Shown here piece after piece: positions 1-64,000 of a stretch of 64,000 bases of DNA. Made by a program: the position numbers and the translations under genes. The stretch comes from Bacteroidia bacterium. GTDB taxonomy: Bacteria; Bacteroidota; Bacteroidia; SpSt-205. The stretch covers positions 149,425-213,424 of the forward strand of contig JANXCX010000024.1 of the NCBI GenBank assembly GCA_025059535.1, in the 5' to 3' direction. Within the stretch, counting starts at the first letter, position 1. Each line of letters opens with the position of its first letter. A model generated the notes under the pieces. That model worked only from the letters and a program-made list of their open reading frames with translations. It searched no databases and was not told the DNA's origin.

Positions 1-975
1 AATGTTATGAATCCCCCGGCCAAAGCCGCCACCTATCCAAGCCACATGGCCATAGGCATAGAGATAACCCAGCATTCCTGTCGTGTCCAGAATCAAGGTA
101 TCGGCAAAATCCCAAGACTCGTGCGTGTATTGCGCACAGCGGACTGGCCATATTCTCCGGATAAATTCAATCTGGCGCGCCGAAACCTCATGCGGCACTA
201 AAATCCACCGAATAGAATAACCCCGAAGGAATTCATACGCTTGGGCTAGGAAGCGTACATCCGCTTCCCACACACTGCCGCCGATGATGCAGAATTTATC
301 GCCTATCCAGTTTTGAATGCCGGAAATAGGCAGCCAGTTCTCAGCCAGCTGACGCACCCGTATGAGTCGACTGTCGCCGGTGAGGGTGCTTTGAATAAAG
401 CCCGCCGTGCTTAGCTTGACCCAATCGGCCTGCGTCTGAACGAAGATATGCGTCATGTAGCGCAGGAGCTTTTTTTTCCACCACCAGCGCAGGCCGTGGA
501 GCGGCTCTACATGCGCACTGAGCAGGTACATTGGGCAGTTATGCACATAAAGCTGGTGAAGGAGGTTAGGCCAAAGGTCGTATTTGACGAAGAAGACGGC
601 TTGCGGCCGAAGGAGACGCACCCAGCGGCGCATCACCCAGGGCAGATCCAACGGTAAGGGCCCTATCCAGTCGGCCTGAGGATAAGTCTGAGAGGTATAA
701 CGCTCCCAGCCCGAAGGCGAAAAAAACGTAACCACCAGAAAGGGCCGCTGAGACAGCTTAGTTAGGAGATATTCCATTATCACGCGCCCCTGCTCAAATT
801 CGCCTACCGAGGCGCAGTGCAACCAGAGTACCTTGCGCTTAGGTGGGGGTAGAGGGGGAGGGGTACGCCGGGCCTGCCACCACCGCCGCAGCTTATCATG
901 AAACAAACTCGCCAGCGGCACTATCGGTAGAGCTAGAAGCCAGCCCAGCGTATAGAGAAATCGCCAAAAGCTCAT
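1..975 (-). CDS. waaA: 3-deoxy-D-manno-octulosonic acid (Kdo) transferase, 3' end outside window
   Basis: Transfers Kdo from CMP-Kdo to lipid A at the inner membrane. I translated the minus strand from ATG 975 and it stays open to base 1, so the C-terminus is missing. The N-terminus has a membrane anchor (MSFWRFLYTLGWLL), then the family's HCASVGEFEQ motif near residue 55, VKYDLWPNLL, an LSAH stretch, GDSRL, and GGGFGRGIHN near the window edge. This is the usual order in WaaA/KdtA (GT30). The ATG overlaps the TGA of the upstream outer-membrane gene (ATGA), so the two are probably co-translated. About 325 residues are visible of roughly 400-430 in the family. The assignment rests on motifs; mono- or bifunctionality cannot be told. 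Confidence 0.93.
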   Translation of the reverse strand, partial: MSFWRFLYTLGWLLALPIVPLASLFHDKLRRWWQARRTPPPLPPPKRKVLWLHCASVGEFEQGRVIMEYLLTKLSQRPFLVVTFFSPSGWERYTSQTYPQADWIGPLPLDLPWVMRRWVRLLRPQAVFFVKYDLWPNLLHQLYVHNCPMYLLSAHVEPLHGLRWWWKKKLLRYMTHIFVQTQADWVKLSTAGFIQSTLTGDSRLIRVRQLAENWLPISGIQNWIGDKFCIIGGSVWEADVRFLAQAYEFLRGYSIRWILVPHEVSARQIEFIRRIWPVRCAQYTHESWDFADTLILDTTGMLGYLYAYGHVAWIGGGFGRGIHNI

Positions 976-1724
976 TCTACCGGCGCTTTTTCATACAGCA
1001 GAAGGCTCCACCCAAAACGGAACCCATACCAGAAATCCCGCCGCAGACGCTCTTCCACGCTGCGCTGATCATACACGTAGTAGCGTAGGCTCCGGGTGAA
1101 AAACTGCCCTGCCTCAAAGGCTAAAAAAAAGTTTATGAGCCCGCGGTTGGCAAAAAACCGGTAGCCGAGGCTCTCCGTAAGCCCCCAGCCGGCGCTTAGG
1201 CGGTCTAGGCCCTTGAGGTATTCTCCTTCCAGCAGGGGGAGTCTATCGCTGCGCGCCTTATCTATAAGAATGCGATGGCGTAGATAGCCTAAGCCAAGTT
1301 CTACAAAAGGCCCGCAATTAGGGTTTTGGCCAGGCCAGCGCAGAAACTGAGCGATATACCCTATGCGGAAGCTCCCCTGCCAGCCCCGCTGACGCAGATT
1401 GGGGCTAAATACCCGCCCATTCTCATCTACAAAAGCTAAACTACCCGTCTGCCAAAAGCTCTGTAGGTGCAAGCCCGCCAGAAAATTCGGCTCTCGGACC
1501 TGGTCCCCAATAAGGCCGCCGCCCTGCAGGAGAAAGTAAAGATTAGCCCGGGTCTTGTACCCTATTTCGCCGCCAACTACGGCCGTATAGCCAAAACGAC
1601 GCGCCAAATCAAGCTGAGGAAAATACCCCCCATAGCCGACAGAGAGAAGGCCAAAGGCAATCACGGAGTCGCGTATGCTCTGCTGCCCCCACACGAGGGC
1701 CAAACCTAAGCCTACTCGCCACAC
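972..1724 (-). CDS. outer-membrane beta-barrel protein, unknown function
   Basis: About 250 residues: a signal peptide (VWRVGLGLALVWG, cleavage near QQ) followed by alternating aromatic/polar strands typical of a small outer-membrane barrel, with repeated Gly-Tyr and Phe endings (e.g. FGYTAVVGGEIGYKT, LGYLRHRI, FWYGFRFGWSLLLYE). I chose the GTG at 1724. The longer TTG at 1742 lies inside a TAnnTTTG promoter box (1747-1740), so it cannot be translated from that promoter. The gene overlaps waaA by 4 bp (ATGA), suggesting an envelope operon, and is divergent from ugd across a shared palindromic promoter. No named family was recognised. Confidence 0.75.
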   Translation of the reverse strand: MWRVGLGLALVWGQQSIRDSVIAFGLLSVGYGGYFPQLDLARRFGYTAVVGGEIGYKTRANLYFLLQGGGLIGDQVREPNFLAGLHLQSFWQTGSLAFVDENGRVFSPNLRQRGWQGSFRIGYIAQFLRWPGQNPNCGPFVELGLGYLRHRILIDKARSDRLPLLEGEYLKGLDRLSAGWGLTESLGYRFFANRGLINFFLAFEAGQFFTRSLRYYVYDQRSVEERLRRDFWYGFRFGWSLLLYEKAPVE

Positions 1725-1729
1725 CAGCG

Positions 1730-1747
1730 TACTTTTGCGCAAAGGTA
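1730..1747. promoter_or_regulatory. divergent, near-palindromic promoter pair (ugd / outer-membrane gene)
   Basis: Two Bacteroidota -7 boxes face away from each other, only 2 bp apart: TACTTTTG on plus (1730-1737, toward ugd at 1751) and TACCTTTG on minus (1747-1740, toward the GTG at 1724). The 18-bp block is a palindrome except for one symmetric position. RNA polymerase can probably occupy only one direction at a time. Confidence 0.65.
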
Positions 1748-1750
1748 CAT

Positions 1751-3109
1751 ATGCAAATCGCTGTCATAGGTGTAGGATATGTAGGCTTAGTTACGGCTGC
1801 GGGCCTAGCGGAATCGGGCAATCGCGTGATAGGATATGATATAGACGCAGGCAAAATAGCGGTACTCCAGCAGGGCCAATCCCCTATTTACGAGCCGGGC
1901 TTGGAGCGGCTGCTGGCCCATAACCTTCACAACCAGCGGCTCCATTTTACGGCTGACTTAGGCGAGGCCCTCCGAGAAGCTGAGCTAATCTTTTTAGCCC
2001 TACCAACTCCCTCTACAGCCGCTGGCGAAGCGGATTTATCCCACGTTTTTGCGGCGGCTGAGAGCATAGCTTCCACCTTACAAGCCCTGGCGCCAGGTTC
2101 CCTACCCTACCGCATCGTGGTTACTAAGAGTACCGTCCCGGTAGGTACGGCCCGCCAGCTCCAAGCCTTCTTTGAGCAGAGGCTCCCTGGGCAGATTCGG
2201 GTGGCCTCTAACCCCGAATTCCTGCGCGAGGGCTTCGCCGTAGAAGATTTCCTCAAACCTGAGCGGGTCATTATCGGGACACCGGACCCCCAAGTGGCTG
2301 AAACGCTGCGGCGCCTCTACCTGCCCTATACCCGCCAAGGCAACCCCATCTACCTCATGGATTGGGAAAGCGCCGAAATGACTAAATATGCCGCCAACGC
2401 CTTTCTGGCCATGCGTATCAGCTTTATGAATGAACTGGCCCGCCTATGCGAAAAGGTAGGCGCTAATATTGATTGGGTGCGTTTAGGTATGGGAGCCGAT
2501 AGCCGAATTGGCCGGCGCTATCTTTTCGCTGGAGTAGGGTATGGCGGTTCCTGCTTCCCAAAAGATACGCGTGCACTTGCTGCCCTGGCCCAAAAGCACC
2601 ATTTGCGCCTCCAGCTGGTAGAAGCGACTATCGCCATAAACGCCAGCCAACGCGCCTTTTTCCTAGAGAAAATCACTGCCTACTACCGAGGCCATCTTCA
2701 GGGGCGCACATTGGCTGTCTGGGGCGTAGCCTTCAAGCCCGATACGGATGATATTCGGGAGGCTCCCTCGCTGGAGATCCTGGCCCAGCTGAGGGCGCAG
2801 GGGGTAACCCTGCGTGTATATGACCCCGTGGCCTTACCCCGCCTGCGGCAAACCTACCCAGATTGGCCGCTTTTCTACGCTACAGAGGCTTATGAAGCCA
2901 CCCAAGGCGCGGAGGCCCTCCTTATCCTTACCGAGTGGAGCGAATTCCGTCAGCCGGACTGGAAACGCCTCCGCGCCAATCTCCACGCACCGGTAATATT
3001 TGATGGGCGCAATCTGTACGACCCCGCCGAAATGGCCAAACTAGGGTTTGATTACCTTTCCATAGGGCGAGCCCCAGTCTATGCTTACTCTACCGCCGCT
3101 GCCTCCTGA
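1751..3109 (+). CDS. ugd: UDP-glucose 6-dehydrogenase
   Basis: Oxidises UDP-glucose to UDP-glucuronate with two NAD+, a cytoplasmic step for polysaccharide or LPS sugars. The 452 residues show the N-terminal Rossmann motif GVGYVGLVTA (residues 7-16), the STVPVGT segment, the SNPEFLREG motif, the central K/N-containing helix EMTKYAANAFLA, the catalytic cysteine C268 in GYGGSCFPKD, and the C-terminal UDP-binding domain with GVAFKPDTDDIREAPS. Length is normal. A -7 box lies at 1730-1737, 13 nt before ATG. The next gene starts inside its last 29 bp, indicating an operon. The neighbouring waaA also serves surface glycans. Confidence 0.97.
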   Translation: MQIAVIGVGYVGLVTAAGLAESGNRVIGYDIDAGKIAVLQQGQSPIYEPGLERLLAHNLHNQRLHFTADLGEALREAELIFLALPTPSTAAGEADLSHVFAAAESIASTLQALAPGSLPYRIVVTKSTVPVGTARQLQAFFEQRLPGQIRVASNPEFLREGFAVEDFLKPERVIIGTPDPQVAETLRRLYLPYTRQGNPIYLMDWESAEMTKYAANAFLAMRISFMNELARLCEKVGANIDWVRLGMGADSRIGRRYLFAGVGYGGSCFPKDTRALAALAQKHHLRLQLVEATIAINASQRAFFLEKITAYYRGHLQGRTLAVWGVAFKPDTDDIREAPSLEILAQLRAQGVTLRVYDPVALPRLRQTYPDWPLFYATEAYEATQGAEALLILTEWSEFRQPDWKRLRANLHAPVIFDGRNLYDPAEMAKLGFDYLSIGRAPVYAYSTAAAS

Positions 3110-3623
3110 GAGCCTTGTGTGGCGTAGCCCCGAGCTACCGCCGCCAACCCCTCTTTTGCTTATAGACCCAGTGAATCCCGAGACAGGAGACGTGTTTGAG
3201 GAGCTTGAGCTCTTTGCCTTTCGCTTAAAGCGCACCTATCCCGAAACCCGCTTAGGGCTCCATCTAACTTACTGGATAGGCGGGCTAGCCTATGGCGAAG
3301 CGTGGGGCGTTGATTTCCTTCTAATCCATGCAGAAGTGTTTCAGAGGCTGCATGGGTTTTTGCCTGATGGCCCTTGGGTAGCAGCGATAGACGGATGGAG
3401 TCCTCCGGCGCCGTGGCACCTTTTGGCCCGAAGCTATGCTCCCGAGGCGACCCAACTGAGCTATGTCAATCGGTATTTAGCCCAGCTTAGCGGCTTTCGG
3501 CGCCGCCTGCCCGACCTAAGGCCAGAAGCCAGTACGCTTTTCCGCACGGTTACTTCTAGAGGGGCATATCACCATTTCAGCCTTTCAGAGCTTCAGGCCC
3601 ATGTGGCTACTCTACGGGGCTAA
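3081..3623 (+). CDS. hypothetical protein overlapping both neighbours
   Basis: 180 residues, soluble, no signal peptide or membrane segment. The start overlaps the end of ugd by 29 bp and the end overlaps the next gene by 23 bp; such tight packing favours a real, co-translated gene. It is rich in Leu, Pro and Arg, with recognisable blocks such as LLLIDPVNPETGDVFEELEL, YWIGGLAYGEAWGVDFLLIH and GPWVAAIDGWSPPAPW. The middle block vaguely recalls glycosyltransferase acceptor regions, but there is no DxD or nucleotide-sugar motif, so I assign no function. It may belong with the UDP-sugar pathway by position only. Confidence 0.7.
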   Translation: MLTLPPLPPESLVWRSPELPPPTPLLLIDPVNPETGDVFEELELFAFRLKRTYPETRLGLHLTYWIGGLAYGEAWGVDFLLIHAEVFQRLHGFLPDGPWVAAIDGWSPPAPWHLLARSYAPEATQLSYVNRYLAQLSGFRRRLPDLRPEASTLFRTVTSRGAYHHFSLSELQAHVATLRG

Positions 3624-4650
3624 TGGCACTACGGGCCGCTTGGTACTGCGGGTTTGGCGGGCGCATTTTCCCGACCTTCCGCCGCCACTTCTGGGCGGAC
3701 GCCGCGAGACCGAACTGCGCGCGCTGGCCCAAGCCTACGGCCTAAGCTATCAGGCCTTTCCCCTAACCACCCTCCAAAACCTTGAGCTGCCTAAGGAGAT
3801 TCGGCTTATTGCTAACCTAGCCGGCCCCTATCGCTATACTAGCGAACCTTGGCTAAAATACTGTCTCCAGCAGGGTCGGGACTACCTAGACATCTGTGGC
3901 GAGTGGCCCGTATTTGCCCAGCTCTACGCGGCGGCGGAGGAGTATGCCCAAAAGGGCCTAGCGGTAATTACAGGGGCAGGTTATGATACAGTAGCGGGTG
4001 AAACGGCTCTAACGCTTTTTCGGGCGCGCTACCCGCAAGCCCAGGACCTACGCCTGGCCATCTATGCGGAAGGCGGCTTTTCGGCCGGTACGGCGCGCGC
4101 AGCTCTAGGCGTGCTCTCAGCAGGCGAAGTCTACTGGCAGGAAGGTCAGCTCCAGCCGGGTCCTACCCAAACCTGCCAATACCGTTTACCCGATGGGCGC
4201 ACGCGTACCTTCCGCTCTGCCCCCCTGGCAGAACTGATTACCTATCCGGCTTGGAATCCCGAACTGCGCACGCTACGCACTTACGTAGGGCTTCCCCCTA
4301 AACTTCAGCGGTGGCAGGGCGTCGTACAATGGCTTAGTAAGCAGGCCATAGTTCAGGCTTTGATAGGCTGGCTGCTAGAGCAGTACCGTACGACCTTGGC
4401 TGATCGGATGACCTTAACAGGCCGCGCCTATGCTATAGCGGATAGCATAGGAGCTCCAGCCTATGGGGTCTTTGAAAGTCCCCAGCCTTACTGGGCTACC
4501 GCTTGGCTGGTGCTGCGCAGCCTCCAGCTTTACCTAAAGGAAGGGGCAGCTGCAGGCGTAGCCAGCGCCTTTGCCCGATGGCAAAAGGCCCTGTGGGAGG
4601 GCCTCCCTACCCAAATCCACTGGCAGCCCAAAACTACCCCTCAAGGATAA
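3601..4650 (+). CDS. saccharopine dehydrogenase-like NAD(P)-binding protein
   Basis: 349 residues. The N-terminus MWLLYGANGTTGRLV is a Rossmann fold of the saccharopine dehydrogenase / trans-acting enoyl reductase type (GATGxTGRL in relatives). It is followed by LIANLAGPYRY, then YLDICGEWPVF and VITGAGYDTVAGE, all in the family order. Relatives include lysine-pathway enzymes and polyketide-linked enoyl reductases, so the substrate is open. It overlaps the upstream unknown gene by 23 bp, so the pair with ugd forms a three-gene operon, and it overlaps the end of convergent prs by 10 bp. Confidence 0.82.
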   Translation: MWLLYGANGTTGRLVLRVWRAHFPDLPPPLLGGRRETELRALAQAYGLSYQAFPLTTLQNLELPKEIRLIANLAGPYRYTSEPWLKYCLQQGRDYLDICGEWPVFAQLYAAAEEYAQKGLAVITGAGYDTVAGETALTLFRARYPQAQDLRLAIYAEGGFSAGTARAALGVLSAGEVYWQEGQLQPGPTQTCQYRLPDGRTRTFRSAPLAELITYPAWNPELRTLRTYVGLPPKLQRWQGVVQWLSKQAIVQALIGWLLEQYRTTLADRMTLTGRAYAIADSIGAPAYGVFESPQPYWATAWLVLRSLQLYLKEGAAAGVASAFARWQKALWEGLPTQIHWQPKTTPQG

Positions 4651-5579
4651 AATAAGGCACTTACCGATTCGTGATGGTGAATATTGTGCAGGGCTTGAGC
4701 GAAGACTTTCGCCACCGAAAGCACGGTAATATTAGGTAGGCTGTGCTTCAAGGGTAGGGTATCCGTAACAATCAGTTCCGCAAGGGCCGATTTAGCTAAG
4801 CGCTCATAGGCAGGCCCTGATAGGACCGCATGTGTGACACAGGCCCGAACGGAAAGGGCCCCCTCCGCTAGGAGGAGGTCCACCGCTCGCAAGAGCGTAC
4901 CCGCCGTATCTACGAGGTCATCCACAATGAGGGCATGTTTCCCTCGTACCTCGCCTATAAGGCGCATGGAATGCACCTGATTAGGCTGGGCGCGATACTT
5001 ATCTACCAAAGCGAGTTCGGCATGGAGGAGGCGGGCGTATTTGCGGGCGCGCGCCGTACCGCCTGCATCGGGTGAAACCACCACCAGCGGAGATAGCTCC
5101 AAGCGCTGCACATAGGGAATATGCACGATAGAGGCTTCTAAATTGTCCAGGGGAATGTCAAAAAAGCCTTGGATTTGGCCGGCATGGAGGTCCATAGTTA
5201 CAATGCGAGAGGCGCCGGCGGCTTGGAGGAGATTAGCGACCAGCTTAGCGCCGATGGAGACACGCCCTTCTTCTTTGCGGTCCTGCCGCGCATAGCCGTA
5301 GTAAGGGATAACCGCCGTGATAGTCTCGGCGGAGGCTCGTCGCGCCGCATCAATCAGAAGAAGGAGTTCCAGAAGATTGTCTGCGGGGGCCGCAGTGGAT
5401 TGGATAATGCACACATGGGCGCCACGCACAGATTCCTCGTACTTAGGCATCATTTCCCCATCGGAGAAACGGTGTAGGGTAAGCTGACCTAGCGGCTGCC
5501 CATAATGCACCGCTACCTTCTCCGCAAAGGCCCGTGAAGCAGAGCCCGCAAATAGCTTTACGGGCGCATTGGGGGACAC
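4641..5579 (-). CDS. prs: ribose-phosphate pyrophosphokinase (PRPP synthetase)
   Basis: Makes PRPP from ribose 5-phosphate and ATP for purine, pyrimidine, His and Trp synthesis. Visible: VKLFAGSAS start region, RFSDGEM, IPYYGYARQDRK flexible-loop motif, TMDLHAGQIQGFF, SPDAGGTARAR and the PRPP-binding VDDLVDTAGT. With the GTG at 5579 the protein is 312 residues, the normal family length. An open frame extends upstream to 5663, but that extension is the tRNA-Gln gene read as protein (SSNGRTADFGSACGG), so it is rejected. Only 5 nt separate the tRNA 3' end from GTG, and no Shine-Dalgarno fits; tRNA and prs are probably one transcript. Confidence 0.95.
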   Translation of the reverse strand: MSPNAPVKLFAGSASRAFAEKVAVHYGQPLGQLTLHRFSDGEMMPKYEESVRGAHVCIIQSTAAPADNLLELLLLIDAARRASAETITAVIPYYGYARQDRKEEGRVSIGAKLVANLLQAAGASRIVTMDLHAGQIQGFFDIPLDNLEASIVHIPYVQRLELSPLVVVSPDAGGTARARKYARLLHAELALVDKYRAQPNQVHSMRLIGEVRGKHALIVDDLVDTAGTLLRAVDLLLAEGALSVRACVTHAVLSGPAYERLAKSALAELIVTDTLPLKHSLPNITVLSVAKVFAQALHNIHHHESVSALFYP

Positions 5580-5584
5580 ACCAG

Positions 5585-5655
5585 TTGCCCGGGGAGGATT
5601 CGAACCCCCACACGCAGACCCAAAATCTGCTGTCCTACCGTTAGACGACCGGGCA
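5585..5655 (-). tRNA. tRNA-Gln (anticodon TTG)
   Basis: 71 nt cloverleaf on the minus strand: acceptor TGCCCGG pairs with CCGGGCA and is followed by discriminator A. The D arm contains AACGGTAGGAC. The anticodon stem GCAGA/TCTGC holds loop TTTTGGG with anticodon TTG (reads CAA). The T arm has GGTTCGAAT. CCA is not encoded. A -7 box TATCTTTG lies 7 nt upstream (5670-5663). Confidence 0.97.
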
Positions 5656-5662
5656 GCGACCA

Positions 5663-5670
5663 CAAAGATA
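5663..5670 (-). promoter_or_regulatory. -7 promoter box for tRNA-Gln/prs
   Basis: TATCTTTG on the minus strand matches the Bacteroidota consensus TAnnTTTG; the tRNA 5' end is 7 nt downstream, where transcription should begin. Confidence 0.7.
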
Positions 5671-5741
5671 CAAACTTTCGCCTAATGCGGCCCTACCCTT
5701 TTTCCCCCACTCAGGCGGCTACCTATTTGGCCCCAACATTC

Positions 5742-5749
5742 TACCTTTG
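5742..5749 (+). promoter_or_regulatory. -7 promoter box for the M23 peptidase gene
   Basis: TACCTTTG, 6 nt before ATG 5756. A TTG reading of the start would begin inside the box (5747), so ATG 5756 is preferred. Confidence 0.65.
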
Positions 5750-5755
5750 CGGGTA

Positions 5756-6577
5756 ATGGGGGTTTTTATTTTACTCCTCAGTCTAGGAGGGTTCGGAAGG
5801 GATAGTAGCAAAGTCTTTGCCTTCTCCCCACGAAAACTCTATGAAGGCTTAGAAAAGCTCTCTGAGCAGTTGCCTAAGATGTGGTGGGATCGCCGGTGCT
5901 TAGCTCCTTTCAGACCCCAGGATATTACGGCGCTGCTTGCGCCTAACCTGCCTATTACTATCAAATTGCAGGCTTCAGAAGAGACGCTATCGTTCGTAGT
6001 GCCTGTACGAGGCGCCCTAAACTCGGGCTTTGGCTTTCGGTGGGGATGGCAATTCCACTATGGCCTAGATATAGACCTTCACTGGGGCGATACGGTCGTA
6101 GCCGCTATGGATGGCGAGGTACGGCTAGCAGGTTACGACCCAGGCGGCTACGGCTACTACTGCGTGATCGCGCACCCAAATGGTTTGGAAACTGTTTATG
6201 GCCATTTTTCTCGCCTCCTTGTAACGCCTGAAACCCAAGTCAAAGCTGGTCAGCCCATCGGCCTGGGCGGAAGCACTGGCCTGAGCACTGGCCCTCATCT
6301 CCACTTTGAAGTACGCTTTCTCGGAGAACCGATAGATGTGAGCGCCCTGATAGATTTTCCTAATGGCCAGCTCTTAGAGCGCGAACTGCACCTGAGCCGG
6401 GAGACCTTTGGGCACCTAAAAACACTTCGGAATGCGGTGTATCACACCGTACGTCCCGGCGAGTGCCTTTCGGTTATAGCCCGCCGTTATCGGGTTTCTG
6501 TAGGGTATTTGTGCCGTTTGAATGGCCTTTCCCCCCGAAGTGTGCTGCGGGTGGGACAGCGCCTCCGCATTCGATGA
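5756..6577 (+). CDS. M23-family peptidoglycan endopeptidase with C-terminal LysM
   Basis: Exported zinc metallopeptidase that should cut peptidoglycan cross-links or act as a divisome/elongation factor. Signal sequence MGVFILLLSLGGFG, a linker, then the lysostaphin-like M23 domain: LNSGFGFRWG, the zinc ligands in HYGLDID, the YGHFSRL segment and HLHFEV (HxH). The last ~45 residues form a LysM peptidoglycan-binding repeat (YHTVRPGECLSVIARRY ... VGQRLRIR). Unlike degenerate M23 proteins such as EnvC, the metal-binding His/Asp/His set is present, so it is probably catalytic. Its TGA overlaps the ATG of pth (ATGA), so both are co-translated. Confidence 0.92.
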   Translation: MGVFILLLSLGGFGRDSSKVFAFSPRKLYEGLEKLSEQLPKMWWDRRCLAPFRPQDITALLAPNLPITIKLQASEETLSFVVPVRGALNSGFGFRWGWQFHYGLDIDLHWGDTVVAAMDGEVRLAGYDPGGYGYYCVIAHPNGLETVYGHFSRLLVTPETQVKAGQPIGLGGSTGLSTGPHLHFEVRFLGEPIDVSALIDFPNGQLLERELHLSRETFGHLKTLRNAVYHTVRPGECLSVIARRYRVSVGYLCRLNGLSPRSVLRVGQRLRIR

Positions 6578-7161
6578 AGCGACGCGCCGTATTTGGCTTG
6601 GGTAATCCAGGGCCTACCTACGCCAAAACACGTCACAATATAGGCTTTCGCGTAGTAGAAGCCTTAGCTCAGCAAATAGGGGCGCCGCCCTTCACCCCCC
6701 AGCGCTATGCTGAAGCTACCCACTGCACCTACCGCAGTATTCAGTGGTATCTTTTCCGCCCTACTACTTACATGAACCTTTCGGGGACTGCCGTAGCCTA
6801 CTGGAAAAACGCTCTACAGCTTAGCCTAGAGGAGCTGGTCGTAGTGCTAGATGAGCTTCAACTCCCTTTAGGCGCGCTACGGCTTTCTCCCCGCGGCTCA
6901 GCCGGCGGCCACAAGGGCTTAGAGCATATCATTGAGCGGCTTGGAACGACCGAATTTCCACGCCTCCGTCTAGGAATAGGAAAAAATTTCCCAAAAGGTC
7001 AGCAGGTAGCCTATGTGCTTTCACCATTCACCCCAGAAGAAGAAAAGATACTTGAAGAGGTCATTCCGCGTGCCGTAGAGTGCCTCTTAGCGTGGGCCCT
7101 GGCAGGGATTGATAGAGCCATGAGCCAGCATAACCGCTCTCTATCCACACCGCCCGCCTAA
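6574..7161 (+). CDS. pth: peptidyl-tRNA hydrolase
   Basis: Releases tRNA from peptidyl-tRNA that falls off ribosomes; essential and cytoplasmic. Starting at ATG 6574 gives 195 residues, the normal size, with FGLGNPGPTYAKTRHNIGF at the start: N11, catalytic H21, then N68 in TYMNLSG, D93 in VVLDEL, and SAGGHKGLEHI, all in standard positions. A longer frame opens at 6463 but adds 37 residues unrelated to Pth. The start overlaps the peptidase stop by 4 bp. Ile is read by ATA in 4 of 9 cases and Val by GTA in 7 of 11, a bias that seems common across the window. Confidence 0.97.
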   Translation: MKRRAVFGLGNPGPTYAKTRHNIGFRVVEALAQQIGAPPFTPQRYAEATHCTYRSIQWYLFRPTTYMNLSGTAVAYWKNALQLSLEELVVVLDELQLPLGALRLSPRGSAGGHKGLEHIIERLGTTEFPRLRLGIGKNFPKGQQVAYVLSPFTPEEEKILEEVIPRAVECLLAWALAGIDRAMSQHNRSLSTPPA

Positions 7162-7236
7162 TCCCCACTTATATTTAGGGCCTTCTTAGTTTTCTTCTTT
7201 TTAGGCTGAATTGGACGGATGAGTGGATTTTAGGGT

Positions 7237-7731
7237 ATGCGCGGGGCATTACTTATAGGTGCGGGGGCGCTGTGGGTAAGTTGTACGGCACGCGCCCGCC
7301 TCCAGCGTACCGAGCTTCGGGTGGTGGAAGTAGCCAAAAGCTACCTGGGCACGCCTTATCGGTATGGCGGCTTAGATCGCCGAGGCCTAGACTGCTCGGG
7401 CTTAGTCTGCCGAGTCTATGAAGAGGGGGCAGGTATGAAGCTGCCACGCACTGCGGATGCCCAGGCTAAAATCGGGCGTCCTGTGGCGCGCCGCGGGCTC
7501 CAGCCGGGCGACTTGGTATTTTTCAAAGAGCCGGGCAGCCGCAAGGTAACGCATGTAGGGATTGTCTCGGCGGTGCAGGGTAGGGAGGTGCATTTTATTC
7601 ATGCTTCCTCTACGCGCGGCGTGCGGGAGGACCGCCTAAATGACCCCCACTGGCAGGCCCGATGGCAAGGCGCCCGTCGCCTCCTTCCGCCATCAAAAGC
7701 CCACGCACAAAGCGGTCGACGGGGAAAGTAA
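7237..7731 (+). CDS. NlpC/P60 cell-wall hydrolase, probable lipoprotein
   Basis: 164 residues. A short N-terminal hydrophobic stretch ends at a cysteine (LWVSC, C16), an imperfect lipobox, so a lipoprotein is likely. The NlpC/P60 papain-like domain follows: C53 in LDCSGLV, H106 in VTHVGIV and H122 in HFIHASS make the Cys-His-His set, with LQPGDLVFF before it. It should cleave a peptide stem bond in peptidoglycan. Its last 122 bp are also the 3' end of the NUDIX gene on the other strand; the catalytic residues lie before the overlap. The 75 bp upstream hold TATATTTA at about 7170, a weak match to the -7 box, and no other gene. Confidence 0.9.
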   Translation: MRGALLIGAGALWVSCTARARLQRTELRVVEVAKSYLGTPYRYGGLDRRGLDCSGLVCRVYEEGAGMKLPRTADAQAKIGRPVARRGLQPGDLVFFKEPGSRKVTHVGIVSAVQGREVHFIHASSTRGVREDRLNDPHWQARWQGARRLLPPSKAHAQSGRRGK

Positions 7732-8074
7732 GCTGCATCAACTCCGGAAAAAGCCACATGGCACGCACGCGCCCCGTAGCCGGCCTAATCTCCCCCTCTA
7801 CCCAGGCTAAGTAATAGATAGCTAAAAGGCGCGCCGCCGCATGGTAATAAGAGCGCTGAAAAAACTCGGTAGTATAAAAATGCCTTGTATGCACCACCTC
7901 CACGCCCAGCTCCTCCCGAATCTCTCGGCGCAGGGCCTCTTCAAGGCCCTCCTCGGCCTCCACCCCCCCGCCCGGAAACTTCATAATCCAGCCCCCCCGA
8001 AAATATTCCTCTAAAACAAGGTAACGCCCCCCTTCATCGGGTATCAGCCCATACACCCGTACAATCCATCTCAT
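7610..8074 (-). CDS. NUDIX hydrolase
   Basis: 154 residues from ATG 8074 (MRWIVRVYGLIPDEGG). The frame is open further upstream to 8143 but that part runs into the panD coding sequence and has no family match. The NUDIX box is complete: G36, E42, R50-E51, E54-E55 and G57 in the Gx5Ex7REUxEExGU pattern (PGGGVEAEEGLEEALRREIR). It hydrolyses a nucleoside diphosphate linked to some group; the substrate cannot be inferred. The C-terminal ~40 residues are encoded opposite the NlpC/P60 gene. The start is divergent from panD by 22 bp. Confidence 0.88.
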   Translation of the reverse strand: MRWIVRVYGLIPDEGGRYLVLEEYFRGGWIMKFPGGGVEAEEGLEEALRREIREELGVEVVHTRHFYTTEFFQRSYYHAAARLLAIYYLAWVEGEIRPATGRVRAMWLFPELMQLTFPVDRFVRGLLMAEGGDGRLAIGPASGGHLGGPPARRA

Positions 8075-8083
8075 ACCACGCCT

Positions 8084-8091
8084 TACCTTTG
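8084..8091 (+). promoter_or_regulatory. -7 promoter box for panD
   Basis: TACCTTTG, 5 nt before the GTG at 8097. It supports 8097 over the in-frame GTG at 8094. Confidence 0.65.
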
Positions 8092-8096
8092 CAGTG

Positions 8097-8441
8097 GTGT
8101 GGATCTGCGTACTAAAGGCGAAAATACACCGCGTGCGCATCACGCAGGTGGATCTAGACTATATAGGTAGCCTCACCTTGGATGGGGAGCTGATGGAGGC
8201 TGCAGGTCTCTTACCCTTTGAGCAGGTGCATGTGCTGAATCTCAATACGGGGGCACGGCTAGAAACGTACTTGATAGAAGGCCCTCGCGGCAGTGGCGTA
8301 GTTGGACTCAATGGCCCTGCCGCACGCATGGGAATGGTAGGCGATCTCGTGATCATTCTAGCTTATACCTGGCTGCCAGAAGCCGAGGCACGCACCTATC
8401 AGCCCAAAATTCTTTTCCCTAAGGAAGGAAATCGTCTGTGA
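8097..8441 (+). CDS. panD: aspartate 1-decarboxylase
   Basis: Makes beta-alanine from L-aspartate for pantothenate and CoA. The GTG at 8097 gives 114 residues and places the self-cleavage site Gly24-Ser25 (DLDYIGSLTLD) exactly where it lies in characterised PanD, where Ser25 becomes the pyruvoyl cofactor. VLKAKIHRV at the N-terminus and NGPAARMGMVGDLVIIL near the end are typical. The stop overlaps the GTG of the flippase-like gene (GTGA), so they form a two-gene operon, a pairing I recall from other Bacteroidota. Confidence 0.96.
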   Translation: MWICVLKAKIHRVRITQVDLDYIGSLTLDGELMEAAGLLPFEQVHVLNLNTGARLETYLIEGPRGSGVVGLNGPAARMGMVGDLVIILAYTWLPEAEARTYQPKILFPKEGNRL

Positions 8442-9373
8442 GACGCCGATGGATAGAAGCGGTCGTGGGCCTAGCCCTCGGCATAGGGCTAATGGGATGG
8501 GTTTTACGGGGATTTGAATGGAGGGAGCTGAAGGCGGCCTTAGCCAACTGGGAATGGCTGGTCTCTGCGGCTTTTGCGCTCTTAGGGGCCCATGCGCTGC
8601 GGGCATGGCGCTGGCTCGCTGTACTGCGTACCAGTGGCGCTAACTTGCCCTTTGCGGCCAGCTGGTGGGCTCTTATGCTGGGCTACCTCGCTAATCTCCT
8701 TCTGCCTCGCTTCGGAGAGATTCTGCGGTGTAGTCTACTCTGGCGCTGGCACCAAACGCCTCTCCCCCTCACCTTAGGTAGCGTAGTGGCCGAACGGCTC
8801 CTGGATATGCTCATTCTTCTCTTTCTAGTTGGAATTACCGCTGCAGTAGAAGGGCGCGGCTGGCTTGAGGCCTTAGGCCTTACTGCTTGGCTTCCGCTAA
8901 TTAGCCTGCTTTTGGCCATAGGACTCTTAGGGCTAGGGCTTTTGTGGTACTTCTGGTTGCGTCAGAAAGCCCGCGGGATAGTCCAGCAGGCGCTGCAGGG
9001 TTTCATGGCTCTGGCCGAGACACGGCCACGGAGCCTAATCCTCCTTTTCTCCTTAGGGATTTGGGTAGGGTACTGGCTCAGCACTATGAGTATTCTCTTT
9101 GCCGATGCGGCTTCGGAACGCTTCTCTTCGGGCCTCGTGCTGTGGGCCAGCTGGATTCTCCTCACTGGCTCAGCCTTAGCAATGGCCCTACCCGTCCCAG
9201 GGGGCTTAGGTACCTTCCACGCGATTGGGCTAGTGCTTCTGACCTACCTAGGATGGGAGAAAAATATAGCCCAACGCCTCGTGGTAACCGCACATGCGTT
9301 TCAGACGCTCCTTATACTGCTTGTAGGGGCCGGCGGCTTAGGGTACGCCTTTTGGCGGACAACCCGAACTTAG
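8438..9373 (+). CDS. flippase-like integral membrane protein (lysylphosphatidylglycerol synthase TM region family)
   Basis: 311 residues with about eight hydrophobic helices, no large soluble domain. It matches the UPF0104 / LPG synthase transmembrane region family (PF03706): ALRAWRWLAVLR near residue 55, LGYLANLLLPRFGEILR and VVAERLLDM (residues ~85-130), and a late PVPGGLGTFHAIGLVLL segment. Relatives are putative lipid or polyprenyl-linked transporters; the substrate is unknown. The GTG start overlaps the panD stop by 4 bp. A 25-bp gap with a promoter follows. Confidence 0.85.
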   Translation: MRRRWIEAVVGLALGIGLMGWVLRGFEWRELKAALANWEWLVSAAFALLGAHALRAWRWLAVLRTSGANLPFAASWWALMLGYLANLLLPRFGEILRCSLLWRWHQTPLPLTLGSVVAERLLDMLILLFLVGITAAVEGRGWLEALGLTAWLPLISLLLAIGLLGLGLLWYFWLRQKARGIVQQALQGFMALAETRPRSLILLFSLGIWVGYWLSTMSILFADAASERFSSGLVLWASWILLTGSALAMALPVPGGLGTFHAIGLVLLTYLGWEKNIAQRLVVTAHAFQTLLILLVGAGGLGYAFWRTTRT

Positions 9374-9383
9374 ATGCTCTTTT

Positions 9384-9391
9384 TATCTTTG
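9384..9391 (+). promoter_or_regulatory. -7 promoter box for the beta-helix gene
   Basis: TATCTTTG, 7 nt before ATG 9399. Confidence 0.65.
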
Positions 9392-9398
9392 AACTTTT

Positions 9399-12300
9399 AT
9401 GCCAAGCCTTTTGTGGCTGAGTGGCAGCCTATGGCTGCAGCTTAGCGGCACGTACTGGATCAATGGCACTTCGCAGAGCGCGGCGCGCTCTTTTGCTACT
9501 TTGCAGGAAGCCCTGGATACCTTGGCCCATGTAGGGGCTCAAGGCACCGTATGGCTGCGAATCGTCTATCCTTATGACCCTACGCATGAGCCATCTACAA
9601 TCCGTGTAAAGGCCTACGCCTGTCAAAGCTGTAGCGTAGTGGTGGCGGTAGATACGCCAATAACTATAGCAAAAAGGCCTCGCGCAGGATGGCAGGAGGG
9701 TCAGTATGTGCTGCGGATTCAGGGTGGGGTTCAGCGCTTTACGCTGAATGGCCGCGGCCGACTCACGCTTAAGAGCCTTACCGATACCACCGAAATAACG
9801 GGCGTAGTCGGGATTGTGCCGCGCTCAGGGCCAGTAAGCCATATACGCCTAGATAGCTGCCGCCTAGAAGGCCATTCGCGCCAGGGCACGCAGCTGGCCT
9901 TTTACATAGGCGATAGTACTAGCGTTACTTTAGTTCCTGTATGGACGCAAGTAAGTCACATAACCCTACACGCTTGCACTTTACAGGCGGCGCGTTATCT
10001 GGCTGCAGCAGTGGCGCCCTGGTGGGGATATATCAGCCACCTCCGAGTAGAGAATTGCGTTTTAGGTTATCCCACTACTCAATGGTCCGAAGCCGCCTAT
10101 GCCTGGGGCAGTGCGCCACGAGCCGCAGCTTTCTATGGCCGATGGATTCAGCACCTTACCCTTACTGGCTGCCTTATTCAAGGCGCCTGGGAAACTCAGC
10201 ATAGCGTACAAGGCGTGCACTTAGAGTTCTGCCATACCGTAGCGCTGCGCGCCAACCGCATTCGAAATCTACGTAGTTTCTCTACCGAAGGCCACGGGGC
10301 CGTAGGCATACGGCTACTTGCCTACGTTCAGAGCGGACCTACCTCGCACCTCATGGAAAATAACTTTATCGGTAACCTCATAGGTAGTGCCGATGAAACG
10401 CTCCCCGGCTCTAGTGACTACCTTGTGGCGGGAGTCGTTTTAGAAGCGAATGCCCCTACTACGCTGCCCCATTTCAGCCTGCGGCACAATACCATACACC
10501 TCTATGGTCAAGCGGACGCTAACGCCCCTTGGGCCAAAGATGGGTTTAGCGCAGGCCTCGTCATAGGTAAAAATCTGCTCGGCGGTGTGGAAATCTCGGG
10601 TAATCTTATCCAGAACACTTTACGCTTGCGCAGCCTTCAGCCATTGGAGGCTAAAGAAACCTGTGGATTAGCCTTCTGGGAGCCAAGTACTGCTATCGCC
10701 TGGAGCTCCATGAACCTTCGGCACAACTTCTACTACATCCGAGGAGAAAGGCTAGAGCGGAGTTATATTGCTCGGGTAGGTTGGGGCGACAATAAGCGCG
10801 TATTTGGCACGTTAGCAGCATGGCAGGCTTTCTCGGGCTTAGAGAGCGGCTCGCAGGAAGGTGTAAGCTACCCCGCCCCCTTTGTCCATCCCGACGAACC
10901 TATATTAGAGGCAGGACAGCCTTGGGAGGGGATAAATGCGGGCCCTGTGCCAGTCGTAGTAAATACAGACCTCTATGGCACCTTGCGCCCGCAAGGCAGC
11001 GGTCCCGATCCGGGGGCGGCGCCCGACATAGGAGCTTATGAGTTAGATGGTACGCCCTTTCCCTGCCATCCTCCAGCTACCCAGGCCCTTAGCGCTTCGG
11101 CGGTGGAGGGATGGGTAAGTGAGACTCTAGCTATCCATTGCGCTAATCCCCCGGCCTTATCAGGTCGGCTTAGCCTTCTTTGGAGCCTTGATGGCGGCAC
11201 TACCTGGCATGCGCGGACCCTGCGTCCGACGGATTTTCCTTTACCTTTTCCTCTTCCCGCCCCTGCCCAGCTCCCTGGGTTAGTTGAGCTACGGCTTGTG
11301 GCGGCGCCCTTGCCAGGCTGCCCAGGCAACCCAGACACCTCGCTACCCCTTACCATCTTAGTGCGCGACCGCCCAGGTAACCGTCCAAGTAACGCCATCC
11401 CCCTCCAGCTTACCGCTGTAGCCCCGGGACTGTGGGAAGCCACTCATACGGACTCTCTTCTTGGACTTGGCCTCACAGATGAGTTTAGCCAACTGCCCGC
11501 AAGCCGTAGCCGCGATCTTTTCTTCACTTTTACCCTCCCTGACTGTTTGGACTCATTGGAGATAGACCTCTGCGATGAAGCTACAGACTTTGATACGCGC
11601 CTTCATCTCCTAAGTGATCTGGACACAGTTAGCGATCGCGATCAGGGCCATCGCTCTGACTGCAGGGGTTATCAAGGCCGTGGTGGCCTCACCTCGCGGG
11701 TGATCGTACAAGCCGCTGATAATGTTCAAAGCCCATCCGATGAGAACTTTAGTCAGCCGCAGCGCGGCACTATGCCTCTGACCCCTAATCAGCGCTTTTA
11801 TTTAGCAGTAGAGGGGGAAGAAGCCTTAGAGGTAGGGCGCTTTCGGCTGCGCCTGCGCGGGTATAACCTTCCACCTCAACCGCCTAATTTAGGCCCCGAC
11901 CGGGAAGTCTGTCTCGGTGGGCAGGGCATACGCCTTTCAGGTTTTGCCCCTGGCGCCAGCTATTACGAATGGTTCATAAATGACGAGCGTTTAAATGGCG
12001 TGCAGGACTCCTTTATTGTTTTTTCCGGACTGCCAGGCCAATATGAAGTGGTAGTGGTGGCTCATTGGGTTCCCCTTCAGGCTTGCGATGCCCCTGCCTC
12101 CGCCCGCGATACGCTAAACCTTCAACTCCTCCCTGCGCTTCAAGCCACCCTACGCTATGAGAATCGCCGATTCAATAACGGGGATACTCTTCACCTTCCT
12201 TTTGGCCTTCATACTTTATATGGTGAGACGCCAGCAGCGGACCCCCTATATACTTGGCGGCTGTATGACCGAAGGGGTACCCTTTTAGAGGTGCGCCGCG

Positions 12301-12671
12301 GACCTTCCTATACGCGGGCATGGGAAGTTTCAGGCATTTTTATGTTGCAGCTTACTACCGAAGCGGGTGGATGCCGGGAGGAGGATACGCTCTATTTAGA
12401 GGTGAGCGCTGCGGCTAGTCTTTCTGACTTAGGGTCGCCGGTGCCCGCTTTATGGCCTAATCCAAGTAAAGGTACAGTTTGGCTCTACCTTCCTACTCCA
12501 GGCCCCGCTTTTTACCGCCTATTCAATTCGGCTGGCCAATGCCTAAAAGAAGCCTTCTTAGAAGGTGGTACGATAGAATCCCTTACCTTGCCTTTTGCGT
12601 CTGGGTACTACTGGCTTCAGATTTCCACTGCCCAGGCTACATTTAGCCTACCGGTTCTGATTGTGGATTAG
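9399..12671 (+). CDS. large secreted beta-helix protein with T9SS type A sorting domain
   Basis: 1090 residues. A short signal sequence (MPSLLWLSGSLWLQLSG) is followed by ~500 residues of parallel right-handed beta-helix character (repeated ISHLRVENC, HLTLTGCLIQG, FSLRHNTIHL, VEISGNLIQN coils). Residues ~560-830 hold an Ig-like segment and a region resembling bacterial pre-peptidase C-terminal domains (SRDLFFTFTLPDC, DFDTRLHLL). A PKD-like domain with GASYYEWFINDE follows, and the end is a type IX sorting domain (PALWPNPSKGTVWLYL ... GYYWLQIST). It should cross the outer membrane by T9SS and remain surface-bound or be released. The beta-helix suggests polysaccharide binding or cleavage, but I see no catalytic signature. 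Confidence 0.85.
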   Translation: MPSLLWLSGSLWLQLSGTYWINGTSQSAARSFATLQEALDTLAHVGAQGTVWLRIVYPYDPTHEPSTIRVKAYACQSCSVVVAVDTPITIAKRPRAGWQEGQYVLRIQGGVQRFTLNGRGRLTLKSLTDTTEITGVVGIVPRSGPVSHIRLDSCRLEGHSRQGTQLAFYIGDSTSVTLVPVWTQVSHITLHACTLQAARYLAAAVAPWWGYISHLRVENCVLGYPTTQWSEAAYAWGSAPRAAAFYGRWIQHLTLTGCLIQGAWETQHSVQGVHLEFCHTVALRANRIRNLRSFSTEGHGAVGIRLLAYVQSGPTSHLMENNFIGNLIGSADETLPGSSDYLVAGVVLEANAPTTLPHFSLRHNTIHLYGQADANAPWAKDGFSAGLVIGKNLLGGVEISGNLIQNTLRLRSLQPLEAKETCGLAFWEPSTAIAWSSMNLRHNFYYIRGERLERSYIARVGWGDNKRVFGTLAAWQAFSGLESGSQEGVSYPAPFVHPDEPILEAGQPWEGINAGPVPVVVNTDLYGTLRPQGSGPDPGAAPDIGAYELDGTPFPCHPPATQALSASAVEGWVSETLAIHCANPPALSGRLSLLWSLDGGTTWHARTLRPTDFPLPFPLPAPAQLPGLVELRLVAAPLPGCPGNPDTSLPLTILVRDRPGNRPSNAIPLQLTAVAPGLWEATHTDSLLGLGLTDEFSQLPASRSRDLFFTFTLPDCLDSLEIDLCDEATDFDTRLHLLSDLDTVSDRDQGHRSDCRGYQGRGGLTSRVIVQAADNVQSPSDENFSQPQRGTMPLTPNQRFYLAVEGEEALEVGRFRLRLRGYNLPPQPPNLGPDREVCLGGQGIRLSGFAPGASYYEWFINDERLNGVQDSFIVFSGLPGQYEVVVVAHWVPLQACDAPASARDTLNLQLLPALQATLRYENRRFNNGDTLHLPFGLHTLYGETPAADPLYTWRLYDRRGTLLEVRRGPSYTRAWEVSGIFMLQLTTEAGGCREEDTLYLEVSAAASLSDLGSPVPALWPNPSKGTVWLYLPTPGPAFYRLFNSAGQCLKEAFLEGGTIESLTLPFASGYYWLQISTAQATFSLPVLIVD

Positions 12672-12924
12672 GCTGCGCCTGTAAAAGAGCCGCACAGGTT
12701 ACATGAGAATTTTTAGCATTACTTTTTAGGCTGACTGGATCAAACCGCATACCTTTAGCGCAGTAGAAAGTCATCCACCTACCTTAGCTCACTAAAAGCT
12801 GAAAAGGCGAAAAGAAAGCCTCCCTATACGATGAATCGGCCTATTCACAGAGCAGAGTTAGAAGAGGGTATTGTGGCGTCTGCCTCTACTGCTCCGCTGG
12901 GATAGTGCGGTCTAAAAAAAAGGT
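12672..12924. other. 253-bp gene-free stretch before the nuoB promoter
   Basis: This is the longest non-coding interval in the window. I see no tRNA, no strong hairpin and no convincing gene. It is locally AT-richer than its surroundings and has runs such as TTTTTAG twice (12710s and 12720s) and -7-like words TACCTTTA and TACCTTAG. A 24-codon frame (12831-12905, MNRPIHRAEL...) has no supporting context and is not called. Confidence 0.5.
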
Positions 12925-12932
12925 TATATTTG
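12925..12932 (+). promoter_or_regulatory. -7 promoter box for nuoB
   Basis: TATATTTG, 3 nt before ATG 12936; the mRNA should be leaderless. Confidence 0.65.
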
Positions 12933-12935
12933 ACC

Positions 12936-13427
12936 ATGCCTATTCACGAGGCCCTCAATCAGCAGGGTTTTTTGCTGGCTCGGCTGGATGACCTTATAAG
13001 CTGGGCACGCACAGGTTCGCTATGGCCGATGCCGATGGGTCTGGCTTGCTGTGCCATAGAGATGATGGCCGCCGCTGGGCCTAAATATGATATCGCTCGC
13101 TTCGGGATGGAGCGCTTTTCCTTCTCGCCGCGCCAGGCTGACGTCATGATTGTAGCGGGCTGGTGCACCTACAAAATGGCCCATGCCATCAAGCGGATTT
13201 GGGACCAAATGGCCGAACCCAAATGGTGCATCGCCATGGGCGCTTGCGCCTCCACGGGTGGCATGCACCGCGTATATGGCGTAGTCCAAGGGGTGGATCA
13301 ATTCCTTCCAGTGGATGTATATGTGCCGGGCTGTCCCCCACGCCCCGAAGTACTCCTCCATGCTCTTATGGAGCTTCAGAATAAAATTCGCCGAGAGCAC
13401 TCGCTGATTCAGGATCGCAACCCATGA
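12936..13427 (+). CDS. nuoB: NADH-quinone oxidoreductase subunit B
   Basis: Complex I subunit on the cytoplasmic side that carries the last iron-sulfur cluster, N2, next to quinone. 163 residues with the N2 ligands C38-C39 (LACCAIEMM), C104 (MGACAST) and C133 (VPGCPPRPE), and [12 protein letters not shown]. An extra cysteine in GWCTYKMA (C77) sits where relatives also often vary. An upstream TTG (12930) lies in the promoter box, so ATG 12936 is chosen. It is not beside nuoA, nuoC or nuoD; it stands alone between a T9SS cargo gene and convergent pabB, whose 3' end it overlaps by 19 bp. nuoC is found alone 20 kb away. Confidence 0.96.
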
Positions 13428-14572
13428 GTGGGCAGCCCCAGTAGCTGGAGAAGGTGGTCGGCTTTGAGCCAGCTCTCCTCCCATTCGGCGAGGGGATCGG
13501 AATCATAGGTAATCCCGCTGCCTACCTGAATAAGTAAGCGCCGGCTGGCGCGATCGTAGACGCAACTGCGTATAACTACGGCAAAGTCGGCCTCCCCCTC
13601 TGGCGATAAGTAGCCTACCGCCCCCGAATAGAGACCACGCCCTATGGGCTCAAGCTCGTAAATGTAGCGTAAGGCGGCTTTCTTAGGGGCGCCAGTCATA
13701 GAGCCCGCTGGAAAAAGGCTTTCCACCACTTCGCAAGTGGATACGCCTTCGGCGCGCTCTCCCACTACCGTAGAAACTAAGTGATGCACCGTAGAAAAAG
13801 TATGCACCTCGGCTAGCGCAGATACTTGAACCGAGCCGGTAAGGCACACGCGCTGAAGGTCATTCCGCACTAAATCCACAATCATCGTGTTTTCCGCCAT
13901 CTCTTTTGGATTTCTCTTCAAAGACTCCAAATTACGCAGGTCCTCTTCCCAGGTTTTGCCTCGCGAGATAGTTCCTTTGATGGGCTGCTGGACTACTAGC
14001 TGCCGCCACTGCCAGAAAAACCTCTCTGGCGAGGCTCCGATAAGATACTTTTGCTGGTATTTGAAGATATAGTTGAAGGTAGAGGGCCAGGCGCGCAAAA
14101 GATGTACATACACTACCAGAGGATCCAGGGCTACTTCCCAAAGGAGCGCCAAAGTAAGGTTGATCTGATACACTTCCCCACTTCGGATGAGGGCCCGAAT
14201 CCGATCCACTGCCTCTAAGTACCCCTGCCGGTCAAAGGAGCTAGCCAAAAAACGAGCCGCCGAAGAGGGAGGAGGTAACTCCTCCTCACTCCATTCCGAG
14301 GCCTCTGACTGGGCGATTACTATATGAGGCACAAAAAAGGCTACTTTAGGAAACTCCAGCCAGGGCTTTTTATAGGGTGCTTTCCATTCGTAGCTCCAAC
14401 CACCCATGTACCATTCTCTTTCCTTGAAAGGGTATTTAGCTACTTGCCGCCCCATCCCCATGACCCACCGATACAGGCTCAAATCATCCTGGGGATTATT
14501 CTGCAGGCAGAAGTAAAAGTAGGGATAGCGGTCGGCCCAGTGCAAAAGTTGAAGCAGCCTCAGGCGTTCCAT
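13409..14572 (-). CDS. pabB: aminodeoxychorismate synthase component I
   Basis: Converts chorismate plus ammonia to 4-amino-4-deoxychorismate for folate. 387 residues of the chorismate-binding family: [68 protein letters not shown] and [10 protein letters not shown]. The PIKGT motif (with the nucleophilic Lys) is the PabB version; anthranilate synthase has PIAGT. I used ATG 14572; the longer TTG at 14596 adds 8 residues with no match. It overlaps the preceding gene by 13 bp. No pabA or pabC is in the window. Confidence 0.93.
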
Positions 14573-14931
14573 GGACGGTAGTAAAGCTGGTCGCAAAAGC
14601 TCTCTAGCGAAGGTGCCACAAGGAGCGGAGAGGAAGAAGGCCTACTGCGCCACTGAAAATACACACCACCCTCCGCTACATCCCAAACAAGGATATTCCA
14701 GAAGGCATCATACCCCAGCGGTAAGTAGGAAGGGGGTAGATTGACCCCCAAGCGCTGTTTGTGCAGGAAAATGTCGCGCGGCCCCCCTTGCGGTTCAAGC
14801 AAGTAGAGGAGACGTACCGAACAAAGCGTGCCTTCCCGTACGATATCAAACATGGGGTAGCGTCGGGCGCGCTCTAACCACTTGTAAAATACCGGCGGCA
14901 GTTCCAGGGTGTAAGGGCGAGCCCAGCTCAT
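14560..14931 (-). CDS. hypothetical protein, possibly SUKH (SMI1/KNR4)-like
   Basis: 123 residues, cytoplasmic. The middle LPPSYLPLGYDAFWNILVWDV and the following GGVYFQWR recall the C-terminal half of SMI1/KNR4 (SUKH) proteins, where a G-N-x-hydrophobic strand and VYFWDH occur; the match is weak and by eye only. Its end overlaps the start of pabB by 13 bp and both share the promoter box at 14945-14938, so it is co-transcribed with pabB. A link to folate synthesis is only positional. Some SUKH proteins are immunity proteins, but no toxin gene is next to it. Confidence 0.65.
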   Translation of the reverse strand: MSWARPYTLELPPVFYKWLERARRYPMFDIVREGTLCSVRLLYLLEPQGGPRDIFLHKQRLGVNLPPSYLPLGYDAFWNILVWDVAEGGVYFQWRSRPSSSPLLVAPSLESFCDQLYYRPWNA

Positions 14932-14937
14932 TTACTT

Positions 14938-14954
14938 CAAATATAGTATCTTGG
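14938..14954. promoter_or_regulatory. back-to-back divergent -7 boxes
   Basis: Minus strand TATATTTG (14945-14938, 6 nt before ATG 14931) and plus strand TATCTTGG (14947-14954, one mismatch to TAnnTTTG, 4 nt before ATG 14959) are separated by 1 bp. Each promoter's upstream element would fall in the other gene. Confidence 0.6.
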
Positions 14955-14958
14955 AAGC

Positions 14959-15378
14959 ATGCGCTGGGTCGCTTTTCTCTTAGTCGCTTATTTGAGTGCT
15001 CAGTCGGGCGGGTATGACCCAAATGAGGTGATTGGTGAATCGGAGGGCGAGACGCCCTCCCCCGTCGTGGTGCCACGGGAGGATATAGCCATTCAAATAA
15101 ATGGCCAGCCTTTCCAGTGGCAGGACCCTTTAGTTATAGAGGGCGGTAAGACATATCACATTTATATCACGGGTATGCGGCCGCATTCTAAGCTGATTTT
15201 ACGCTTTTTCAAGGCAGGGCAGAGCGCAGGCGGGCGCCAGTTTGACGCCAATGAATATGGTGAGCTTGAATTGGAAGCCCGTTTAGAGAAGCAGAAAGTT
15301 CAGGGCATAGCTGAAGTAATTTATTATCCTTCAAATGGGCGGGAGGTTCGTCGGCGCTTCAAGGTGAAGATACACTAG
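14959..15378 (+). CDS. small secreted hypothetical protein
   Basis: 139 residues: signal peptide MRWVAFLLVAYLSAQS, an acidic linker (ESEGETPSP), then a compact beta-rich domain of ~95 residues with IQINGQPFQW, GGKTYHIYITG and a basic end ([10 protein letters not shown]). No cysteines and no sorting domain, so it is probably periplasmic. I do not recognise a family. It stands alone with its own promoter and overlaps the end of the convergent BatA-like gene by 20 bp. Confidence 0.7.
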   Translation: MRWVAFLLVAYLSAQSGGYDPNEVIGESEGETPSPVVVPREDIAIQINGQPFQWQDPLVIEGGKTYHIYITGMRPHSKLILRFFKAGQSAGGRQFDANEYGELELEARLEKQKVQGIAEVIYYPSNGREVRRRFKVKIH

Positions 15379-17278
15379 CTGGGCGTAAAAGCCGGCGACT
15401 CCAGGCGATTTCCGCCATCAGTAGCCCTAGCGCTAGTCCCAGCCAGAGCCACCATGGGCGCCAGCGCAGGGTTAGATAAGCCGGTTTAAAGGCACCTTCA
15501 CTCCACTGGCGCACTTCTACCGCTAACCCAGCCGCCTCCCACTCCGCTGGCGCAAGAAAGTCCGAGTAAGATTCGCTAGAGGGCCTATTGACACCGATAT
15601 AACCGTATAGCTTCTCTTGTAGATATACGCCGTATAGCCCAGCTGGGAGGGGATACTCCCCTAAGCTAAAGGTGATTGTATGGCCTTGCGCTTCGGTATG
15701 CGGGGTATGCACGAAGCTCGAACGGGTGTGCCGAAGCGTTACGGGCCCTTCGGCGGCAGGTAAAGTGAAGGTCCGACGCGTCCCAAGCGGCACATAGCCT
15801 ATCCATCCGCTTCCGTGATGCCGCCAGAACAACCGCTCAAAAAGCGGCACAAAGAGGCTGTGATGGCCTAGCGAACTGCCCCACCAAGGAAAGGCAAAAA
15901 GATACACAAACCCCTTTTGCCAAGGAATTTCCCAGAAAAGCGGCGTGCCTTCGGCGGTCTGTAGGAGGACTCTACCGCCACTTGGACGAAGCAGGTAGAG
16001 AGAAGCCACCGTGAGCGGTTCGGGCAGGCTTAGCCCTTCGCCCCCTATGGGCACAAACACCTCTTCCCACAGCGGGTGAGTTAGAGGGGTAAGATAGACG
16101 GCCTGAGGCGCTGGGGCCAGAACGCCATCCACCTCTAGGTCAAAAAAAGCGTTTCGCCAGGCCAAAGGAGTATTTTGGGCTGGGGCGAAAGCTACCAAGG
16201 TACCCCCTTCGGCTACCCAAGCCGCTATACCCCCTGGTAGGTGGCCAAGCTCTCCCACCCACAAACGGGTAGCCTCCGTAGGAGTATTCAAATCCGTTTT
16301 AGGCCAGCTCAGTACCTCAAAAAGCCTTTGGAAAGCGCTCTGGCTCAGAAGGCGTGGGTCACCGCCGCAGAGCGCTTGCCTCTCTCCAGCCCTCAGCCAA
16401 CCTATCCCACACCAGTTGTCCACTTCTATGGCATCGCCTCTTATTTGCAGCTCTATTCGGCCTTCGGTTAGGGGTATTAGCTCCTCATGGCGGCCTACCG
16501 CACAGGGGCGCACCCGATTACCCACCTGTATGGTGTAAATGGTATCCTTCGGCCCCTGTAGCCTATACGCCACCCGAATCCGATCCCCAACCGCCGCTAC
16601 ATTTACCGAGTCAAACCAGGCATTCCCTCGCCAATCCGCCCGCACAGGAAAGAGTACGAGATCACCTTTTACCTGTCCCTTCAGCCGGGCCAAATTTCCT
16701 ACAGAAGTGCGCTGAAAGTCAGAGAATACATATATTTTTTTCTTCTCATAGCTTGCTTCCCGAAAAAAGAGCTCAGATCTCTCTAAGAAGTAGGCCAATG
16801 GATATCCCATGTCAGCGGGCTGAATAGCCGCTACTTTTTCCTTCATAAGCGCCGCTGGTAAGAAAGGACTGCGCGGCACATAGCTGTCGGTAGTAAGAAG
16901 CCTGAATTCCTGCGAAGCGGGTGCTTGACGCAAAACCTCCTGAAGCAGAGCCTGCAAGGTAGCCCAGACTGGATGCATAGAGGGCGAAACATCCACAATT
17001 ACAAGCACCGAAGTGCCCCCAAGACGCATAGACAGGCCTTTACCCCACTGAGGTCGGGCAAAAAGTAGCACAATAGCCGAAAGAGCCGCCAAGCGCAGAA
17101 AAAGGAGAATCCAGTGATGCAGCTTTAGGTAAGGTCGGTTGAACTGCTTGAGCCGCTCTACCCACAGTGCCCGCGAAAACTCATACCGCCGGGAGCGCCG
17201 AAGGTAAAAGAAATGCACTACAATCGGTACAATCAGAGCTAAAAGGCCCCACAGAAAGTGGGGAAAGAGGAAATTCAT
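15359..17278 (-). CDS. BatA-like membrane protein with von Willebrand A domain
   Basis: 639 residues. The N-terminus [23 protein letters not shown] is the Bacteroidota BatA / aerotolerance regulator N-terminal domain (PF07584), with a second membrane helix near residue 60. A VWA domain follows with the MIDAS start VDVSPSMHP (DxSxS), then a long periplasmic part, and a last helix ([18 protein letters not shown]). Bat proteins are tied to MoxR-ATPase systems and stress tolerance, but no moxR is here. The ATG overlaps the lipA stop (ATGA), so it is translated with lipA, an unusual pairing. Confidence 0.85.
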
Positions 17279-18120
17279 CGCTTTCTTGGGGTTACATGCC
17301 GTTCGGAGTGATAGGAGGAGCGCACTAAAGGCCCGCTTTCTACGTAGTCAAAGCCCATCTCTAGCCCAAGCCGCGCATACGCCTCAAATTCCTCAGGTGG
17401 CACGAAGCGCTCTACGGGCAGATGAGCGGGGGTAGGTTGAAGGTATTGGCCTAAAGTAAGCACATCGCAGCCATTAGCCAGCAGATCCGCCATAAGTTCT
17501 ATGACCTCTTCGTGCGTCTCACCCAAACCTAACATAGCGCCAGACTTAGTACGGAATCCCGCTTCTTTAGTTCGACGGATCTGTTCCAGGCTGCGTTCGT
17601 ATTTGGCTTGAGGCCGTACGCGGCGGTAGAGGCGACGTACGGTCTCCATGTTATGCGAAACTACATCTGGGCCCTCTTCCAGGACACGATAAAGGGCCGC
17701 CCAATTCCCTTTGAAGTCGGGTAGCAAGACCTCAATCGTCGTGTGGGGCATGCGCGTTTTGATAGCCCGCACCGTACGGGCCCAAATTTCCGCGCCCCCA
17801 TCTTTGAGTTCATCCCGATTGACCGAAGTAATCACGCAGTGTTTGAGTTGCATAAGTTCTACTGCTTGAGCCACGCGCTCAGGCTCTTCCCAATCCAGCT
17901 CGGTGGGGCGGCCCGTTTTTACGGCGCAGAAGCCGCAGGAACGCGTGCAGATATTTCCCAAAATCATGAAGGTAGCTGTGCCGGCGCCCCAGCATTCGCC
18001 CATATTAGGGCAGTGGGCACTCTCGCACACCGTATGAAGGCGATGGGTGTCTATAACCTGACGGACAAAACGGTAGTTAGCGCCTGAGGGCAGTTTGACG
18101 CGCAGCCAAGCCGGGCGCAT
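17275..18120 (-). CDS. lipA: lipoyl synthase
   Basis: Radical SAM enzyme that inserts two sulfurs into octanoyl groups on lipoyl domains. 281 residues. The auxiliary 4Fe-4S cluster uses C32, C37 and C43 ([13 protein letters not shown]), and the radical SAM cluster uses C58, C62 and C65 (CTRSCGFC). The C-terminal RSSYHS motif that provides a serine ligand is present. [10 protein letters not shown] and the SVNRDEL motif are also typical. It has its own -7 box, with the upstream gene's terminator in front of it. lipB is not in the window. Confidence 0.97.
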
Positions 18121-18127
18121 AGCCTAT

Positions 18128-18135
18128 CAAAGGTA
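18128..18135 (-). promoter_or_regulatory. -7 promoter box for lipA
   Basis: TACCTTTG on minus, 7 nt before ATG 18120. The -33 position falls inside the terminator hairpin of the upstream CUB gene (18144-18169). Confidence 0.65.
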
Positions 18136-18138
18136 AAT

Positions 18139-18169
18139 AAAAAAGCGGGGCGGCGAGCGCCGCCCCGCT
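18139..18169 (-). terminator. intrinsic terminator of the CUB-repeat gene
   Basis: On the minus strand an 11-bp perfect GC-rich stem (AGCGGGGCGGC / GCCGCCCCGCT, loop GCTC) is followed by six T. It lies 8 bp after the TAG at 18178. It is the only clear intrinsic terminator I found in the window. Confidence 0.88.
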
Positions 18170-18177
18170 CAGCGTTT

Positions 18178-21100
18178 CTATAGCGTGATAACCCACCGCA
18201 GGAAGGTGCGCTCCCCGTTACTGAGATGCACCTCCACGGTATAAACGCCCCCGCTTAGAGCTTCTAAGTACCAGCGGTGTTTTTCCTCTATACCTTCCCA
18301 GACCAGCTTGCCGTAGGTGTCCCAAATCCGCACGCGCTGGATAGGCAGGTCAGCCTCCAGCCAGGCCCCACCGCGGCTCGGATTAGGGTGGAGGGTCACC
18401 CTTATACCTGCCGAAAGCCCAGGAAGGGAATTCGGGGGAGGCGGCACATCCTCACACTCAATCCGGGCCTCCCAACCAAATAGACTATCCGCCGCATTTG
18501 CACGGAAGGCAAATGTAAGAACCCTACCTGTACTAGTAATTGCAGGAGGCAGGGTAGAGCCATGGTAAGCCCCTATCTGACGGGCGGAGGTACCTTCGCC
18601 ATCATACGCCCAGAGCGTATCGCCGCTTCCAAGCGCAAAGGCTGAGAAAGTAACCTTCAGCCGCTTACCCGACGGCGCTCGGAAGATAGCCATACTTGTA
18701 TCCCTACCCTGATAGAGGTCAACTGGACCACCTCCGTCATAGAAAGTAGCGCCATTACCGCAGCAGTTTTCCGCCGCTAAGTCCACATCCAGCGTATCCC
18801 TATAAGGCATCAGATAGGTACAAGCTGGATAGCCTATGCAGCGCAGCCGAGCCGCCCATCCCGCGTCGGACGTATTGTCCGACGAGCGAAACTCAAAGGT
18901 AAGATACCGGCCAGAGCTCTGGATCACAGGCGGCAGAGTCGTCCCAGAGTACTGTCCTATTAGATTCGCCGTGCGTCCAAATCCATCAAATACCCGTAGA
19001 ATATCCTGATTAGCCTCGGTGGCAAATTGAGAAAAGGTGGCCTCTATTCTTTCGCCATAAGGAGCTTGGAAGATGATTAGCTTGTTTTGATTATCACCAT
19101 AATTTCTATTAGGCCCCCCGCTATCGTAGAAGTTAGCGCCGCCGCAACAATCCTCCTGCGTTAGGTCTATCACGGCACTATCTGCCTGAAGCACATAGCT
19201 GCAGGGGGCGATACACGAAATCGTAGCTTCCCACCCTGCACCCGTAATGCTTCCATCGGAGCGGAAACGGAAGGTGAGCGCATTACCCGTGCTTGTTAGC
19301 TCTACTGGCATAGAGGGCGTACCACGCAGGGTGATAAGCCGAGGGGAGGATAGTTCATCCGCACCGTCATATACTACGAGCGAGTCGCAGCAGTTTTCGG
19401 AGGCGAAGCTAGTGAAGACCACTCTCAGGCGATGGCGCGGCGGTGCAAGGAAAGTCAGGCCGCGTGACTCGCTATTGCTATAATTCGCCGTAGGCCCGCC
19501 GCTATCGTAGAAGCGCACCTCATCGCAGCAGGCTTCTTCCCCTAAATCAATTGTCCCACTGCGCATAGTGTAAATGCAAGGCACAAAACAGGAGATGGAG
19601 GCGCCCCATCCTGCCGCATTACCTGAGCCATTGGAAACAAACCGGAACGTAATATACCGCCCGCGTGCCCGAATAGGTTGGGCCGGAGGGGTATTACCAC
19701 TCAGACGGGCTAAAATAGGGCTATTCGCGTCCTGACCATCATGCACAAATAGAGTATCCCCGTCTAGAAGTTCTAGCTGGAAGAAACTAAAGGCGGCGCG
19801 CTGGCCTTCAGGCGCCATAAAGGTGATAGTGCGATTCTCGTTATCCCCATAGTTCCCGCCGAGATTTCCACTATCGTAGAAGACGGCGTCGCCACAGCAG
19901 TTATTTTGCGCTAGGTCTATCACCTGAGGAGAGGCAGGCATAGTGAAAGTACAAGCAGCGGGTGGAGCCACGCAGCTTAGGCGCGCCGCCCAGCCACTTC
20001 TCACAACGCTTCCATCTGAGGTGAATCGGATAGTCAGAGCACGGCCGGTACTGGTTATTGGAGCGGGTACGGTACTTCCCGAAAAGCGCCCTAACTGCGT
20101 CCCACCTGTACCTACTCCATCATACACTTCCAGCCAATCATAGTTAGTCTCCGTATTGAAGGCCGTAAATTCCAAGCGCAGCCGCTGCCCTAAAGGCGCT
20201 AAGAAAGTGGTTGTTTGGTTTTCGTTATTAGAGTAGTTACCTGCAGGTCCGCCGCTATCGTAGAAGTTTAGACCATCACAGCAGTTCTCTCCGCCCAGGT
20301 CTACCGTAAGGCCATTAGTCATGTTGTATATGCAGGGGACGAAGCAGCTTACCTCGGCTATCCATCCAGCAGCGGTGCCGGCACTATTAGAGACGAAACG
20401 GAAGGTGATACTTTGCCCGCTACTGCGCAGGACCGAAGGAAGAGTAGTACCGCTCAACCGGGCAACAATTGGTGCGGCCGCATCTGGGCCATCATGAACG
20501 TACAGCGTATCTCCCGACGCTACCTGGAAGGCGCCAAAATCTACACGTACCCGCTGTCCCGAAGGCGCCGTGAAGGTAATCTGGCGGTCCTCATTATCCC
20601 CATAACCCCCCGCCTCACTCCCGCTATCGTAGAATACGCCACCTCCACAGCAGCCGGCCGTACTTAGGTCTACATTCTGCGTAGCGGCGTTTAGAACGAA
20701 AGTGCAACCCGGCGACATAGGTACGCAACGCACCTGAGCAGCCCAGCCCGAGGCGGCAGTAGAGAAATTGGATTGGAAGCGCACGGTGAGGGCACGTCCG
20801 CTACTGGTCAGGGTAGGCGGCAGCGTATTACCCGAGAAGCGCCCTAAACGGGTCCCGCTCGTGCCCACTCCCTCAAACACCTCCAGCGTATCTACATTAG
20901 GCTCGGTATTGAAGCTGGAGAAGCTCAGCTCTACGCGCTGCCCTAAGGGAGCTACAAATGTTACGGTAGCATTTTGGCCATTACCGTAGTCGCCCGAGGG
21001 GCCACCGCTATCAAAGAAGTTGAGTCCGCCGCAGCAGTCCCGCTGGGCAATCTCCACCGTCGTGGTACCGGTAGCTGGCATGACAAAAGTGCAGCGCTCA

Positions 21101-24100
21101 TAGCAGCCCACCCGCGCCCCCCATCCAGCAGCGGTACCTGAAGCATTAGAGACAAATCGGAAGGTAAGCTGCTGCCTATTTCCCCGAATCAGAGGCGGTA
21201 AGTCCGTACCCGAATAAGCCCCCAGGCGCGGCGCATTTAGATCAGCCCCATCATACACATATAGCGTATCCCCTTCAGCTAAATTGAAGGCAAAGAAGCG
21301 CACTTCTACTCCCTGGCCAACAGGAGCTTCAAAGGTAATAGTCTCATCTACGCTATTCCCATAATCCGCCCCTAAGCCGCCATCATCATAGAAGTGCGCT
21401 AGACCGCAGCAGCCTAAAGTCCCTAGCTCTACCCGGCGCGTGCTAAGATTGAAGATGCAGCCGGGAGTGGGGGTAGCACAACTAACCGAAGCGGCCCAGC
21501 CTAGCCTGTTAACACTACCATCGCTTTGGAAGCGAAAAGTGAGGACGTTCGTAGAACTCAAAAGAGTAGGAGGCAGAGTAGTACCCGTGAAACGGCCGAG
21601 GCGCGGCGCATTCACATCAGCCCCATCAAAGGCCTCTAGCACATCATAATTATTTTCCGTCGTGAAGGCGGAGAATTCTACCCGCACATGCTGACCTACC
21701 GGCGCCGTGAAGGTAACTACCCCATTTTCACCATTGGTGTAGTTACCGGGCTGATCAGAGGTCGTAGCACTACCCCCAGAGCCACCACTATCAAAGAAAT
21801 TGAGTCCTCCACAGCAGTCACGTTCACCTATAGCTACGGTAGCGCTGCCGGTGCGCGGCATGGTGTAGATGCAGCGCTCATAGCACGCTATGCGCGCCGC
21901 CCAGCCCGCCGCATTGCCAGAACCGTTGGAAATAAAGCGGAAAGTAAGCCGCTGCCTACTTCCGCGAATTACGGGCGGTAGGTTAGTACCCGAGTAAGCT
22001 CCGATCAGAGGGGCACTGAGATCAGCCCCATCATACACATATAGCGTATCCCCAGCTAGCAAGCTAAAAGCAATAAAACGCACTTCTACCCCTTGTCCCA
22101 CCGGGGCGATAAAGGTTAGGATATCATCTATATTGTCCCCATAATTTCCTACCGAGCCGCCATCATCGTAAAATACCCCTACCCCACAACAGGAATTCGC
22201 CGCCACATCTACCTGAGTCGTCTGCATAGTGAAGATACAGGCGGGTGGAGGCGTAACGCAGGAAACCACCGCCTCCCATCCAGCGGCTACGACTGTGGCA
22301 TTCGAGCGGAAACGAAATGTTAGGGCTTCAGTACTACTTGTAAGCACGGGGGGAAGCGCAGCACCTGAATAAACCCCCAGCCGTGTAGCGTTAGCATCCG
22401 GCCCATCGAAAACTTCCAGCGTATCTTGATTGAGCTGGGTATTGAAAGAATTGAATTGCACGCGTACAAATTCACCCGGTGGAGCCAAAAAGGTCAAGGT
22501 AAGGTTTTCATTATTAGCATAGTTTCCGTTGGGGCCACCCGTATCGTAGAAGCGTATCCCACCACAGCCCTCTTGGGCGGCTAAATCAAATGTGCCGTTC
22601 TGCATGAGAACTTGGCGAGGGTAGCAGCGCACTACGGCAAACCAGCCCGCCCTTTCCGCAGCGGCATCCGAGACAAACTGAAATGTAAGGGCGCCCCGGC
22701 TGCTACGCAGGAGCGGCGGAAGGGTTGAGCCTGTATAGGTACCTATCAGGGGGTCTGAAGTGGAGGCGCCATCATACACCCGTAATTCATCTCCCGCTCC
22801 AAGGTCAAAGGTATTGAAGCGCACCTCTACTCCTTGGCCCGAAGGCGCGCGAAAGGTTAGAACATGGCTAGCGTTGGCGCTATAGTCGCCGCTCAGCCCG
22901 CCATCATCGTAGAAATGAGCTAAGCCGCAGCAGCCCGTCGCGCCTAAATCTACCGTCTGAGTACTCATAGGAAAGATACAGGCTGAGGCAGGACTTACGC
23001 AGGAAAGGGCAGCTTCCCAGCCCAACCGATTAACGGAGCCATCAGACCGAAAGCGAAAAGTAAGTGCATTAGAAGTACTGATGAGCGTCGGCGGCAGCGC
23101 TGTACCCATAAACCGCCCTAAGCGGGGCGCACTCGTATTGGGGCCATCAAATACCTCAAGACTATCGTAGTTATTCTCCGTCGTAAAGGCCGAGAACACT
23201 ACCCGCACATGTTGGCCTAATGGCGCAGTAAAGGTCATAACGGCATTTTCGTTATTCATGTAATTACCCGACGCACCGCTGGTAGTAGCGCTTCCGCCAG
23301 GTCCGCCACTATCGTAGAAATTCGCCCCGCCGCAGCAGACCTCAGCGGCTAAATCCACAGTAACGCCATTTTGCATGGAATATTGGCAGGGTACAAAGCA
23401 TTGAAGTAGAGCGATCCATCCTCCTGCCGTACCAGCTCCATCCGAGACAAAGCGAAAAGTAAGGTGGGAGCCCGTACTCCGGATAGTTTGAGGGGTATTC
23501 CCGCTAAGGCGCGCAATCACGGGTGCCGCCGTATTAGGCCCATCATGGACATAAAGCGTGTCCCCCGTTAAGAGGTCCATTACCCCAAATTCAGCCCTTA
23601 GGCGCTGACCCGCTGGAGCGGCAAAGGTTATGGTGCGGTCCTCTCCATCCCCATACCCACTGCCATCCCCACCACTATCGTAGAAGAGAGCTGAACCACA
23701 GCAGCTATTAGCGCTTAGGTCTATATCTTGATGGGTAGATAGTAGGGTGAAAGTACAGGCCGCTGCAGGAGACACGCAGCTTACCCGTGCTACCCAGCCG
23801 CTCCTTACTTCACTAACATCTGAGGTAAAGCGCACCGTCAGCGCAGGGCCACTGCTTGTAAGAGGCCCAGGCACCGTAGTGCCTGAAAACCGACCTAACA
23901 GGGGAGACCCGGTATTCGGGCCATCATATACCTCCAGCCAGTCAAAGCCCGCCTCCGTATTGAAAGCGCTAAACTCCAGGCGAATCCGCTGCCCAAAGGA
24001 TGCGCGAAATGTCATGGTGAAGTTCTGGTTATTGCCATAATTCCCCGAGGGACCGCCCGAATCGTAAAAGTCAGCCCCACTGCAGCAGCCGCTTGCCACC

Positions 24101-24201
24101 AGATCTACAGTGGTATTACTGATATTGTAGCTGCATTGCGCATATACCCCATACCCTACAGCTAAGCAAGCCCCCAGTAGGCTGCGGATAAAGGTTGGCA
24201 T
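18178..24201 (-). CDS. giant secreted protein of 15 tandem CUB domains with T9SS type A sorting domain
   Basis: 2007 residues from ATG 24201. A start at 24228 would include the promoter box as codons, so the second Met (MPTFIRSLLGACLAVGYG) is used; a signal peptide ends near VYAQ. Fifteen CUB-like units of ~115-130 residues follow, each with Cys or CC followed by FYDSGG/FYDDGG, a Y(G/S)xN(E/Q)N turn, LEVYDG or LYVYDG, a G.(F/Y)(S/T)G loop, L(T/I)FRF(V/R)S and a final GW.A.(V/I)SC. Units alternate between two flavours. In CUB domains such acidic residues (YDG, D) bind Ca2+, so Ca2+-dependent carbohydrate or protein binding is likely. The tail has LHPNPSRGGAW and a final beta-strand domain (VYTVEVHLSNG), the T9SS signal. 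Confidence 0.9.
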   Translation of the reverse strand: MPTFIRSLLGACLAVGYGVYAQCSYNISNTTVDLVASGCCSGADFYDSGGPSGNYGNNQNFTMTFRASFGQRIRLEFSAFNTEAGFDWLEVYDGPNTGSPLLGRFSGTTVPGPLTSSGPALTVRFTSDVSEVRSGWVARVSCVSPAAACTFTLLSTHQDIDLSANSCCGSALFYDSGGDGSGYGDGEDRTITFAAPAGQRLRAEFGVMDLLTGDTLYVHDGPNTAAPVIARLSGNTPQTIRSTGSHLTFRFVSDGAGTAGGWIALLQCFVPCQYSMQNGVTVDLAAEVCCGGANFYDSGGPGGSATTSGASGNYMNNENAVMTFTAPLGQHVRVVFSAFTTENNYDSLEVFDGPNTSAPRLGRFMGTALPPTLISTSNALTFRFRSDGSVNRLGWEAALSCVSPASACIFPMSTQTVDLGATGCCGLAHFYDDGGLSGDYSANASHVLTFRAPSGQGVEVRFNTFDLGAGDELRVYDGASTSDPLIGTYTGSTLPPLLRSSRGALTFQFVSDAAAERAGWFAVVRCYPRQVLMQNGTFDLAAQEGCGGIRFYDTGGPNGNYANNENLTLTFLAPPGEFVRVQFNSFNTQLNQDTLEVFDGPDANATRLGVYSGAALPPVLTSSTEALTFRFRSNATVVAAGWEAVVSCVTPPPACIFTMQTTQVDVAANSCCGVGVFYDDGGSVGNYGDNIDDILTFIAPVGQGVEVRFIAFSLLAGDTLYVYDGADLSAPLIGAYSGTNLPPVIRGSRQRLTFRFISNGSGNAAGWAARIACYERCIYTMPRTGSATVAIGERDCCGGLNFFDSGGSGGSATTSDQPGNYTNGENGVVTFTAPVGQHVRVEFSAFTTENNYDVLEAFDGADVNAPRLGRFTGTTLPPTLLSSTNVLTFRFQSDGSVNRLGWAASVSCATPTPGCIFNLSTRRVELGTLGCCGLAHFYDDGGLGADYGNSVDETITFEAPVGQGVEVRFFAFNLAEGDTLYVYDGADLNAPRLGAYSGTDLPPLIRGNRQQLTFRFVSNASGTAAGWGARVGCYERCTFVMPATGTTTVEIAQRDCCGGLNFFDSGGPSGDYGNGQNATVTFVAPLGQRVELSFSSFNTEPNVDTLEVFEGVGTSGTRLGRFSGNTLPPTLTSSGRALTVRFQSNFSTAASGWAAQVRCVPMSPGCTFVLNAATQNVDLSTAGCCGGGVFYDSGSEAGGYGDNEDRQITFTAPSGQRVRVDFGAFQVASGDTLYVHDGPDAAAPIVARLSGTTLPSVLRSSGQSITFRFVSNSAGTAAGWIAEVSCFVPCIYNMTNGLTVDLGGENCCDGLNFYDSGGPAGNYSNNENQTTTFLAPLGQRLRLEFTAFNTETNYDWLEVYDGVGTGGTQLGRFSGSTVPAPITSTGRALTIRFTSDGSVVRSGWAARLSCVAPPAACTFTMPASPQVIDLAQNNCCGDAVFYDSGNLGGNYGDNENRTITFMAPEGQRAAFSFFQLELLDGDTLFVHDGQDANSPILARLSGNTPPAQPIRARGRYITFRFVSNGSGNAAGWGASISCFVPCIYTMRSGTIDLGEEACCDEVRFYDSGGPTANYSNSESRGLTFLAPPRHRLRVVFTSFASENCCDSLVVYDGADELSSPRLITLRGTPSMPVELTSTGNALTFRFRSDGSITGAGWEATISCIAPCSYVLQADSAVIDLTQEDCCGGANFYDSGGPNRNYGDNQNKLIIFQAPYGERIEATFSQFATEANQDILRVFDGFGRTANLIGQYSGTTLPPVIQSSGRYLTFEFRSSDNTSDAGWAARLRCIGYPACTYLMPYRDTLDVDLAAENCCGNGATFYDGGGPVDLYQGRDTSMAIFRAPSGKRLKVTFSAFALGSGDTLWAYDGEGTSARQIGAYHGSTLPPAITSTGRVLTFAFRANAADSLFGWEARIECEDVPPPPNSLPGLSAGIRVTLHPNPSRGGAWLEADLPIQRVRIWDTYGKLVWEGIEEKHRWYLEALSGGVYTVEVHLSNGERTFLRWVITL

Positions 24202-24205
24202 GCGG

Positions 24206-24213
24206 CAAAGATA
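24206..24213 (-). promoter_or_regulatory. -7 promoter box for the CUB gene
   Basis: TATCTTTG on minus, 4 nt before ATG 24201; it fixes the start codon. Confidence 0.68.
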
Positions 24214-24273
24214 AGCATCCTGAGCCATTCCTATTCTGGCCAGCCAAAATTACCTTAGCTAAGTTGGGATTTG

Positions 24274-24281
24274 TACCTTCG
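24274..24281 (+). promoter_or_regulatory. -7-like promoter box for the PorV-like gene
   Basis: TACCTTCG (one mismatch to TAnnTTTG), 5 nt before the GTG at 24287. Confidence 0.45.
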
Positions 24282-24286
24282 GGTAG

Positions 24287-25045
24287 GTGGTGGGGCTAGT
24301 ACTGCTTATATGGGGACAGTATTACGCGCCGGTGGCGCTTGGGCTGAGTGGGGCTCAGAGCTGCCTTACGGGGGAGGTACTGAGCCTAAATCCGGCCACG
24401 TTTCCCCAGCGCCGGTGGTCTGGCGAAGTAGCAGTAACCGCTTACCTTCCAGCCCCTGAGCTAAGCTGGCGCTTGGGTGGCTTGGCTTTTTCGTGGGACT
24501 CCCTGCAGGTCCTGCAAGCCCAGCTTATGTATTGGGGCTGGGATAAAATAACACATTGGCAAGGCGGGGTGGGATACGGAGCCAGTTTTTTTCGTCGGAA
24601 AGTAAAGCTAGCCGTACGAACTAGAGCCCTTTTTACCGATTTTGCCGAGTATGGACGTCTCTGGCGCTTCACGCCCGATGTAGGCTTTCAATTTTTTCCC
24701 CTGCCTCAGCTTGTGATTGGCGGCTATGGGTATAATCTCCTCGGGGTAGGCTGGGGGCTTCTACCTGGAGCGCTACGCTATGGGTTAGGCCTAGCGTATG
24801 CGCCCCTCCCTACGGCTCTCCTAATGGCCGAGCTGACGCAGGAAGGATCAGCTAACCCCCAGCTTCACACGGCTTTCCTGTACAGCCCTCATCGGATGCT
24901 TCACTGGCGTGCGGGAATAGCCGTACCCCTGCTGCAAATAGGCACAGGTATAGACTTAGCGTATCAGAGCTGGCGGCTGCGCTTAGCCTATGGCTACCAG
25001 CCCACCTTAGGTAGCTGGCTGGCCGTTGGCGTGGCCCATCCCTAA
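24287..25045 (+). CDS. outer-membrane barrel protein, PorV/UPF0164-like
   Basis: 252 residues. After a short signal sequence (GTG start, VVGLVLLIWG) the N-terminus ALGLSGAQSCLTGEVLSLNPATF carries the S-L-N-P-A motif seen at the start of PorV/PorQ/FadL-like barrels, followed by strands ending in aromatic residues to the C-terminal WLAVGVAHP. PorV is a T9SS shuttle that hands cargo to the sortase; since two T9SS cargo genes are near, a role in secretion is plausible but unproven. It is divergent from the CUB gene (85 bp apart). Confidence 0.7.
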   Translation: MVGLVLLIWGQYYAPVALGLSGAQSCLTGEVLSLNPATFPQRRWSGEVAVTAYLPAPELSWRLGGLAFSWDSLQVLQAQLMYWGWDKITHWQGGVGYGASFFRRKVKLAVRTRALFTDFAEYGRLWRFTPDVGFQFFPLPQLVIGGYGYNLLGVGWGLLPGALRYGLGLAYAPLPTALLMAELTQEGSANPQLHTAFLYSPHRMLHWRAGIAVPLLQIGTGIDLAYQSWRLRLAYGYQPTLGSWLAVGVAHP

Positions 25046-25064
25046 GAAAAGCTTAAGTTTTTCT
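25045..25064 (+). repeat. AT-rich inverted repeat between the PorV-like gene and HMG-CoA lyase
   Basis: AGAAAAGC-TTAA-GTTTTTCT folds as an 8-bp hairpin with one G-U pair, beginning at the last base of the PorV-like stop codon and ending 1 nt before ATG 25066. It could be a weak terminator or a binding site; no strong claim. Confidence 0.35.
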
Positions 25065-25065
25065 A

Positions 25066-25923
25066 ATGGAAGCCGTGCAAATCGTGGAGTGCCCGCGCGA
25101 CGCGTGGCAAGGACTTAGCCATATAATTCCCACGGAAATCAAGATCGCTTACCTCACCGAGCTTATCCAGGTGGGTTTTCATACGCTGGATGCGGGGTCG
25201 TTTGTGTCGCCTAAGGCTGTGCCTCAAATGCAGGACACCGCCGCAGTGCTAGAAGCCCTACCCTATGCGGCCTATCCCCATACAGGCCTCCTGGTTATTG
25301 TAGCTAATCGGCGTGGGGCGGAAGAGGCCGTACGCCATCCAGCCGTTCGGTACGTAGGATACCCCCTTTCGCTTTCGGAGACCTTTCAGCGGCAGAATAC
25401 GCGCCAATCGCGGGCGGAGGCCCAGGCTTTTGTAGAAGAATTGGTAGAGCTGTGCCGAGCCTACGGAAAGGTCCCCGTAGTTTATCTCTCCATGGGTTTT
25501 GGGAATCCTTACGGTGATCCGTACGACCCCGAGGAAGTGGTAGTTCTCGCCCACCATCTTCAGGCCAAGGGTGTGGCCATTTTATCCTTAGCCGATACGG
25601 TAGGGTTAGCTACGCCAGACCAAATATATAACCTATTAGCTCGGGTTCTCCCTCTGGTCCAAGGGGTGACATGGGGGGTACATCTCCATGCTACGCCGCA
25701 GGACAGCCGAGCGAAAATAGCCGCAGCCTGGGAAGCGGGGTGTAGGCGGTTTGATACGGCGCTAGGGGGTTATGGCGGCTGCCCCTTCGCCGGCGTGCCT
25801 TTAGTCTCTAACCTGCGCACGGAAACCCTTCTAAGCTTTTTAGAGGAAAAGTCGGCCCTTCCCCCTCTAAACTGGCAGGCTTTAGCGCGCGCGCAAAGCC
25901 TACTTTCCCAAGCTTTCGGATAA
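25066..25923 (+). CDS. mvaB: hydroxymethylglutaryl-CoA lyase
   Basis: Splits HMG-CoA to acetyl-CoA and acetoacetate (leucine and ketone-body catabolism). 285 residues of the DRE-TIM barrel family. ECPRDAWQGL (catalytic Arg/Asp) is near residue 10, GFHTLDAGSFVSPKAVPQM follows, then SMGFGNPYGDPY, LSLADTVG, the metal-binding HxH in HLHAT, and the signature cysteine loop GGYGGCPFAG. PRDAxQ and HLHxT, instead of PRDGLQ and HxHDT, match the Bacteroidota form as I recall it. The gene lies alone; other leucine-pathway genes are absent here. Confidence 0.92.
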   Translation: MEAVQIVECPRDAWQGLSHIIPTEIKIAYLTELIQVGFHTLDAGSFVSPKAVPQMQDTAAVLEALPYAAYPHTGLLVIVANRRGAEEAVRHPAVRYVGYPLSLSETFQRQNTRQSRAEAQAFVEELVELCRAYGKVPVVYLSMGFGNPYGDPYDPEEVVVLAHHLQAKGVAILSLADTVGLATPDQIYNLLARVLPLVQGVTWGVHLHATPQDSRAKIAAAWEAGCRRFDTALGGYGGCPFAGVPLVSNLRTETLLSFLEEKSALPPLNWQALARAQSLLSQAFG

Positions 25924-25927
25924 GATT

Positions 25928-25935
25928 TATTTTTG
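25928..25935 (+). promoter_or_regulatory. -7 promoter box
   Basis: TATTTTTG, 5 nt before ATG 25941. Confidence 0.6.
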
Positions 25936-25940
25936 CTTTA

Positions 25941-26981
25941 ATGCGTACGCTCAAGTGGAGCATAGGCCTAAGCTTACTTGTGTGGGCTCAAGAGCCTCTT
26001 CCTATAGTAGAACGCCGCTTAGCGGAGATGGGCCGCTTCATCTTAGAGCACGAAAATACCGCCGCAAAAGACTCGGTAAATGCTCTTTTTCTAGCCCTCT
26101 GGAAGACTACCCTCCAGCGCCCCGAAGCCTTTACCTACCCCTTTGATTCGGTTCAAACCGTATCCATACTCACCCCGCCTGATAGTACCTTCCGCATATT
26201 CACTTGGCAGGTTATAGATTTTGCGACCAGGGTACATCGGTATTACGGCCTACTGGTGCGCCGCTGGCGCAAAACCAAACGAGACACCTTTCAGTATTAT
26301 GTGTATGAACTGCGCGAGATTCCGGAGGTTTTAGAAGAAGAGGATATTGAGCGCCGTACCACTGGGCCCGAGGCCTGGGTAGGGGCGCTGTATTATCATC
26401 CCCGCTATACTACCCACGGCGTGCTCCGCTACGAAGGTGTCGCCTATATACCACGTGGCCTGCGCATTCAAAAAGAGAAGCTCACCTATTATGTGCTGCT
26501 GGGGTGGAATGGGTACAATGCCCGGCGGAACTTCAAAGTCGTAGAAACCCTCTTTTTTGACCCCGACCGGCCAGAAGGGGTGTTTTTTGGCGCCCCCGTA
26601 ATTTACGCAGGCCCAGTGCCGAAAATGCGGGTCATCCTAGAGTACTCGGAGACTACCCCCCTTTCGCTGAATTTGGGATGGTATGTACGGCGCTATGGGG
26701 CACGCAAACGCTATCCCGCCATTATTTTTGACCACGTAGCTCGCTCGCGTCGGTTCAGGGGGGTTTATGACGACCCCTGGCCTTCGCAAGGGGCGGACGG
26801 CACCTACGATGCCATAGAGTTCTGGAAGCGTGGCCTGTTTGAGGGGCGTAAAGGTATCCTTGTCTACCGACGCAACGTAATCCCATACGCTCCTGAAATA
26901 GAATCCTACGACCCCAAAGTAGTCCTGCGTCAGCGCTTAGAGACAGAGCGTAAGCGCCTTCGGTATGGGTTGGTTCATTAG
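25941..26981 (+). CDS. conserved-looking secreted protein, unknown
   Basis: 346 residues with a signal peptide (MRTLKWSIGLSLLVWAQ). The mature part is rich in Tyr, Arg and Trp. It contains LRYEGVAYIPRGLRI, YYVLLGWNGYN, FFDPDRPEGVFFG and FDHVARS, and ends in a basic helix (RQRLETERKRLRYG). No barrel end, no sorting domain; periplasmic localisation is likely. I know of similar unannotated secreted proteins in Bacteroidota but cannot name the family. It overlaps the next gene (7TM-HD) by 17 bp, so the two are co-translated. Confidence 0.72.
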   Translation: MRTLKWSIGLSLLVWAQEPLPIVERRLAEMGRFILEHENTAAKDSVNALFLALWKTTLQRPEAFTYPFDSVQTVSILTPPDSTFRIFTWQVIDFATRVHRYYGLLVRRWRKTKRDTFQYYVYELREIPEVLEEEDIERRTTGPEAWVGALYYHPRYTTHGVLRYEGVAYIPRGLRIQKEKLTYYVLLGWNGYNARRNFKVVETLFFDPDRPEGVFFGAPVIYAGPVPKMRVILEYSETTPLSLNLGWYVRRYGARKRYPAIIFDHVARSRRFRGVYDDPWPSQGADGTYDAIEFWKRGLFEGRKGILVYRRNVIPYAPEIESYDPKVVLRQRLETERKRLRYGLVH

Positions 26982-29064
26982 ACGCGAAATTCTTCTCCTT
27001 GTAGGTTTCAGCACGGGCTATACCCTCATAGCAAGTCTGATTCTGCATAAAAACGAAATTCCTTCCTATTTAGCTGACTTCAAAGAAGGGGAGCTGTGGC
27101 GGTTCCATGACCTTTATGCGCCTTTTGAGTTTGGTATTTATCGCGCTACGCAGGCGCCTGACGCTTACTCTCCAAATGCCTCGGAGGCTACTTCGCTGGC
27201 TTTCCGCTTAGATACCACTATAGCGCCAGCAGTTCAGAAGACCCTTGACAAAGTTCTTTCTTCCCATTCCTCTCGGTTGCGTGCCGCCTTTGCGGACTTA
27301 GCCCAATATGCCTATCGTTATGGCTACACCGACATACCCCTAACTAATCGTCAGGGTATAGCCATCCTTCTCAAGGGCAAGGAAGAAACCAATATTGCGC
27401 TTGAGGCTCTGGTGGATAGCGCGCGTCTGCGCCAATGGATAAAAGCCCATTTTTCAGCGCCATTGCAGGACTCGCTGGAAAAACTGCTTCAATACCTTCC
27501 CCCTAATTGTCGTTATGATTCGCAGGCCACCCAACAGCGCGTGCCTTCCCTTCAGCGTAGCCTTTCACCCTTTCAGGGAATTGTCCAGCGCGGCGAACGC
27601 ATTATTCAAAAGGGTGAGATTATATCCTCGCTGGCCTACCAGAAGCTATATTCTTTGCGGAAAGCTTATCTTGCAAATCAACCCGTAGGCAATCGTCTCT
27701 TACGGTTTTTTGGCCTTTCCCTACTGATTTTTGTAAGCACCCTGATAGCTTTCTGGTACCTCTATGCAACTAAGCGCCTATCACCTAAGCACCTACGCCC
27801 GACTTTCCTACTCATTACCATGTACCTATTGACCCTATGGGTGGTCTCATTTATTGCCAATCGGCAGGAGATTTGGCTTCCAAGGTCAGATATACCTTTA
27901 TACCATTTGGCACCCTTTGCGCTCGGTCCGATAGTTTTGGCCATATTTTTTGATGACCGCGTGGGATTTATCTCGGCGATCGCTCTGGGCGCCCAGCTCA
28001 GCCTTATCATGGAAGATCCCGTAGAGTACTTTTTCGTCCATGGATTCAGCAGCATGTTGGTGGTATTCCAACTACGCGTGGTCTATCGCCGAGCCCATAT
28101 TTATTATGCCTTAGGGCTTCTCCTCCTAAGCTATATAGGCACCTACTTAGGCTATCACCTTTTCAGGCAAGCCAGTTTTCAAGGTTTACTTCACGCTGGA
28201 TGGGGGTTAGCTATGCTGGGGGGGAATGTACTGGTCTCCCTCCTTGTGTATCCGCTGATCTATCTGATTGAGCGGCTCTTTAGGATTAGTTCGGATATTA
28301 CTTTTCTGGAGCTACTGGATATTGACCATCCGCTTTTGCGTGAGCTTAAGCAACGGGCACCAGGCACTTTTCAGCACAGCCTTTCGGTGGCTGCTTTAGC
28401 TGAAGCGGCCGCGCGGCGTATTGGCGCGCATTCTTTGAAGGTGCACGTAATGGCTCTTTTCCACGATATTGGAAAGCTGGAGCATCCCGAGTATTTCATA
28501 GAAAACCTTGCAGCTATCTCCCAGGGTCATGCCGCTAATCCCCACCATAACCTTACACCTTTGGAAAGTGCGCGCGCCATCCGACGACATGTGGAATATG
28601 GGGTAGAATTAGGAGTGCGCTATCGCCTTCCGATGGAGGTAATTCAGGGCATTTGCACCCACCACGGCACTACGTATATCCACTTCTTTTGGGAGAAGCA
28701 AAAGCGGGAGCGCCCTCAGGAAGCCCCTGCCTTGGAGGCGGAATTTCGCTATGAGGGCCCTAAGCCGCGTACGCGCGAGGAGACTATACTTATGTTGGCC
28801 GACTCTTTGGAAGCCAGCACGCGCGCCCTCCCCGACCTTACGCCCGAAAAGCTCCGCCGCCATATTCAGCGTATTATCCAACAGCGTATCGCTGAGGGGC
28901 AGCTGGAAGATTCAGCCCTTAGTTTTGAGCAAATCAAGGAATTGGAAGAGACCTTTTACCAGCAGCTTCTCTCCCTTCATCACGCCCGCATTCAATACCC
29001 GGAAAGCCCCTCCGAGCCCACACCAGTGGCTAAGGGTGCAGCAGTGGCACGCTCGCCCTTCTGA
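26965..29064 (+). CDS. 7TM-HD family phosphodiesterase (PgpH-like)
   Basis: 699 residues. One N-terminal helix (residues 5-25), an extracellular 7TMR-HDED-type segment (~30-240), about seven transmembrane helices (~245-435), then a cytoplasmic HDIG domain: HSLSVAALAEAAA, HVMALFHDIGKLEHPEYF, NPHHN, and the last histidines in THHGTTYIHFFWE. Proteins with this layout (PgpH) hydrolyse cyclic di-AMP, so I infer a c-di-AMP phosphodiesterase. The start overlaps the previous gene; the last 73 bp overlap the convergent M19-like gene. Confidence 0.9.
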   Translation: MGWFIRREILLLVGFSTGYTLIASLILHKNEIPSYLADFKEGELWRFHDLYAPFEFGIYRATQAPDAYSPNASEATSLAFRLDTTIAPAVQKTLDKVLSSHSSRLRAAFADLAQYAYRYGYTDIPLTNRQGIAILLKGKEETNIALEALVDSARLRQWIKAHFSAPLQDSLEKLLQYLPPNCRYDSQATQQRVPSLQRSLSPFQGIVQRGERIIQKGEIISSLAYQKLYSLRKAYLANQPVGNRLLRFFGLSLLIFVSTLIAFWYLYATKRLSPKHLRPTFLLITMYLLTLWVVSFIANRQEIWLPRSDIPLYHLAPFALGPIVLAIFFDDRVGFISAIALGAQLSLIMEDPVEYFFVHGFSSMLVVFQLRVVYRRAHIYYALGLLLLSYIGTYLGYHLFRQASFQGLLHAGWGLAMLGGNVLVSLLVYPLIYLIERLFRISSDITFLELLDIDHPLLRELKQRAPGTFQHSLSVAALAEAAARRIGAHSLKVHVMALFHDIGKLEHPEYFIENLAAISQGHAANPHHNLTPLESARAIRRHVEYGVELGVRYRLPMEVIQGICTHHGTTYIHFFWEKQKRERPQEAPALEAEFRYEGPKPRTREETILMLADSLEASTRALPDLTPEKLRRHIQRIIQQRIAEGQLEDSALSFEQIKELEETFYQQLLSLHHARIQYPESPSEPTPVAKGAAVARSPF

Positions 29065-30449
29065 CGCAGGAAGCGCTTCCAAAACGAAATCCCATGGCGA
29101 GCGACTATGCCTTCAGCTAACTCAGCAGGTGTCCAGTGCGTATCCGCAAACAAAGTATATTCCTCTTCAAAAAAGCGTAGCAAGGCAGGCCAAAGAACCG
29201 TAGGATATTCTAAAACGGTGGGTACAGCATCTATGGGATCAATAAACCCATCAAAGTCGCTGCCTAAGCAGAGGGTAGCAAAAGCCTGGCGCGGGGGTAT
29301 ACCACCTTCCACAAGCGTAAGATAGATATAGCGAATCTGCTGGAAAAAGGGTTCTAAAGGATGGATCTCGCCACTGCGGACGCTTTGAAGAAGCTTTTCG
29401 CCCGCACATACGCGCTCATCCATGATAAGCCCTATAAGACCTCCACTACGGGCTATAGCCAGCAGATCCTCATTGTGAAGGTTTATGTCCCAAGGGTTGA
29501 AGCGCTCGCTATTCAGGCGGTGGCGCCGACGGTCGTTACGAAATTTGCGTTGGGTCAGGCCCAAGCCAGAGGCCGCTACATGCGAGGCTATTACCGGCAT
29601 GCCGTACTCTTGGGCGATTTCGTAAACCTCGCGCCGCGCAATATGATCGCAGTGTTTGACATCTATAAGGATGCCGCGTCGGTAGGCTTCTTCTACGAAG
29701 AAAGCGCCGTAACTACTCAGTCCGCGAAAGCGCCCTATGCTGCGCAGGCTACGATAGGGGTTAGGAAGTACGGTGGCCAAACCTTGAAATTCCACAGCTT
29801 TGGCGGGTGTAGCCAGGTGGTTATACACCATGTGCACAAGGGTAATCATATGGATTCCGCGCGCAGCCGCCCATTCCATACGCGCCCGAATGCCATCACG
29901 CGTGAGCGGAAAAAAGCCATCATACGAAAACCCCCGAATAGCTGGAAAAGTGTAATCCCGATATTCAAATCCGAGGGCATGGGCGCCTTCTAAAGAGAGG
30001 ATAGCGGCGATTTTATGTGGATTAGCTATGGCCTCATCAATATCTTCTGGACGGCGCACGATGATCACTTCTCCTGGCCCATCGGGCTGCCGGCGGTAGG
30101 CTAGAAGTAAGTTATATTCCTGCTGAAGGATTACAAAGGGGTTGCGCTGGAGGATCTGGCGCACCTTCTCCAAGCGCATGCGAAAGATCAAAGCATACAT
30201 AACTGGCCGAGTAGTGAAGGCCGATACCAAATACCGCTCTAAAGGATGGAGAGCCAAGCAGATTACACGCGTGCCGGAACGAAGCAGCTTAGTAAAGTCC
30301 GATTGAGTAAGGCGAGGGGTGCGCCGTACGCGCTCCGCCGGCGTAGCCTCATCGTAATCCTGCCACGGCGAATCAACCGCACTCAGGAGAAAAGCCTTTA
30401 GAGTAGAATGAACGTGAAGGTCAAAGAAGACAGAGGGGGCAGAATTCAT
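28992..30449 (-). CDS. peptidase M19-like amidohydrolase
   Basis: 485 residues, cytoplasmic (no signal). Amidohydrolase fold: N-terminal FDLHVHST, AAILSLEGAHAL, IDVKHCD, ASHVAASGLG, GGLIGLIMD and LGSDFDGFIDP. EGxH, SH and GSDFDG fit the membrane dipeptidase (M19) order. The first metal motif is HxH, not the usual HxD of M19, so this may be a relative with another substrate. It starts 3 bp after the stop of the upstream barrel gene, so they probably share a transcript. The 3' end is antisense to the 7TM-HD gene over 73 bp. Confidence 0.8.
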   Translation of the reverse strand: MNSAPSVFFDLHVHSTLKAFLLSAVDSPWQDYDEATPAERVRRTPRLTQSDFTKLLRSGTRVICLALHPLERYLVSAFTTRPVMYALIFRMRLEKVRQILQRNPFVILQQEYNLLLAYRRQPDGPGEVIIVRRPEDIDEAIANPHKIAAILSLEGAHALGFEYRDYTFPAIRGFSYDGFFPLTRDGIRARMEWAAARGIHMITLVHMVYNHLATPAKAVEFQGLATVLPNPYRSLRSIGRFRGLSSYGAFFVEEAYRRGILIDVKHCDHIARREVYEIAQEYGMPVIASHVAASGLGLTQRKFRNDRRRHRLNSERFNPWDINLHNEDLLAIARSGGLIGLIMDERVCAGEKLLQSVRSGEIHPLEPFFQQIRYIYLTLVEGGIPPRQAFATLCLGSDFDGFIDPIDAVPTVLEYPTVLWPALLRFFEEEYTLFADTHWTPAELAEGIVARHGISFWKRFLRQKGERATAAPLATGVGSEGLSGY

Positions 30450-30452
30450 TCA

Positions 30453-31007
30453 TCAATCGTAGAGAAAGCTTAGGCGCGCGCCCACCTGCCAGCTGAAGTC
30501 TATCTTGAGGGGGTCTATCACTTCACTGCGGGCACGCACCGAACCAAAAATTTCAAAGTAAGGGAAGGGATTGAACAAAGTACCTATGCCCGCAAAAAGG
30601 TCTGGGACTATGACGCTCTGCTCCCGCGTGCCTCCTAAGCCATCTGGCTGCTGGAGCTTGGGGTAGTAATAGGCGCGCCCGCCAAGGTCTAGGTAGGGGA
30701 GGAACCAAGCAATTCCACAGTCTTTAGCCAGCCATCCTCCTAGCACCCCTTGGTTCATGCCCAAGCTGACGACATACCCATTTTGAAGGCCGCTGAGATT
30801 AGGGGCGCGTGAGCGACCTACCCCACCCGACAGCTCTACAAAGGTGTACTCACTATACCCCAAGGGGAGTCGCAGGGAAGCCCCCATAAGGTGAGGGCCA
30901 AACGTGGCCCCTATACCTAAGCGCCCAAACCCCACCACGCCTTTCTGAGCCCATGCGAAAGCTAACAGAAGCCCCAAGCCGTAGGCTTGTCTAAAGCAGA
31001 TACTCAT
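30453..31007 (-). CDS. small outer-membrane barrel protein, unknown
   Basis: 184 residues from ATG 31007. A longer frame from 31043 includes the promoter box and is rejected. Signal peptide MSICFRQAYGLGLLLAFAWAQ, then short glycine-rich beta strands (GFGRLGIGATFGPH, LGMNQGVLGGWL, LDLGGRAYYYPKL) and a final WQVGARLSFLYD with the C-terminal aromatic pattern of a barrel. No family name. It precedes the M19-like gene by 3 bp. Confidence 0.75.
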   Translation of the reverse strand: MSICFRQAYGLGLLLAFAWAQKGVVGFGRLGIGATFGPHLMGASLRLPLGYSEYTFVELSGGVGRSRAPNLSGLQNGYVVSLGMNQGVLGGWLAKDCGIAWFLPYLDLGGRAYYYPKLQQPDGLGGTREQSVIVPDLFAGIGTLFNPFPYFEIFGSVRARSEVIDPLKIDFSWQVGARLSFLYD

Positions 31008-31012
31008 AAAAG

Positions 31013-31020
31013 CAAAGGTA
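31013..31020 (-). promoter_or_regulatory. -7 promoter box for the 31007 barrel gene
   Basis: TACCTTTG on minus, 5 nt before ATG 31007. It excludes the upstream Met (31043) as the start. Confidence 0.67.
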
Positions 31021-31058
31021 AGAACACTCGGGCTAAAATCCAAATGGTGCGTGAGGAT

Positions 31059-32195
31059 TTACTTATTCACTGGCTCTATTTCCCCTTGCAGCACTAAATG
31101 TACCACTGGCTGGCGCGGATCGTTCGTAATTACGGTTACGGATTTAGAGTCTCGTCCAGAGCGGCCGGTTGAATCAAAGGTTACCTTTATAACCGTACTT
31201 TCGCCTGGCTGAAGGGTGCTTTTATCTGGCGCGACGGCGGTACAGCCGCAGCTGGCCTTCACCTTGCGGATGATAAGAGGCTTCTTACCCCCATTGGTGA
31301 GACGAAACTCATGGGTTACCTTCTCCCCTGCCCGAATCTTACCATAGTCGTAACTAGTGGCTTCAAATTGGGCTCGCGGGGCTTCCACTAAAGCTGCCTC
31401 CGTAAGCTCACCAAAATACTCTTCAATATTAGCCGTGATATAGATGGGCTTTTCAGGCTCTATGGCGTCATTCGTGCGCAGTTTAACTACATGATACACA
31501 AAGCCGTAATCATTTGCTGCACCTGCATTATAAGTGCAGGAGATGTGAGCCGTATCTTTAGGCGGAAGCGTATAGGTAGTAACTTCGCCGGCGGAGGTAC
31601 GCAGCGTGATTTTCACCCAAGCCGGCACGTCTGTAAAGCCCTGAAGCTCAATAGGCTTATCTGAGGCGTTGTATATGGTGATGCCTTGGGTTTTAGTCTC
31701 ATTAGTTTTGATGTTGCCAATCGCTATGTGATTGGCCAGCCCAAACCACAAATTGCCCAATTTAGTAGGATACCAGTCTTCTGGGCCTTTGGGCCTTGGT
31801 ATAACCTCCCCGCGAATAGTGAGGGTATAGGTCTCCTCCTGCGTGGTGTCCTTCTCCGAGCGAATCCGCACTGTGAGGGTCTTAGAAAAAGGGCCTGGAC
31901 GCCCCCAGCTGCTGTACTGCGCCTCTATGAAGCCCTCTTTACCTGGAGCTACTTTATCCTTACTCCAATCCGGCGAAGTACAGCCACACGAAGTCTTCAC
32001 ATCCACTACGCGAATAGGGTGCTTAGAGACATTGCGGAAAGTAAAGCGCGTGGTGGCTACCCGGTCCTCTTCTTTGATGCGACCGAAGTCATGGTCCACC
32101 TTTGAGAATTCCACTAGGCGCGCAGTATTTTGGGCAGGCTGCGCTAGCAATGTCACGCTCCATACAAGCCCGATAGCCCCCTTAAGCCCACGCAT
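31059..32195 (-). CDS. secreted protein with two DUF1573 domains
   Basis: 378 residues: signal peptide (MRGLKGAIGLVWSVTLLAQ), DUF1573 at ~28-135 with HDFGRI, VDVKTSCGCTSPDW and APGKEG, a middle immunoglobulin-like part, and a second DUF1573 at ~275-370 with YDYGKI, VKASCGCTAV, LQPGESTVI and ITNDPRQP. The CGC pair is the family mark; function is unknown, though such Ig-like modules are common in the Bacteroidota envelope. It stands alone with a TATCTTCG box. The middle third lacks the CGC motif and may be a degenerated third copy. Confidence 0.88.
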   Translation of the reverse strand: MRGLKGAIGLVWSVTLLAQPAQNTARLVEFSKVDHDFGRIKEEDRVATTRFTFRNVSKHPIRVVDVKTSCGCTSPDWSKDKVAPGKEGFIEAQYSSWGRPGPFSKTLTVRIRSEKDTTQEETYTLTIRGEVIPRPKGPEDWYPTKLGNLWFGLANHIAIGNIKTNETKTQGITIYNASDKPIELQGFTDVPAWVKITLRTSAGEVTTYTLPPKDTAHISCTYNAGAANDYGFVYHVVKLRTNDAIEPEKPIYITANIEEYFGELTEAALVEAPRAQFEATSYDYGKIRAGEKVTHEFRLTNGGKKPLIIRKVKASCGCTAVAPDKSTLQPGESTVIKVTFDSTGRSGRDSKSVTVITNDPRQPVVHLVLQGEIEPVNK

Positions 32196-32202
32196 AGCGG
32201 CG

Positions 32203-32210
32203 CGAAGATA
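32203..32210 (-). promoter_or_regulatory. -7-like box for the DUF1573 gene
   Basis: TATCTTCG on minus (one mismatch to TAnnTTTG), 7 nt before ATG 32195. Confidence 0.45.
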
Positions 32211-32240
32211 GCAAAAAAATCCCTTTGGCCTAAGCTGGCT

Positions 32241-32248
32241 TACCTTTG
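32241..32248 (+). promoter_or_regulatory. -7 promoter box
   Basis: TACCTTTG, 9 nt before ATG 32258; an upstream TTG (32246) overlaps the box and is rejected. Confidence 0.62.
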
Positions 32249-32257
32249 CTAAAAGAC

Positions 32258-32830
32258 ATGCGGAGCTATCGAGTGCTTCTCCTGCGCAAGTTTCCTGAAA
32301 ATCCCACCTTAGGTTTTTATCGCCACCCGAAACTGCCCAGCTCGCTTGTGGGGCGCACTTTAGTGCGCTTTCTCCATGTGACTTCTCCGGCGGATGTAGT
32401 GGCCTTCTATTACCACGAAGGCTTTTTCCGAGACTACGAGGTGCTTTTTACAGATACTCATATCTACGATAAAAAAGCCTACTATCCGCTAGAGGACATA
32501 CGCGAGGTAAAGATAGACCGCAAGGACGTGCTACTGGAAATCAATCAGCTGGGCCATACCCTTGTGCACCGCTTACGGCTGGGTTCGCCCGTGGCAGCGG
32601 AGCTTATGGCCCGCGTGCTTACGCTTATTACGCGCGCCCCTAAGGAAGAGGCCCTCGAACGCGTCATACAGAAACGGGCTGGGCTAAACCTCGCCAGCGT
32701 GCAGTGGCTGGAACTGCGCGACGAGGTACTGCGTACCATAGACCTCCTCTACGAAAAATACCAAGAAGGCAAACTAGGCCTTTTAGAATACGAAATGCTA
32801 CGGGAGGACCTCTTACGCCGGTTAGCTTAG
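32258..32830 (+). CDS. hypothetical cytoplasmic protein with SHOCT-like C-terminus
   Basis: 190 residues, no signal. The first ~110 residues have alternating beta strands (VLFTDTHIYDKKAYYPLEDI, VKIDRKDVLLEINQ) similar in layout to PH-like domains. The last ~35 residues (IDLLYEKYQEGKLGLLEYEM) look like the short SHOCT motif (aliphatic, then G-x-hydrophobic-x-x-E-E/Y-hydrophobic). Neither call was tested by search. It is the first gene after its own promoter; the fatty-acid hydroxylase follows after 23 bp with another promoter. Function unknown. Confidence 0.65.
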   Translation: MRSYRVLLLRKFPENPTLGFYRHPKLPSSLVGRTLVRFLHVTSPADVVAFYYHEGFFRDYEVLFTDTHIYDKKAYYPLEDIREVKIDRKDVLLEINQLGHTLVHRLRLGSPVAAELMARVLTLITRAPKEEALERVIQKRAGLNLASVQWLELRDEVLRTIDLLYEKYQEGKLGLLEYEMLREDLLRRLA

Positions 32831-32841
32831 GCGAAATTTAC

Positions 32842-32849
32842 TATATTTG
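32842..32849 (+). promoter_or_regulatory. -7 promoter box for the fatty-acid hydroxylase gene
   Basis: TATATTTG, 4 nt before ATG 32854, which excludes the longer frame from 32704. Confidence 0.67.
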
Positions 32850-32853
32850 TCTC

Positions 32854-33477
32854 ATGGCCGGCAAACCGACGAAAGGTACCTACACTTACCCTCAGGTTTT
32901 CTGGAAGCAACCGTGGGAATGGCTTAGCCGCTACCGAGATATAAATACCTTTTTAGCCATGGGCTTTTATGGCGGCCTTTCCCTCCTTATGATAGCCTAC
33001 GCCTACCTGCACCAGAACCTTGCTTGGTGGCAGATTGGTCTGCTTGCCAGCGGGGGATTTCTGACATGGACGCTTACGGAATACGTACTCCACCGCTTCG
33101 TGCTTCACTATGTAGAGGATCATCCCGTTATTCAGCGGTGGCACAACTTTGCCCATGGTGCGCACCACGACGTGCCTAAAGATCTCCGATTTGTTACCGT
33201 CTCGCCCTTCATGAGCTTTCCAATTGCGGTTGTCTTCTGGGGCCTCTTTTGGGCTATTTTGGGCTGGAAGCTAGTGTGGGCGTTTTATGCAGGCTTCGGT
33301 ATAGGTTATGTTCTGTACGAGTACGTGCATTACGCCATTCACCGTTACCCGCATCCACCCTTTGGGTTCTTACGCCACCTATGGCAAAACCACCAACTTC
33401 ACCACTATAAAACACCCGACAAGCGCTTCGGCGTTACCAATACGCTGTGGGATAGGGTGTTTGGCACTTACGCATGA
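32854..33477 (+). CDS. fatty acid hydroxylase / sterol desaturase family membrane protein
   Basis: 207 residues from ATG 32854. It has about four membrane helices and the diiron histidine set: EYVLHRFVLH (HxxxH-type), HNFAHGAHHD (HxxHH-type), HYAIHR and HQLHHY, in fatty acid 2-hydroxylase order. It probably hydroxylates a lipid acyl chain (as in 2-hydroxy fatty acids of sphingolipids or LPS) using O2; the exact substrate is inferred. Its TGA overlaps the ATG of nuoC (ATGA), so an O2-using lipid enzyme and a complex I subunit are co-translated. Confidence 0.88.
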   Translation: MAGKPTKGTYTYPQVFWKQPWEWLSRYRDINTFLAMGFYGGLSLLMIAYAYLHQNLAWWQIGLLASGGFLTWTLTEYVLHRFVLHYVEDHPVIQRWHNFAHGAHHDVPKDLRFVTVSPFMSFPIAVVFWGLFWAILGWKLVWAFYAGFGIGYVLYEYVHYAIHRYPHPPFGFLRHLWQNHQLHHYKTPDKRFGVTNTLWDRVFGTYA

Positions 33478-33965
33478 GCCAGCTGCTAGCGCTGAAGGAG
33501 TCTCTAGCGGACGCCGCTCTAGAGGTACGAGAGCATGCAGGAGAGCTGACCTTCATAGTAGATAGGGCTGCGCTTAAGTCCTTCCTACGCCGGCTCCATA
33601 CCGAACATGGCTTTGACTACCTTGTAGATATAGGGGCTACGGATCTTTTCACGGAAGGGGAGCGATTTGAGCTAGTGTATAACCTTGTGAGCCTTTCGCG
33701 CCAAATGCGGGTTCGGGTGAAGGTCCGCCTCCCCGAAACAGAGCCTGTAGTGGAGACGGTTACGGATATATGGCCTGCGGCGGCATGGCATGAGCGCGAA
33801 GCCTACGACATGATGGGGATTCGCTTCCAAGGGCACCCTGACCTGCGGCGGATTTACTTACCCGAGGATTTTGCTTATCATCCCCTACGTAAGGAATTTC
33901 CTCTCTTAGGCATTCCAGGTAGTCTGCCACTCCCCCCTAAGGAGCCGCCCAAGCCTTATCATTAG
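33474..33965 (+). CDS. nuoC: NADH-quinone oxidoreductase subunit C
   Basis: Complex I 30-kDa subunit, without cofactors, on the peripheral arm. 163 residues with FDYLVDIGATDL, the family signature WHEREAYDMMGIRFQGHPDLRR, and LPEDFAYHPLRKEFPL. Unlike the fused nuoCD of Bacteroides or gammaproteobacteria, it is a single C subunit. It overlaps the hydroxylase by 4 bp and the convergent trxB by 4 bp. nuoD is not next to it, and nuoB is 20 kb upstream, so the nuo genes are scattered in this genome. Confidence 0.95.
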   Translation: MSQLLALKESLADAALEVREHAGELTFIVDRAALKSFLRRLHTEHGFDYLVDIGATDLFTEGERFELVYNLVSLSRQMRVRVKVRLPETEPVVETVTDIWPAAAWHEREAYDMMGIRFQGHPDLRRIYLPEDFAYHPLRKEFPLLGIPGSLPLPPKEPPKPYH

Positions 33966-34909
33966 GGAGAGGGTAAGGCACGGTGGTAGCGCTGCTCGGC
34001 CAGCCAGCGCTCCGCATCTAAAGCGGCCATGCAGCCCGTAGCCGCAGCGGTAATCGCCTGCCGATAAACTGGATCCTGTACATCCCCCGCCGCAAATACC
34101 CCTTCCAAGTTAGTATGAGTGCTACCGGGGCGCGTGCGTATGTAGCCATTTTCGGTAAGTTCCAGCTGGCCGGCGAAAATAGCCGTATTTGGCTGATGGC
34201 CGATAGCCACAAAAAGCGCCCGTACGGGGAGAATAGTCTCTTCACCCGTTTGGAGGTGGCGCACTTTTACGCCCTCCACCCGGTCCGTCCCTAAAATATC
34301 TACCACTACTGTATGCCAGTGGATAAAGATATTAGAGGTACTACGCACGCGATCCTGCATGATTTTGGAGGCGCGCATTTTATCGCGCCGCACCAGCATA
34401 TGGACGGTGCTACAAAGCTTGGAGAGGTAGAGAGCCTCCTCACATGCGCTATCACCCCCACCTACTACCGCCGCAGGCTGACCTCGGAAAAAGTAGCCAT
34501 CGCATACGGCACAGGCACTTACGCCGGCTCCATAGAGGCGCTGCTCCGCCTCTAACCCAAGCCATCTGGGCGAAGAGCCCGTGGCAATAATTACGGCTTC
34601 CGCTTCCACGATTTCGCCCGAGCTAAGCGTAAGGCGCTTGGGCATAGTACGCAGCTCCGCCTGCTCCACTACATCATAAATAATGGGTGTGCCGAAGCGT
34701 ACGGCCTGCTGGCGGAAATCCTCCATCATTTGGCCTCCTAGCACCCCTTGGGGATAGCCGGGGAAATTTTCCACTTCACTTGTTCTAGTAAGCTGCCCCC
34801 CTGGCTCTGGTCCTGCAATCAGGACAAGCTTAAGTCCTGCCCGCGCCGCATAGATAGCCGCCGTATAACCCGCTGGACCCGAGCCTAATATGGCTACTTC
34901 ATACACCAT
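33962..34909 (-). CDS. trxB: thioredoxin reductase
   Basis: Reduces thioredoxin with NADPH. 315 residues: FAD motif ILGSGPAGYTAAIYAARAG, the NADPH domain GGGDSACEEALYLSKL, redox-active C133/C136 (CAVC) and the C-terminal FAD site VFAAGDVQDPVYRQAITAA. The start overlaps the end of the dsbD-like gene by 11 bp, so it is translated after it, matching the pathway direction thioredoxin to DsbD. The 3' end overlaps nuoC by 4 bp. Confidence 0.97.
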   Translation of the reverse strand: MVYEVAILGSGPAGYTAAIYAARAGLKLVLIAGPEPGGQLTRTSEVENFPGYPQGVLGGQMMEDFRQQAVRFGTPIIYDVVEQAELRTMPKRLTLSSGEIVEAEAVIIATGSSPRWLGLEAEQRLYGAGVSACAVCDGYFFRGQPAAVVGGGDSACEEALYLSKLCSTVHMLVRRDKMRASKIMQDRVRSTSNIFIHWHTVVVDILGTDRVEGVKVRHLQTGEETILPVRALFVAIGHQPNTAIFAGQLELTENGYIRTRPGSTHTNLEGVFAAGDVQDPVYRQAITAAATGCMAALDAERWLAEQRYHRALPSP

Positions 34910-36908
34910 ATCGCTTCTGGTAATTTGAAAGGCCCTCTTGAAGAAAGCTCAGAAACTGCCCCACGTCCAGCGTGAAACCGAGGGGCGCCGTGAGTGGCAC
35001 TAAGGTAGAGTCGGTAATTACATAGTAAGGCTGAGCCTGGGTGTTATAACGGGTTTTTTGAAGGTACAGCCACTTATCGCCTAAGGTTCGTAGTTTTTTG
35101 CCCTCTGGTAGGGTAATTACCGTATCCAGTGGGGTGAGGTCATCTACAAAAAGCGATACCAGTACAACATCCTCCCGAAGGTGCTTAGCCACGTGGGGAT
35201 GCGACCATACATTACTTTCTACCTGACGGCAGTTAGTGCAAGTATGGCCAGTAAAGTCTAAAAGCAAAGGCTTGCGTACCTGACTAGCATAGGCTAAGGC
35301 CTCCTCCAGGTCATAGAAAGCGCACAAATCAACGGGGGTGTATTTGCGCAGTTTGTCGGCGTACTTACGGTTAGGTGGATAAAAGCAGGTGGGCGTAGCG
35401 AGGCGCTCGGCCCCCAGCACACGCACGCCCATTTCCTCATGGACGGGCGGCAGAAGGCCCGAAAAAAGCTTGAGGGGTGCCCCCCAAAGTCCTGTAAATA
35501 GATAAAGCGCCAGGCTAAAGCTACCCATACTCAGTAGCAGACGCCCCACGCCGATGGTAGAAGGGGCAGCCCCCTTGAGCGGGATCTTACCTAAAAGATA
35601 GAGCGAAAGAAAGAGAAAGAGCGTAATCCACAGGACTAGGTAGACCTCGCGCGGCAGGAGGCCGAGGTGCCACACTAGGTCTGCATTGCTAAGAAACTTA
35701 AGCGCGAGGGCCAATTCTAAAAAGCCCAGGGTTACTTTGAAGGTTTCCATCCAGTCCCCTGCGCGCGGGAGACGATGAAGCAGCTGAGGCATCCCCGCAA
35801 GCAGGCCAAAAGGCAAAGCAAAGGCTAGCCCAAAGCCCGTCATGCCCACCATAGGCTCCCAGAGCTTTCCCCCTACCATGTCTATCATGAGGGTGCCAAT
35901 CAGAGGGCCTATGCAGGAGAAGCTCACGAGCACTAACGTCAAAGCCATGAAAAATACCCCTGCTAAGCTATGGGGATTGGCTCGGCGGCTTGTAGCCGTA
36001 CTCCAGGTAGCCGGCAGCACAATATCGTAAAGCCCTAGAAAAGACAGGCCGAAAAGGAGCAGAATGAAAAAGAAAAGGAGATTGAGCCAGGGATTAGTAG
36101 CTAGGTTATAAGCGGCGCTGGCCCCAAAGACTAATGTAAGTAGAAGGCCTATTAGCCAGAAGATGAGCAGGACCGAAAAGGCATACCACAGGGCCAGGAA
36201 GGGAAAGCCGCGCCGCCCCTCGGTGGCCTTGGTAAAGTAGCTGAGCGTAAGCGGAATCATAGGGAAAGTGCAAGGCGTAAGGATAGCCGCTAGGCCAAAG
36301 AAAAAAGCCTTGAGAAATACCCACCAGAGCGACTCAAAGGGGGCCACCGAAGGAGGGGGAGGCGGCGTAGGCGAAGCTATACGGGGCGAAAGGCTGGTCG
36401 AGTCCGCTTTAGGCTTAGGCAGAGTATCCGCCCGAGGCGAAAGGGGCCCCGAAGAAACCTGGGGCTTGGCGGCAAGCCCCCCGCTAAGCTTGAAATGAAA
36501 GTCCTTAGTTTCCATATAGCACTGCTGGGCGTCGCAGTACTGGTAGCGCAGGTAGCCCCCCACCTCAGCCGGCAGAGCTTCTATCCGAAAGTATTGGAGG
36601 AATTCCGCTTTGCCCTCGTAGTAATAGACTTCCGTCTCAAATATTTCGTCGTATTTGGATTGGAGGTGGCCTTGTTCCTTTAGCCCGCCTAAGGGCCGCA
36701 AACCCACCAGCTTCTCCAGCGTAAGAGTAGTAGGCAGGTTGGCTTCCTTAGCAGGGGCCCGACTAGAGAAAAGGTGATAGGGACCAGGAATAGTAGCCTG
36801 AAAGCGTAAGGCCAGCGTATCTCCTATGGTGGGTTTAGGCGGTTTATCTAAAACGATATTCCAGCCTATCAGGGTTTGGGCCCAGAAAAGCCCCCAGCCC
36901 GTGAGCAT
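34899..36908 (-). CDS. dsbD: DsbD-like thiol:disulfide transporter
   Basis: Carries reducing power from cytoplasmic thioredoxin to the periplasm. 669 residues: signal (MLTGWGLFWAQ), an N-terminal DsbD-alpha-like domain (~20-150), an Ala/Pro-rich linker, eight or so membrane helices (~205-480) with the conserved cysteine motifs LTPCTFPMIPL and FSCIGPLIGTL, then a thioredoxin-like domain with CTNC in FTGHTCTNCRQVE. The periplasmic Trx domain has CxxC, as required. Downstream trxB completes the electron path. The -7 box TAAATTTG contains the TAA stop of the upstream DUF4442 gene. Confidence 0.93.
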   Translation of the reverse strand: MLTGWGLFWAQTLIGWNIVLDKPPKPTIGDTLALRFQATIPGPYHLFSSRAPAKEANLPTTLTLEKLVGLRPLGGLKEQGHLQSKYDEIFETEVYYYEGKAEFLQYFRIEALPAEVGGYLRYQYCDAQQCYMETKDFHFKLSGGLAAKPQVSSGPLSPRADTLPKPKADSTSLSPRIASPTPPPPPSVAPFESLWWVFLKAFFFGLAAILTPCTFPMIPLTLSYFTKATEGRRGFPFLALWYAFSVLLIFWLIGLLLTLVFGASAAYNLATNPWLNLLFFFILLLFGLSFLGLYDIVLPATWSTATSRRANPHSLAGVFFMALTLVLVSFSCIGPLIGTLMIDMVGGKLWEPMVGMTGFGLAFALPFGLLAGMPQLLHRLPRAGDWMETFKVTLGFLELALALKFLSNADLVWHLGLLPREVYLVLWITLFLFLSLYLLGKIPLKGAAPSTIGVGRLLLSMGSFSLALYLFTGLWGAPLKLFSGLLPPVHEEMGVRVLGAERLATPTCFYPPNRKYADKLRKYTPVDLCAFYDLEEALAYASQVRKPLLLDFTGHTCTNCRQVESNVWSHPHVAKHLREDVVLVSLFVDDLTPLDTVITLPEGKKLRTLGDKWLYLQKTRYNTQAQPYYVITDSTLVPLTAPLGFTLDVGQFLSFLQEGLSNYQKRYGV

Positions 36909-36915
36909 GTAGGTA

Positions 36916-36923
36916 CAAATTTA
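36916..36923 (-). promoter_or_regulatory. -7 box for dsbD, overlapping the stop codon of the upstream gene
   Basis: TAAATTTG on minus, 7 nt before ATG 36908. The TAA is the stop codon of the DUF4442 gene. Confidence 0.6.
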
Positions 36924-37460
36924 GGAGGGAATAGGTAAGCGAGCTTGGATGCGCGGACGTAAAACGAGGTTTCGGAGATAGAGCGTCTGGCGCCCCTCCA
37001 CGCAGAGGAGACCTTCACTGCTATAAACCTCAATGGGGAAAGTATGACGCAGCTTCCCTTCGGTTTCCAAAACCTGCTTGATAGCCAACCAAGTATCGGG
37101 CGGTACATGGCAGGTGAGATAGAGATCGCCGCGCGTAGCCCATACAAACCGAACCTCTAAGGCCTCTACCCAAACCTCCAGCGAAATCCCTACCTCCAAG
37201 CATTTACGCCAGAGGATAGTACCATACCACGGGTCTATAGCGCTGAGGATAGTACCGCCAAAAAAGGTGCCGTTTAGATTACGATTGAGAAAGGAGCGTT
37301 TGATTTTGACATGAATGGTGAGGAAGTCGTCGGAGGCGCCAAGGGGAACCACACGCTGGAAAAGGAGAGGAGGATACCACCGCATAGCCCGCAGGAGCTG
37401 CTTGGGTGAGAGGTGCGGCCGCATAAGCCGCCGAATAAGCCACCGCTGCAGCCGTTCCAT
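36921..37460 (-). CDS. DUF4442 hotdog-fold protein, probable acyl-CoA thioesterase
   Basis: 179 residues. The hotdog core appears as NRNLNGTFFGGTILSAIDPWYGTILW (the NG-T-FGG and D-P motif of DUF4442), followed by VWVEALEVRFVWATRGDL and FPIEVYSSEG. Relatives resemble PaaI thioesterases. I use ATG 37460, which shares one base with the stop of the ferredoxin reductase gene (TGATG), so it is co-translated with it. The pair resembles phenylacetate-type gene sets but no other paa gene is here. Confidence 0.82.
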   Translation of the reverse strand: MERLQRWLIRRLMRPHLSPKQLLRAMRWYPPLLFQRVVPLGASDDFLTIHVKIKRSFLNRNLNGTFFGGTILSAIDPWYGTILWRKCLEVGISLEVWVEALEVRFVWATRGDLYLTCHVPPDTWLAIKQVLETEGKLRHTFPIEVYSSEGLLCVEGRQTLYLRNLVLRPRIQARLPIPS

Positions 37461-38509
37461 CAACCGTATTCAATCTCTATCTCGGGGGTGAGCGGAAGAG
37501 CCTGGCAGGTTAGGATATACCCCTTTTCTATCTCCCAATCCGAAAGGGCCTCCCGCACGGCCATATATACTTGGCCTTTGTAGAGTTTGGCGCGGCAGGT
37601 GCAACAAATGCCTTCCTCGCAGGCATAGGGTGGGTCCATGCCGGCAGCCTGCGCCGCTGCGAGAAGCGTCTGACCCGCCGCTACCTCTACCTGATAGGTT
37701 TTGCCATCTAGGCGAATCGTAGCGTAGGCTTTTTCGGGGGTGGAAGGCGGTTCGGCTTGCACTTCGGCTGGCAGAGGCGCCGTGAAAAACTCCGTGTGAA
37801 TGCGCTCCTTAGGCAGGCGCGCCGCTTCTAAGGTTTGGACAGCGGTCGTTATAAGGTCTCCCGGCCCACAGATGTAAGCCTCTATAGGAAGGAGCCGCTG
37901 ACGCAGCCGCTGTAGCTCCACCTGAATAAGCTCCGACGAGATACGGCCCCGCCGCCCCGTCCACCCTTCCGAAGGCCGAGTCAGCGTGTGAAGCACTTCC
38001 AGCCGGTCCCCATATTGAGCCACTAGCTGGTCTAAAGCCTCCCGAAAAATAATTAGCCGCTCTTCCCGATTACCATAAAGGAGCAGCACCCGACTCTTTG
38101 GCTCTACGAAAAGGATAGAACGCAGCATACCCCAAATGGGCGCTATGCCGCTGCCTGCCGCTATGAACAAATACTGGATGGCGCGCCCTGGCTGTAGCTG
38201 AACCGTAAAGCGTCCCAACGGAGGAAAAACTTCCACCGTATCCCCCACTTGGAGGCGCTCCCAAATGTAATTAGATACCAGCCCGTTTGGGAGGCGCTTG
38301 ATAGTAAGCTGGAGATGAGGATCCAAGTAAGGGCTACTGGAGAGGGAGTAGGCCCGCAGGTGCTTTTGACCCTCAATGCTTACACGCACCGTGAGGTACT
38401 GACCAGCCAGATAGGAGAAGCCAGAGGTAGGCTTCTCCAGCACCAGTGAGAAAGTATCTGGGGTTTCCGCACGCTTTTCTAAAATACGCAGCGCCGTGAA
38501 ACGGCTCAT
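37460..38509 (-). CDS. ferredoxin-NADP reductase with C-terminal 2Fe-2S domain (PaaE-like)
   Basis: 349 residues. FAD domain ([10 protein letters not shown]), NAD(P) domain ([22 protein letters not shown]), and a plant-type 2Fe-2S ferredoxin at the end with cysteines in [11 protein letters not shown] and LTCQA. The order FAD-NAD-2Fe-2S is that of PaaE, HmpX and related oxygenase reductases. It overlaps accA by 4 bp upstream and the DUF4442 gene by 1 bp. Because paaABCD are absent, it may reduce another partner, possibly the diiron hydroxylase at 32854; that is a guess. Confidence 0.9.
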
Positions 38510-39474
38510 ACGGCGGAGGCTTTTTCTACCCAGCGTCCCATGCGGCTATACTTCTCCAAGCGACGCTGCACCAGTTCCTCCCCCGAGAGGGCCAGAAGAG
38601 GTGGAAGGTCCTGAAGTATCTTCTCGCGCACGGCTTTATAGACGACGGTAGGATTTTGATGCGCCCCGCCCAGCGGCTCAGGAATGATTTCATCAATCGT
38701 ACCCAGCTTGAGGTTATCCTGAGCGGAAAGGTGCAGGGCCTCGGCGGCTTTCTCCTTATACTCCCAAGAGCGCCATAGAATGCTAGCACAGCTTTCGGGC
38801 GAAATCACCGAGTACCAGGTATTTTCCAGCATATAGATTTTATCTCCTACACCGATTCCCAGCGCGCCACCGGAAGCGCCTTCTCCCACAATGAAAACGA
38901 GAATAGGCACTTGGAGCTGGGCCATTTCGTAGAGGTTACGCGCTATAGACTCGGCTTGACCGAATTCTTCTGCGTGGGTACCCGGGTGAGCGCCGGGCGT
39001 GTCTATGAAGGAAATTACCGGCTTGTGTAGTTTTTCAGCCAGTTTCATGAGCCGGCGGGCCTTGCGGTAGCCTTCGGGATTAGGCATGCCGAAATTGCGG
39101 TATTGGCGCGTGCGCGTGTCGCGGCCTTTCTGCTGGCCAATTAGGATTACCCCATAGGGCCCGATCTTGCCTACCCCGCCCACAATCGCCTTATCGTCCC
39201 CGCCACAGCGATCCCCGTGTAGCTCCACAAAATCTTCGGTTATAGCATGAATGTAATCCAGCGCGTAGGGTCGCGCGGGGTGGCGCGCCAGCTGCACCCG
39301 TTGCCAGGGCGTTAGATTGCGGTAGATGTCCTGCTTCAGCTGCTCCAGCCGCGCTTCTAAGGGCGCTAAGCTGCTGGAAATATCCAGACCCGTCTGCTCG
39401 GCTAAGCGCCGGGTTTCGGCGATTCGGGCTTCTAATTCGCGTATAGGCTTCTCAAAGTCCAAAATGTATTCCAT
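38506..39474 (-). CDS. accA: acetyl-CoA carboxylase carboxyltransferase subunit alpha
   Basis: Transfers the carboxyl group to acetyl-CoA to form malonyl-CoA. 322 residues: N-terminal coiled region ([12 protein letters not shown]), [70 protein letters not shown] and [12 protein letters not shown], in AccA order. accD is not in the window. It follows trxA by 6 bp and overlaps the ferredoxin reductase gene by 4 bp. Confidence 0.97.
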
Positions 39475-39480
39475 CCCCCT

Positions 39481-39828
39481 TCAGGAGATGTGGGCTAAAA
39501 TCCGCCGCTCTAGCGCTGGACCGGGCAGGGCCCCCACAATCTTATCTACTGGATGCCCGCCGCGATATAAAATCAACGTGGGTATAGCCTGAATATAATA
39601 CTGCGAGGGGATAAAAGAGTTTTCATCCACATTCATTTTGGCTATCTTGATTTTGCCTGCATACTTTCTGGCGATTTCGTCCAAGACAGGCGCAATCATT
39701 CGGCATGGACCGCACCAAGGCGCCCAAAAATCCACCAGCACGGGTATAGGGCTCTGCAAAACCTCCTTGGCAAAGGTTGAATCCGTAACCACCACAGGTT
39801 TGTCTAAAGGTGTTGTAGGCTGTTGCAT
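39481..39828 (-). CDS. trxA: thioredoxin
   Basis: 115 residues. Active site WCGPC with C39 and C42 in [15 protein letters not shown], then MNVDEN and the cis-proline loop [11 protein letters not shown]. Cytoplasmic reductant for ribonucleotide reductase, methionine sulfoxide reductase and the DsbD-like protein encoded 3 kb away. Own promoter TATTTTTG 11 nt upstream. First of a run: trxA, accA, ferredoxin reductase, DUF4442. Confidence 0.97.
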
Positions 39829-39839
39829 GGCTCTGAAAA

Positions 39840-39847
39840 CAAAAATA
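39840..39847 (-). promoter_or_regulatory. -7 promoter box for trxA
   Basis: TATTTTTG on minus, 11 nt before ATG 39828. Confidence 0.58.
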
Positions 39848-39888
39848 AGCCGATTCTTGTTTGACCCTGAAAGGACCCAAAAGACCGC

Positions 39889-42800
39889 CTAAGCGGTTTT
39901 GACCTCTAGACGGATGCCGAGCTTACGGAAATCCTCTTCGGCGGCCTTTTCGTAGCGCAGGCGCCATTCGGTGCTTAGAAGTACGGGTATCTGCCGCCCG
40001 TAATGAAGGCGCAGAAAGACGGGTATGGAGCCTTTCCATTTCTGGATGTAATCTTCCAGCTGATTTAGGAGCTCAGGCGCCTTGAGGTCCTGAAGGTCCC
40101 ATTCTAGGTAGAGGGATTTGATTTTCGGCTGAGCCAGTTCCCGAAGGGCCTCGGTGAGGCTAAGAAGCTGCGTGAGGCGCCACTCTTTCCCTTCTGGACG
40201 GTCGGCATACTCCAGCTCTAGGTAGAAAGGGTCGCCTATTCGGCCCTGTACTTTTGGGGCCCACTGCTCCCAAAGGGGTGAGAAGACCGATAGGGCGAAG
40301 GTATCGTACCGATCCTCCCAAACAAGGCGCGCAAAGGGCTTGCCCTGCCGAGAGCGGCGCACATCCACATCCACTAGCAGCGCTGCGCCCCGCAGGATGC
40401 GAAGGTTATCAGGGGGCGCCTCTTCTTGAAGAAAGCGGCTAAGCTCGGACTGAAGGTTGTATGCCTTAAGCTTGTCCTCAAATTCATCCAGCGGATGAGC
40501 CGAGAGGAAAAAGCCGATATAGGCCCGCTCTTGGCGAAGCCGCTCAAGCGCGGAGAGCCGGCGTGTGGGACTAGGCGAGCGAAACGTAGGCAAAGGAATA
40601 GCCGCCGCCGGGGCCTGCTCAAAGAGAGAAGCTTGGAACGTCTGGCGCGCGCGATGGACGGCGTTCGCATAGTCCAAAATGAGCTGGCGATTGGCTTCCT
40701 CCAAGAGTATCTCCCGCTGCCCATTTACAAAAACGTCCAGTGCCCCGGCCAAACACAGGCTTTCCAAGGACTTCTTATTAAGGCCCAGTGGAAGGGTACG
40801 CACGGCAAAGTCAAACGCGCTCTGGTAAGGCCCATTCGCCTCCCGCTCCTTCACGATAGCCTCGGCCAGCTTTAGCCCCAGATGCTTGATGCCCCCCAGC
40901 CCAAAGCGAATATGCTGCGCATCTGGTACGGAGAAGCTCACCTCGCTGCTATTTACGCAGGGCGGCAGTACCTTAAGCCCCAGCCGGCGTACCTCCTTCA
41001 GAAAAAAGCCGAGTTTCTCATAATCGTCCGCATGGTGCGTAAGTACCGCAGCCATATAGACGGCTGGATAATTGGCTTTCAGATAGGCCGTGCGATAGGC
41101 TAAGATGCTATACGCCACTGCGTGGGACTTATTGAAGCCATATTCGGCAAAGCGGGCCATGGTATCAAATATCTCTTCGGCTACTTCGCGTCTTGTGCCA
41201 TGCGCTACCGCCCGCTCTACGAAAATAGCCCGCTGCTCCTCCATGATTTCCTTCTTTTTCTTGCCCATGGCTCGCCGCAGCAGATCCGCTTCGGCTAAAG
41301 AATACCCCGCAATTACCTGCGCCATCTGCATAATCTGCTCCTGATACACCATAATCCCATAGGTATTTTCCAAGATGGGCTTGAGCCGCGGGTCTGGATA
41401 AGTTACGGGCTCTTCTCCATGCTTCCGCCTTACAAAGGTGGGGATATTCTCCATAGGCCCAGGCCGATAAAGCGCATTCATAGCAATGAGGTCCTCTATA
41501 CAGGTAGGCCGCAGTAGCCGTAGATACTTCTGCATTCCTTCGGATTCAAATTGGAATACAGCCACGGTCTCGCCCGCCTGAAAAAGCTGCCACGTCTTTG
41601 GGTCATCCAAAGGAATCTTCTCCAAGTCCAACGGCTCGGGCAGCTGGAGCAGCTTTTGCAAAAGTTCCACGGCCGTTTTGAGGATAGAGAGGGTCTTAAG
41701 TCCTAAGAAGTCCATTTTGAGCAGGCCTACACTTTCGCAGTCTGGGCCATCCCACTGGGTGATAACTTGGCGGTTCTCTTCCTCACGAGTGGCGATAGCA
41801 AGCGGCACATATTTCCACAGACTATCGGAAGCGATAATAACCCCTGCGGCATGCACGCCGGTATGACGCGTCAAACCTTCCAATTGGGCAGCTATTTCTA
41901 AGACCTGCTTTTGGGCGCTATTTGGCTGGGCTAGAATATCCTGCAGGATGTAGGCCTTGGGATTCTCTTCGGGGTTGAGGGCAGCCTCCCAGGTGATATT
42001 AGGACGATTCGGGATGAGGTTGGCAAGGTAATTCACTTCAGCCAGCGGCAGCTTGAGCACCCGGCCCACATCCCGAATAGCTGTCTTGATGCCCATGGTG
42101 CCGTAGGTAATGATTTGGGCGACGTTGGTATAGCCGTACTTCTCCTGGACGTACCGAATAACCTCTTCCCGCCCCGCATCGTCAAAGTCTATGTCTATAT
42201 CGGGTGGGCTGATACGCTCGGGATTGAGGAACCTTTCAAAAAGGAGCTGATAGGCCAGCGGATCCACGCTAGTGATGCCGAGAGCATAGGCTACGAGGCT
42301 GCCGGCGGCTGAACCCCGTCCAGGCCCTACCCATACGCCGCGCCGGCGCGCCTCCGCCACAAGATCCTGCACAATCAGAAAATAGCCCGCAAAACCCATC
42401 TGGTTGATAATTTTTAGCTCATGTTCCAGCCGTTCAATTACTTCCGGGGTGAGGGTGCCATAGCGGCGCTGGGCTCCCTCATAGGCCAGATGGCGCAGAT
42501 AGGCCTCCATGCTGGAGAATTCCGCTGGGATGGGATAGCGCGGTAAAACCAGCGGCCGGGCAAAATCCAACTTCAATTCGCACTTTTCGGCTACGGCACA
42601 GGTATTAGTAAGGGCCTCTGGATTTTCCCTAAAAAGCGGCATAGCCAGCATTTCGGAAGCGGATTTGAGGTAAAACTGCCTATTGAGCTGCCGCCCATCG
42701 TCTTCTACAAATCGGAGCCGTTTCGGGTCATCTATCTCACTGCCCGTCTGAATCGCCAGAAGAAGGTCATGGAGCTCGGCCTCTTCCGCATAGGTGTAAT

Positions 42801-43404
42801 GCACATCATTTGTAGCGATGATAGGCACGCGGTACTTTTTAGCCCACTCTAAAAGGACGGTGGCCACGGTATGCTGATCGCGCAGGCCGTGATCCTGTAG
42901 CTCTACGTAAAAGTCTTCGCCAAATACCTCTAAGTACCACCGAAAGCGCGCTTCGGCTTCCTTGAGATGGCCGCTAAGGATTTTTTGATTGATTTCACTG
43001 GCCAGGCAGCCGGTGGTAGCGATAAGGCCTGCGCGATGGGCCAAAAGAAGCCCTCTATGGATGCGCGGCCGATAGTAAAAGCCTTCCAAAAAGCTTACTG
43101 AGGTGAGGTAAAGCAGATTTTGCCAGCCTACCTCATCCTTGGCTAAAAGGAGGAGGTGATAGGTCGTCTTATCCTTAGTAAAGCTTTCGCCTTCAGTTAG
43201 GTAAAACTCGCAGCCAATAATAGGCTTAAGGCCGTTATTTTGAGCCTCTCGGTAAAAGGCTGGCACGGCGAAAAGGTTTCCATGGTCGGAGAGGGCAATA
43301 GCCTTCATACCCAACGCCTTAGCCCGCTGCATAAGGCGGGGAATACGCGAGGCCCCATCCAGCAGGCTATACTCGGTATGTACATGTAGGTGCGTGAAAT
43401 CCAT
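39889..43404 (-). CDS. dnaE: DNA polymerase III subunit alpha
   Basis: Replicative polymerase. 1171 residues from ATG 43404 (a GTG at 43413 adds 3 codons). PHP domain HLHVHTEYSLLDGASRI at the N-terminus, the finger motif GRGSAAGSLVAY, catalytic aspartates in PDIDIDFDD, then NALYRPGPME and YQEQIMQMAQVIAGYS. The C-terminal part holds the helix-hairpin-helix and OB region. DnaE1-type length (about 1160). It lies alone with a 60-bp gap to trxA; the upstream GATATTTG may be its -7 box. Confidence 0.97.
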   Translation of the reverse strand: MDFTHLHVHTEYSLLDGASRIPRLMQRAKALGMKAIALSDHGNLFAVPAFYREAQNNGLKPIIGCEFYLTEGESFTKDKTTYHLLLLAKDEVGWQNLLYLTSVSFLEGFYYRPRIHRGLLLAHRAGLIATTGCLASEINQKILSGHLKEAEARFRWYLEVFGEDFYVELQDHGLRDQHTVATVLLEWAKKYRVPIIATNDVHYTYAEEAELHDLLLAIQTGSEIDDPKRLRFVEDDGRQLNRQFYLKSASEMLAMPLFRENPEALTNTCAVAEKCELKLDFARPLVLPRYPIPAEFSSMEAYLRHLAYEGAQRRYGTLTPEVIERLEHELKIINQMGFAGYFLIVQDLVAEARRRGVWVGPGRGSAAGSLVAYALGITSVDPLAYQLLFERFLNPERISPPDIDIDFDDAGREEVIRYVQEKYGYTNVAQIITYGTMGIKTAIRDVGRVLKLPLAEVNYLANLIPNRPNITWEAALNPEENPKAYILQDILAQPNSAQKQVLEIAAQLEGLTRHTGVHAAGVIIASDSLWKYVPLAIATREEENRQVITQWDGPDCESVGLLKMDFLGLKTLSILKTAVELLQKLLQLPEPLDLEKIPLDDPKTWQLFQAGETVAVFQFESEGMQKYLRLLRPTCIEDLIAMNALYRPGPMENIPTFVRRKHGEEPVTYPDPRLKPILENTYGIMVYQEQIMQMAQVIAGYSLAEADLLRRAMGKKKKEIMEEQRAIFVERAVAHGTRREVAEEIFDTMARFAEYGFNKSHAVAYSILAYRTAYLKANYPAVYMAAVLTHHADDYEKLGFFLKEVRRLGLKVLPPCVNSSEVSFSVPDAQHIRFGLGGIKHLGLKLAEAIVKEREANGPYQSAFDFAVRTLPLGLNKKSLESLCLAGALDVFVNGQREILLEEANRQLILDYANAVHRARQTFQASLFEQAPAAAIPLPTFRSPSPTRRLSALERLRQERAYIGFFLSAHPLDEFEDKLKAYNLQSELSRFLQEEAPPDNLRILRGAALLVDVDVRRSRQGKPFARLVWEDRYDTFALSVFSPLWEQWAPKVQGRIGDPFYLELEYADRPEGKEWRLTQLLSLTEALRELAQPKIKSLYLEWDLQDLKAPELLNQLEDYIQKWKGSIPVFLRLHYGRQIPVLLSTEWRLRYEKAAEEDFRKLGIRLEVKTA

Positions 43405-43478
43405 CCTTACCACAAATATCCCAAGATTCTCGGGGGAGAGGCGGGCTGTCTCCTTCTTTAGGGAGAGAGAAACATTTT

Positions 43479-43486
43479 TACCTTTG
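43479..43486 (+). promoter_or_regulatory. -7 promoter box for the first TonB receptor
   Basis: TACCTTTG, 3 nt before the GTG at 43490; it excludes the 32 additional upstream codons of the open frame. Confidence 0.65.
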
Positions 43487-43489
43487 AGC

Positions 43490-46303
43490 GTGCGGTGGGT
43501 GTTTTGGCTTACGCTGCTGGCCTGGGCATTTGGGCAAGAGGAGCGACTAACTAGTCCAAAGGCCCCAGGTCTACCGCGCGCTCAGGTCGTTGGGCGGGTG
43601 ATTGATGGCCGCACAGGCGAGCCGCTTATGGGAGTCCAGGTACGCCTTGGAAGCCTTGGCACTTATACCGATGAAAAAGGCGGCTTCACCCTAACCTTCA
43701 CCCAGGCAGATACGCTGCAGGTTTTTCTCCTTGGCTACCACATCCTACGCGTGCCCCTTCACCAGCCTACTGATAACCTCATCCTGCGCCTCTCACCCAT
43801 AGAAGCCGAACTGGCGGAAGTGAGTATAGTGGAAGAGGCCGACCGGGCTACCGAAGGCGGGCTACTTTTAGAGCGGCTTCGGGCCTTAGAGATTGCCGAG
43901 CTGTACGCCCAAGAGCTTATAATGAAGCGGAGCACGGACTTTTACGTCCCAAACGTGCTGCGGCGCCTCCCTGGCGTTTCGCTTCTTTCGGGTCGGTATA
44001 TCTCTATTCGGGGTATGGGCGAGCGGTATAATGCGTTTGCGTTTTGGGCCGCCTACCCCGCTTGGCTGAGCTACGACGCGAGCTTCGGCGAACTGGAACA
44101 TCTGATTACGACCCTTTTAGGGCGTGTAGAAGTGCGCAAGTTCTGGACCCCAGAACTCTTAGGACACTTTGGCGGCGGAATGGTGGATTTCCAACTCCCC
44201 CGCACCAGTAGCACAGGCTGGCAAATCGCCTACACCGCCGAAATAGACGCGCAAGCCACAGGACAGCCTTTTTATGCCTTTCGCCTGCCGCTTCGGGATC
44301 CAATTCCTCCTGATTTCCCCGACCCAGCTACCATACAGGCCTCGGAAAATAATGGGCGCCCCCTTCCGGAAAATTTTGCCTACGGTCAGCGGTTTCGGCG
44401 CTACACTATACCTAACCGGCAAAGCTGGGCACCACCCGGAAGCCTTCTTACTCTATCCTACGATAAAAGCGGGAGCCGTTGGCGCTTTTCCCTGCGTAGC
44501 GCACTCTCCCAGCGCTACCTGCGTAGCAGCATAAAATTCGCCGATGGCACATTTGAAGAAGTGGACGGAAGCTGGCAGTTTATGCCCACCGTTCGCTCCC
44601 TAACTACCCATCCCCTCTACTATTACAGCTTAGGCGGCGGTCTATCGGGTACACTAAGCCTTCAGCTCAGCTCGGCTCATTCCTTGCTTCTGGAGGGCTT
44701 TTATCTCCAGAATACCTACCAGCGCTTCTCCACAGAGGAGGCGGAATATATCAATCCAGCCATAGATTCTTTCATACCTGTGTGGAGCGTATATTCCTCA
44801 TTTTTGACTCAGCGCTCCTACTTAGGTATTCTGCGGCTGGCATGGATTTTCACGGCTCGGAATAGCTGGCAGGGCCGCCTGCAGCTGGGTGGGCTGCTCC
44901 AAGGCCAAGCCATACCCCAAACCGGCGCCATGAATTACATCCGCTACCCCAACACCGAAGAACTTACCTATGAACATGAGATGTACGATGAAGGCGAAAT
45001 CTATGCCCAGGTCTTCACCACTAAATCGCACGCCTTACAGGGGTATGTGCACCCCTACATAGAAAAGCGATGGGACGTAGGACAAAGCTGGCTGCAGCTG
45101 CGATTAGGCGGGTGGTATTCTCGGGAAAGTCAGCGGTTTAGGGCGCGCCAGCTTGGCTTTTTGACGGATACCGCCGGAGGCGGCCCCAACGTACTGCCCA
45201 GCGAAGTGTATGCATGGGATAATATTCGGGAGGTATATAATCCAGCCTATATTCGGGAAGGGGGCTTTTACCTTATAGATCGTACGGGCGATTACCACCG
45301 CCACCGCGGCGAAACAGAGATTCTGGCGGGCTATGGGTGGTTTAGGACCGCATTTGGAAAACGCTGGGAAATGCTAGTCGGCGCACGCTACGAGACCTGG
45401 GCGCGCACGCTTTATCATATCCCCATCCTTACTCCGCGCGAGACAACCTTTGCCCGGTATCGCGAGGGGCACCTTCTACCAGCCTTTTTAGCGAAGTACG
45501 CTCTAACTGAAAGGCACATACTGCGATTAGGCGCAAACCTCACCCTTATTCGGCCTTCCCTTCCTACCCAAGTGCCTTTCAAGTATTTTGATTATCTCTG
45601 GGCTTTTTACTGGGTAGGCGATCCGAGTGTGACTAGCGGACGCATCTACAACGTCGAGCTGCGTTACGAATGGCTGCGCGATAAGGACAATCTCCTAGCG
45701 ATTGGCCTATTTTACAAGCACTTGCGCAACCTTCCAGAGATATATTTGATACCAGCCAGCTATAACTTAGTCTTCACTTACTCTACACGCCAGCGGCGCT
45801 GGGGTGAGATTATGGGAATAGAAATAGAGGCACGCCGCACCTGGTGGGAAAATCCTAAAGGACGACTCTGGGGCTATGCTACGCTTACCCTAAGTGAAAG
45901 CGCCCTAGAAAGACCTCTGGGGGGCAAACTAGGCCGTTTAGAGGGACGCATCCAGGGCCACGCTCCCCTTGTCGGTAATTTAGGTCTGCTTTATAGTAGC
46001 TTTCGGTGGGAAGCTGCCCTCTTCTTCAATTATACCAGCGCTCAGATTTGGGCTATTGGCTTTGATCCCTATATTTACCCTCATTTGGTAGAGGAGAGGC
46101 GCCTAACGGGGGAGGCTCAATTTTCCTATCATCTTAGTTCGCGCTGGGAGTTTCGGATAGCCATTTGGGATTTTATCAACCCGCCCTATCGGCGCACCCA
46201 GCGTGTGGGGAATGCAGATACCTTTCAAAACGAGCGGGATGCTATGGCTATCTGGGAGCGTTGGGCCTACCGCGGCTATGTGACGATAAGGTATAAGTTC
46301 TAA
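43490..46303 (+). CDS. TonB-dependent outer-membrane receptor (CarboxypepD_reg-like N-terminus)
   Basis: 937 residues from GTG 43490, giving a clean signal peptide (VRWVFWLTLLAWAFG). The CarboxypepD_reg-like beta-sandwich follows (VVGRVIDGRTGEPLMGVQV, YTDEKGGFTL), then a plug (VPNVLRRLPGVSLLSGRYIS, IRGMGERYNAF) and a ~22-strand barrel to the last YRGYVTIRYKF. It should take up a ligand with TonB energy; substrate unknown. No SusD homologue follows, so it is not a classic Sus pair. The next gene is a second receptor of a different subfamily, 34 bp on. Confidence 0.9.
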   Translation: MRWVFWLTLLAWAFGQEERLTSPKAPGLPRAQVVGRVIDGRTGEPLMGVQVRLGSLGTYTDEKGGFTLTFTQADTLQVFLLGYHILRVPLHQPTDNLILRLSPIEAELAEVSIVEEADRATEGGLLLERLRALEIAELYAQELIMKRSTDFYVPNVLRRLPGVSLLSGRYISIRGMGERYNAFAFWAAYPAWLSYDASFGELEHLITTLLGRVEVRKFWTPELLGHFGGGMVDFQLPRTSSTGWQIAYTAEIDAQATGQPFYAFRLPLRDPIPPDFPDPATIQASENNGRPLPENFAYGQRFRRYTIPNRQSWAPPGSLLTLSYDKSGSRWRFSLRSALSQRYLRSSIKFADGTFEEVDGSWQFMPTVRSLTTHPLYYYSLGGGLSGTLSLQLSSAHSLLLEGFYLQNTYQRFSTEEAEYINPAIDSFIPVWSVYSSFLTQRSYLGILRLAWIFTARNSWQGRLQLGGLLQGQAIPQTGAMNYIRYPNTEELTYEHEMYDEGEIYAQVFTTKSHALQGYVHPYIEKRWDVGQSWLQLRLGGWYSRESQRFRARQLGFLTDTAGGGPNVLPSEVYAWDNIREVYNPAYIREGGFYLIDRTGDYHRHRGETEILAGYGWFRTAFGKRWEMLVGARYETWARTLYHIPILTPRETTFARYREGHLLPAFLAKYALTERHILRLGANLTLIRPSLPTQVPFKYFDYLWAFYWVGDPSVTSGRIYNVELRYEWLRDKDNLLAIGLFYKHLRNLPEIYLIPASYNLVFTYSTRQRRWGEIMGIEIEARRTWWENPKGRLWGYATLTLSESALERPLGGKLGRLEGRIQGHAPLVGNLGLLYSSFRWEAALFFNYTSAQIWAIGFDPYIYPHLVEERRLTGEAQFSYHLSSRWEFRIAIWDFINPPYRRTQRVGNADTFQNERDAMAIWERWAYRGYVTIRYKF

Positions 46304-46337
46304 AGAAGTTCATTAGGCCTGACTTGGGATATTTGCA

Positions 46338-48740
46338 GTGGGCTATGGAAAGGAGGGGAGCTTGGGCCTTTTGGTTGGGCTGAGGAGAAGCCTAAGTCTG
46401 AGCCGGCTACTTGGACTAGGGGGCTTAGCTGCGGCGCAGCCGGAAGGCACGCTCCGGCTGCGAATAGTCTCCACCGAGAATCGCCCCTTGCCCTACGCTG
46501 AGGTAGAAATAAAAGCCGAGCGCTTCCTTACAGACTCTTTAGGCGAGCTGCGGCTTACTCTGCCTGCTGGCCGCTACCAGCTACGGGTGGCCCACCTGCA
46601 AGCCTTGCCCGTAGAGACGGAGGTATGGATACAAGCCGGGGCTACTACGCCGCTCACCTTGGCCCTGCCTCTACGGGAGATTCGGCTGGACTCCGTAGCT
46701 ATTCAAACTACCCGCCCGCCCCCTACCGCCCTACCTACTATTCCTTTTCTTTCGCCGATCCCTATCCGCCCTGAGGCATTACGGTTCATGCCCGCCATCA
46801 AGTCAGATATTGAAAGCCGCTTGGTACTCATGGGCGCCCTCAGCACGAACGAATTCTCCTCCCAATACCGCGTGCGTGGAGGTAACTTTGACGAAAACCT
46901 TTTATACGCAGGAGAAATAGAGATTTATCGCCCTTTTTCGGCGCGTACGGGTCAGCAGGAAGGGCTCGGCTTCACCAATCCTCTCTTAGTGGATGGGGTA
47001 TATTTTAGCACGGGCGGCTTTGAGGCTCGCTTCGGGGACAAACTTTCTTCGGTACTTCAGGTGGAGTACAAGCGCCGCGAGCGCCGCGAGCTCATGCTAG
47101 AATTAGGCCTGCTTACCCAAGGGCTAGCGGCCAGCGGCCGTTTGGGTCGTCTCTATTATACCCTCGGGATACGCCGCTTTACCATAGGCTATTTGCTTCA
47201 GACCCTTCCCATACAGGGGGAGTACCGCCCTCAGTTCTACGATGGGCAAGGCTACTTTTGCTGGGTTCGGCGGGATAGCACAGGCCGAGAAGTCTGGCGC
47301 CTAGAGGGCTTAGCGGTAGGGCTTCTTAATCGCTACCGTTTTCTCCCCCGCCTAGGGCAGGCCACCTTCGGCCTTATCAATATGGCCTTTCGGGTACAAT
47401 TCTACTTTACGGGTGTGGAAGAGCTGCGCTACCGTACGGGTCAGCAAGCCTTAGCCCTTACCTGGCGACCTTCCGCCAATTTTCGCCTTACCCATATACT
47501 GAGCTACTTTGGAAGCTTAGAGGATGAAGTGGCGGATGTAGAGGGCGCCTACCTTTTAGGGGAGGTGCAGACCGGCTTGGGCAGTCAGCTTTACAACGAG
47601 ATTGTAGTACGACGGGGGGCGGGAAGTGAAATTCGGCGCCTTCGGAATTTTCTGGACATTCACGCTTTCTATGCCGAACAGCGCGGGGAGTGGTACTGGC
47701 ACCCCAGCATGCGTTATCGGCTAAGCTGGGGGCTGCGTGGCCAACGGGAAGCCTTTTGGGACCGAGTGTATGAATGGAGCGCCTTAGACTCAGCGGACTA
47801 TGTGCGCTTAGAGGAGCGCTACTTTCAGGATCAGAGCCTGCGAAATCACCGCCTAATGGGATTTGTGCAGCAGGGGCTACGCTGGCAGGCCTGGCGACTG
47901 GAAGCCGGCCTACGCTTCCATTATAGTCAGGCTAATCGCCAGCTCATTTTCAGCCCCCGCCTTCAGCTAGTTTATCAAAAAACCGATCGGCTTCAATACC
48001 GCCTTGGCCTGGGGCATTATGCGCAGCCGCCCTTTTACAGAGAGCTGCGCGCCATAGATTATCGCCTCATTCCCACGCTGCGGGCCCAGCAGAGCTGGCA
48101 GATTGTAGCTGGCTTGGATTATACCTTCACGGTCTGGGGGCGGCCATTTCGGTACTTCACCGAGCTTTACTACAAGCACCTGTGGGACCTTATTCCCTAT
48201 GAGCTGGAAAATGTCCGATTGCGCTACTATGGCACGAATAGGGCCTTAGGCTATGCATATGGCTTAGACCTACGCCTAAATGGCGAATTTCTGCGCGGGG
48301 TGGATTCGTGGGTGGCGATAGGGCTTCTTTCCACACGAGAAAAGGTAGAGAATTATGGCTGGATGCGCCGCCCCAGCGACCAGCGGCTCAGCGTGGCCCT
48401 CTATTTTCAGGATGAACTGCCTACTAATCCTCTATACAAGGTTACGATGCAGTTCGTATGGACGAGTGGGATGCCCTTTGGGGTACCACGCCGGCTAGGC
48501 GCGCGCACTATTTTCCAAATGCCCTTTTATGCGCGCGTAGACCTGGGCTTTAGTCGGATTTTCTATTTAGACAAGCGCTGGCTACGTACCCTGTGGGTAG
48601 GGATAGACGTCTTTAATCTCTTCCAGCGCTCCAACGTAGTAAGCTACCAGTGGATAGCCGATGTGTATGGGCTGCGCTGGGCAGTACCTAACTACCTTTC
48701 CGCTCGGCTAGTGAATCTGCGTGTGATAGGGGAATTTTGA
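46338..48740 (+). CDS. second TonB-dependent receptor family protein
   Basis: 800 residues from a GTG at 46338 (GATATTTG, a near -7 box, ends 2 nt upstream). Signal-like start, then a Cna/CarboxypepD-like sandwich (LRLRIVSTENRPLPYAEVEI, LTDSLGELRLTL), a plug with YRVRGGNFDENLLYAGEIEIY (split RGGNFDENLLY and EIYRPF) and a barrel that ends in LVNLRVIGEF. The FDENL-x-Y-x-E-I-x-Y-R-P pattern marks a Bacteroidota subfamily. Not preceded by SusD. The last 49 bp overlap ruvC on the opposite strand. Confidence 0.87.
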   Translation: MGYGKEGSLGLLVGLRRSLSLSRLLGLGGLAAAQPEGTLRLRIVSTENRPLPYAEVEIKAERFLTDSLGELRLTLPAGRYQLRVAHLQALPVETEVWIQAGATTPLTLALPLREIRLDSVAIQTTRPPPTALPTIPFLSPIPIRPEALRFMPAIKSDIESRLVLMGALSTNEFSSQYRVRGGNFDENLLYAGEIEIYRPFSARTGQQEGLGFTNPLLVDGVYFSTGGFEARFGDKLSSVLQVEYKRRERRELMLELGLLTQGLAASGRLGRLYYTLGIRRFTIGYLLQTLPIQGEYRPQFYDGQGYFCWVRRDSTGREVWRLEGLAVGLLNRYRFLPRLGQATFGLINMAFRVQFYFTGVEELRYRTGQQALALTWRPSANFRLTHILSYFGSLEDEVADVEGAYLLGEVQTGLGSQLYNEIVVRRGAGSEIRRLRNFLDIHAFYAEQRGEWYWHPSMRYRLSWGLRGQREAFWDRVYEWSALDSADYVRLEERYFQDQSLRNHRLMGFVQQGLRWQAWRLEAGLRFHYSQANRQLIFSPRLQLVYQKTDRLQYRLGLGHYAQPPFYRELRAIDYRLIPTLRAQQSWQIVAGLDYTFTVWGRPFRYFTELYYKHLWDLIPYELENVRLRYYGTNRALGYAYGLDLRLNGEFLRGVDSWVAIGLLSTREKVENYGWMRRPSDQRLSVALYFQDELPTNPLYKVTMQFVWTSGMPFGVPRRLGARTIFQMPFYARVDLGFSRIFYLDKRWLRTLWVGIDVFNLFQRSNVVSYQWIADVYGLRWAVPNYLSARLVNLRVIGEF

Positions 48741-49213
48741 AGAAAAGCGGCGGCTAAAGCAATGGCGATGGCATCGGTGGCGTGGTTGGAAGAAGGCGGC
48801 GGGAGGGTGCCTTTTAGGTAATAAGACAGCATAGCGGCTACTTGGGTTTTATCGGCGTGGGCTCGGCCGGTGATGGCCTTCTTGATGCGGGCTGGTGCAA
48901 GGCGAATGGGCGGTGGATAGCCGCGCAAGCACAAAAACCCCCAGATAGCCCCTTGAAAAGCCCCCAGTATTAGTGCGGAGCGGGGGTTGTGCCCCAAAAA
49001 AGGCGCCTCCATCGCCGGCTGCACCGCCGACGAGAACGAAGCCAGAAACGCTTCTAAGCCAGCATATAGGGTGTGCAGTCGCTCATCTAGGGCGCGGGAC
49101 TGAGTAAGGCTAAGCGTCTCCGCTTTCAAAAGCCGAAAGGGCGCATGCGACCCCTCCACCAGCGCTAAGCCCACCGCCTGCGCCCCTGGGTCTATCCCCA
49201 GCCAAAGGCTCAC
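48692..49213 (-). CDS. ruvC: crossover junction endodeoxyribonuclease RuvC
   Basis: Resolves Holliday junctions. 173 residues from GTG 49213, which overlaps the stop of the upstream phosphatase (GTGA). GTGs at 49216 and 49231 are alternatives. Catalytic acidic residues: D8 in LGIDPGAQAVG, E in AMEAPFLG, and D in SNHATDAIAIAL; the basic KKAITGRAHADKTQV segment is typical. ruvA and ruvB are not in the window. The 49-bp 3' overlap with the receptor gene is antisense. Confidence 0.95.
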   Translation of the reverse strand: MSLWLGIDPGAQAVGLALVEGSHAPFRLLKAETLSLTQSRALDERLHTLYAGLEAFLASFSSAVQPAMEAPFLGHNPRSALILGAFQGAIWGFLCLRGYPPPIRLAPARIKKAITGRAHADKTQVAAMLSYYLKGTLPPPSSNHATDAIAIALAAAFLQNSPITRRFTSRAER

Positions 49214-52200
49214 CACACCCGAACCCCCCACATCGTCACATCATCCACCTGCTCCCTATCCTCCCCATAATCCTTCCACTCCTTCCAGCGCTGATTGAAA
49301 AGGGCGCGCAGGCGCGGCATAGAAGGCTCATGAAGGTGTTCTAAGATAAACTCCTTGAGCTGCTTAGTTCCAAAGCGCTTTCCTGCCGGTCCGCCCCACT
49401 GATCCACTACACCATCCGTAAAGAGGAAGAAGCTATCGCCCTGCTCCAGTTGAATTTCATGCTCGGTGAAGAAGCGCTCTTCTTCCAGCTGCTCGCCGCC
49501 AATAGCCTTTTTATCGGGCTTAATTTCCCGCAGCTCACCGCCGCTGAGATAGTAGATTGGAAGGTTAGCCCCCGCATAAATGAGCTTGTAGGTTTTAGGG
49601 AAGTAGCGCACGAGCGCAATATCCATGCCATCGCGGGAGGTTATGCCTTCGGTTTCTATGTCCTGCCGCAGAATTTGCCGTACCCCGATATGGAGGTCAT
49701 GGAGGATTTGTGCGGGTGAGAAGATGCGGCTTTTGTTGATGATATGGTCTAGTAGGATACTTCCGATGAGGGTCATGAAGGCCCCAGGCACGCCATGTCC
49801 CGTCCCATCAGCTACGACGATAAAGTAAGAATCTTCTACCTCACTGAACCAGTAGAAATCGCCGCCTACGCCCGTCCGATCGCGCGGGCGCCAAATGATA
49901 AAGAAGTTATCACGGCCTAAGTATTTTTCCAGTATGGCCTCGGAAGGTAGGATATTTTTCTGCATACGCTTGGCGTAGCGGATGCTTTCGCGGATGTCCC
50001 GCATAGCTTCTTCTAGCTCATGCTTCTGAACCTCCAGCTGGGCATAGGCTTCTTGGAGGCGCCGCGCGTAGGCTTGCTGCTCTTCTTCTATTACCGAAGC
50101 CGCTGAGGCGGCCAAAGCCCGGAGGAAATTCACCTCATCCAGCCGCCACTCCCGCTTAGTATAGCGGTGCTCTACGCTAATCAGTCCGACTGTTTTGGCC
50201 CCTACCCGAATAATACCGTCCATAACACTGGCTACATTATTGGGCTTGAAGAGGGGCAGGGCCAGCTCACGCGTACGCAAATCGGATAGCGCATCCACCA
50301 CGGCTATTACCTGCTCACGCTCCAGGCTCTGGAAGTAAAGCGGATAAAGCGATCGGCTAACTACGGAGCCTACGGCATGGGAATGCGGCTCCTTTTCGGC
50401 TACGGCCACGCAGCGGGCTTGGTCATTTTCCTCATATAGCCACAGGCTGACCCGATAGGCTTTAAGGGTAGCCAGCGCTACCTCCGCTATCACCTGAAAG
50501 GCTTTGGGTACATCGCCCTCCTTAAGAGCTGGATGCGAGGCCAAAAGCGAAAGGGCATTCTGCTGCTCCGTAAGACGAAATTCCTGCTCCTTCTGCTCAG
50601 TAATGTCAAAGAGAATGTTGATAGTTTTGAGCAGCTTTTTCTCAGGACGGCTTCGGTCTATAAGGGGGGTGCTGGACATAATAGCCCAATAGGAGTGACC
50701 CAAGGTGCCCCGCAGTTCTACTTCGGATTTCCAGATTTGCCCGGCCTGCATGCTGCGCCAGTGGCCTTGGAGGACAGCTATAGGCTGCCTTTCGGAAAAA
50801 AGGCTTCCATAATGCTGGCCTACTATGCTATTAGTGCTATGGGCCAGAGCTTCTAGCAGACTACCGCTAGCATAGGTGATGTAACCTTCGCCATCGGTTT
50901 CAAAGAGCCAAGCGGCATTATTGAGCGCTTCCAATTGAGCCGAGAGCTGGAGCTGAGAGGCCCGATAGTTTTCATTACTGCGGCGCAGCTCCTCCGTATT
51001 TTCCCGTAGGAGCTGCTCCTGCTGCCGCGCCAGAAGCAAAGCGCTTTGAATCTCCTGCTCTTGCTGCTTTTGCAGCGTGATATCAAAACCCACTAAGATA
51101 TACTTGTAAATCTCCCCATCAGACTGGCACACGGGACTAATCGTTTGCTGAAGCCATATGGAGTCGTTCCAACGGGTGGTATAGGAGACCACCTCGGACC
51201 AACTTTCACCCTGGCGGAGCTTATCAAACATTTTGCGCAAGAGGGGCTCTTCTTCGGGGCGGCGCAAGACTTGATAGGGCTGGCCGAGAATATCCTCACT
51301 TTTATAGCCGAAAAGACGAAGGAATGACTCGTTTACGTATATAATTCGGCCTTCAGGATTCATCTCAGCAACAAGGGCGGCATTATTTAGCGCTGTGATT
51401 TGCCCGCGCAGTTCAGCCTGGGTGCGGCGCATCTCCTCAGCCGAAGCTTCTAGCTCTTCTATATTTTGGCGCAGCTCCTCTTCCAGCGCCTGCGCATGTT
51501 CTAGGTAGCTGATAAGCTGCTGCTCTACAAGCTTTCTATGGCCTTGCTGGAGGAGGAGCGAGGCCACGCGCGCCAGTAGGGCGGGATATTCTGCGTCGCG
51601 CAGGGGCTTATCGGAGAGCCGCTCCACAAAGAAGACCCCCGCAATCTCCTCATCTATAAGGAGCGGGAACATCCACAGCTGCTGAAACTGACGCTGCGTG
51701 AGATAAGTTCGCAAGGGCGTAGTTTCGGGCTGATAGGGCCCAGGCGACTGCCCTACCTGCGCATATACCCACCTTGCTACCTCCGCTGGCAGATCCACGC
51801 TATTTGTGTGTGCCAGAAGGGTAGGGTCGTAGGCCTCTAAGCAGTGAAGCGAACCATTTTGATCCCCAAATACCCAAAAGCTATAGCGCGCTTCGGGATC
51901 AAGGGTAGCCGCTACTTCGGCTATGGCCGCAAGGCCCTCCAGTACGTCCCCCTTTTGTAAGGCGGGCATCTTCAAAAGCGTCTGAAGGCTTTGGCGCTGC
52001 CGCAGAAGCCGTTCAATTTCCTGATTGTACTCGGCTTGGAGCGTGCTATACTGCTGCTTCAGACGGAGGTAGGCATTTTCCACGGCTTGATACTCCTTTT
52101 GAAGGGCGGCGAGCTTGGCTTCGGCTTCCTCTAAGCGCCGACGCAGCTCGGGCAGAGGGAGCAGGGAAAAGAGCCCGCGCCGCGTTTTATCTTGCCGATA

Positions 52201-53391
52201 TACAAGGAGCGCATAGGCATAGTCGCGGCCATCAATCTGTATGATGCCGCGCAGGGACTGGGACTCCATTTGATGCTGGCCCCATTCTAGGCCCACTTCG
52301 GTGAGATTTGTCCACGCCGCGGCGCCCGGAAGCTCTAAGAAGAGATCGTTTTTGCTTGTAAAGCGGCCTTGGGCATCTATTTCGGCGATGGGCAGGAGGT
52401 TTTGGAGCGCGCCTATTTGAAGGTGGAGTTCGGTCATCTTGAGGGCCCATTCCTGCTGGAGCGCCTCTAACCGCTGAGTCTCCTTTTGGAGCTCGGCGGA
52501 CAGCGTCTGAAGCTGCGCCGTTTGCTGAGCCAGTCGGTCGGCCACCTCCGAAAAAGGCGGCGCTGCGCTCCTTAGGGCAGAAGCCAGGGATTCCGAAAGG
52601 GGTCTAGAGGCGGCAAGAGCTTCTAAACCTTCTAAGAGCTGCTGCCAACGCAGAAGCAGGTCATTGTAGCTTTGGCCGATAGGCTGCAAAGGCTTAGGTA
52701 GAGCGGGCAGCGGCCGCTGACGGGCAATAGCCTCCAGGGCCTGCTTGAACCTATGACTCTCCTCACGTCCGACGATTAGAAAAGCTAACAGGGCCACAGT
52801 GGCGAAGCCGCCTACCAGAAGCCAGCCTACCGTATTTAGATGCTCCTGCTTCTGGCGAATCCCCTCCAGCAGGCTGAGGGAACGCTGGGCCAAGTAATCC
52901 CGAAAGCGCCCAATTTCATTCTCCACCGCCGCCAGAAGGGCTGGGGCTTCAGCGAGGTATTGCTCCAAAATGGGGTGATAGTCTTCGCGCCCTCTACTTT
53001 GTTCCAGCGCGCGACGCCAGCCTTGATGCCGCCGCTCTAAAAGAAGTACCCGCTCAATAAGCTCGCGCAGTAGAGGAAGCGGCTGGTTTTGCTGGCGCGC
53101 CGCAATTTCCAGAGCTTTGAGGGCCGGTCGCACTTCAGCCTGCCGAAGAAGAGTAGGAGGAATGGACTGGGCACTGGCATATTCCAGAAAACTAGCCCGC
53201 AGCCGCGCCTCTTGAAGCCAAATCGCTGTCTCTACCCGAAGTAGGGCCTTCTCTATTTCTCGTAGCTGGCGCAGCTGGCTAAGGGCTTCCTCGCTCAAGC
53301 TGCGCTCCCAGAATACCCACAGGAGTCCACTTCCCCCTATCAGAAGGGCAAAAATCAGACCCCACAGGCGGAGTTGAAGGGTAGCAGTCAT
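49210..53391 (-). CDS. PAS/GAF sensor protein with SpoIIE-type PP2C phosphatase (two-helix membrane sensor)
   Basis: 1393 residues. TM1 ~8-28, a helical periplasmic segment ~30-186, TM2 ~187-208. Cytoplasmic: coiled coil, a PAS-like fold (~320-400), coiled coil, GAF (~465-630), PAS (~660-770), PAS (~820-930), GAF (~950-1100), a short coiled coil, and PP2C ~1138-1392. PP2C metal residues are present: GVGGDFYW, VADGTGHGVPGAFM, SRDGMDIAL and QVDDVT. It should dephosphorylate a SiaC- or anti-sigma-antagonist-like protein in response to signals. It is co-translated with ruvC; its partner is not adjacent. Confidence 0.9.
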   Translation of the reverse strand: MTATLQLRLWGLIFALLIGGSGLLWVFWERSLSEEALSQLRQLREIEKALLRVETAIWLQEARLRASFLEYASAQSIPPTLLRQAEVRPALKALEIAARQQNQPLPLLRELIERVLLLERRHQGWRRALEQSRGREDYHPILEQYLAEAPALLAAVENEIGRFRDYLAQRSLSLLEGIRQKQEHLNTVGWLLVGGFATVALLAFLIVGREESHRFKQALEAIARQRPLPALPKPLQPIGQSYNDLLLRWQQLLEGLEALAASRPLSESLASALRSAAPPFSEVADRLAQQTAQLQTLSAELQKETQRLEALQQEWALKMTELHLQIGALQNLLPIAEIDAQGRFTSKNDLFLELPGAAAWTNLTEVGLEWGQHQMESQSLRGIIQIDGRDYAYALLVYRQDKTRRGLFSLLPLPELRRRLEEAEAKLAALQKEYQAVENAYLRLKQQYSTLQAEYNQEIERLLRQRQSLQTLLKMPALQKGDVLEGLAAIAEVAATLDPEARYSFWVFGDQNGSLHCLEAYDPTLLAHTNSVDLPAEVARWVYAQVGQSPGPYQPETTPLRTYLTQRQFQQLWMFPLLIDEEIAGVFFVERLSDKPLRDAEYPALLARVASLLLQQGHRKLVEQQLISYLEHAQALEEELRQNIEELEASAEEMRRTQAELRGQITALNNAALVAEMNPEGRIIYVNESFLRLFGYKSEDILGQPYQVLRRPEEEPLLRKMFDKLRQGESWSEVVSYTTRWNDSIWLQQTISPVCQSDGEIYKYILVGFDITLQKQQEQEIQSALLLARQQEQLLRENTEELRRSNENYRASQLQLSAQLEALNNAAWLFETDGEGYITYASGSLLEALAHSTNSIVGQHYGSLFSERQPIAVLQGHWRSMQAGQIWKSEVELRGTLGHSYWAIMSSTPLIDRSRPEKKLLKTINILFDITEQKEQEFRLTEQQNALSLLASHPALKEGDVPKAFQVIAEVALATLKAYRVSLWLYEENDQARCVAVAEKEPHSHAVGSVVSRSLYPLYFQSLEREQVIAVVDALSDLRTRELALPLFKPNNVASVMDGIIRVGAKTVGLISVEHRYTKREWRLDEVNFLRALAASAASVIEEEQQAYARRLQEAYAQLEVQKHELEEAMRDIRESIRYAKRMQKNILPSEAILEKYLGRDNFFIIWRPRDRTGVGGDFYWFSEVEDSYFIVVADGTGHGVPGAFMTLIGSILLDHIINKSRIFSPAQILHDLHIGVRQILRQDIETEGITSRDGMDIALVRYFPKTYKLIYAGANLPIYYLSGGELREIKPDKKAIGGEQLEEERFFTEHEIQLEQGDSFFLFTDGVVDQWGGPAGKRFGTKQLKEFILEHLHEPSMPRLRALFNQRWKEWKDYGEDREQVDDVTMWGVRVW

Positions 53392-53397
53392 GCGGTA

Positions 53398-56385
53398 CTA
53401 AAATACTAAATCACCGCCCAGCCGGGCAATGAAAAGCGGGCGCCCCACCATAGCCTCCTCTACTGGCCAATACACCCCGAGATGAATGGGGAGACGCATA
53501 ATCCGAAAGAGCACGCCCGTGCCAAAACTCATAAGAAAAGGCGTCTTAAGCGCTTGTACCGAGATTACAAGCGGAGGCCTGTAGATGTATTCTGCGTCAA
53601 TCGGATTACGCTGAGAAAAGGGATTACCCGTAGTCCATGTGGTGCCCACGTGATAGCTGAGGTGCCATTCAAAGCCATAGAGGGAGCGTGTAGGTAGGAA
53701 GGGCTGCTCCCGCCAGGCCAAAAGAGGCAGGCGCAGCACCGCCTGACCCAAAATTAGATTGCGTCCCCGCCGCGCATGATAGGGAAAGCCGGGTAAGTAG
53801 AAGTACGGCATCAGGTAGTAAGTACCCGGCGTACCCAAGAAGGGGATCTGGGTGCGATTGAGAAAGTCGTAATTGACCCAATCGGGTACGCCACCCAGAA
53901 GGAGCGGGCGTCCGCGGAGACCGCCCCATAGGGCAGTAGCGCCGAGACGCAAAACCCCGCGCTGAAAAAGCGGTTGATGGTGGTAAGCCTGCGCCATAAG
54001 CAGGGGGAAGTCCCACCGCCCCCTAGAGTAGTAGATCTCTCCACGTAGGGTAAGTTCCCACCCCCGCCAAGGTAGATGTTCGCGCCAGCTTAGGCGCGCG
54101 TGACGCACCTGCACTCGCGGACCTACCCAGGCTGCCTCATTCAGCTGACCGCTGCTGCGTAGGCCTTCTATATCATACCGCTGGGCTAGCAGAAGGTTGA
54201 GGCTACCTTCGGTCCGCCAGTGGGGGGCAAACACATACGCTAGGCCTACCTCGCCGTGCCAAGTGATATGACGAACGGCCCGTCCATACTGCTGAGGCGA
54301 AAAGAAATGGCTTTGGCGGTAGAGTTCCACCATCGGTTGCCAGCGCCCTTTATGGTGGCGGTAGCTGAGTTGAAGTTCGGCGCTACGCAGGTTAATGTAG
54401 GGCACCCACCGAAAGCGCCATTCGTGGGCGCCTTGCCAGTCCCGAGCGATCAATTCTATTTCCCATCCGAGGCGCATGAGGGGATGCAAAGTGGGAGCCA
54501 TCCGAAGGTCCCATAGGAGCCAGTGATAGGGCACTAAGCCGCTGACGGGCGTAGAGGGGGCAGAAGAGGCGGGAGCAGGCGGCTTAGGAACTTGTCGGCG
54601 CTGGCGCGCTGGCCGACCTATATCCTCATCAAAGAGATAAAAGAGGGCCTGGTAGCTTCTACTGGTATCGGAGGGAGGCTCTGGTGACACAGGCGGAGGC
54701 GGCTTAGTTTCGGGAAGGCGTGTATTTCGGCGCTGGAGGCGGTATTGTATGGCTTCGGCCACTTGGAAAGAGGGGAAAACGGTTCGGCTCTGACGCAGGC
54801 CTTCTAGAGAAAGGGCCCCTAAACGTAACCGCCCATTTCGGTAGTAGAGGGCATAGGCTTTACCGCCCGTGCTTCCGGCCCATCGCCAAAGGCCCGGAAA
54901 GTCTGTCAGCCCCACCGAAAAGCTGGTATCGCGGCTGAAATGCCAAGGTACGCCCCATCCACAAACATCTACTAGGGCTAAACGAAGTGTATCCGTGATT
55001 AGCCAGCCGCCTACGACGCCGTAGAAGGGTAGAAAAGGCAAAAAGTCCCAGGTCTGGCCAGAGGGAGGGCGATGCACGGGCCGAAAGGGTTCCCACACTA
55101 GGCTAAGGCGCGCCGTTTGGTTGGTGTCGGGTTGCCACGCCGCCCAGTAAGCTCCTCCTGCCTCATAGGGAAAGATAAGGTCGCCTTGGGCTTCTCCGAT
55201 GAGGCTAAGCGGGCCCGAAGGCAGCCCAAACCGATACAACCGTACCTTAGCCTCGCGGTCTAAGGCTGACAGGAGGAGCGCTTGGGAGCCCATCCAGCTG
55301 AAACTATGCACAGCCACCACAGGCAAGAGATAGGGGCGTGCGGGGCCTTTCGCCTTTGGCTTTACCCACAGCACAGGTCCCTGCAGCGTATAACTCAGCC
55401 AGGCTAAGTCGCCCTCTGCTGAGAAAGCCAGGGGTACCTCAGGCTCCAGATAGCTACTGCGCCAAGCCCAGCTACCGGGGAGCTCATATATTTCCTCTTC
55501 CGCTTCTAAGAAGTAGCGGATGCGCCCCTTATCTAAAGTGGCGTAGGCGTACTCTGAGCCAGAGGGGGCAACGGTCGCCGCCAGCAAGGGTTGCTCCACT
55601 AGCTCTACTAAGTCCCTGCCCGCTTTGCCCCCAGGAAGCTCCCGCAAAAAGGCCCGCCACTTCTCCCCTAATGCCGCTTCCTCCAAGCCCAAAATTATTT
55701 CCATAGCCTCACGGATGTCGCGCGTAAGGCGAGTCATGTACAGAAGATCCAGCACCTTACGCTGGCCATAGGTGCGATAGAGATAAAACCAGAGCGACTT
55801 GTAGAGGCTTTTACGCAGAGGAGAAGGCGCACTTTCTGGCGCCATAAGGGCTCTAAAGGTTCCGTCCGAAAGGCCCTGCAGGCGCGCAATATCCTCTACG
55901 GTCCACCCCTCACCCCAGAAATAGGCGAAGCCCCACAAAAACCAGTCGGGCATATAGAGAAGCGAGCGGTTTTGGAGCCGCAGGCCCTCCGAGAAGTAAA
56001 GATGCTCTAAGAAAGCTCCACACAGGTGGCTGCGGACCATAGCTGCAAGATCTCGGCGCGTAGCGGCGGGATACACCTCTACTAAGGTCGGGGTAGGGCT
56101 AAGAGTGCCCTTAGGCTTCCAAGTAGGCTGCTGAGCCCAAGCCAAGGGCGTGGGATGAAGCCGCACCGTAAAAATCACCTCCGGCTGATAGTCCAAAGCC
56201 CGTACAAGCTCCTGCAGCGTTTCTTCAGCCCAGGCCAGTACCTGCTCCGCCAACTTCGCCTGCTCGGTTGTATGCCACACAATAACTTTCTCAGACCTTA
56301 AGTAGTGCCAGCGTCCCTTCGTCCGCTCTTCCTGCGCTAGGACCGCTGAAAGTAGCCCCACTTTCAGCGCCAACCGAGACCACAC
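53398..56385 (-). CDS. large secreted fusion: gluzincin-like, beta-propeller-like and outer-membrane barrel
   Basis: 995 residues. GTG start with signal (VWSRLALKVGLLSAVLAQ). Residues ~25-250 resemble the non-catalytic peptidase-MA/gluzincin fold, with MPDWFLWGFAYFWGEGW where an active protease would have a nearby HExxH; no HExxH is seen. Residues ~265-610 are repeated W/Y-rich blades like TolB or WD-type propellers (SYLEPEVPLAFSAEGDLAWL, PSGPLSLIGEAQGDL). A Pro-rich linker follows and the last ~350 residues are barrel strands ending RLGGDLVF. Probably an outer-membrane protein; function unknown. It lies 6 bp upstream of the SpoIIE phosphatase. Confidence 0.78.
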   Translation of the reverse strand: MWSRLALKVGLLSAVLAQEERTKGRWHYLRSEKVIVWHTTEQAKLAEQVLAWAEETLQELVRALDYQPEVIFTVRLHPTPLAWAQQPTWKPKGTLSPTPTLVEVYPAATRRDLAAMVRSHLCGAFLEHLYFSEGLRLQNRSLLYMPDWFLWGFAYFWGEGWTVEDIARLQGLSDGTFRALMAPESAPSPLRKSLYKSLWFYLYRTYGQRKVLDLLYMTRLTRDIREAMEIILGLEEAALGEKWRAFLRELPGGKAGRDLVELVEQPLLAATVAPSGSEYAYATLDKGRIRYFLEAEEEIYELPGSWAWRSSYLEPEVPLAFSAEGDLAWLSYTLQGPVLWVKPKAKGPARPYLLPVVAVHSFSWMGSQALLLSALDREAKVRLYRFGLPSGPLSLIGEAQGDLIFPYEAGGAYWAAWQPDTNQTARLSLVWEPFRPVHRPPSGQTWDFLPFLPFYGVVGGWLITDTLRLALVDVCGWGVPWHFSRDTSFSVGLTDFPGLWRWAGSTGGKAYALYYRNGRLRLGALSLEGLRQSRTVFPSFQVAEAIQYRLQRRNTRLPETKPPPPVSPEPPSDTSRSYQALFYLFDEDIGRPARQRRQVPKPPAPASSAPSTPVSGLVPYHWLLWDLRMAPTLHPLMRLGWEIELIARDWQGAHEWRFRWVPYINLRSAELQLSYRHHKGRWQPMVELYRQSHFFSPQQYGRAVRHITWHGEVGLAYVFAPHWRTEGSLNLLLAQRYDIEGLRSSGQLNEAAWVGPRVQVRHARLSWREHLPWRGWELTLRGEIYYSRGRWDFPLLMAQAYHHQPLFQRGVLRLGATALWGGLRGRPLLLGGVPDWVNYDFLNRTQIPFLGTPGTYYLMPYFYLPGFPYHARRGRNLILGQAVLRLPLLAWREQPFLPTRSLYGFEWHLSYHVGTTWTTGNPFSQRNPIDAEYIYRPPLVISVQALKTPFLMSFGTGVLFRIMRLPIHLGVYWPVEEAMVGRPLFIARLGGDLVF

Positions 56386-56413
56386 ACCCTAAAATTAACA
56401 GAAAATACCTTGC

Positions 56414-56421
56414 TAACTTTG
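56414..56421 (+). promoter_or_regulatory. -7 promoter box for the TPR gene
   Basis: TAACTTTG, 5 nt before ATG 56427. Confidence 0.65.
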
Positions 56422-56426
56422 CTGCC

Positions 56427-57149
56427 ATGCGAGGCGGTCTCTGGTTGCTTATCCTGGGGATAGCTTTGGCTCAGAAAAAGGGCCGCTCTGCCCCTCCACC
56501 GGCTAGTTCAGATACTTTCCCCTCCATCGCCGTGAAAGTATATCAGCAGGCCCAGCGGTATGGCGATGTTTTTACCCAAATCTACGCCCTACACTGGCGC
56601 CTAGCCGCCGAAGGCGCCTCATTTGCCTTGCGCGACACCTTAGCCCAAACTTACTTCCAAGCCGGCCTTTTTCGCCAGTGCATCAATGTAGTAGAAGAGC
56701 TCTTGCGCGAAAATCCGCGTAGCACCGACCTTCTAGAGCTACGTGCGCTGGCCTACCTCTACCTGCAAGACCAGAAAAATGCCCTTGATGCTTACGAGAA
56801 GCTCTATGAATTGACCCAGTCTCCCCTGTACCTTTATCAAGTTATTACGCTGCAGTTCAACCTTCAGCGCTATGGCGAATGCCAAGCCAACATAGAGCGG
56901 CTGCTTGCTACGCCTGAGTCTGAGCGCCTACGCATTCGTATCTCTACCCCCGACGGCCAGAGCCAAGAGGTACCCCTGCGTGCAGCGGCCTGGAATGTGC
57001 GCGGCGTACTTCTGCGCACCCAGAAAGAACATAGCCGCGCAAAAGCCGCCTTTGAAGAAGCCCTCAAAATATACCCTGATTTCCTCTTAGCCAAAGGAAA
57101 CTTAGAGGATTTGCAGAAAGAGCTCTCCTCACAGCCGCCCAAAAAATAG
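56427..57149 (+). CDS. secreted TPR protein
   Basis: 240 residues: signal peptide (MRGGLWLLILGIALAQ), then four to five tetratricopeptide-like helical pairs (LAQTYFQAGLFRQCINVVEEL, LRALAYLYLQDQKNALDAYE, LQFNLQRYGECQANIERLL, GVLLRTQKEHSRAKAAFEEAL). It is a periplasmic scaffold of unknown partner. The 18-bp gap to the metallophosphoesterase gene carries a separate -7-like box. Confidence 0.83.
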   Translation: MRGGLWLLILGIALAQKKGRSAPPPASSDTFPSIAVKVYQQAQRYGDVFTQIYALHWRLAAEGASFALRDTLAQTYFQAGLFRQCINVVEELLRENPRSTDLLELRALAYLYLQDQKNALDAYEKLYELTQSPLYLYQVITLQFNLQRYGECQANIERLLATPESERLRIRISTPDGQSQEVPLRAAAWNVRGVLLRTQKEHSRAKAAFEEALKIYPDFLLAKGNLEDLQKELSSQPPKK

Positions 57150-57155
57150 CTTGCT

Positions 57156-57163
57156 TACCTTAG
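57156..57163 (+). promoter_or_regulatory. -7-like promoter box for the metallophosphoesterase gene
   Basis: TACCTTAG (one mismatch to TAnnTTTG), 4 nt before the GTG at 57168. Confidence 0.45.
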
Positions 57164-57167
57164 GGCT

Positions 57168-58436
57168 GTGGTACGGTATGCACCCGATGCGATGACGGCT
57201 TTTATTTTAGGTCTTTGGCTGACCGCTGAAATAGCGGGGTACTTTGGGCTGCGCTACTTGGGGCTTTGGCGACGCTGGATGGGCTGGCTCACGCCAGCGC
57301 TTTTCCTTTTGAGCTTAGGGCTGTATGGGAGTACCCTCCTTTGGCAAGGCACCGCTGGAGAGCGCCTAACTGGCTTACTTTTTCAGCGGCTGCTGGGATG
57401 GATCTTTCTAGCGTGGCTAGGGGTGGTATTAGGAAAACTGCTTGGGGGCTTGTGGGGTCTAGGGCTGTGGGTGGTACAGCGCCTACGGCCCCCTTCAACC
57501 GCCCAAAGCCCTGTCGTGCCCTCCTTAGAGCGGCGCGCCTTCTTGCAGGCTACTGGCGCTCTGCTCGCCAGTCTACCGGCGGCGGCATTAGCTTACGGCT
57601 TTTTACGGGGACGATACCGCTTTCGCCTCTACCCTATAGAGGTAGCGCTCCCCGACCTTCCCTCCGCCTGGGAAGGAGTACGAATCGTGCAATTTTCCGA
57701 TCTCCATGCGGGTAGCTTTAGCGACCCCACCCTCCTCAAACCCATTTGGGAAATGATCCAACAGCTTGAGCCCGACCTCCTCGTATTTACTGGCGACTGG
57801 GTGAATGTATATAGCTGGGAGCTTGAGCCCTTTGTGGCTGATCTGGCCCAGCTCTATGCCCCTTTAGGGAAATGGGGCATCTGGGGTAATCATGACTATG
57901 GCGACTACCTACGCGGCGCCTCGGCCGAGCGCAAGGCGGCTGAGCGCCGCTACCTCCGCCAGCTGGTAGAGCAGGCGGGCTTTCGCCTGCTGGATAACGC
58001 CGCCGCTCTCTTGACGCGCCAAGGGGCCTCTTTGGCTTTAGTGGGGGTGGGCAACTGGAGCCGCTGGCGGCGCTTCCGCCGCTATGGGGATATTGAAACC
58101 GCCTGGCGTCAAGTGCCGCCTAATACCCCTGCGATCCTCCTTTCCCACGACCCTACCCACTGGGACGCCCAAATCCTAAACCGTTATCCGATTGCCCTTA
58201 CCCTCAGCGGCCACACCCATGGCCTCCAAATCGGCGTAGAAGGCCTCCATATGCGCCTGAGCCCCGGCAGTTGGCTCTACCCCCGTTGGGCCGGCTTGTA
58301 CCAAGAAGGCAGCCAGTTTCTCTACGTCAATCGGGGTTTAGGGTATGTAGGTTTGCCGGCCCGCCTGGGCATATGGCCTGAAATCACCCTAATCCACCTG
58401 CGGCGCGCAGCTCCCACCCCCTCCGACCATGTTTAA
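57168..58436 (+). CDS. membrane-anchored metallophosphoesterase (YaeI-like)
   Basis: 422 residues. About four helices in the first ~150 (FILGLWLTAEIAGYFGL, LTPALFLLSLGLYG, LGWIFLAWLGVVL and LLASLPAAALAYGF) and a calcineurin-like domain after ~170: IVQFSDLHAG (D-x-H), VFTGDWVN (GD), WGNHDYGDY (GNHD), LLSHDPTHW (H) and LSGHTHGLQIG (GHxH). Related proteins include YaeI and other UDP-diacylglucosamine or phospholipid phosphatases. It starts at GTG 57168 or an in-frame ATG at 57192. Overlaps cheR by 8 bp. Confidence 0.9.
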   Translation: MVRYAPDAMTAFILGLWLTAEIAGYFGLRYLGLWRRWMGWLTPALFLLSLGLYGSTLLWQGTAGERLTGLLFQRLLGWIFLAWLGVVLGKLLGGLWGLGLWVVQRLRPPSTAQSPVVPSLERRAFLQATGALLASLPAAALAYGFLRGRYRFRLYPIEVALPDLPSAWEGVRIVQFSDLHAGSFSDPTLLKPIWEMIQQLEPDLLVFTGDWVNVYSWELEPFVADLAQLYAPLGKWGIWGNHDYGDYLRGASAERKAAERRYLRQLVEQAGFRLLDNAAALLTRQGASLALVGVGNWSRWRRFRRYGDIETAWRQVPPNTPAILLSHDPTHWDAQILNRYPIALTLSGHTHGLQIGVEGLHMRLSPGSWLYPRWAGLYQEGSQFLYVNRGLGYVGLPARLGIWPEITLIHLRRAAPTPSDHV

Positions 58437-59262
58437 CGAAGCCCTCCCCGAAATTCCCGATGGCGAACTCGAGCGCTTCTTTCAAATTATGCTCACTCAA
58501 TACGGCATGGATTTTCGCGAGTATGCCCCAGCTTCCCTCAAGCGCCGCCTCGGTACAGTCCTTAAGCGGTATAGTCTTTCCAGCCTTAGCCTCCTCAATC
58601 AACGCCTTCTTAGCCAGCCAGAATACTTAGACCTCTTTATCAACGAGATAACCGTCTCTACTACGGAACTTTTTCGGGACCCTTCGGCTTGGGTGGCGCT
58701 GCGCCAGCAGGCCTTTCCCCTTTTAGCTGGTCTGCCCCAACTTCGCATATGGCATGTAGGCGTATCCACTGGAGAAGAGGTACTTTCTATGGCCATACTT
58801 CTTCAGGAAAGCGGCCTTTACGCTAAGGCCCAGCTCTTTGCCACCGACATAGACCAGCGGGCGCTGGAGCAGGCCCAAAAAGCCGCCTATCCCCTACGGC
58901 TAAAAGGCCTTTACCAACAAAATCTCCAAGCCGTGCTCCCGGGCATCCCCTTAGCTAAATACGCCCGCGAGGAAGAGGGCAAGCTCATCTTCCACCCTTC
59001 CCTTCTGGAACGGGTACGCTTTATCCGCCATAACATCGTATCCGAGTCGCCTTTCGGAGAGTATGAGCTAGTCCTTTGCCGGAATCTCCTCATTTACTTT
59101 ACCCCCACCCTCCAAGACAAAGTAGTTACAAAGCTCGTTGATAGCCTCATACCAGGGGGAATCTTGATGATCGGCACAAAGGAGTCCCTTTTCTGGTGTA
59201 AGGCGGCTAAGCGCCTTACTAGCCTCAATGAAATAGAGCGGATTTACCGAAAACGCCTATGA
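58429..59262 (+). CDS. cheR: CheR-type protein-glutamate methyltransferase
   Basis: 277 residues. N-terminal helical domain with SLKRRLGTVLKRY, then ITVSTTELFRDPSAW (chemoreceptor-methyltransferase marker), SAM-binding WHVGVSTGEEVLS, FATDIDQRALEQAQ and VLCRNLLIYFTP. It would methylate glutamates in a receptor-like coiled coil. There is no TPR tail and no chemoreceptor in the window. It overlaps the phosphatase gene before it (8 bp) and cheB after it (4 bp, ATGA). Confidence 0.92.
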   Translation: MFNEALPEIPDGELERFFQIMLTQYGMDFREYAPASLKRRLGTVLKRYSLSSLSLLNQRLLSQPEYLDLFINEITVSTTELFRDPSAWVALRQQAFPLLAGLPQLRIWHVGVSTGEEVLSMAILLQESGLYAKAQLFATDIDQRALEQAQKAAYPLRLKGLYQQNLQAVLPGIPLAKYAREEEGKLIFHPSLLERVRFIRHNIVSESPFGEYELVLCRNLLIYFTPTLQDKVVTKLVDSLIPGGILMIGTKESLFWCKAAKRLTSLNEIERIYRKRL

Positions 59263-59840
59263 TATTTCAGCGGCGGGATGTTTATTTGTGGCTGTTAGGC
59301 GGCTCAGCAGGTAGCTTCAATCCCATCCGGCGTTTTATCCAGCAAATGCCCTTTCAAGTACATGTGGCGATCGTCGTATGCATGCATCGGCTACGCTCCC
59401 TACGAATGGGCATGGTAGAAGCCATGGGAGGGACCCAAGGGTGGGTTGTTTTAGAGCCGGACGATAAAACGATAATCCAAGGGGGTCATATTTATATTGC
59501 GCCGGCGGATTATCACCTACTTGTGGAGCCGGAGGGGTATTTCAGTCTGTCGGTAGATGAGCCCGTGCATTTTTCTCGGCCAAGCATTGATGTGCTCTTG
59601 GAGGCGGTGGTAGGGGCTCGTTGGCCGCGTGCTGGCGCTGCGCTGCTTTCAGGGGCCAACAAAGATGGCGCCTGGGGGCTCTACCGCATGTACCGGGCTG
59701 GCTACTTTACCGCCGTCCAGGAGCCCAGCGATGCAGAAATGCCCACTATGCCCCAAGCCGCCCTGAGCCTCTTTGAGCCCCACCGCCGCTTTACCGCCGA
59801 TCGCCTAGTAGAGGTCTGCCTGTATGCGCTATCTTTGTAA
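59259..59840 (+). CDS. cheB: CheB-type protein-glutamate methylesterase (catalytic domain only)
   Basis: 193 residues, equal to the CheB C-terminal domain. Catalytic set: Ser in LGGSAGSFNPI, His in VCMHRLRSL, Asp in SGANKDGAWGL; GHIYIAPADYHLLVE and RPSIDVLLEA are family marks. The receiver domain of standard CheB is missing, so it is not switched by CheA; activity would be constitutive or controlled another way. Co-translated with cheR. Confidence 0.92.
   Translation: MIFQRRDVYLWLLGGSAGSFNPIRRFIQQMPFQVHVAIVVCMHRLRSLRMGMVEAMGGTQGWVVLEPDDKTIIQGGHIYIAPADYHLLVEPEGYFSLSVDEPVHFSRPSIDVLLEAVVGARWPRAGAALLSGANKDGAWGLYRMYRAGYFTAVQEPSDAEMPTMPQAALSLFEPHRRFTADRLVEVCLYALSL
59830..59837 (+). promoter_or_regulatory. 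-7 box in the end of cheB for the PEBP gene
   Basis: TATCTTTG inside the last codons of cheB, 12 nt before ATG 59850. It could start a separate transcript for the PEBP-PAS/SpoIIE-SiaB-SiaC part. Confidence 0.5.
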
Positions 59841-59849
59841 AATAAGTTT

Positions 59850-60329
59850 ATGCCTGCGGCAATGTGGCTGGGCCTATGGTGGCTTCAGCTTCGCGTAACT
59901 ATAGTTGGCTTCAATCCGGGCGATTTCCTTTCGGTGGATCACACCTGTGATGGGGCTAACCTTCCCCTCACGGTGCAGTGGAAAGGCGCCCCACCCCAGA
60001 CCGAAGCCTACGTTGTGCGGATGTATGACCCCGATGCCCCCGGCGATACCTTCACCCACTGGTTAGTGTATAATCTCACAGGCGAAGAGCTAAAGCCAAG
60101 CCTCCCCGGGCTTTTAGAAGGGTATAATGACTTTGGCCAACTTGGGTATGGCGGTCCCTGCCCGCCACCACGAGATCAAGCCCATCGCTACGTAGTAGAA
60201 GTTTATGCGCTTCGGCGGCCCCTTCGGATTACCCCACCCGTTACCTGGAAGCGGGTCCGCTCCCTCCTAGAAGATAAAGTCTTAGCCCGCGGCGAGACTT
60301 TCGTGCGGTACAAACGCACGCGCCGCTGA
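59850..60329 (+). CDS. PEBP family protein (YbhB/YbcL type)
   Basis: 159 residues with a short N-terminal hydrophobic stretch (MPAAMWLGLWWLQLRVTIVG), so export is possible. Phosphatidylethanolamine-binding signature: VRMYDPDAPGDTFTHWLVYN, then GYGGPCPPPRDQAHRYVVEVYAL. It has the YbhB-type short length. Its stop shares one base with the start of the next gene (TGATG), so it is translated with the sensor phosphatase; the role is unknown. Confidence 0.9.
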   Translation: MPAAMWLGLWWLQLRVTIVGFNPGDFLSVDHTCDGANLPLTVQWKGAPPQTEAYVVRMYDPDAPGDTFTHWLVYNLTGEELKPSLPGLLEGYNDFGQLGYGGPCPPPRDQAHRYVVEVYALRRPLRITPPVTWKRVRSLLEDKVLARGETFVRYKRTRR

Positions 60330-63052
60330 TGCGCCGATGGGGCTTAGCCGAATATCTGGGCATCGGCTTAGCGGGGCTCATCCTCCTTCTAGGGGGGCTT
60401 TTTCTAGTCGGCCTCTGGATCATTACCCAGCGCGATACCGCCCTCCTGACAAGTAGCCCCGCCTGGGAGAAATGGGACAAACTCTTCCTTGTGTGGGTAT
60501 ATGGGATCCTTTTGGCTCTTTTTATCCTTCCGCTAGGTTTGGGCCTGTGGTGGTGGCAGCACATAGCCCGAGGCGTACTGCGTATTCGGGACAAGCTGCG
60601 GGCCCTCCTCTACGAGGGCACAGGAACGATGCCCCTGCCTAAAGCCCCCACCGAAATAGCCGACATCTGGCGCTACATAGAATCTTTGGAAGAAATAGGG
60701 CAATTTCTGAATGAGGTAGTTTCAGGCAAGCGTCAAAGCAATTCCCCGGCTAGTGCGGAGTGGCCCCCTCTGGTGCGCGCCTTGGCCCTGCAAATCTTAG
60801 AAGAGCTTACCACCGCCCGGCGGGAACGCCACGAGCTTCAGGAACTGCTTAGCGAAGGCTTGAAGCTTCTGGAATTGGCTCAGCGGACACCGAATAAAGA
60901 AGCGTATCTCGCCCAAGCGGGGCCACGATTTTTGACCTATGCAGGGGCAGCCATGGGCGCTTTCTACCACTTAGAAGGAAGCCACCTACGCCGCTTATAC
61001 GCCTACGCTTACCCGCTCTCAGCCCCGAGCGTATTAGAACTGGGTGAGGGTTGGATAGGTCAAGTTGCGCGCGAGGGCAGCCTCCTCTGGCTTAAGGAGG
61101 TGCCCGCCACCTATCAGACGGCCCTTTCGGGTCTAGGGGGAGCAGCCCCTACCGCTTTGGCGATTATGCCCGTGATTGCTGGCCAGACTATCCGAGGCGT
61201 CTGGGATATCGCCACCTTCAGCGAATGGGAACCACACCGCATGCAGCTTACCGAGCGCCTTTTGGTTTTCTTCAGTCTCGGCTATATGCTTCAAGAGGAG
61301 GCCGAAGCGCAGCGAACCCTTCAAGAAAAGCTCCAAGCCCAACAAGCCGCCCAGCAAGAGCTAGCCACGCAGCTTGACCAGCTGCGAAACACCTTAGTAA
61401 GCCTGCAAGAAACCCACATCACCCTCCAGCACAAACTCCATGAAGCCCAAACCCAAGCCGAAGTCCTCAACCGCAAACTCTTCCTTGAGCGCGAGCGCTG
61501 GAAAAACCTCGTAGAGCACCTTTCCGAAGCGGTAGTGCTTTTTGACTCTACAGGGCGCCCACGCTACATGAGCCCGACGACTTTCCGCCTGCTCGGATAC
61601 AGCGAAAATGAGCTGCAGGTTTTCTTCCGGGCTGTAGAGCGCACGGATATTGAGGCGGTTCATGCCTACTTCCAGCAGCTGCGCCTGTCTTCGGAAACAC
61701 TCCGGCTCCGTTTCCGCTACCGCCATCGCGACGGTTACACGCTCTGGCTGGAAGCAGTAGGCAAAAACTACCTGCAAGATCCCAGCTTAGAAAGCATCCT
61801 TCTCGTTTTGCGCAACGTAACCGAGGAAGTAGAATACGAAAAGCAGTATCGTACCCGCCTTAAATTCCAATCGCTTGTGGAAAATTCGCCTGACATTATC
61901 TTCCGGGCGGACCGGACAGGGCAATTTCTCTACATAAACCCCACAATAGAGCGCTATACCGGTTACGCGCCTACCCATTACATTCGGAATACGATTTATT
62001 CAGTGGGATTTTCTTTAGAGGAGGTGCGATTTTGGGAGCATTTTATTCACTTAGTATTGGATAGTATGATGGTTCAATCGGCGGAGGTGGATTTTCCGTC
62101 GGTTTTTGGGATACGGCGCATGGCCGTGCGCGGGATTCCCGAACCCGGTCCCGAAGGCGAGGTGGAGACGGCAGTGATCCTTCTGCAGGATATTACCGAG
62201 CTTCGGCACGCCCAAGAGCAGCTACGGCTACAAAATGAGCGCCTAGAGCAGGCTCGGCGCGCCTTAGAAAGCCAAAAGAAAGAGCTGGAGGAGAAGAACC
62301 GGGATATTATGGAGAGCATTAGCTATGCGCGGCGCATTCAAGGAGCGCTTTTACCCGGCGAAGCAGGCCTACGCCAGCTTTTTCCGGATAGCTTCCTTCT
62401 ACACTGGTTGCGGGACGTAGTGGGAGGTGATTTCTACTGGTATGGGGAAGTGAAGGAGCAGAAGGTAGTAGCGGTAGTAGATTGTACGGGGCATGGAGTG
62501 CCTGGCGCTTTTATGACCTTTCTGGGCTATACGCTCTTAGAAGCGGCTATCCGAGAACGCCAGCTTTTAGACCCCGCGCAAATCTTAGGCTTCATGGATA
62601 GGCGGCTGCGGGAACTTCTGGCAGGGCAAGAAACAATGCAGGATGGGATGGATGTGGCGTTATGCGTAGTGGATACGCAGCGGCGGGTATTGCGGTTTGC
62701 GGGGGCGCATCGGCCGCTCTTACTTTATCGCGAAGGGCGATGGCAGCTCCTCCCGGGCGCGCCAACGGGCTTAGGCGGCGCAACTTGGCTGGATAGCGTG
62801 AAAGCTTTCCATACCCATACGCTCACCTTTGAAAAAGGCGATCAGCTCTACCTTTATACCGACGGCTATTTAGACCAATTCAGTGCGGATGGGCAGCGGC
62901 GCTACTCGCACCGACGCTTCCGAAATTTCCTTATGACCTGGGGCCATCTGCCTATGGAAGAGCAGCACAGGCTCCTCTTGGAAGAACTGCGTCAGTGGAT
63001 GGGGAATACCCACCCCACGGATGATATTACGGTAATCGGTTTGCGTTTGTGA
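60329..63052 (+). CDS. PAS/GAF sensor with SpoIIE-type PP2C phosphatase (SiaA-like)
   Basis: 907 residues. Two helices (~8-32 and ~50-72) with a short periplasmic loop; GAF (~190-320), a Gln/Ala-rich coiled coil (~320-390), PAS (~391-500), PAS (~509-620), coiled coil, and PP2C (~690-905). PP2C metal residues appear as DVVGGDFYW, VVDCTGHGVPGAFM, QDGMDVALCVVD and THPTDDITV. The coiled coil has QQAAQQELATQ (~335-347), which resembles chemoreceptor methylation spacing. SiaB- and SiaC-like genes follow directly, so this is most likely the SiaA-type phosphatase of the partner switch. Co-translated with the PEBP gene. Confidence 0.92.
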   Translation: MRRWGLAEYLGIGLAGLILLLGGLFLVGLWIITQRDTALLTSSPAWEKWDKLFLVWVYGILLALFILPLGLGLWWWQHIARGVLRIRDKLRALLYEGTGTMPLPKAPTEIADIWRYIESLEEIGQFLNEVVSGKRQSNSPASAEWPPLVRALALQILEELTTARRERHELQELLSEGLKLLELAQRTPNKEAYLAQAGPRFLTYAGAAMGAFYHLEGSHLRRLYAYAYPLSAPSVLELGEGWIGQVAREGSLLWLKEVPATYQTALSGLGGAAPTALAIMPVIAGQTIRGVWDIATFSEWEPHRMQLTERLLVFFSLGYMLQEEAEAQRTLQEKLQAQQAAQQELATQLDQLRNTLVSLQETHITLQHKLHEAQTQAEVLNRKLFLERERWKNLVEHLSEAVVLFDSTGRPRYMSPTTFRLLGYSENELQVFFRAVERTDIEAVHAYFQQLRLSSETLRLRFRYRHRDGYTLWLEAVGKNYLQDPSLESILLVLRNVTEEVEYEKQYRTRLKFQSLVENSPDIIFRADRTGQFLYINPTIERYTGYAPTHYIRNTIYSVGFSLEEVRFWEHFIHLVLDSMMVQSAEVDFPSVFGIRRMAVRGIPEPGPEGEVETAVILLQDITELRHAQEQLRLQNERLEQARRALESQKKELEEKNRDIMESISYARRIQGALLPGEAGLRQLFPDSFLLHWLRDVVGGDFYWYGEVKEQKVVAVVDCTGHGVPGAFMTFLGYTLLEAAIRERQLLDPAQILGFMDRRLRELLAGQETMQDGMDVALCVVDTQRRVLRFAGAHRPLLLYREGRWQLLPGAPTGLGGATWLDSVKAFHTHTLTFEKGDQLYLYTDGYLDQFSADGQRRYSHRRFRNFLMTWGHLPMEEQHRLLLEELRQWMGNTHPTDDITVIGLRL

Positions 63053-63060
63053 GAGTTTGG

Positions 63061-63068
63061 TATATTTG
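63061..63068 (+). promoter_or_regulatory. -7 promoter box for siaB-siaC
   Basis: TATATTTG, 8 nt before ATG 63077. A TTTG at 63040-63043, 17 bp upstream, fits the Bacteroidota -33 element. Confidence 0.62.
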
Positions 63069-63076
63069 CACTGGGT

Positions 63077-63652
63077 ATGGTAGCTTCCGCCTCTGAGGTT
63101 GCGCCTTCGGCTGCGCTCTTCCACGCCTATCCCCTGTATCGGAACATGCTGGATAACAGCATTGTCTTTATGTATTACGGTCCTATTACCCCCGACCTTA
63201 TCGTGGATATCCTCAACCTCATAGACTATCGGCTTTCCGGGAGTGGCGAAGAGAAACGGATAAGTAAGAAGTTATTCAATATCATGGTTGAATCTCTTTC
63301 GCTAGGTGAAGATGTAAATAGGGGTCATTCGACGCTGCTGGTGCGCCAGTTACCTTATCTTTACACGGTAAGTATTGGCCGACGCATCAATGCGGCGGCC
63401 GTCTATGAGCTCAAGACCTTTATAGACTGGGTAAATATGCTCTCACCCGAGGATTTACGTGAGGCCTACCACCAGCTTCTTCAGCCTCCTACCTCCGCTG
63501 GGCTTCCCACCTCGGTGGCGGATGTACCCTCTATAAGTATCCTAGACCTAGCCCGCAAGTCCAGTGAATATCTAGACTACCTTTTTGAGTATCTAGATGA
63601 AAATGATGCCTTCTTCTCACTAGAAGCGCGAATAAGAAAAAATCATTCATAG
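63077..63652 (+). CDS. SiaB-family protein kinase (DUF6272)
   Basis: 191 residues. N-terminal FMYYGPITPDLIVDILN strands, then the GHKL-like N-box region KKLFNIMVESLSLGEDVNRG with H and STLLV, and a C-terminal SISILDLARKSSEYLDYLFE. In the Pseudomonas Sia system SiaB phosphorylates SiaC. It lies 24 bp after the phosphatase and 3 bp before siaC. The N-box Asn is kept; I did not verify the ATP-lid residues. Confidence 0.85.
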   Translation: MVASASEVAPSAALFHAYPLYRNMLDNSIVFMYYGPITPDLIVDILNLIDYRLSGSGEEKRISKKLFNIMVESLSLGEDVNRGHSTLLVRQLPYLYTVSIGRRINAAAVYELKTFIDWVNMLSPEDLREAYHQLLQPPTSAGLPTSVADVPSISILDLARKSSEYLDYLFEYLDENDAFFSLEARIRKNHS

Positions 63653-63655
63653 CCT

Positions 63656-64000
63656 ATGGAGGCCTTGCGGATAGAATCCACACACAAAACCCCGCGGGTC
63701 ATTTTAGACCCAGAGAATGGTATATTTGAGTTTTCGGGGCGCAGCATTCCCGAAGATTCGGTGGGATTTTATGCGCCTATTTTTGAGTGGTTTGACCAGT
63801 ACGCTAAAAATCCCCTGCCCGTTACCCATGTGCGCTTTGATCTTGAATACTTCAACACCAGTAGCTCTAAGAACATCTTAGAGCTTCTCAAGCGGCTAGA
63901 AGCAATCCATGCGGCGGGGCACGAGGTGCGCGTGACATGGTACTATGACGAAGATGATGAAGATATGGAAGAGACAGGCCAGGATTATCAAGCCCTTCTC
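63656..64000 (+). CDS. SiaC-family regulatory phosphoprotein (DUF1987), 3' end outside window
   Basis: 115 residues visible of ~125-130. I translated it from ATG 63656: MEALRIESTHKTPRVIL, ENGIFEFSGRSIPED, and LEYFNTSSSKNILELL. The Thr in NTSSSK is residue 68, the same number as the phosphorylated threonine reported for P. aeruginosa SiaC, as I recall. SiaC is the target of SiaB and SiaA; unphosphorylated SiaC activates the diguanylate cyclase SiaD in Pseudomonas. No SiaD is seen before the window ends. Confidence 0.88.
   Translation, partial: MEALRIESTHKTPRVILDPENGIFEFSGRSIPEDSVGFYAPIFEWFDQYAKNPLPVTHVRFDLEYFNTSSSKNILELLKRLEAIHAAGHEVRVTWYYDEDDEDMEETGQDYQALL

Follow-up and report, generated by a model that had tools for sequence, protein, structure and literature searches.

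In one family of Bacteroidia (f1), the main promoter box, TAnnTTTG (TANNTTTG), abuts the starts of about half of all genes heading transcription units, and the messages of these genes probably start at the first codon or no more than a few letters away from it. The reading that best explains the observations as a whole, and that we consider very likely from the DNA sequence, is that a -7 box is placed against the coding region, that the polymerase begins some 5 nt beyond the last G of this box, and that translation initiates in a leaderless or near-leaderless manner.

The box observation was made, and is confirmed, in the window, by which we mean the whole 64,000-nt stretch of DNA that was analysed, taken from a Bacteroidia genome (G000) of 1.9155 Mb in 25 contigs. 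The five nearest named loci belong to MAGs called Bacteroidia (SKW103, SKYB95, SKYB7, KatS3mg025, and SKW77), whose proteins are 69-74% identical to the one encoded at 1751-3109 of the window. Judging from names of this kind, these MAGs presumably come from hot springs.

Boxes and start codons in the window

The window holds 51 exact boxes, compared with 29.1 +/- 5.4 in dinucleotide shuffles. By script, 14 of the 51 stand 3-9 nt upstream of an in-frame ATG or GTG at a called gene start, as against a mean of 0.25 and a maximum of 3 in 10,000 trials of random placement, and 10 of the 25 spaced genes of the window (defined in the next section) carry a box at this distance. The scripted figure of 14 takes in GTG 1694, which is without support in relatives, and omits the starts at 5756 and 14931; a manual count gives 15 exact boxes at 3-9 nt from a start (Table 1). 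Additional exact boxes precede tRNA-Gln and, at 11-15 nt, the four genes that start at 39828, 59850, 1751, and 1724. The last of these genes (972-1724) may alternatively be read from GTG 1694, which lies 6 nt after an exact box. In five relatives of the 1751 gene, box spacings are 12-21 nt.

Table 1. Exact TAnnTTTG boxes before genes of the window, with positions counted from its first letter and distances counted from the last G of the box
Box	Position	Strand	Distance and start	Gene and remarks
TACTTTTG	1730..1737	+	13 nt before ATG 1751	UDP-glucose dehydrogenase family; putative short-leader exception
TACCTTTG	1740..1747	-	15 nt before GTG 1724	gene 972-1724; faces the box at 1730..1737
TATCTTTG	5663..5670	-	7 nt before mature 5' end of tRNA-Gln (5584-5655)	same promoter at a stable RNA gene
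TACCTTTG	5742..5749	+	6 nt before ATG 5756	M23 peptidase, LysM
TACCTTTG	8084..8091	+	5 nt before GTG 8097	panD
TATCTTTG	9384..9391	+	7 nt before ATG 9399	1090 aa, without Pfam match
TATATTTG	12925..12932	+	3 nt before ATG 12936	NADH oxidoreductase 20 kDa subunit, nuoB
TATATTTG	14938..14945	-	6 nt before ATG 14931	123 aa, without Pfam match
TACCTTTG	18128..18135	-	7 nt before ATG 18120	lipoyl synthase
TATCTTTG	24206..24213	-	4 nt before ATG 24201	2007 aa, 14 CUB stretches
TAATTTTG	24245..24252	-	16 nt before in-frame ATG 24228	second box of the same CUB gene
TATTTTTG	25928..25935	+	5 nt before ATG 25941	346 aa, without Pfam match; close behind same-strand gene
TACCTTTG	31013..31020	-	5 nt before ATG 31007	184 aa, without Pfam match
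TACCTTTG	32241..32248	+	9 nt before ATG 32258	190 aa, without Pfam match
TATATTTG	32842..32849	+	4 nt before ATG 32854	fatty acid hydroxylase; longer frame opens upstream of box
TAAATTTG	36916..36923	-	7 nt before ATG 36908	DsbD-like
TATTTTTG	39840..39847	-	11 nt before ATG 39828	thioredoxin; putative short-leader case
TACCTTTG	43479..43486	+	3 nt before GTG 43490	CarbopepD_reg_2 protein, 937 aa; longer frame opens upstream of box
TAACTTTG	56414..56421	+	5 nt before ATG 56427	TPR protein
TATCTTTG	59830..59837	+	12 nt before ATG 59850	PEBP family; putative short-leader case
TATATTTG	63061..63068	+	8 nt before ATG 63077	DUF6272

All 12 spacings given by an earlier, sequence-only reading of this DNA were reproduced (nuoB and the 43490 gene, 3 nt; the CUB gene and the fatty acid hydroxylase, 4; panD, the TPR gene, and the 31007 gene, 5; M23, 6; dsbD, lipA, and the 9399 gene, 7; the DUF6272 gene, there called siaB, 8). 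Its description of the boxes as preceding first genes is loose with regard to four of the 15 starts (25941, 32854, 36908, and 63077), which overlap a called same-strand upstream gene or lie at most 20 nt from it; boxes at 3-9 nt before such closely following genes must be read as promoters within operons. It had also stated that boxes overrule longer open frames in at least eight genes, a count that is reached only if starts inside or after the box are included. Possible starts upstream of the box do exist for 24201, 31007, 32854, and 43490, and for the 972 gene only by way of GTG 1694. The box 4 nt before 24201 in the CUB gene stands, but 24201 is not the only boxed choice, as a second exact box lies upstream. 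The 43490 gene had been taken for a TonB receptor; its product matches Pfam CarbopepD_reg_2 and shows no TonB-receptor domain at E <= 0.001.

Two loci of the window deserve mention in their own right. The CUB gene (18178-24201) encodes a protein of 2007 aa with 14 CUB-domain stretches (Pfam), which to our knowledge is unusual in a bacterium. The divergent genes 972-1724 and 1751-3109 have in common a palindrome at 1730-1747 that consists of two facing boxes (TACTTTTG-CG-CAAAGGTA), such that the start of each transcript would fall within the box of the opposite gene. Both boxes are exact in four of five relatives, and the fifth (L023) has a variant. Facing boxes were considered as a general class and dropped, since only two with a gap of 0-5 nt occur in 864 kb of G000.

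Box-to-start spacing in the source genome and its relatives

Genes were called from stop-to-stop frames and codon bias with a home-made caller, which missed some short genes. Box-blind starts were provided by single-start genes, in which the first ATG lies within 60 nt of the upstream in-frame stop and the next 45 nt are without ATG or GTG; the box takes no part in this selection. Genes were classed as spaced if the gap to the preceding gene on their own strand exceeded 20 nt or if their neighbour lay on the opposite strand. Samples comprised 864 kb of G000, 400 kb of a relative in the same family (G005; a single contig of 2,268,343 bases), stretches from other relatives, and, for other Bacteroidota, those of the loci L026-L100 that are over 8 kb (65 of 75), nearly all of which are named Bacteroidota.

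Enrichment of the box at 3-9 nt over a shuffled control, the check that the sequence-only reading had proposed, was found at box-blind starts in every sample of the family. An exact box at this distance precedes 42 of the 111 spaced single-start genes of G000 (mean 0.54 and maximum 4 in 100 dinucleotide shuffles), 24 of 48 in G005 (shuffles 0.21), and 16 of 36 in other relatives (0.14), while boxes at 10-86 nt number 14, 5, and 2, respectively. Closely following genes of G000 have a box at 3-9 nt in 16 of 159 cases and at 10-86 nt in 3 of 159. In other Bacteroidota, the corresponding figures are 25 of 259 (shuffles 1.42) and 74, and because these loci all surround one gene, some of the 25 boxed cases represent the same gene in several species. 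The contrast between the family and other Bacteroidota is one of degree, with a minority of close boxes elsewhere and a large share here: the same promoter geometry is found outside the family too, and what sets the family apart is how often it occurs at coding starts.

A matrix built from 50 sites of relatives, with a threshold passed by 2% of shuffles and set per sample, was applied to G000. It placed 58 of the 111 spaced genes above the threshold, leaving 53 without such a box, and found none of 111 in a register 40-46 nt upstream. The same pair of counts was 28 and 7 of 159 for closely following genes and 35 and 15 of 259 for other Bacteroidota. Without the single-start filter, a box stands 3-9 nt before an in-frame ATG 69 times in 464 kb of G000, 70-71 times in G005, and 35 times in the relatives, versus 2, 1, and 0 times before an out-of-frame ATG. 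Internal methionine codons have a box at this distance in 1 of 1309 and 3 of 1108 cases in two samples. Start codons after the box (ATG/GTG/TTG) numbered 69/23/0 in G000, 70-71/11/2 in G005, and 35/10/0 in the relatives, counted by a script that favours ATG where several fit.

The commonest spacing before in-frame ATG is 4 nt (32 of 69 in G000, 28 of 71 in G005, and 11 of 35 in the relatives), and 4 and 5 nt share the highest count in the smallest box-blind sample. A spacing of 3 nt accounts for 11 of 175 in-frame ATG cases; nuoB and the 43490 gene are among the genes with this spacing. A second peak at 7 nt in the single-start sample is only faintly visible in the larger in-frame count, where 6, 7, and 8 nt have 21, 29, and 10 cases over three samples, and it is not claimed.

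The pattern is widespread in the family. In all 12 family genomes, TANNTTTG-N4-ATG has 133-223 matches versus 2-23 for the reversed pattern, an excess of 8- to 95-fold, and the N6 version has 32-76 versus 3-22 in 11 relatives. In f2, the other family of the order, the N4 pattern gives 50 versus 39, and of its 11 spaced single-start genes 6 are boxed at 5-9 nt and none at 10-86 nt. When 296 genomes of the phylum with a completeness of at least 90% were surveyed, G000 gave 152 versus 6; many others had a modest excess, which reached 4-fold in Bacteroidia, and one other family (f43) had an excess of up to 7-fold from few matches. Among 18 survey rows picked by eye, G000 had the largest excess per Mb (76), followed by G071 (43). 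G071, G144, and G173, which lie outside the order and have raised counts, were considered as sharers of the pattern and rejected, having a box in 2 of 16, 2 of 23, and 0 of 6 spaced genes in 63-80 kb each. Two further genomes, G013 and G020, were raised at 6 nt (135 versus 48 and 20 versus 1), with thin samples in which 1 of 4 and 0 of 1 spaced genes were boxed.

Individual genes retain the arrangement across relatives. Of 167 boxed G000 genes, 36 have an orthologue in the sampled stretches of relatives, and in 32 of 39 orthologue pairs, by a count that is not box-blind, a start no more than five codons away from the aligned one has a box at 3-9 nt. The start codon is exactly at the aligned place in only 23 of 39; the flanking DNA has largely changed, and in several pairs box and start codon have shifted as a unit. 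Of the seven misses, four concern the 972 gene, for which the script used a GTG absent from relatives. The thiC gene, found in 11 of the 12 family genomes, has an exact box in nine of them (at 4, 5, 4, 4, 7, 4, 6, 6, and 5 nt) and one-mismatch boxes, read by eye, at 6 nt in G002 and 4 nt in G007; in f2 its box is 23 nt away. An exact box lies 5-7 nt before the ATG of rpsU in 8 of 11 stretches (G006, G011, G002, G010, G005, G004, G001, and G007, the last three read by eye); in G000 a one-mismatch box lies at 5 nt, G003 was misaligned, and G012 gave no hit.

The box as a promoter and the case for leaderless initiation

The same box precedes tRNA genes that are first in their arrays, standing 4-10 nt before the mature end in 18 of 20 cases in G000 and at 6, 8, and 11 nt in 3 of 3 in G005, while none of nine later tRNAs of arrays has one; this identifies the box as a promoter. 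Close boxes at tRNA genes are not special to the family, as six first tRNAs outside the order have boxes at 10, 10, 10 (and 34), 53, 26, and 4 nt, and the one first tRNA of f2 has a box at 9 nt. In two tRNAs of G000 the mature end is exactly 4 nt after the box, so that transcription there begins no later than the fifth base after the G. Among genes of G000 and G005 with a spacing of 6-9 nt, this fifth base is a purine in 25 of 33 (15 and 18 of 33 for its neighbours). If transcription does start 5 nt after the box, the transcripts of tRNA-Asn and one tRNA-Ser of G000 would lack a 5' leader and open with the first base of the mature tRNA, even though the genome has an RNase P RNA.

TAnnTTTG is common to the mapped promoters described for Flavobacterium johnsoniae (PMC6847099), Bacteroides thetaiotaomicron (PMC7366714), and Flavobacterium psychrophilum (PMC9723704). 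In 219 boxed starts, which were selected for the exact core, G makes up only 12% and 6% at the nn positions, the DNA 12-16 nt upstream of the last G is A/T-rich, and no information corresponding to a -33 TTTG element is seen near G-28. The account of F. johnsoniae describes the same features, namely avoidance of G at nn, A/T-rich upstream DNA, and a -33 element that is not evident (PMC6847099), and the lack of the -33 element therefore does not decide membership among sigma-A promoters. A search with an RpoD model gave one match per genome searched, which in G000 was a frame of 292 aa that scored below the curated RpoD cut-off; this agrees with the short, divergent RpoD-like sigma factor that goes with the Bacteroidota sigma-A promoter.

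The proposed mechanism starts from TAnnTTTG as the -7 element of the Bacteroidota housekeeping sigma factor, which in f1 lies right against the coding region in about half of the genes heading transcription units. RNA polymerase would initiate some 5 nt past the final G of this element, and we infer both this exact start and leaderless translation itself from the position of the box. The distance from -7 element to transcription start given for F. johnsoniae is 4 or 5 nt, and the commonest spacing from box to ATG here, 4 nt, equals it (PMC6847099). On the simplest reading, with such a start, the first transcribed base of genes with a spacing of 4 nt would be the A or G of the start codon, leaving no leader, and a spacing of 5-9 nt would leave a leader of 1-5 nt; a spacing of 3 nt needs a transcription start one base closer. 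The ribosome would then initiate on a 5'-terminal or near-terminal AUG or GUG without a Shine-Dalgarno (SD) sequence.

Several alternative explanations bear on parts of this mechanism. Leaders that were very short though never absent (2-10 nt), in which ribosomes used the few upstream bases, would involve no real leaderless initiation, and such leaders would accord with the 104 of 175 boxed in-frame ATG codons that have a spacing other than 4 nt and with the sister family f2, where none of six boxes is at 4 nt. We nevertheless regard this as unlikely, because 4 nt is the mode or joint mode in every f1 sample and 1-5 nt of leader are too few for the usual upstream ribosome site. It is highly improbable that the box is instead a translation signal (a U-rich ribosome or S1 site) within an ordinary leader whose promoter lies further upstream. 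The box does stand where a ribosome site would be, and 16 of the 159 closely following genes have one. Its frequency before these genes is nevertheless lower by a factor of nearly four, untranslated tRNA genes have it at a similar distance (18 of 20), its sequence is the consensus published for the sigma factor, and nothing is found in the register 40-46 nt upstream (0 of 111).

A choice of start codons by eye could be circular, and ordinary promoters might have been paired with wrong starts while the true ones lie downstream, behind leaders of normal length. We give this scarcely any credence, since genes with a lone in-frame ATG near the upstream stop yield the same result, the panD product aligns to its Pfam profile (1-113) from residue 1, and the thiC and rpsU starts agree across relatives. 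Chance or base composition has a negligible probability: TTTG and TA are frequent words, but dinucleotide shuffles, the frame control, the reversed-pattern control, and random placement exclude it. Leaderless or near-leaderless initiation from an abutting promoter remains our preferred explanation, and the proposal of the sequence-only reading that first genes are leaderless is supported by these data, with the reservation that its word "wholesale" is too strong, as exact and near-consensus boxes together cover about half of the spaced genes (58 of 111).

Leaderless bacterial lineages are known; what is new is a putative one in a phylum whose three mapped members have short or absent leaders in 4-13%. 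According to these reports, 87% of F. johnsoniae leaders are longer than 10 nt (PMC6847099), B. thetaiotaomicron leaders have a median of 32 nt with about 3.7% under 10 nt (PMC7366714), and F. psychrophilum leaders have a median of 24 nt with 5.5% leaderless (PMC9723704), so that leaders in the three are about 24-33 nt (median or mean). In contrast, most boxes within 86 nt of spaced single-start genes here would leave 0-5 nt. A genome survey, as cited, gives averages of 19.2% and 39.4% leaderless genes in Actinobacteria and Deinococcus-Thermus, in which, as here, a -10-type element lies about one box length before the start of many genes; the element there is TANNNT, whereas here it is the Bacteroidota -7 box (PMC3160421). 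The same source counts leaderless genes in 1 of 37 Bacteroidetes/Chlorobi genomes, at 2.4% of that genome's genes, and its reference was the Pribnow box, so that leaderless genes with TAnnTTTG could be missed (PMC3160421). Leaderless mRNAs have also been suggested for the phylum from an A/T bias at -20 to -10, in an article that calls their fraction high, citing others (PMC5397173). That proposal, as described there, rests on nucleotide frequencies in four species of the phylum, whereas the three mapped transcriptomes report few. The literature covered, which lies outside preprints and most subscription papers, yielded no description of a Bacteroidota lineage whose genes are mainly leaderless.

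Leader elements and translation start sites

If leaders were gone, leader RNAs should be gone as well, and this prediction was tested. No TPP riboswitch was found at E <= 0.001 in the 12 family genomes or in the one f2 genome, in searches that, for many family and non-family genomes alike, scored a fraction of the first-look candidates, and in family genomes that are 66-99% complete; the same searches found one in 18 of 18 other Bacteroidia, 12 of which were over the Rfam cut-off. Likewise, in searches of the same scope, the cobalamin riboswitch was found in none of the 12 family genomes, in the one f2 genome, and in 17 of 18 other Bacteroidia. The presence of thiC argues against loss of the pathway as the reason for the absence of the TPP riboswitch. 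Because f2 is also without this riboswitch while its thiC box is 23 nt away, loss of the TPP riboswitch may be older than the leaderless state. Rfam scans at the gathering score, which covered G000 and G005, found no leader element in 844 of 864 kb of G000, where they detected tRNAs, RNase P RNA, and a small SRP RNA, and only RNase P RNA and tRNAs in 140 kb of G005. On balance, we lean towards the view that f1 has made leaderless initiation its default and given up control through 5' leaders.

The sequence-only reading had noted a lack of SD sequences, and no excess of them was found in any class of gene. For G000, G005, and relatives together, strong SD words occur in 1 of 82 spaced unboxed genes (1.4 expected), in 5 of 175 closely following unboxed genes (2.9 expected), and in 0 of 82 boxed genes (0.4 expected), the last figure telling little because the box itself fills the SD region. 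Members of the phylum are described as keeping the anti-SD while hardly using SD sequences (PMC3155529, PMC10783764). In F. johnsoniae and related bacteria, rpsU is reported to have a strong SD (PMC10783764), in contrast to its start 5-7 nt after the box in f1. A 16S rRNA model (RF00177) had no match in G000 or in single-contig G005, in a search that succeeded in just 9 of 14 control genomes. In G005, the tRNA-Ile/Ala pair is immediately preceded by a promoter box of its own, and thus seemingly does not lie behind a 16S gene.

A family whose recognisable promoters mostly lie as close to the start codon as they can offers a natural contrast for studying how ribosomes choose starts without SD sequences. 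If the proposal is true, start codons in such genomes could be called from the promoter box, gene finders that rely on ribosome-binding-site signals may misplace starts, and regulation based on leaders should be scarce, which the riboswitch result fits.

A further observation concerns the base directly before ATG in closely following unboxed genes, which is T in 62 of 143 in G000 (864 kb) and 36 of 59 in G005 (400 kb), compared with 31% and 27%, respectively, before internal ATG codons. A T at this place could lengthen pairing with the loop of the initiator tRNA. In the other relatives, T precedes ATG in only 10 of 33 such genes (24% before internal ATG codons).

Follow-up and report, generated by a model that had tools for sequence, protein, structure and literature searches.

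The window, the whole stretch of 64,000 nucleotides that was analysed, harbours on its minus strand an open reading frame (18178..24228) of 2016 amino acids as counted from the first ATG; the second ATG, at 24201, is the likely start, giving the 2007 residues reported in the initial annotation and placing a signal peptide at the N-terminus. The product carries fifteen tandem CUB domains of two flavours, here termed A and B, and a probable type IX secretion system (T9SS) sorting domain (Table 1). Upstream of the start at 24201, the Bacteroidota -7 box pattern TAnnTTTG is matched at 52 and 13 bases, which represents weak promoter evidence since the window holds 51 such matches. On the other side, the terminator-like hairpin stands between the CUB-array gene and a lipoyl-synthase-like and a BatA-like gene. 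The latter two are adjacent in the congeners G005 and G010 as well (91% and 41-43% identity), and as neither the CUB-array gene nor the genes upstream of it in the window found a match in the 14 kb taken from these two genomes, the site of the array is not common to them.

Table 1. Features of the CUB-array gene and its 3' flank (positions in the window).
Feature	Position	Strand	Remarks
signal peptide (MPTFIRSLLGACLAVGYGVYAQ)	24136..24201	-	read from the sequence; presumed cleavage site
CUB U01	23776..24135	-	flavour A, Tyr-Glu-Asp-Asp complete
CUB U02	23398..23757	-	flavour B, subtype B1, without Glu
CUB U03	22999..23388	-	flavour A, motif complete
CUB U04	22624..22980	-	flavour B, subtype B2, without Glu
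CUB U05	22258..22617	-	flavour A; Glu to Gln, Asp to Asn; C1 and first C of CC both gone
CUB U06	21883..22239	-	flavour B, B2, without Glu
CUB U07	21478..21873	-	flavour A, motif complete
CUB U08	21103..21459	-	flavour B, B2, without Glu
CUB U09	20725..21093	-	flavour A, last Asp to Asn
CUB U10	20344..20706	-	flavour B, B1, without Glu
CUB U11	19972..20334	-	flavour A, motif complete
CUB U12	19588..19953	-	flavour B, B1, without Glu at the aligned place
CUB U13	19213..19578	-	flavour A, motif complete
CUB U14	18838..19203	-	diverged, A-like, Glu present
CUB U15	18454..18822	-	diverged, B-like, without Glu
probable T9SS type A sorting domain	18181..18396	-	TIGR04183 22.0 bits, cut-off 23; five strands predicted
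terminator-like hairpin, after the stop codon	18143..18170	-	12 pairs, 10 of them G-C, then a T run

Elsewhere in the window lie a further T9SS cargo near the array, of 1090 residues and unknown function (9399-12671, plus strand; type A sorting domain at 30 bits, above the cut-off, and no Pfam domain), and two large proteins that combine PAS/GAF with SpoIIE-type phosphatase domains (49213-53391, minus strand, 1393 amino acids; 60329-63049, plus strand, 907 amino acids). A DsbD-like thiol:disulfide interchange protein containing a thioredoxin domain (34902-36908, minus strand) is recorded here in view of the many disulfides predicted for the array.

CUB domains and sorting domain

Comparison of the array protein with the Pfam CUB profile (PF00431) yielded 557 bits against a cut-off of 21.4 (E 1.3e-170), with 14 stretches passing on their own, while a six-frame scan of the genome returned 15 separate CUB matches in this frame, every unit being above the curated cut-off. 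The motif CC..F[YF]D likewise occurs in 15 copies at a spacing of 122-134 residues, and the fifteen CUB units running end to end of the initial annotation are thereby confirmed. That annotation had also proposed structure prediction as a check besides the profile search, and the two agree: an AlphaFold2 model of units 1-3, for which the input alignment comprised solely A-B-A stretches of the array gene itself, reached a mean pLDDT of 86.9 and adopted the CUB beta-sandwich fold (1.6 A and TM 0.85 to CUB1 of NRP2, neuropilin-2), and Foldseek placed cubilin first (E 7.9e-27), with single CUB domains at TM 0.81-0.85. With a pTM of 0.66, the packing between domains in this model is unreliable. Matches of the array protein to the Pfam vRNAP_dom and to an NCBIfam lipoprotein profile fell under their respective cut-offs and were set aside.

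The C-terminal sorting domain that had been proposed is probable. TIGR04183 aligns almost end to end with the final 72 residues (E 1.2e-4), at a score 1 bit under its cut-off, and PF18962 scored 20.1 bits against a cut-off of 27; the genome encodes the PorU sortase (927 bits, cut-off 420). The TIGR04183 match, the five strands predicted for this domain from a one-sequence model input, PorU and the 30 sorting-domain matches in the genome together indicate that the array protein is likely to be exported by type IX secretion. In a full-text search of the open-licence literature, no publication turned up that connects CUB domains to the type IX system.

Alternation, cysteines and calcium-site residues

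Pairwise identity within U1-13 amounts to 53.4% between odd units, 52.4% between even units and 42.4% between odd and even units, so that identity is higher by some 10 points when two units share their parity than when they do not (p 0.0003-0.002). Permutation gave p values for alternation of 0.0023 (U1-12, the lowest value attainable with the 462 possible splits), 0.0004 (U1-13) and 0.0003 (all 15 units). The alternating junction style that had been noted by eye was recovered as well, the distance from end Cys to the next start Cys being 6-7 residues from odd to even units and 4 from even to odd units. The unit phylogeny, also proposed at the outset, placed U1, 3, 5, 7, 9 and 11 together in a tree of 100 units, while the even units split into U2/10/12, which end in CF and cluster with units of the congener G006, and U4/6/8, which end in CY; one B subtype thus occupies the inner pairs (3-8) and the other the outer pairs (1-2 and 9-12). 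Because the tree groups the odd units and divides the even units into subtypes, the array seems to have expanded in blocks of two domains, and identities, permutation and tree all support the duplication of a two-domain unit that the initial annotation had put forward. The two-flavour alternation as first described requires correction in two respects, as it stops short of the C-terminus, where an A unit (U13) is followed by an A-like one (U14) and a B-like one (U15), and as the even units comprise two subtypes.

The units carry a start Cys (C1), a vicinal CC and an end Cys. C1 and CC were both present in 32 and both absent in 71 of 103 distinct unit starts from the array and related arrays, which are kin and not independent of one another; in no case was one found alone, and U5 has lost C1 together with the first C of CC. 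This joint presence or absence leads us to predict disulfides between C1 and the first C of CC (C1-C2) and between the second C of CC and the end Cys (C3-C4). The cysteines of the array units do not occupy the four canonical positions of animal CUBs, nor are the disulfide positions of animal CUBs used; membership of the CUB family does not require the cysteines. In the congener arrays L051, L054, L056 and L065 the C1/CC pattern occurs only in the first unit, among the unit starts readable by pattern, as if that unit were an N-terminal cap.

In Ca2+-binding animal CUBs the residues Tyr-Glu-Asp-Asp form the Ca2+ motif, and ligand is bound at multiple points with low affinity per domain (PMC10850435). 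The stretch preceding 'D.L.V.DG' in the array reads F..F.TE...D in A units and F..F.L..GD in B units, the B loop (even units 2-12) being one residue shorter and devoid of Glu at the aligned place, and phmmer aligned the Glu and Asp of U01 with the Glu and Asp of cubilin and neuropilin CUBs. Tyr is present in all units, and the full Tyr-Glu-Asp-Asp, with its last Asp supplied by a later 'SD', in U1, 3, 7, 11 and 13; the motif is partial in U9 (Asn for the last Asp), U5 (Gln and Asn) and U14 (no last Asp at the aligned place). Glu is thus found in 6/7 odd units (1-13) and in 0/6 even units (2-12) of the array, and in 24/26 odd and 0/21 even units across six arrays of two families (the array's own U1-13, L049, L051, L054, L058 and L059). 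Of the two flavours, only A appears, from its residues, to keep the Ca2+ motif, and both a Ca2+ dependence of the array and its role as an adhesin or polymer-binding protein are plausible. It is quite unlikely, in our estimation, that the alternation is functionless in itself and a mere trace of growth by two-domain duplication; units of the same flavour are each other's closest relatives, as pair duplication without selection predicts, but presence and absence of Glu still follow the alternation in the array and in related arrays despite duplications that must be old, given unit-to-unit identities of only 40-68%.

CUB arrays in related bacteria

CUB domains were detected in 240/396 sampled genomes of the same class and in 14/198 genomes of a separate phylum-wide sample, their occurrence therefore being patchy and dependent on sampling. 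The class survey, together with other arrays of 9-13 units, contradicts the earlier description of such arrays as unusual in bacteria, and rules out that CUB arrays are rare in bacteria. The relatives found under a name are a Saprospiraceae and a Bacteroidales MAG, which makes Bacteroidia the probable class. Among 23 arrays of at least 5 units, not all independent, 20 show an excess of same-parity over opposite-parity identity that ranges from 4 to 32 points, and many of these reach the lowest p value possible for their length; alternation was absent from L050, L061 and L062. In a quick tree a single clade of 29 units (support 99) unites the B units from other arrays, and the B units of the present array sit with its own A units outside that clade, as would fit an independent origin of B in this array; forcing all B units together was not rejected (p-AU 0.264). 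Flavour B may be an ancient subtype common to several families. The congener G006 contributes two CUB-array frames at contig ends, L049 and L050, which have a B subtype in common with the array gene and may be adjacent genes that a break between contigs has separated.

The flavours alternate in families f18, f35, f12, f29 and f4 too, yet the partner of B is there also without Glu, from which it follows that alternation is not solely about Ca2+. This bears on the main rival to the reading as a binding protein, namely a structural fibre, a stalk or surface-layer fibre serving length and stiffness only, in which A and B pack together as a unit and Ca2+, if bound, braces the rod. Such a fibre would account for alternation in arrays whose A partner is without Glu, and is in keeping with the tightly alternating junction lengths, the additional pair of cysteines that almost every unit carries and an array protein in which no other functional domain is recognisable. 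We nevertheless consider it unlikely, as five A units retain complete Ca2+ motifs and as relatives fuse single CUBs of the same type to enzymes, where a stalk role is improbable.

In relatives, such CUBs occur joined to GH18, M43 peptidase, C-type lectin and laminin-G-like domains; this company is as expected of binding modules, and together with the Ca2+ motif in A it argues for a binding protein. Binding could also serve nutrition, the protein, released or at the surface, gathering polymeric substrate for secreted hydrolases and not acting as an adhesin: apart from the array, the genome encodes just one CUB domain, which accompanies GH18 in a 1266-residue frame (L067 7239-11036, contig C13), and a congener possesses an M43 peptidase with three CUBs. 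The array gene, however, stands alone behind its terminator-like hairpin and not beside hydrolase genes, and such nutrient capture appears to us quite unlikely.

Proposed role and comparison with known systems

The best explanation, with an even chance of being correct, is a multivalent Ca2+-dependent surface adhesin or polymer-capture protein in which A units act as clamps and B units as spacers. Secreted as a rod or string in which fifteen CUB beta-sandwiches follow one another, the protein would cross the inner membrane by means of its signal peptide and the outer membrane through type IX secretion, after which the PorU sortase would probably anchor it to the cell surface. The A-B pair would be the building unit: the A units would present an acidic Ca2+-type pocket resembling that with which animal CUBs clamp a basic residue of the ligand, while the B units, lacking the pocket Glu, would be spacers or packing partners, braced by disulfides, and would define distances and orientations. 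Firm attachment to a protein or polymer, be it on another cell, on a host or on a particle, could then result from the sum of numerous Ca2+-dependent contacts, each of them weak, over the length of the rod. Counting against this explanation are the families in which alternation persists without Glu, the partial loss of the motif in units 5, 9 and 14, the sorting domain 1 bit under its cut-off and the unreliable packing of neighbouring domains.

In more general terms, we tentatively suggest, while regarding it as somewhat doubtful, that A/B-alternating CUB arrays constitute a distinct and widespread class of bacterial surface proteins, built from a conserved structural pair of one Ca2+-clamping and one Ca2+-blind CUB, clamps therefore recurring at every second domain and B being perhaps an ancient subtype. 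The result of interest is this general A/B layout, as bacterial CUB arrays with a regular two-type arrangement offer a simple system for testing adhesion by repeated Ca2+-dependent contacts, and a ready comparison is at hand between arrays with and arrays without the Ca2+ Glu in flavour A.

CUB domains are best known from animal proteins, where arrays of them are known as receptor modules. Cubilin, an animal endocytic receptor of which CUB5-8 have been solved (PDB 3kq4), has a long uninterrupted CUB run, as does the array, and several of its CUBs have Ca2+ sites that clamp a basic residue of the ligand; it is the best PDB match of the array by sequence as well as by fold. Cubilin is nevertheless built of canonical four-Cys CUBs, whereas the array is a probable T9SS cargo with another cysteine pattern and regular A/B flavours. 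The cbCUBs (MASP/C1s, TSG-6, PCPE-1 and neuropilin) have the same fold as the array (TM 0.85 and 0.81 to single domains) and Tyr-Glu-Asp-Asp in common with most of its A units, but the Glu-Asp loop of the array is shorter and bears no canonical disulfide, and its B units are without Glu. SprB is, like the array, a large repetitive type IX secretion cargo, and is a surface adhesin; its repeats are a different module, and a profile search found no SprB match in the array protein. Comparable in design are arrays of the same class, L058 (11 units), L060 (13), L079 (9), L082 (10) and L065 (7), which also alternate in flavour, L079 and L082 having T9SS sorting domains above the cut-off. Compared with these, the present array is the longest uninterrupted one among those examined, has the sorting domain as its sole other domain and carries C1/CC in 14/15 units, and the gene represents a long and clean example of a common bacterial A/B CUB-array design that is itself apparently undescribed.
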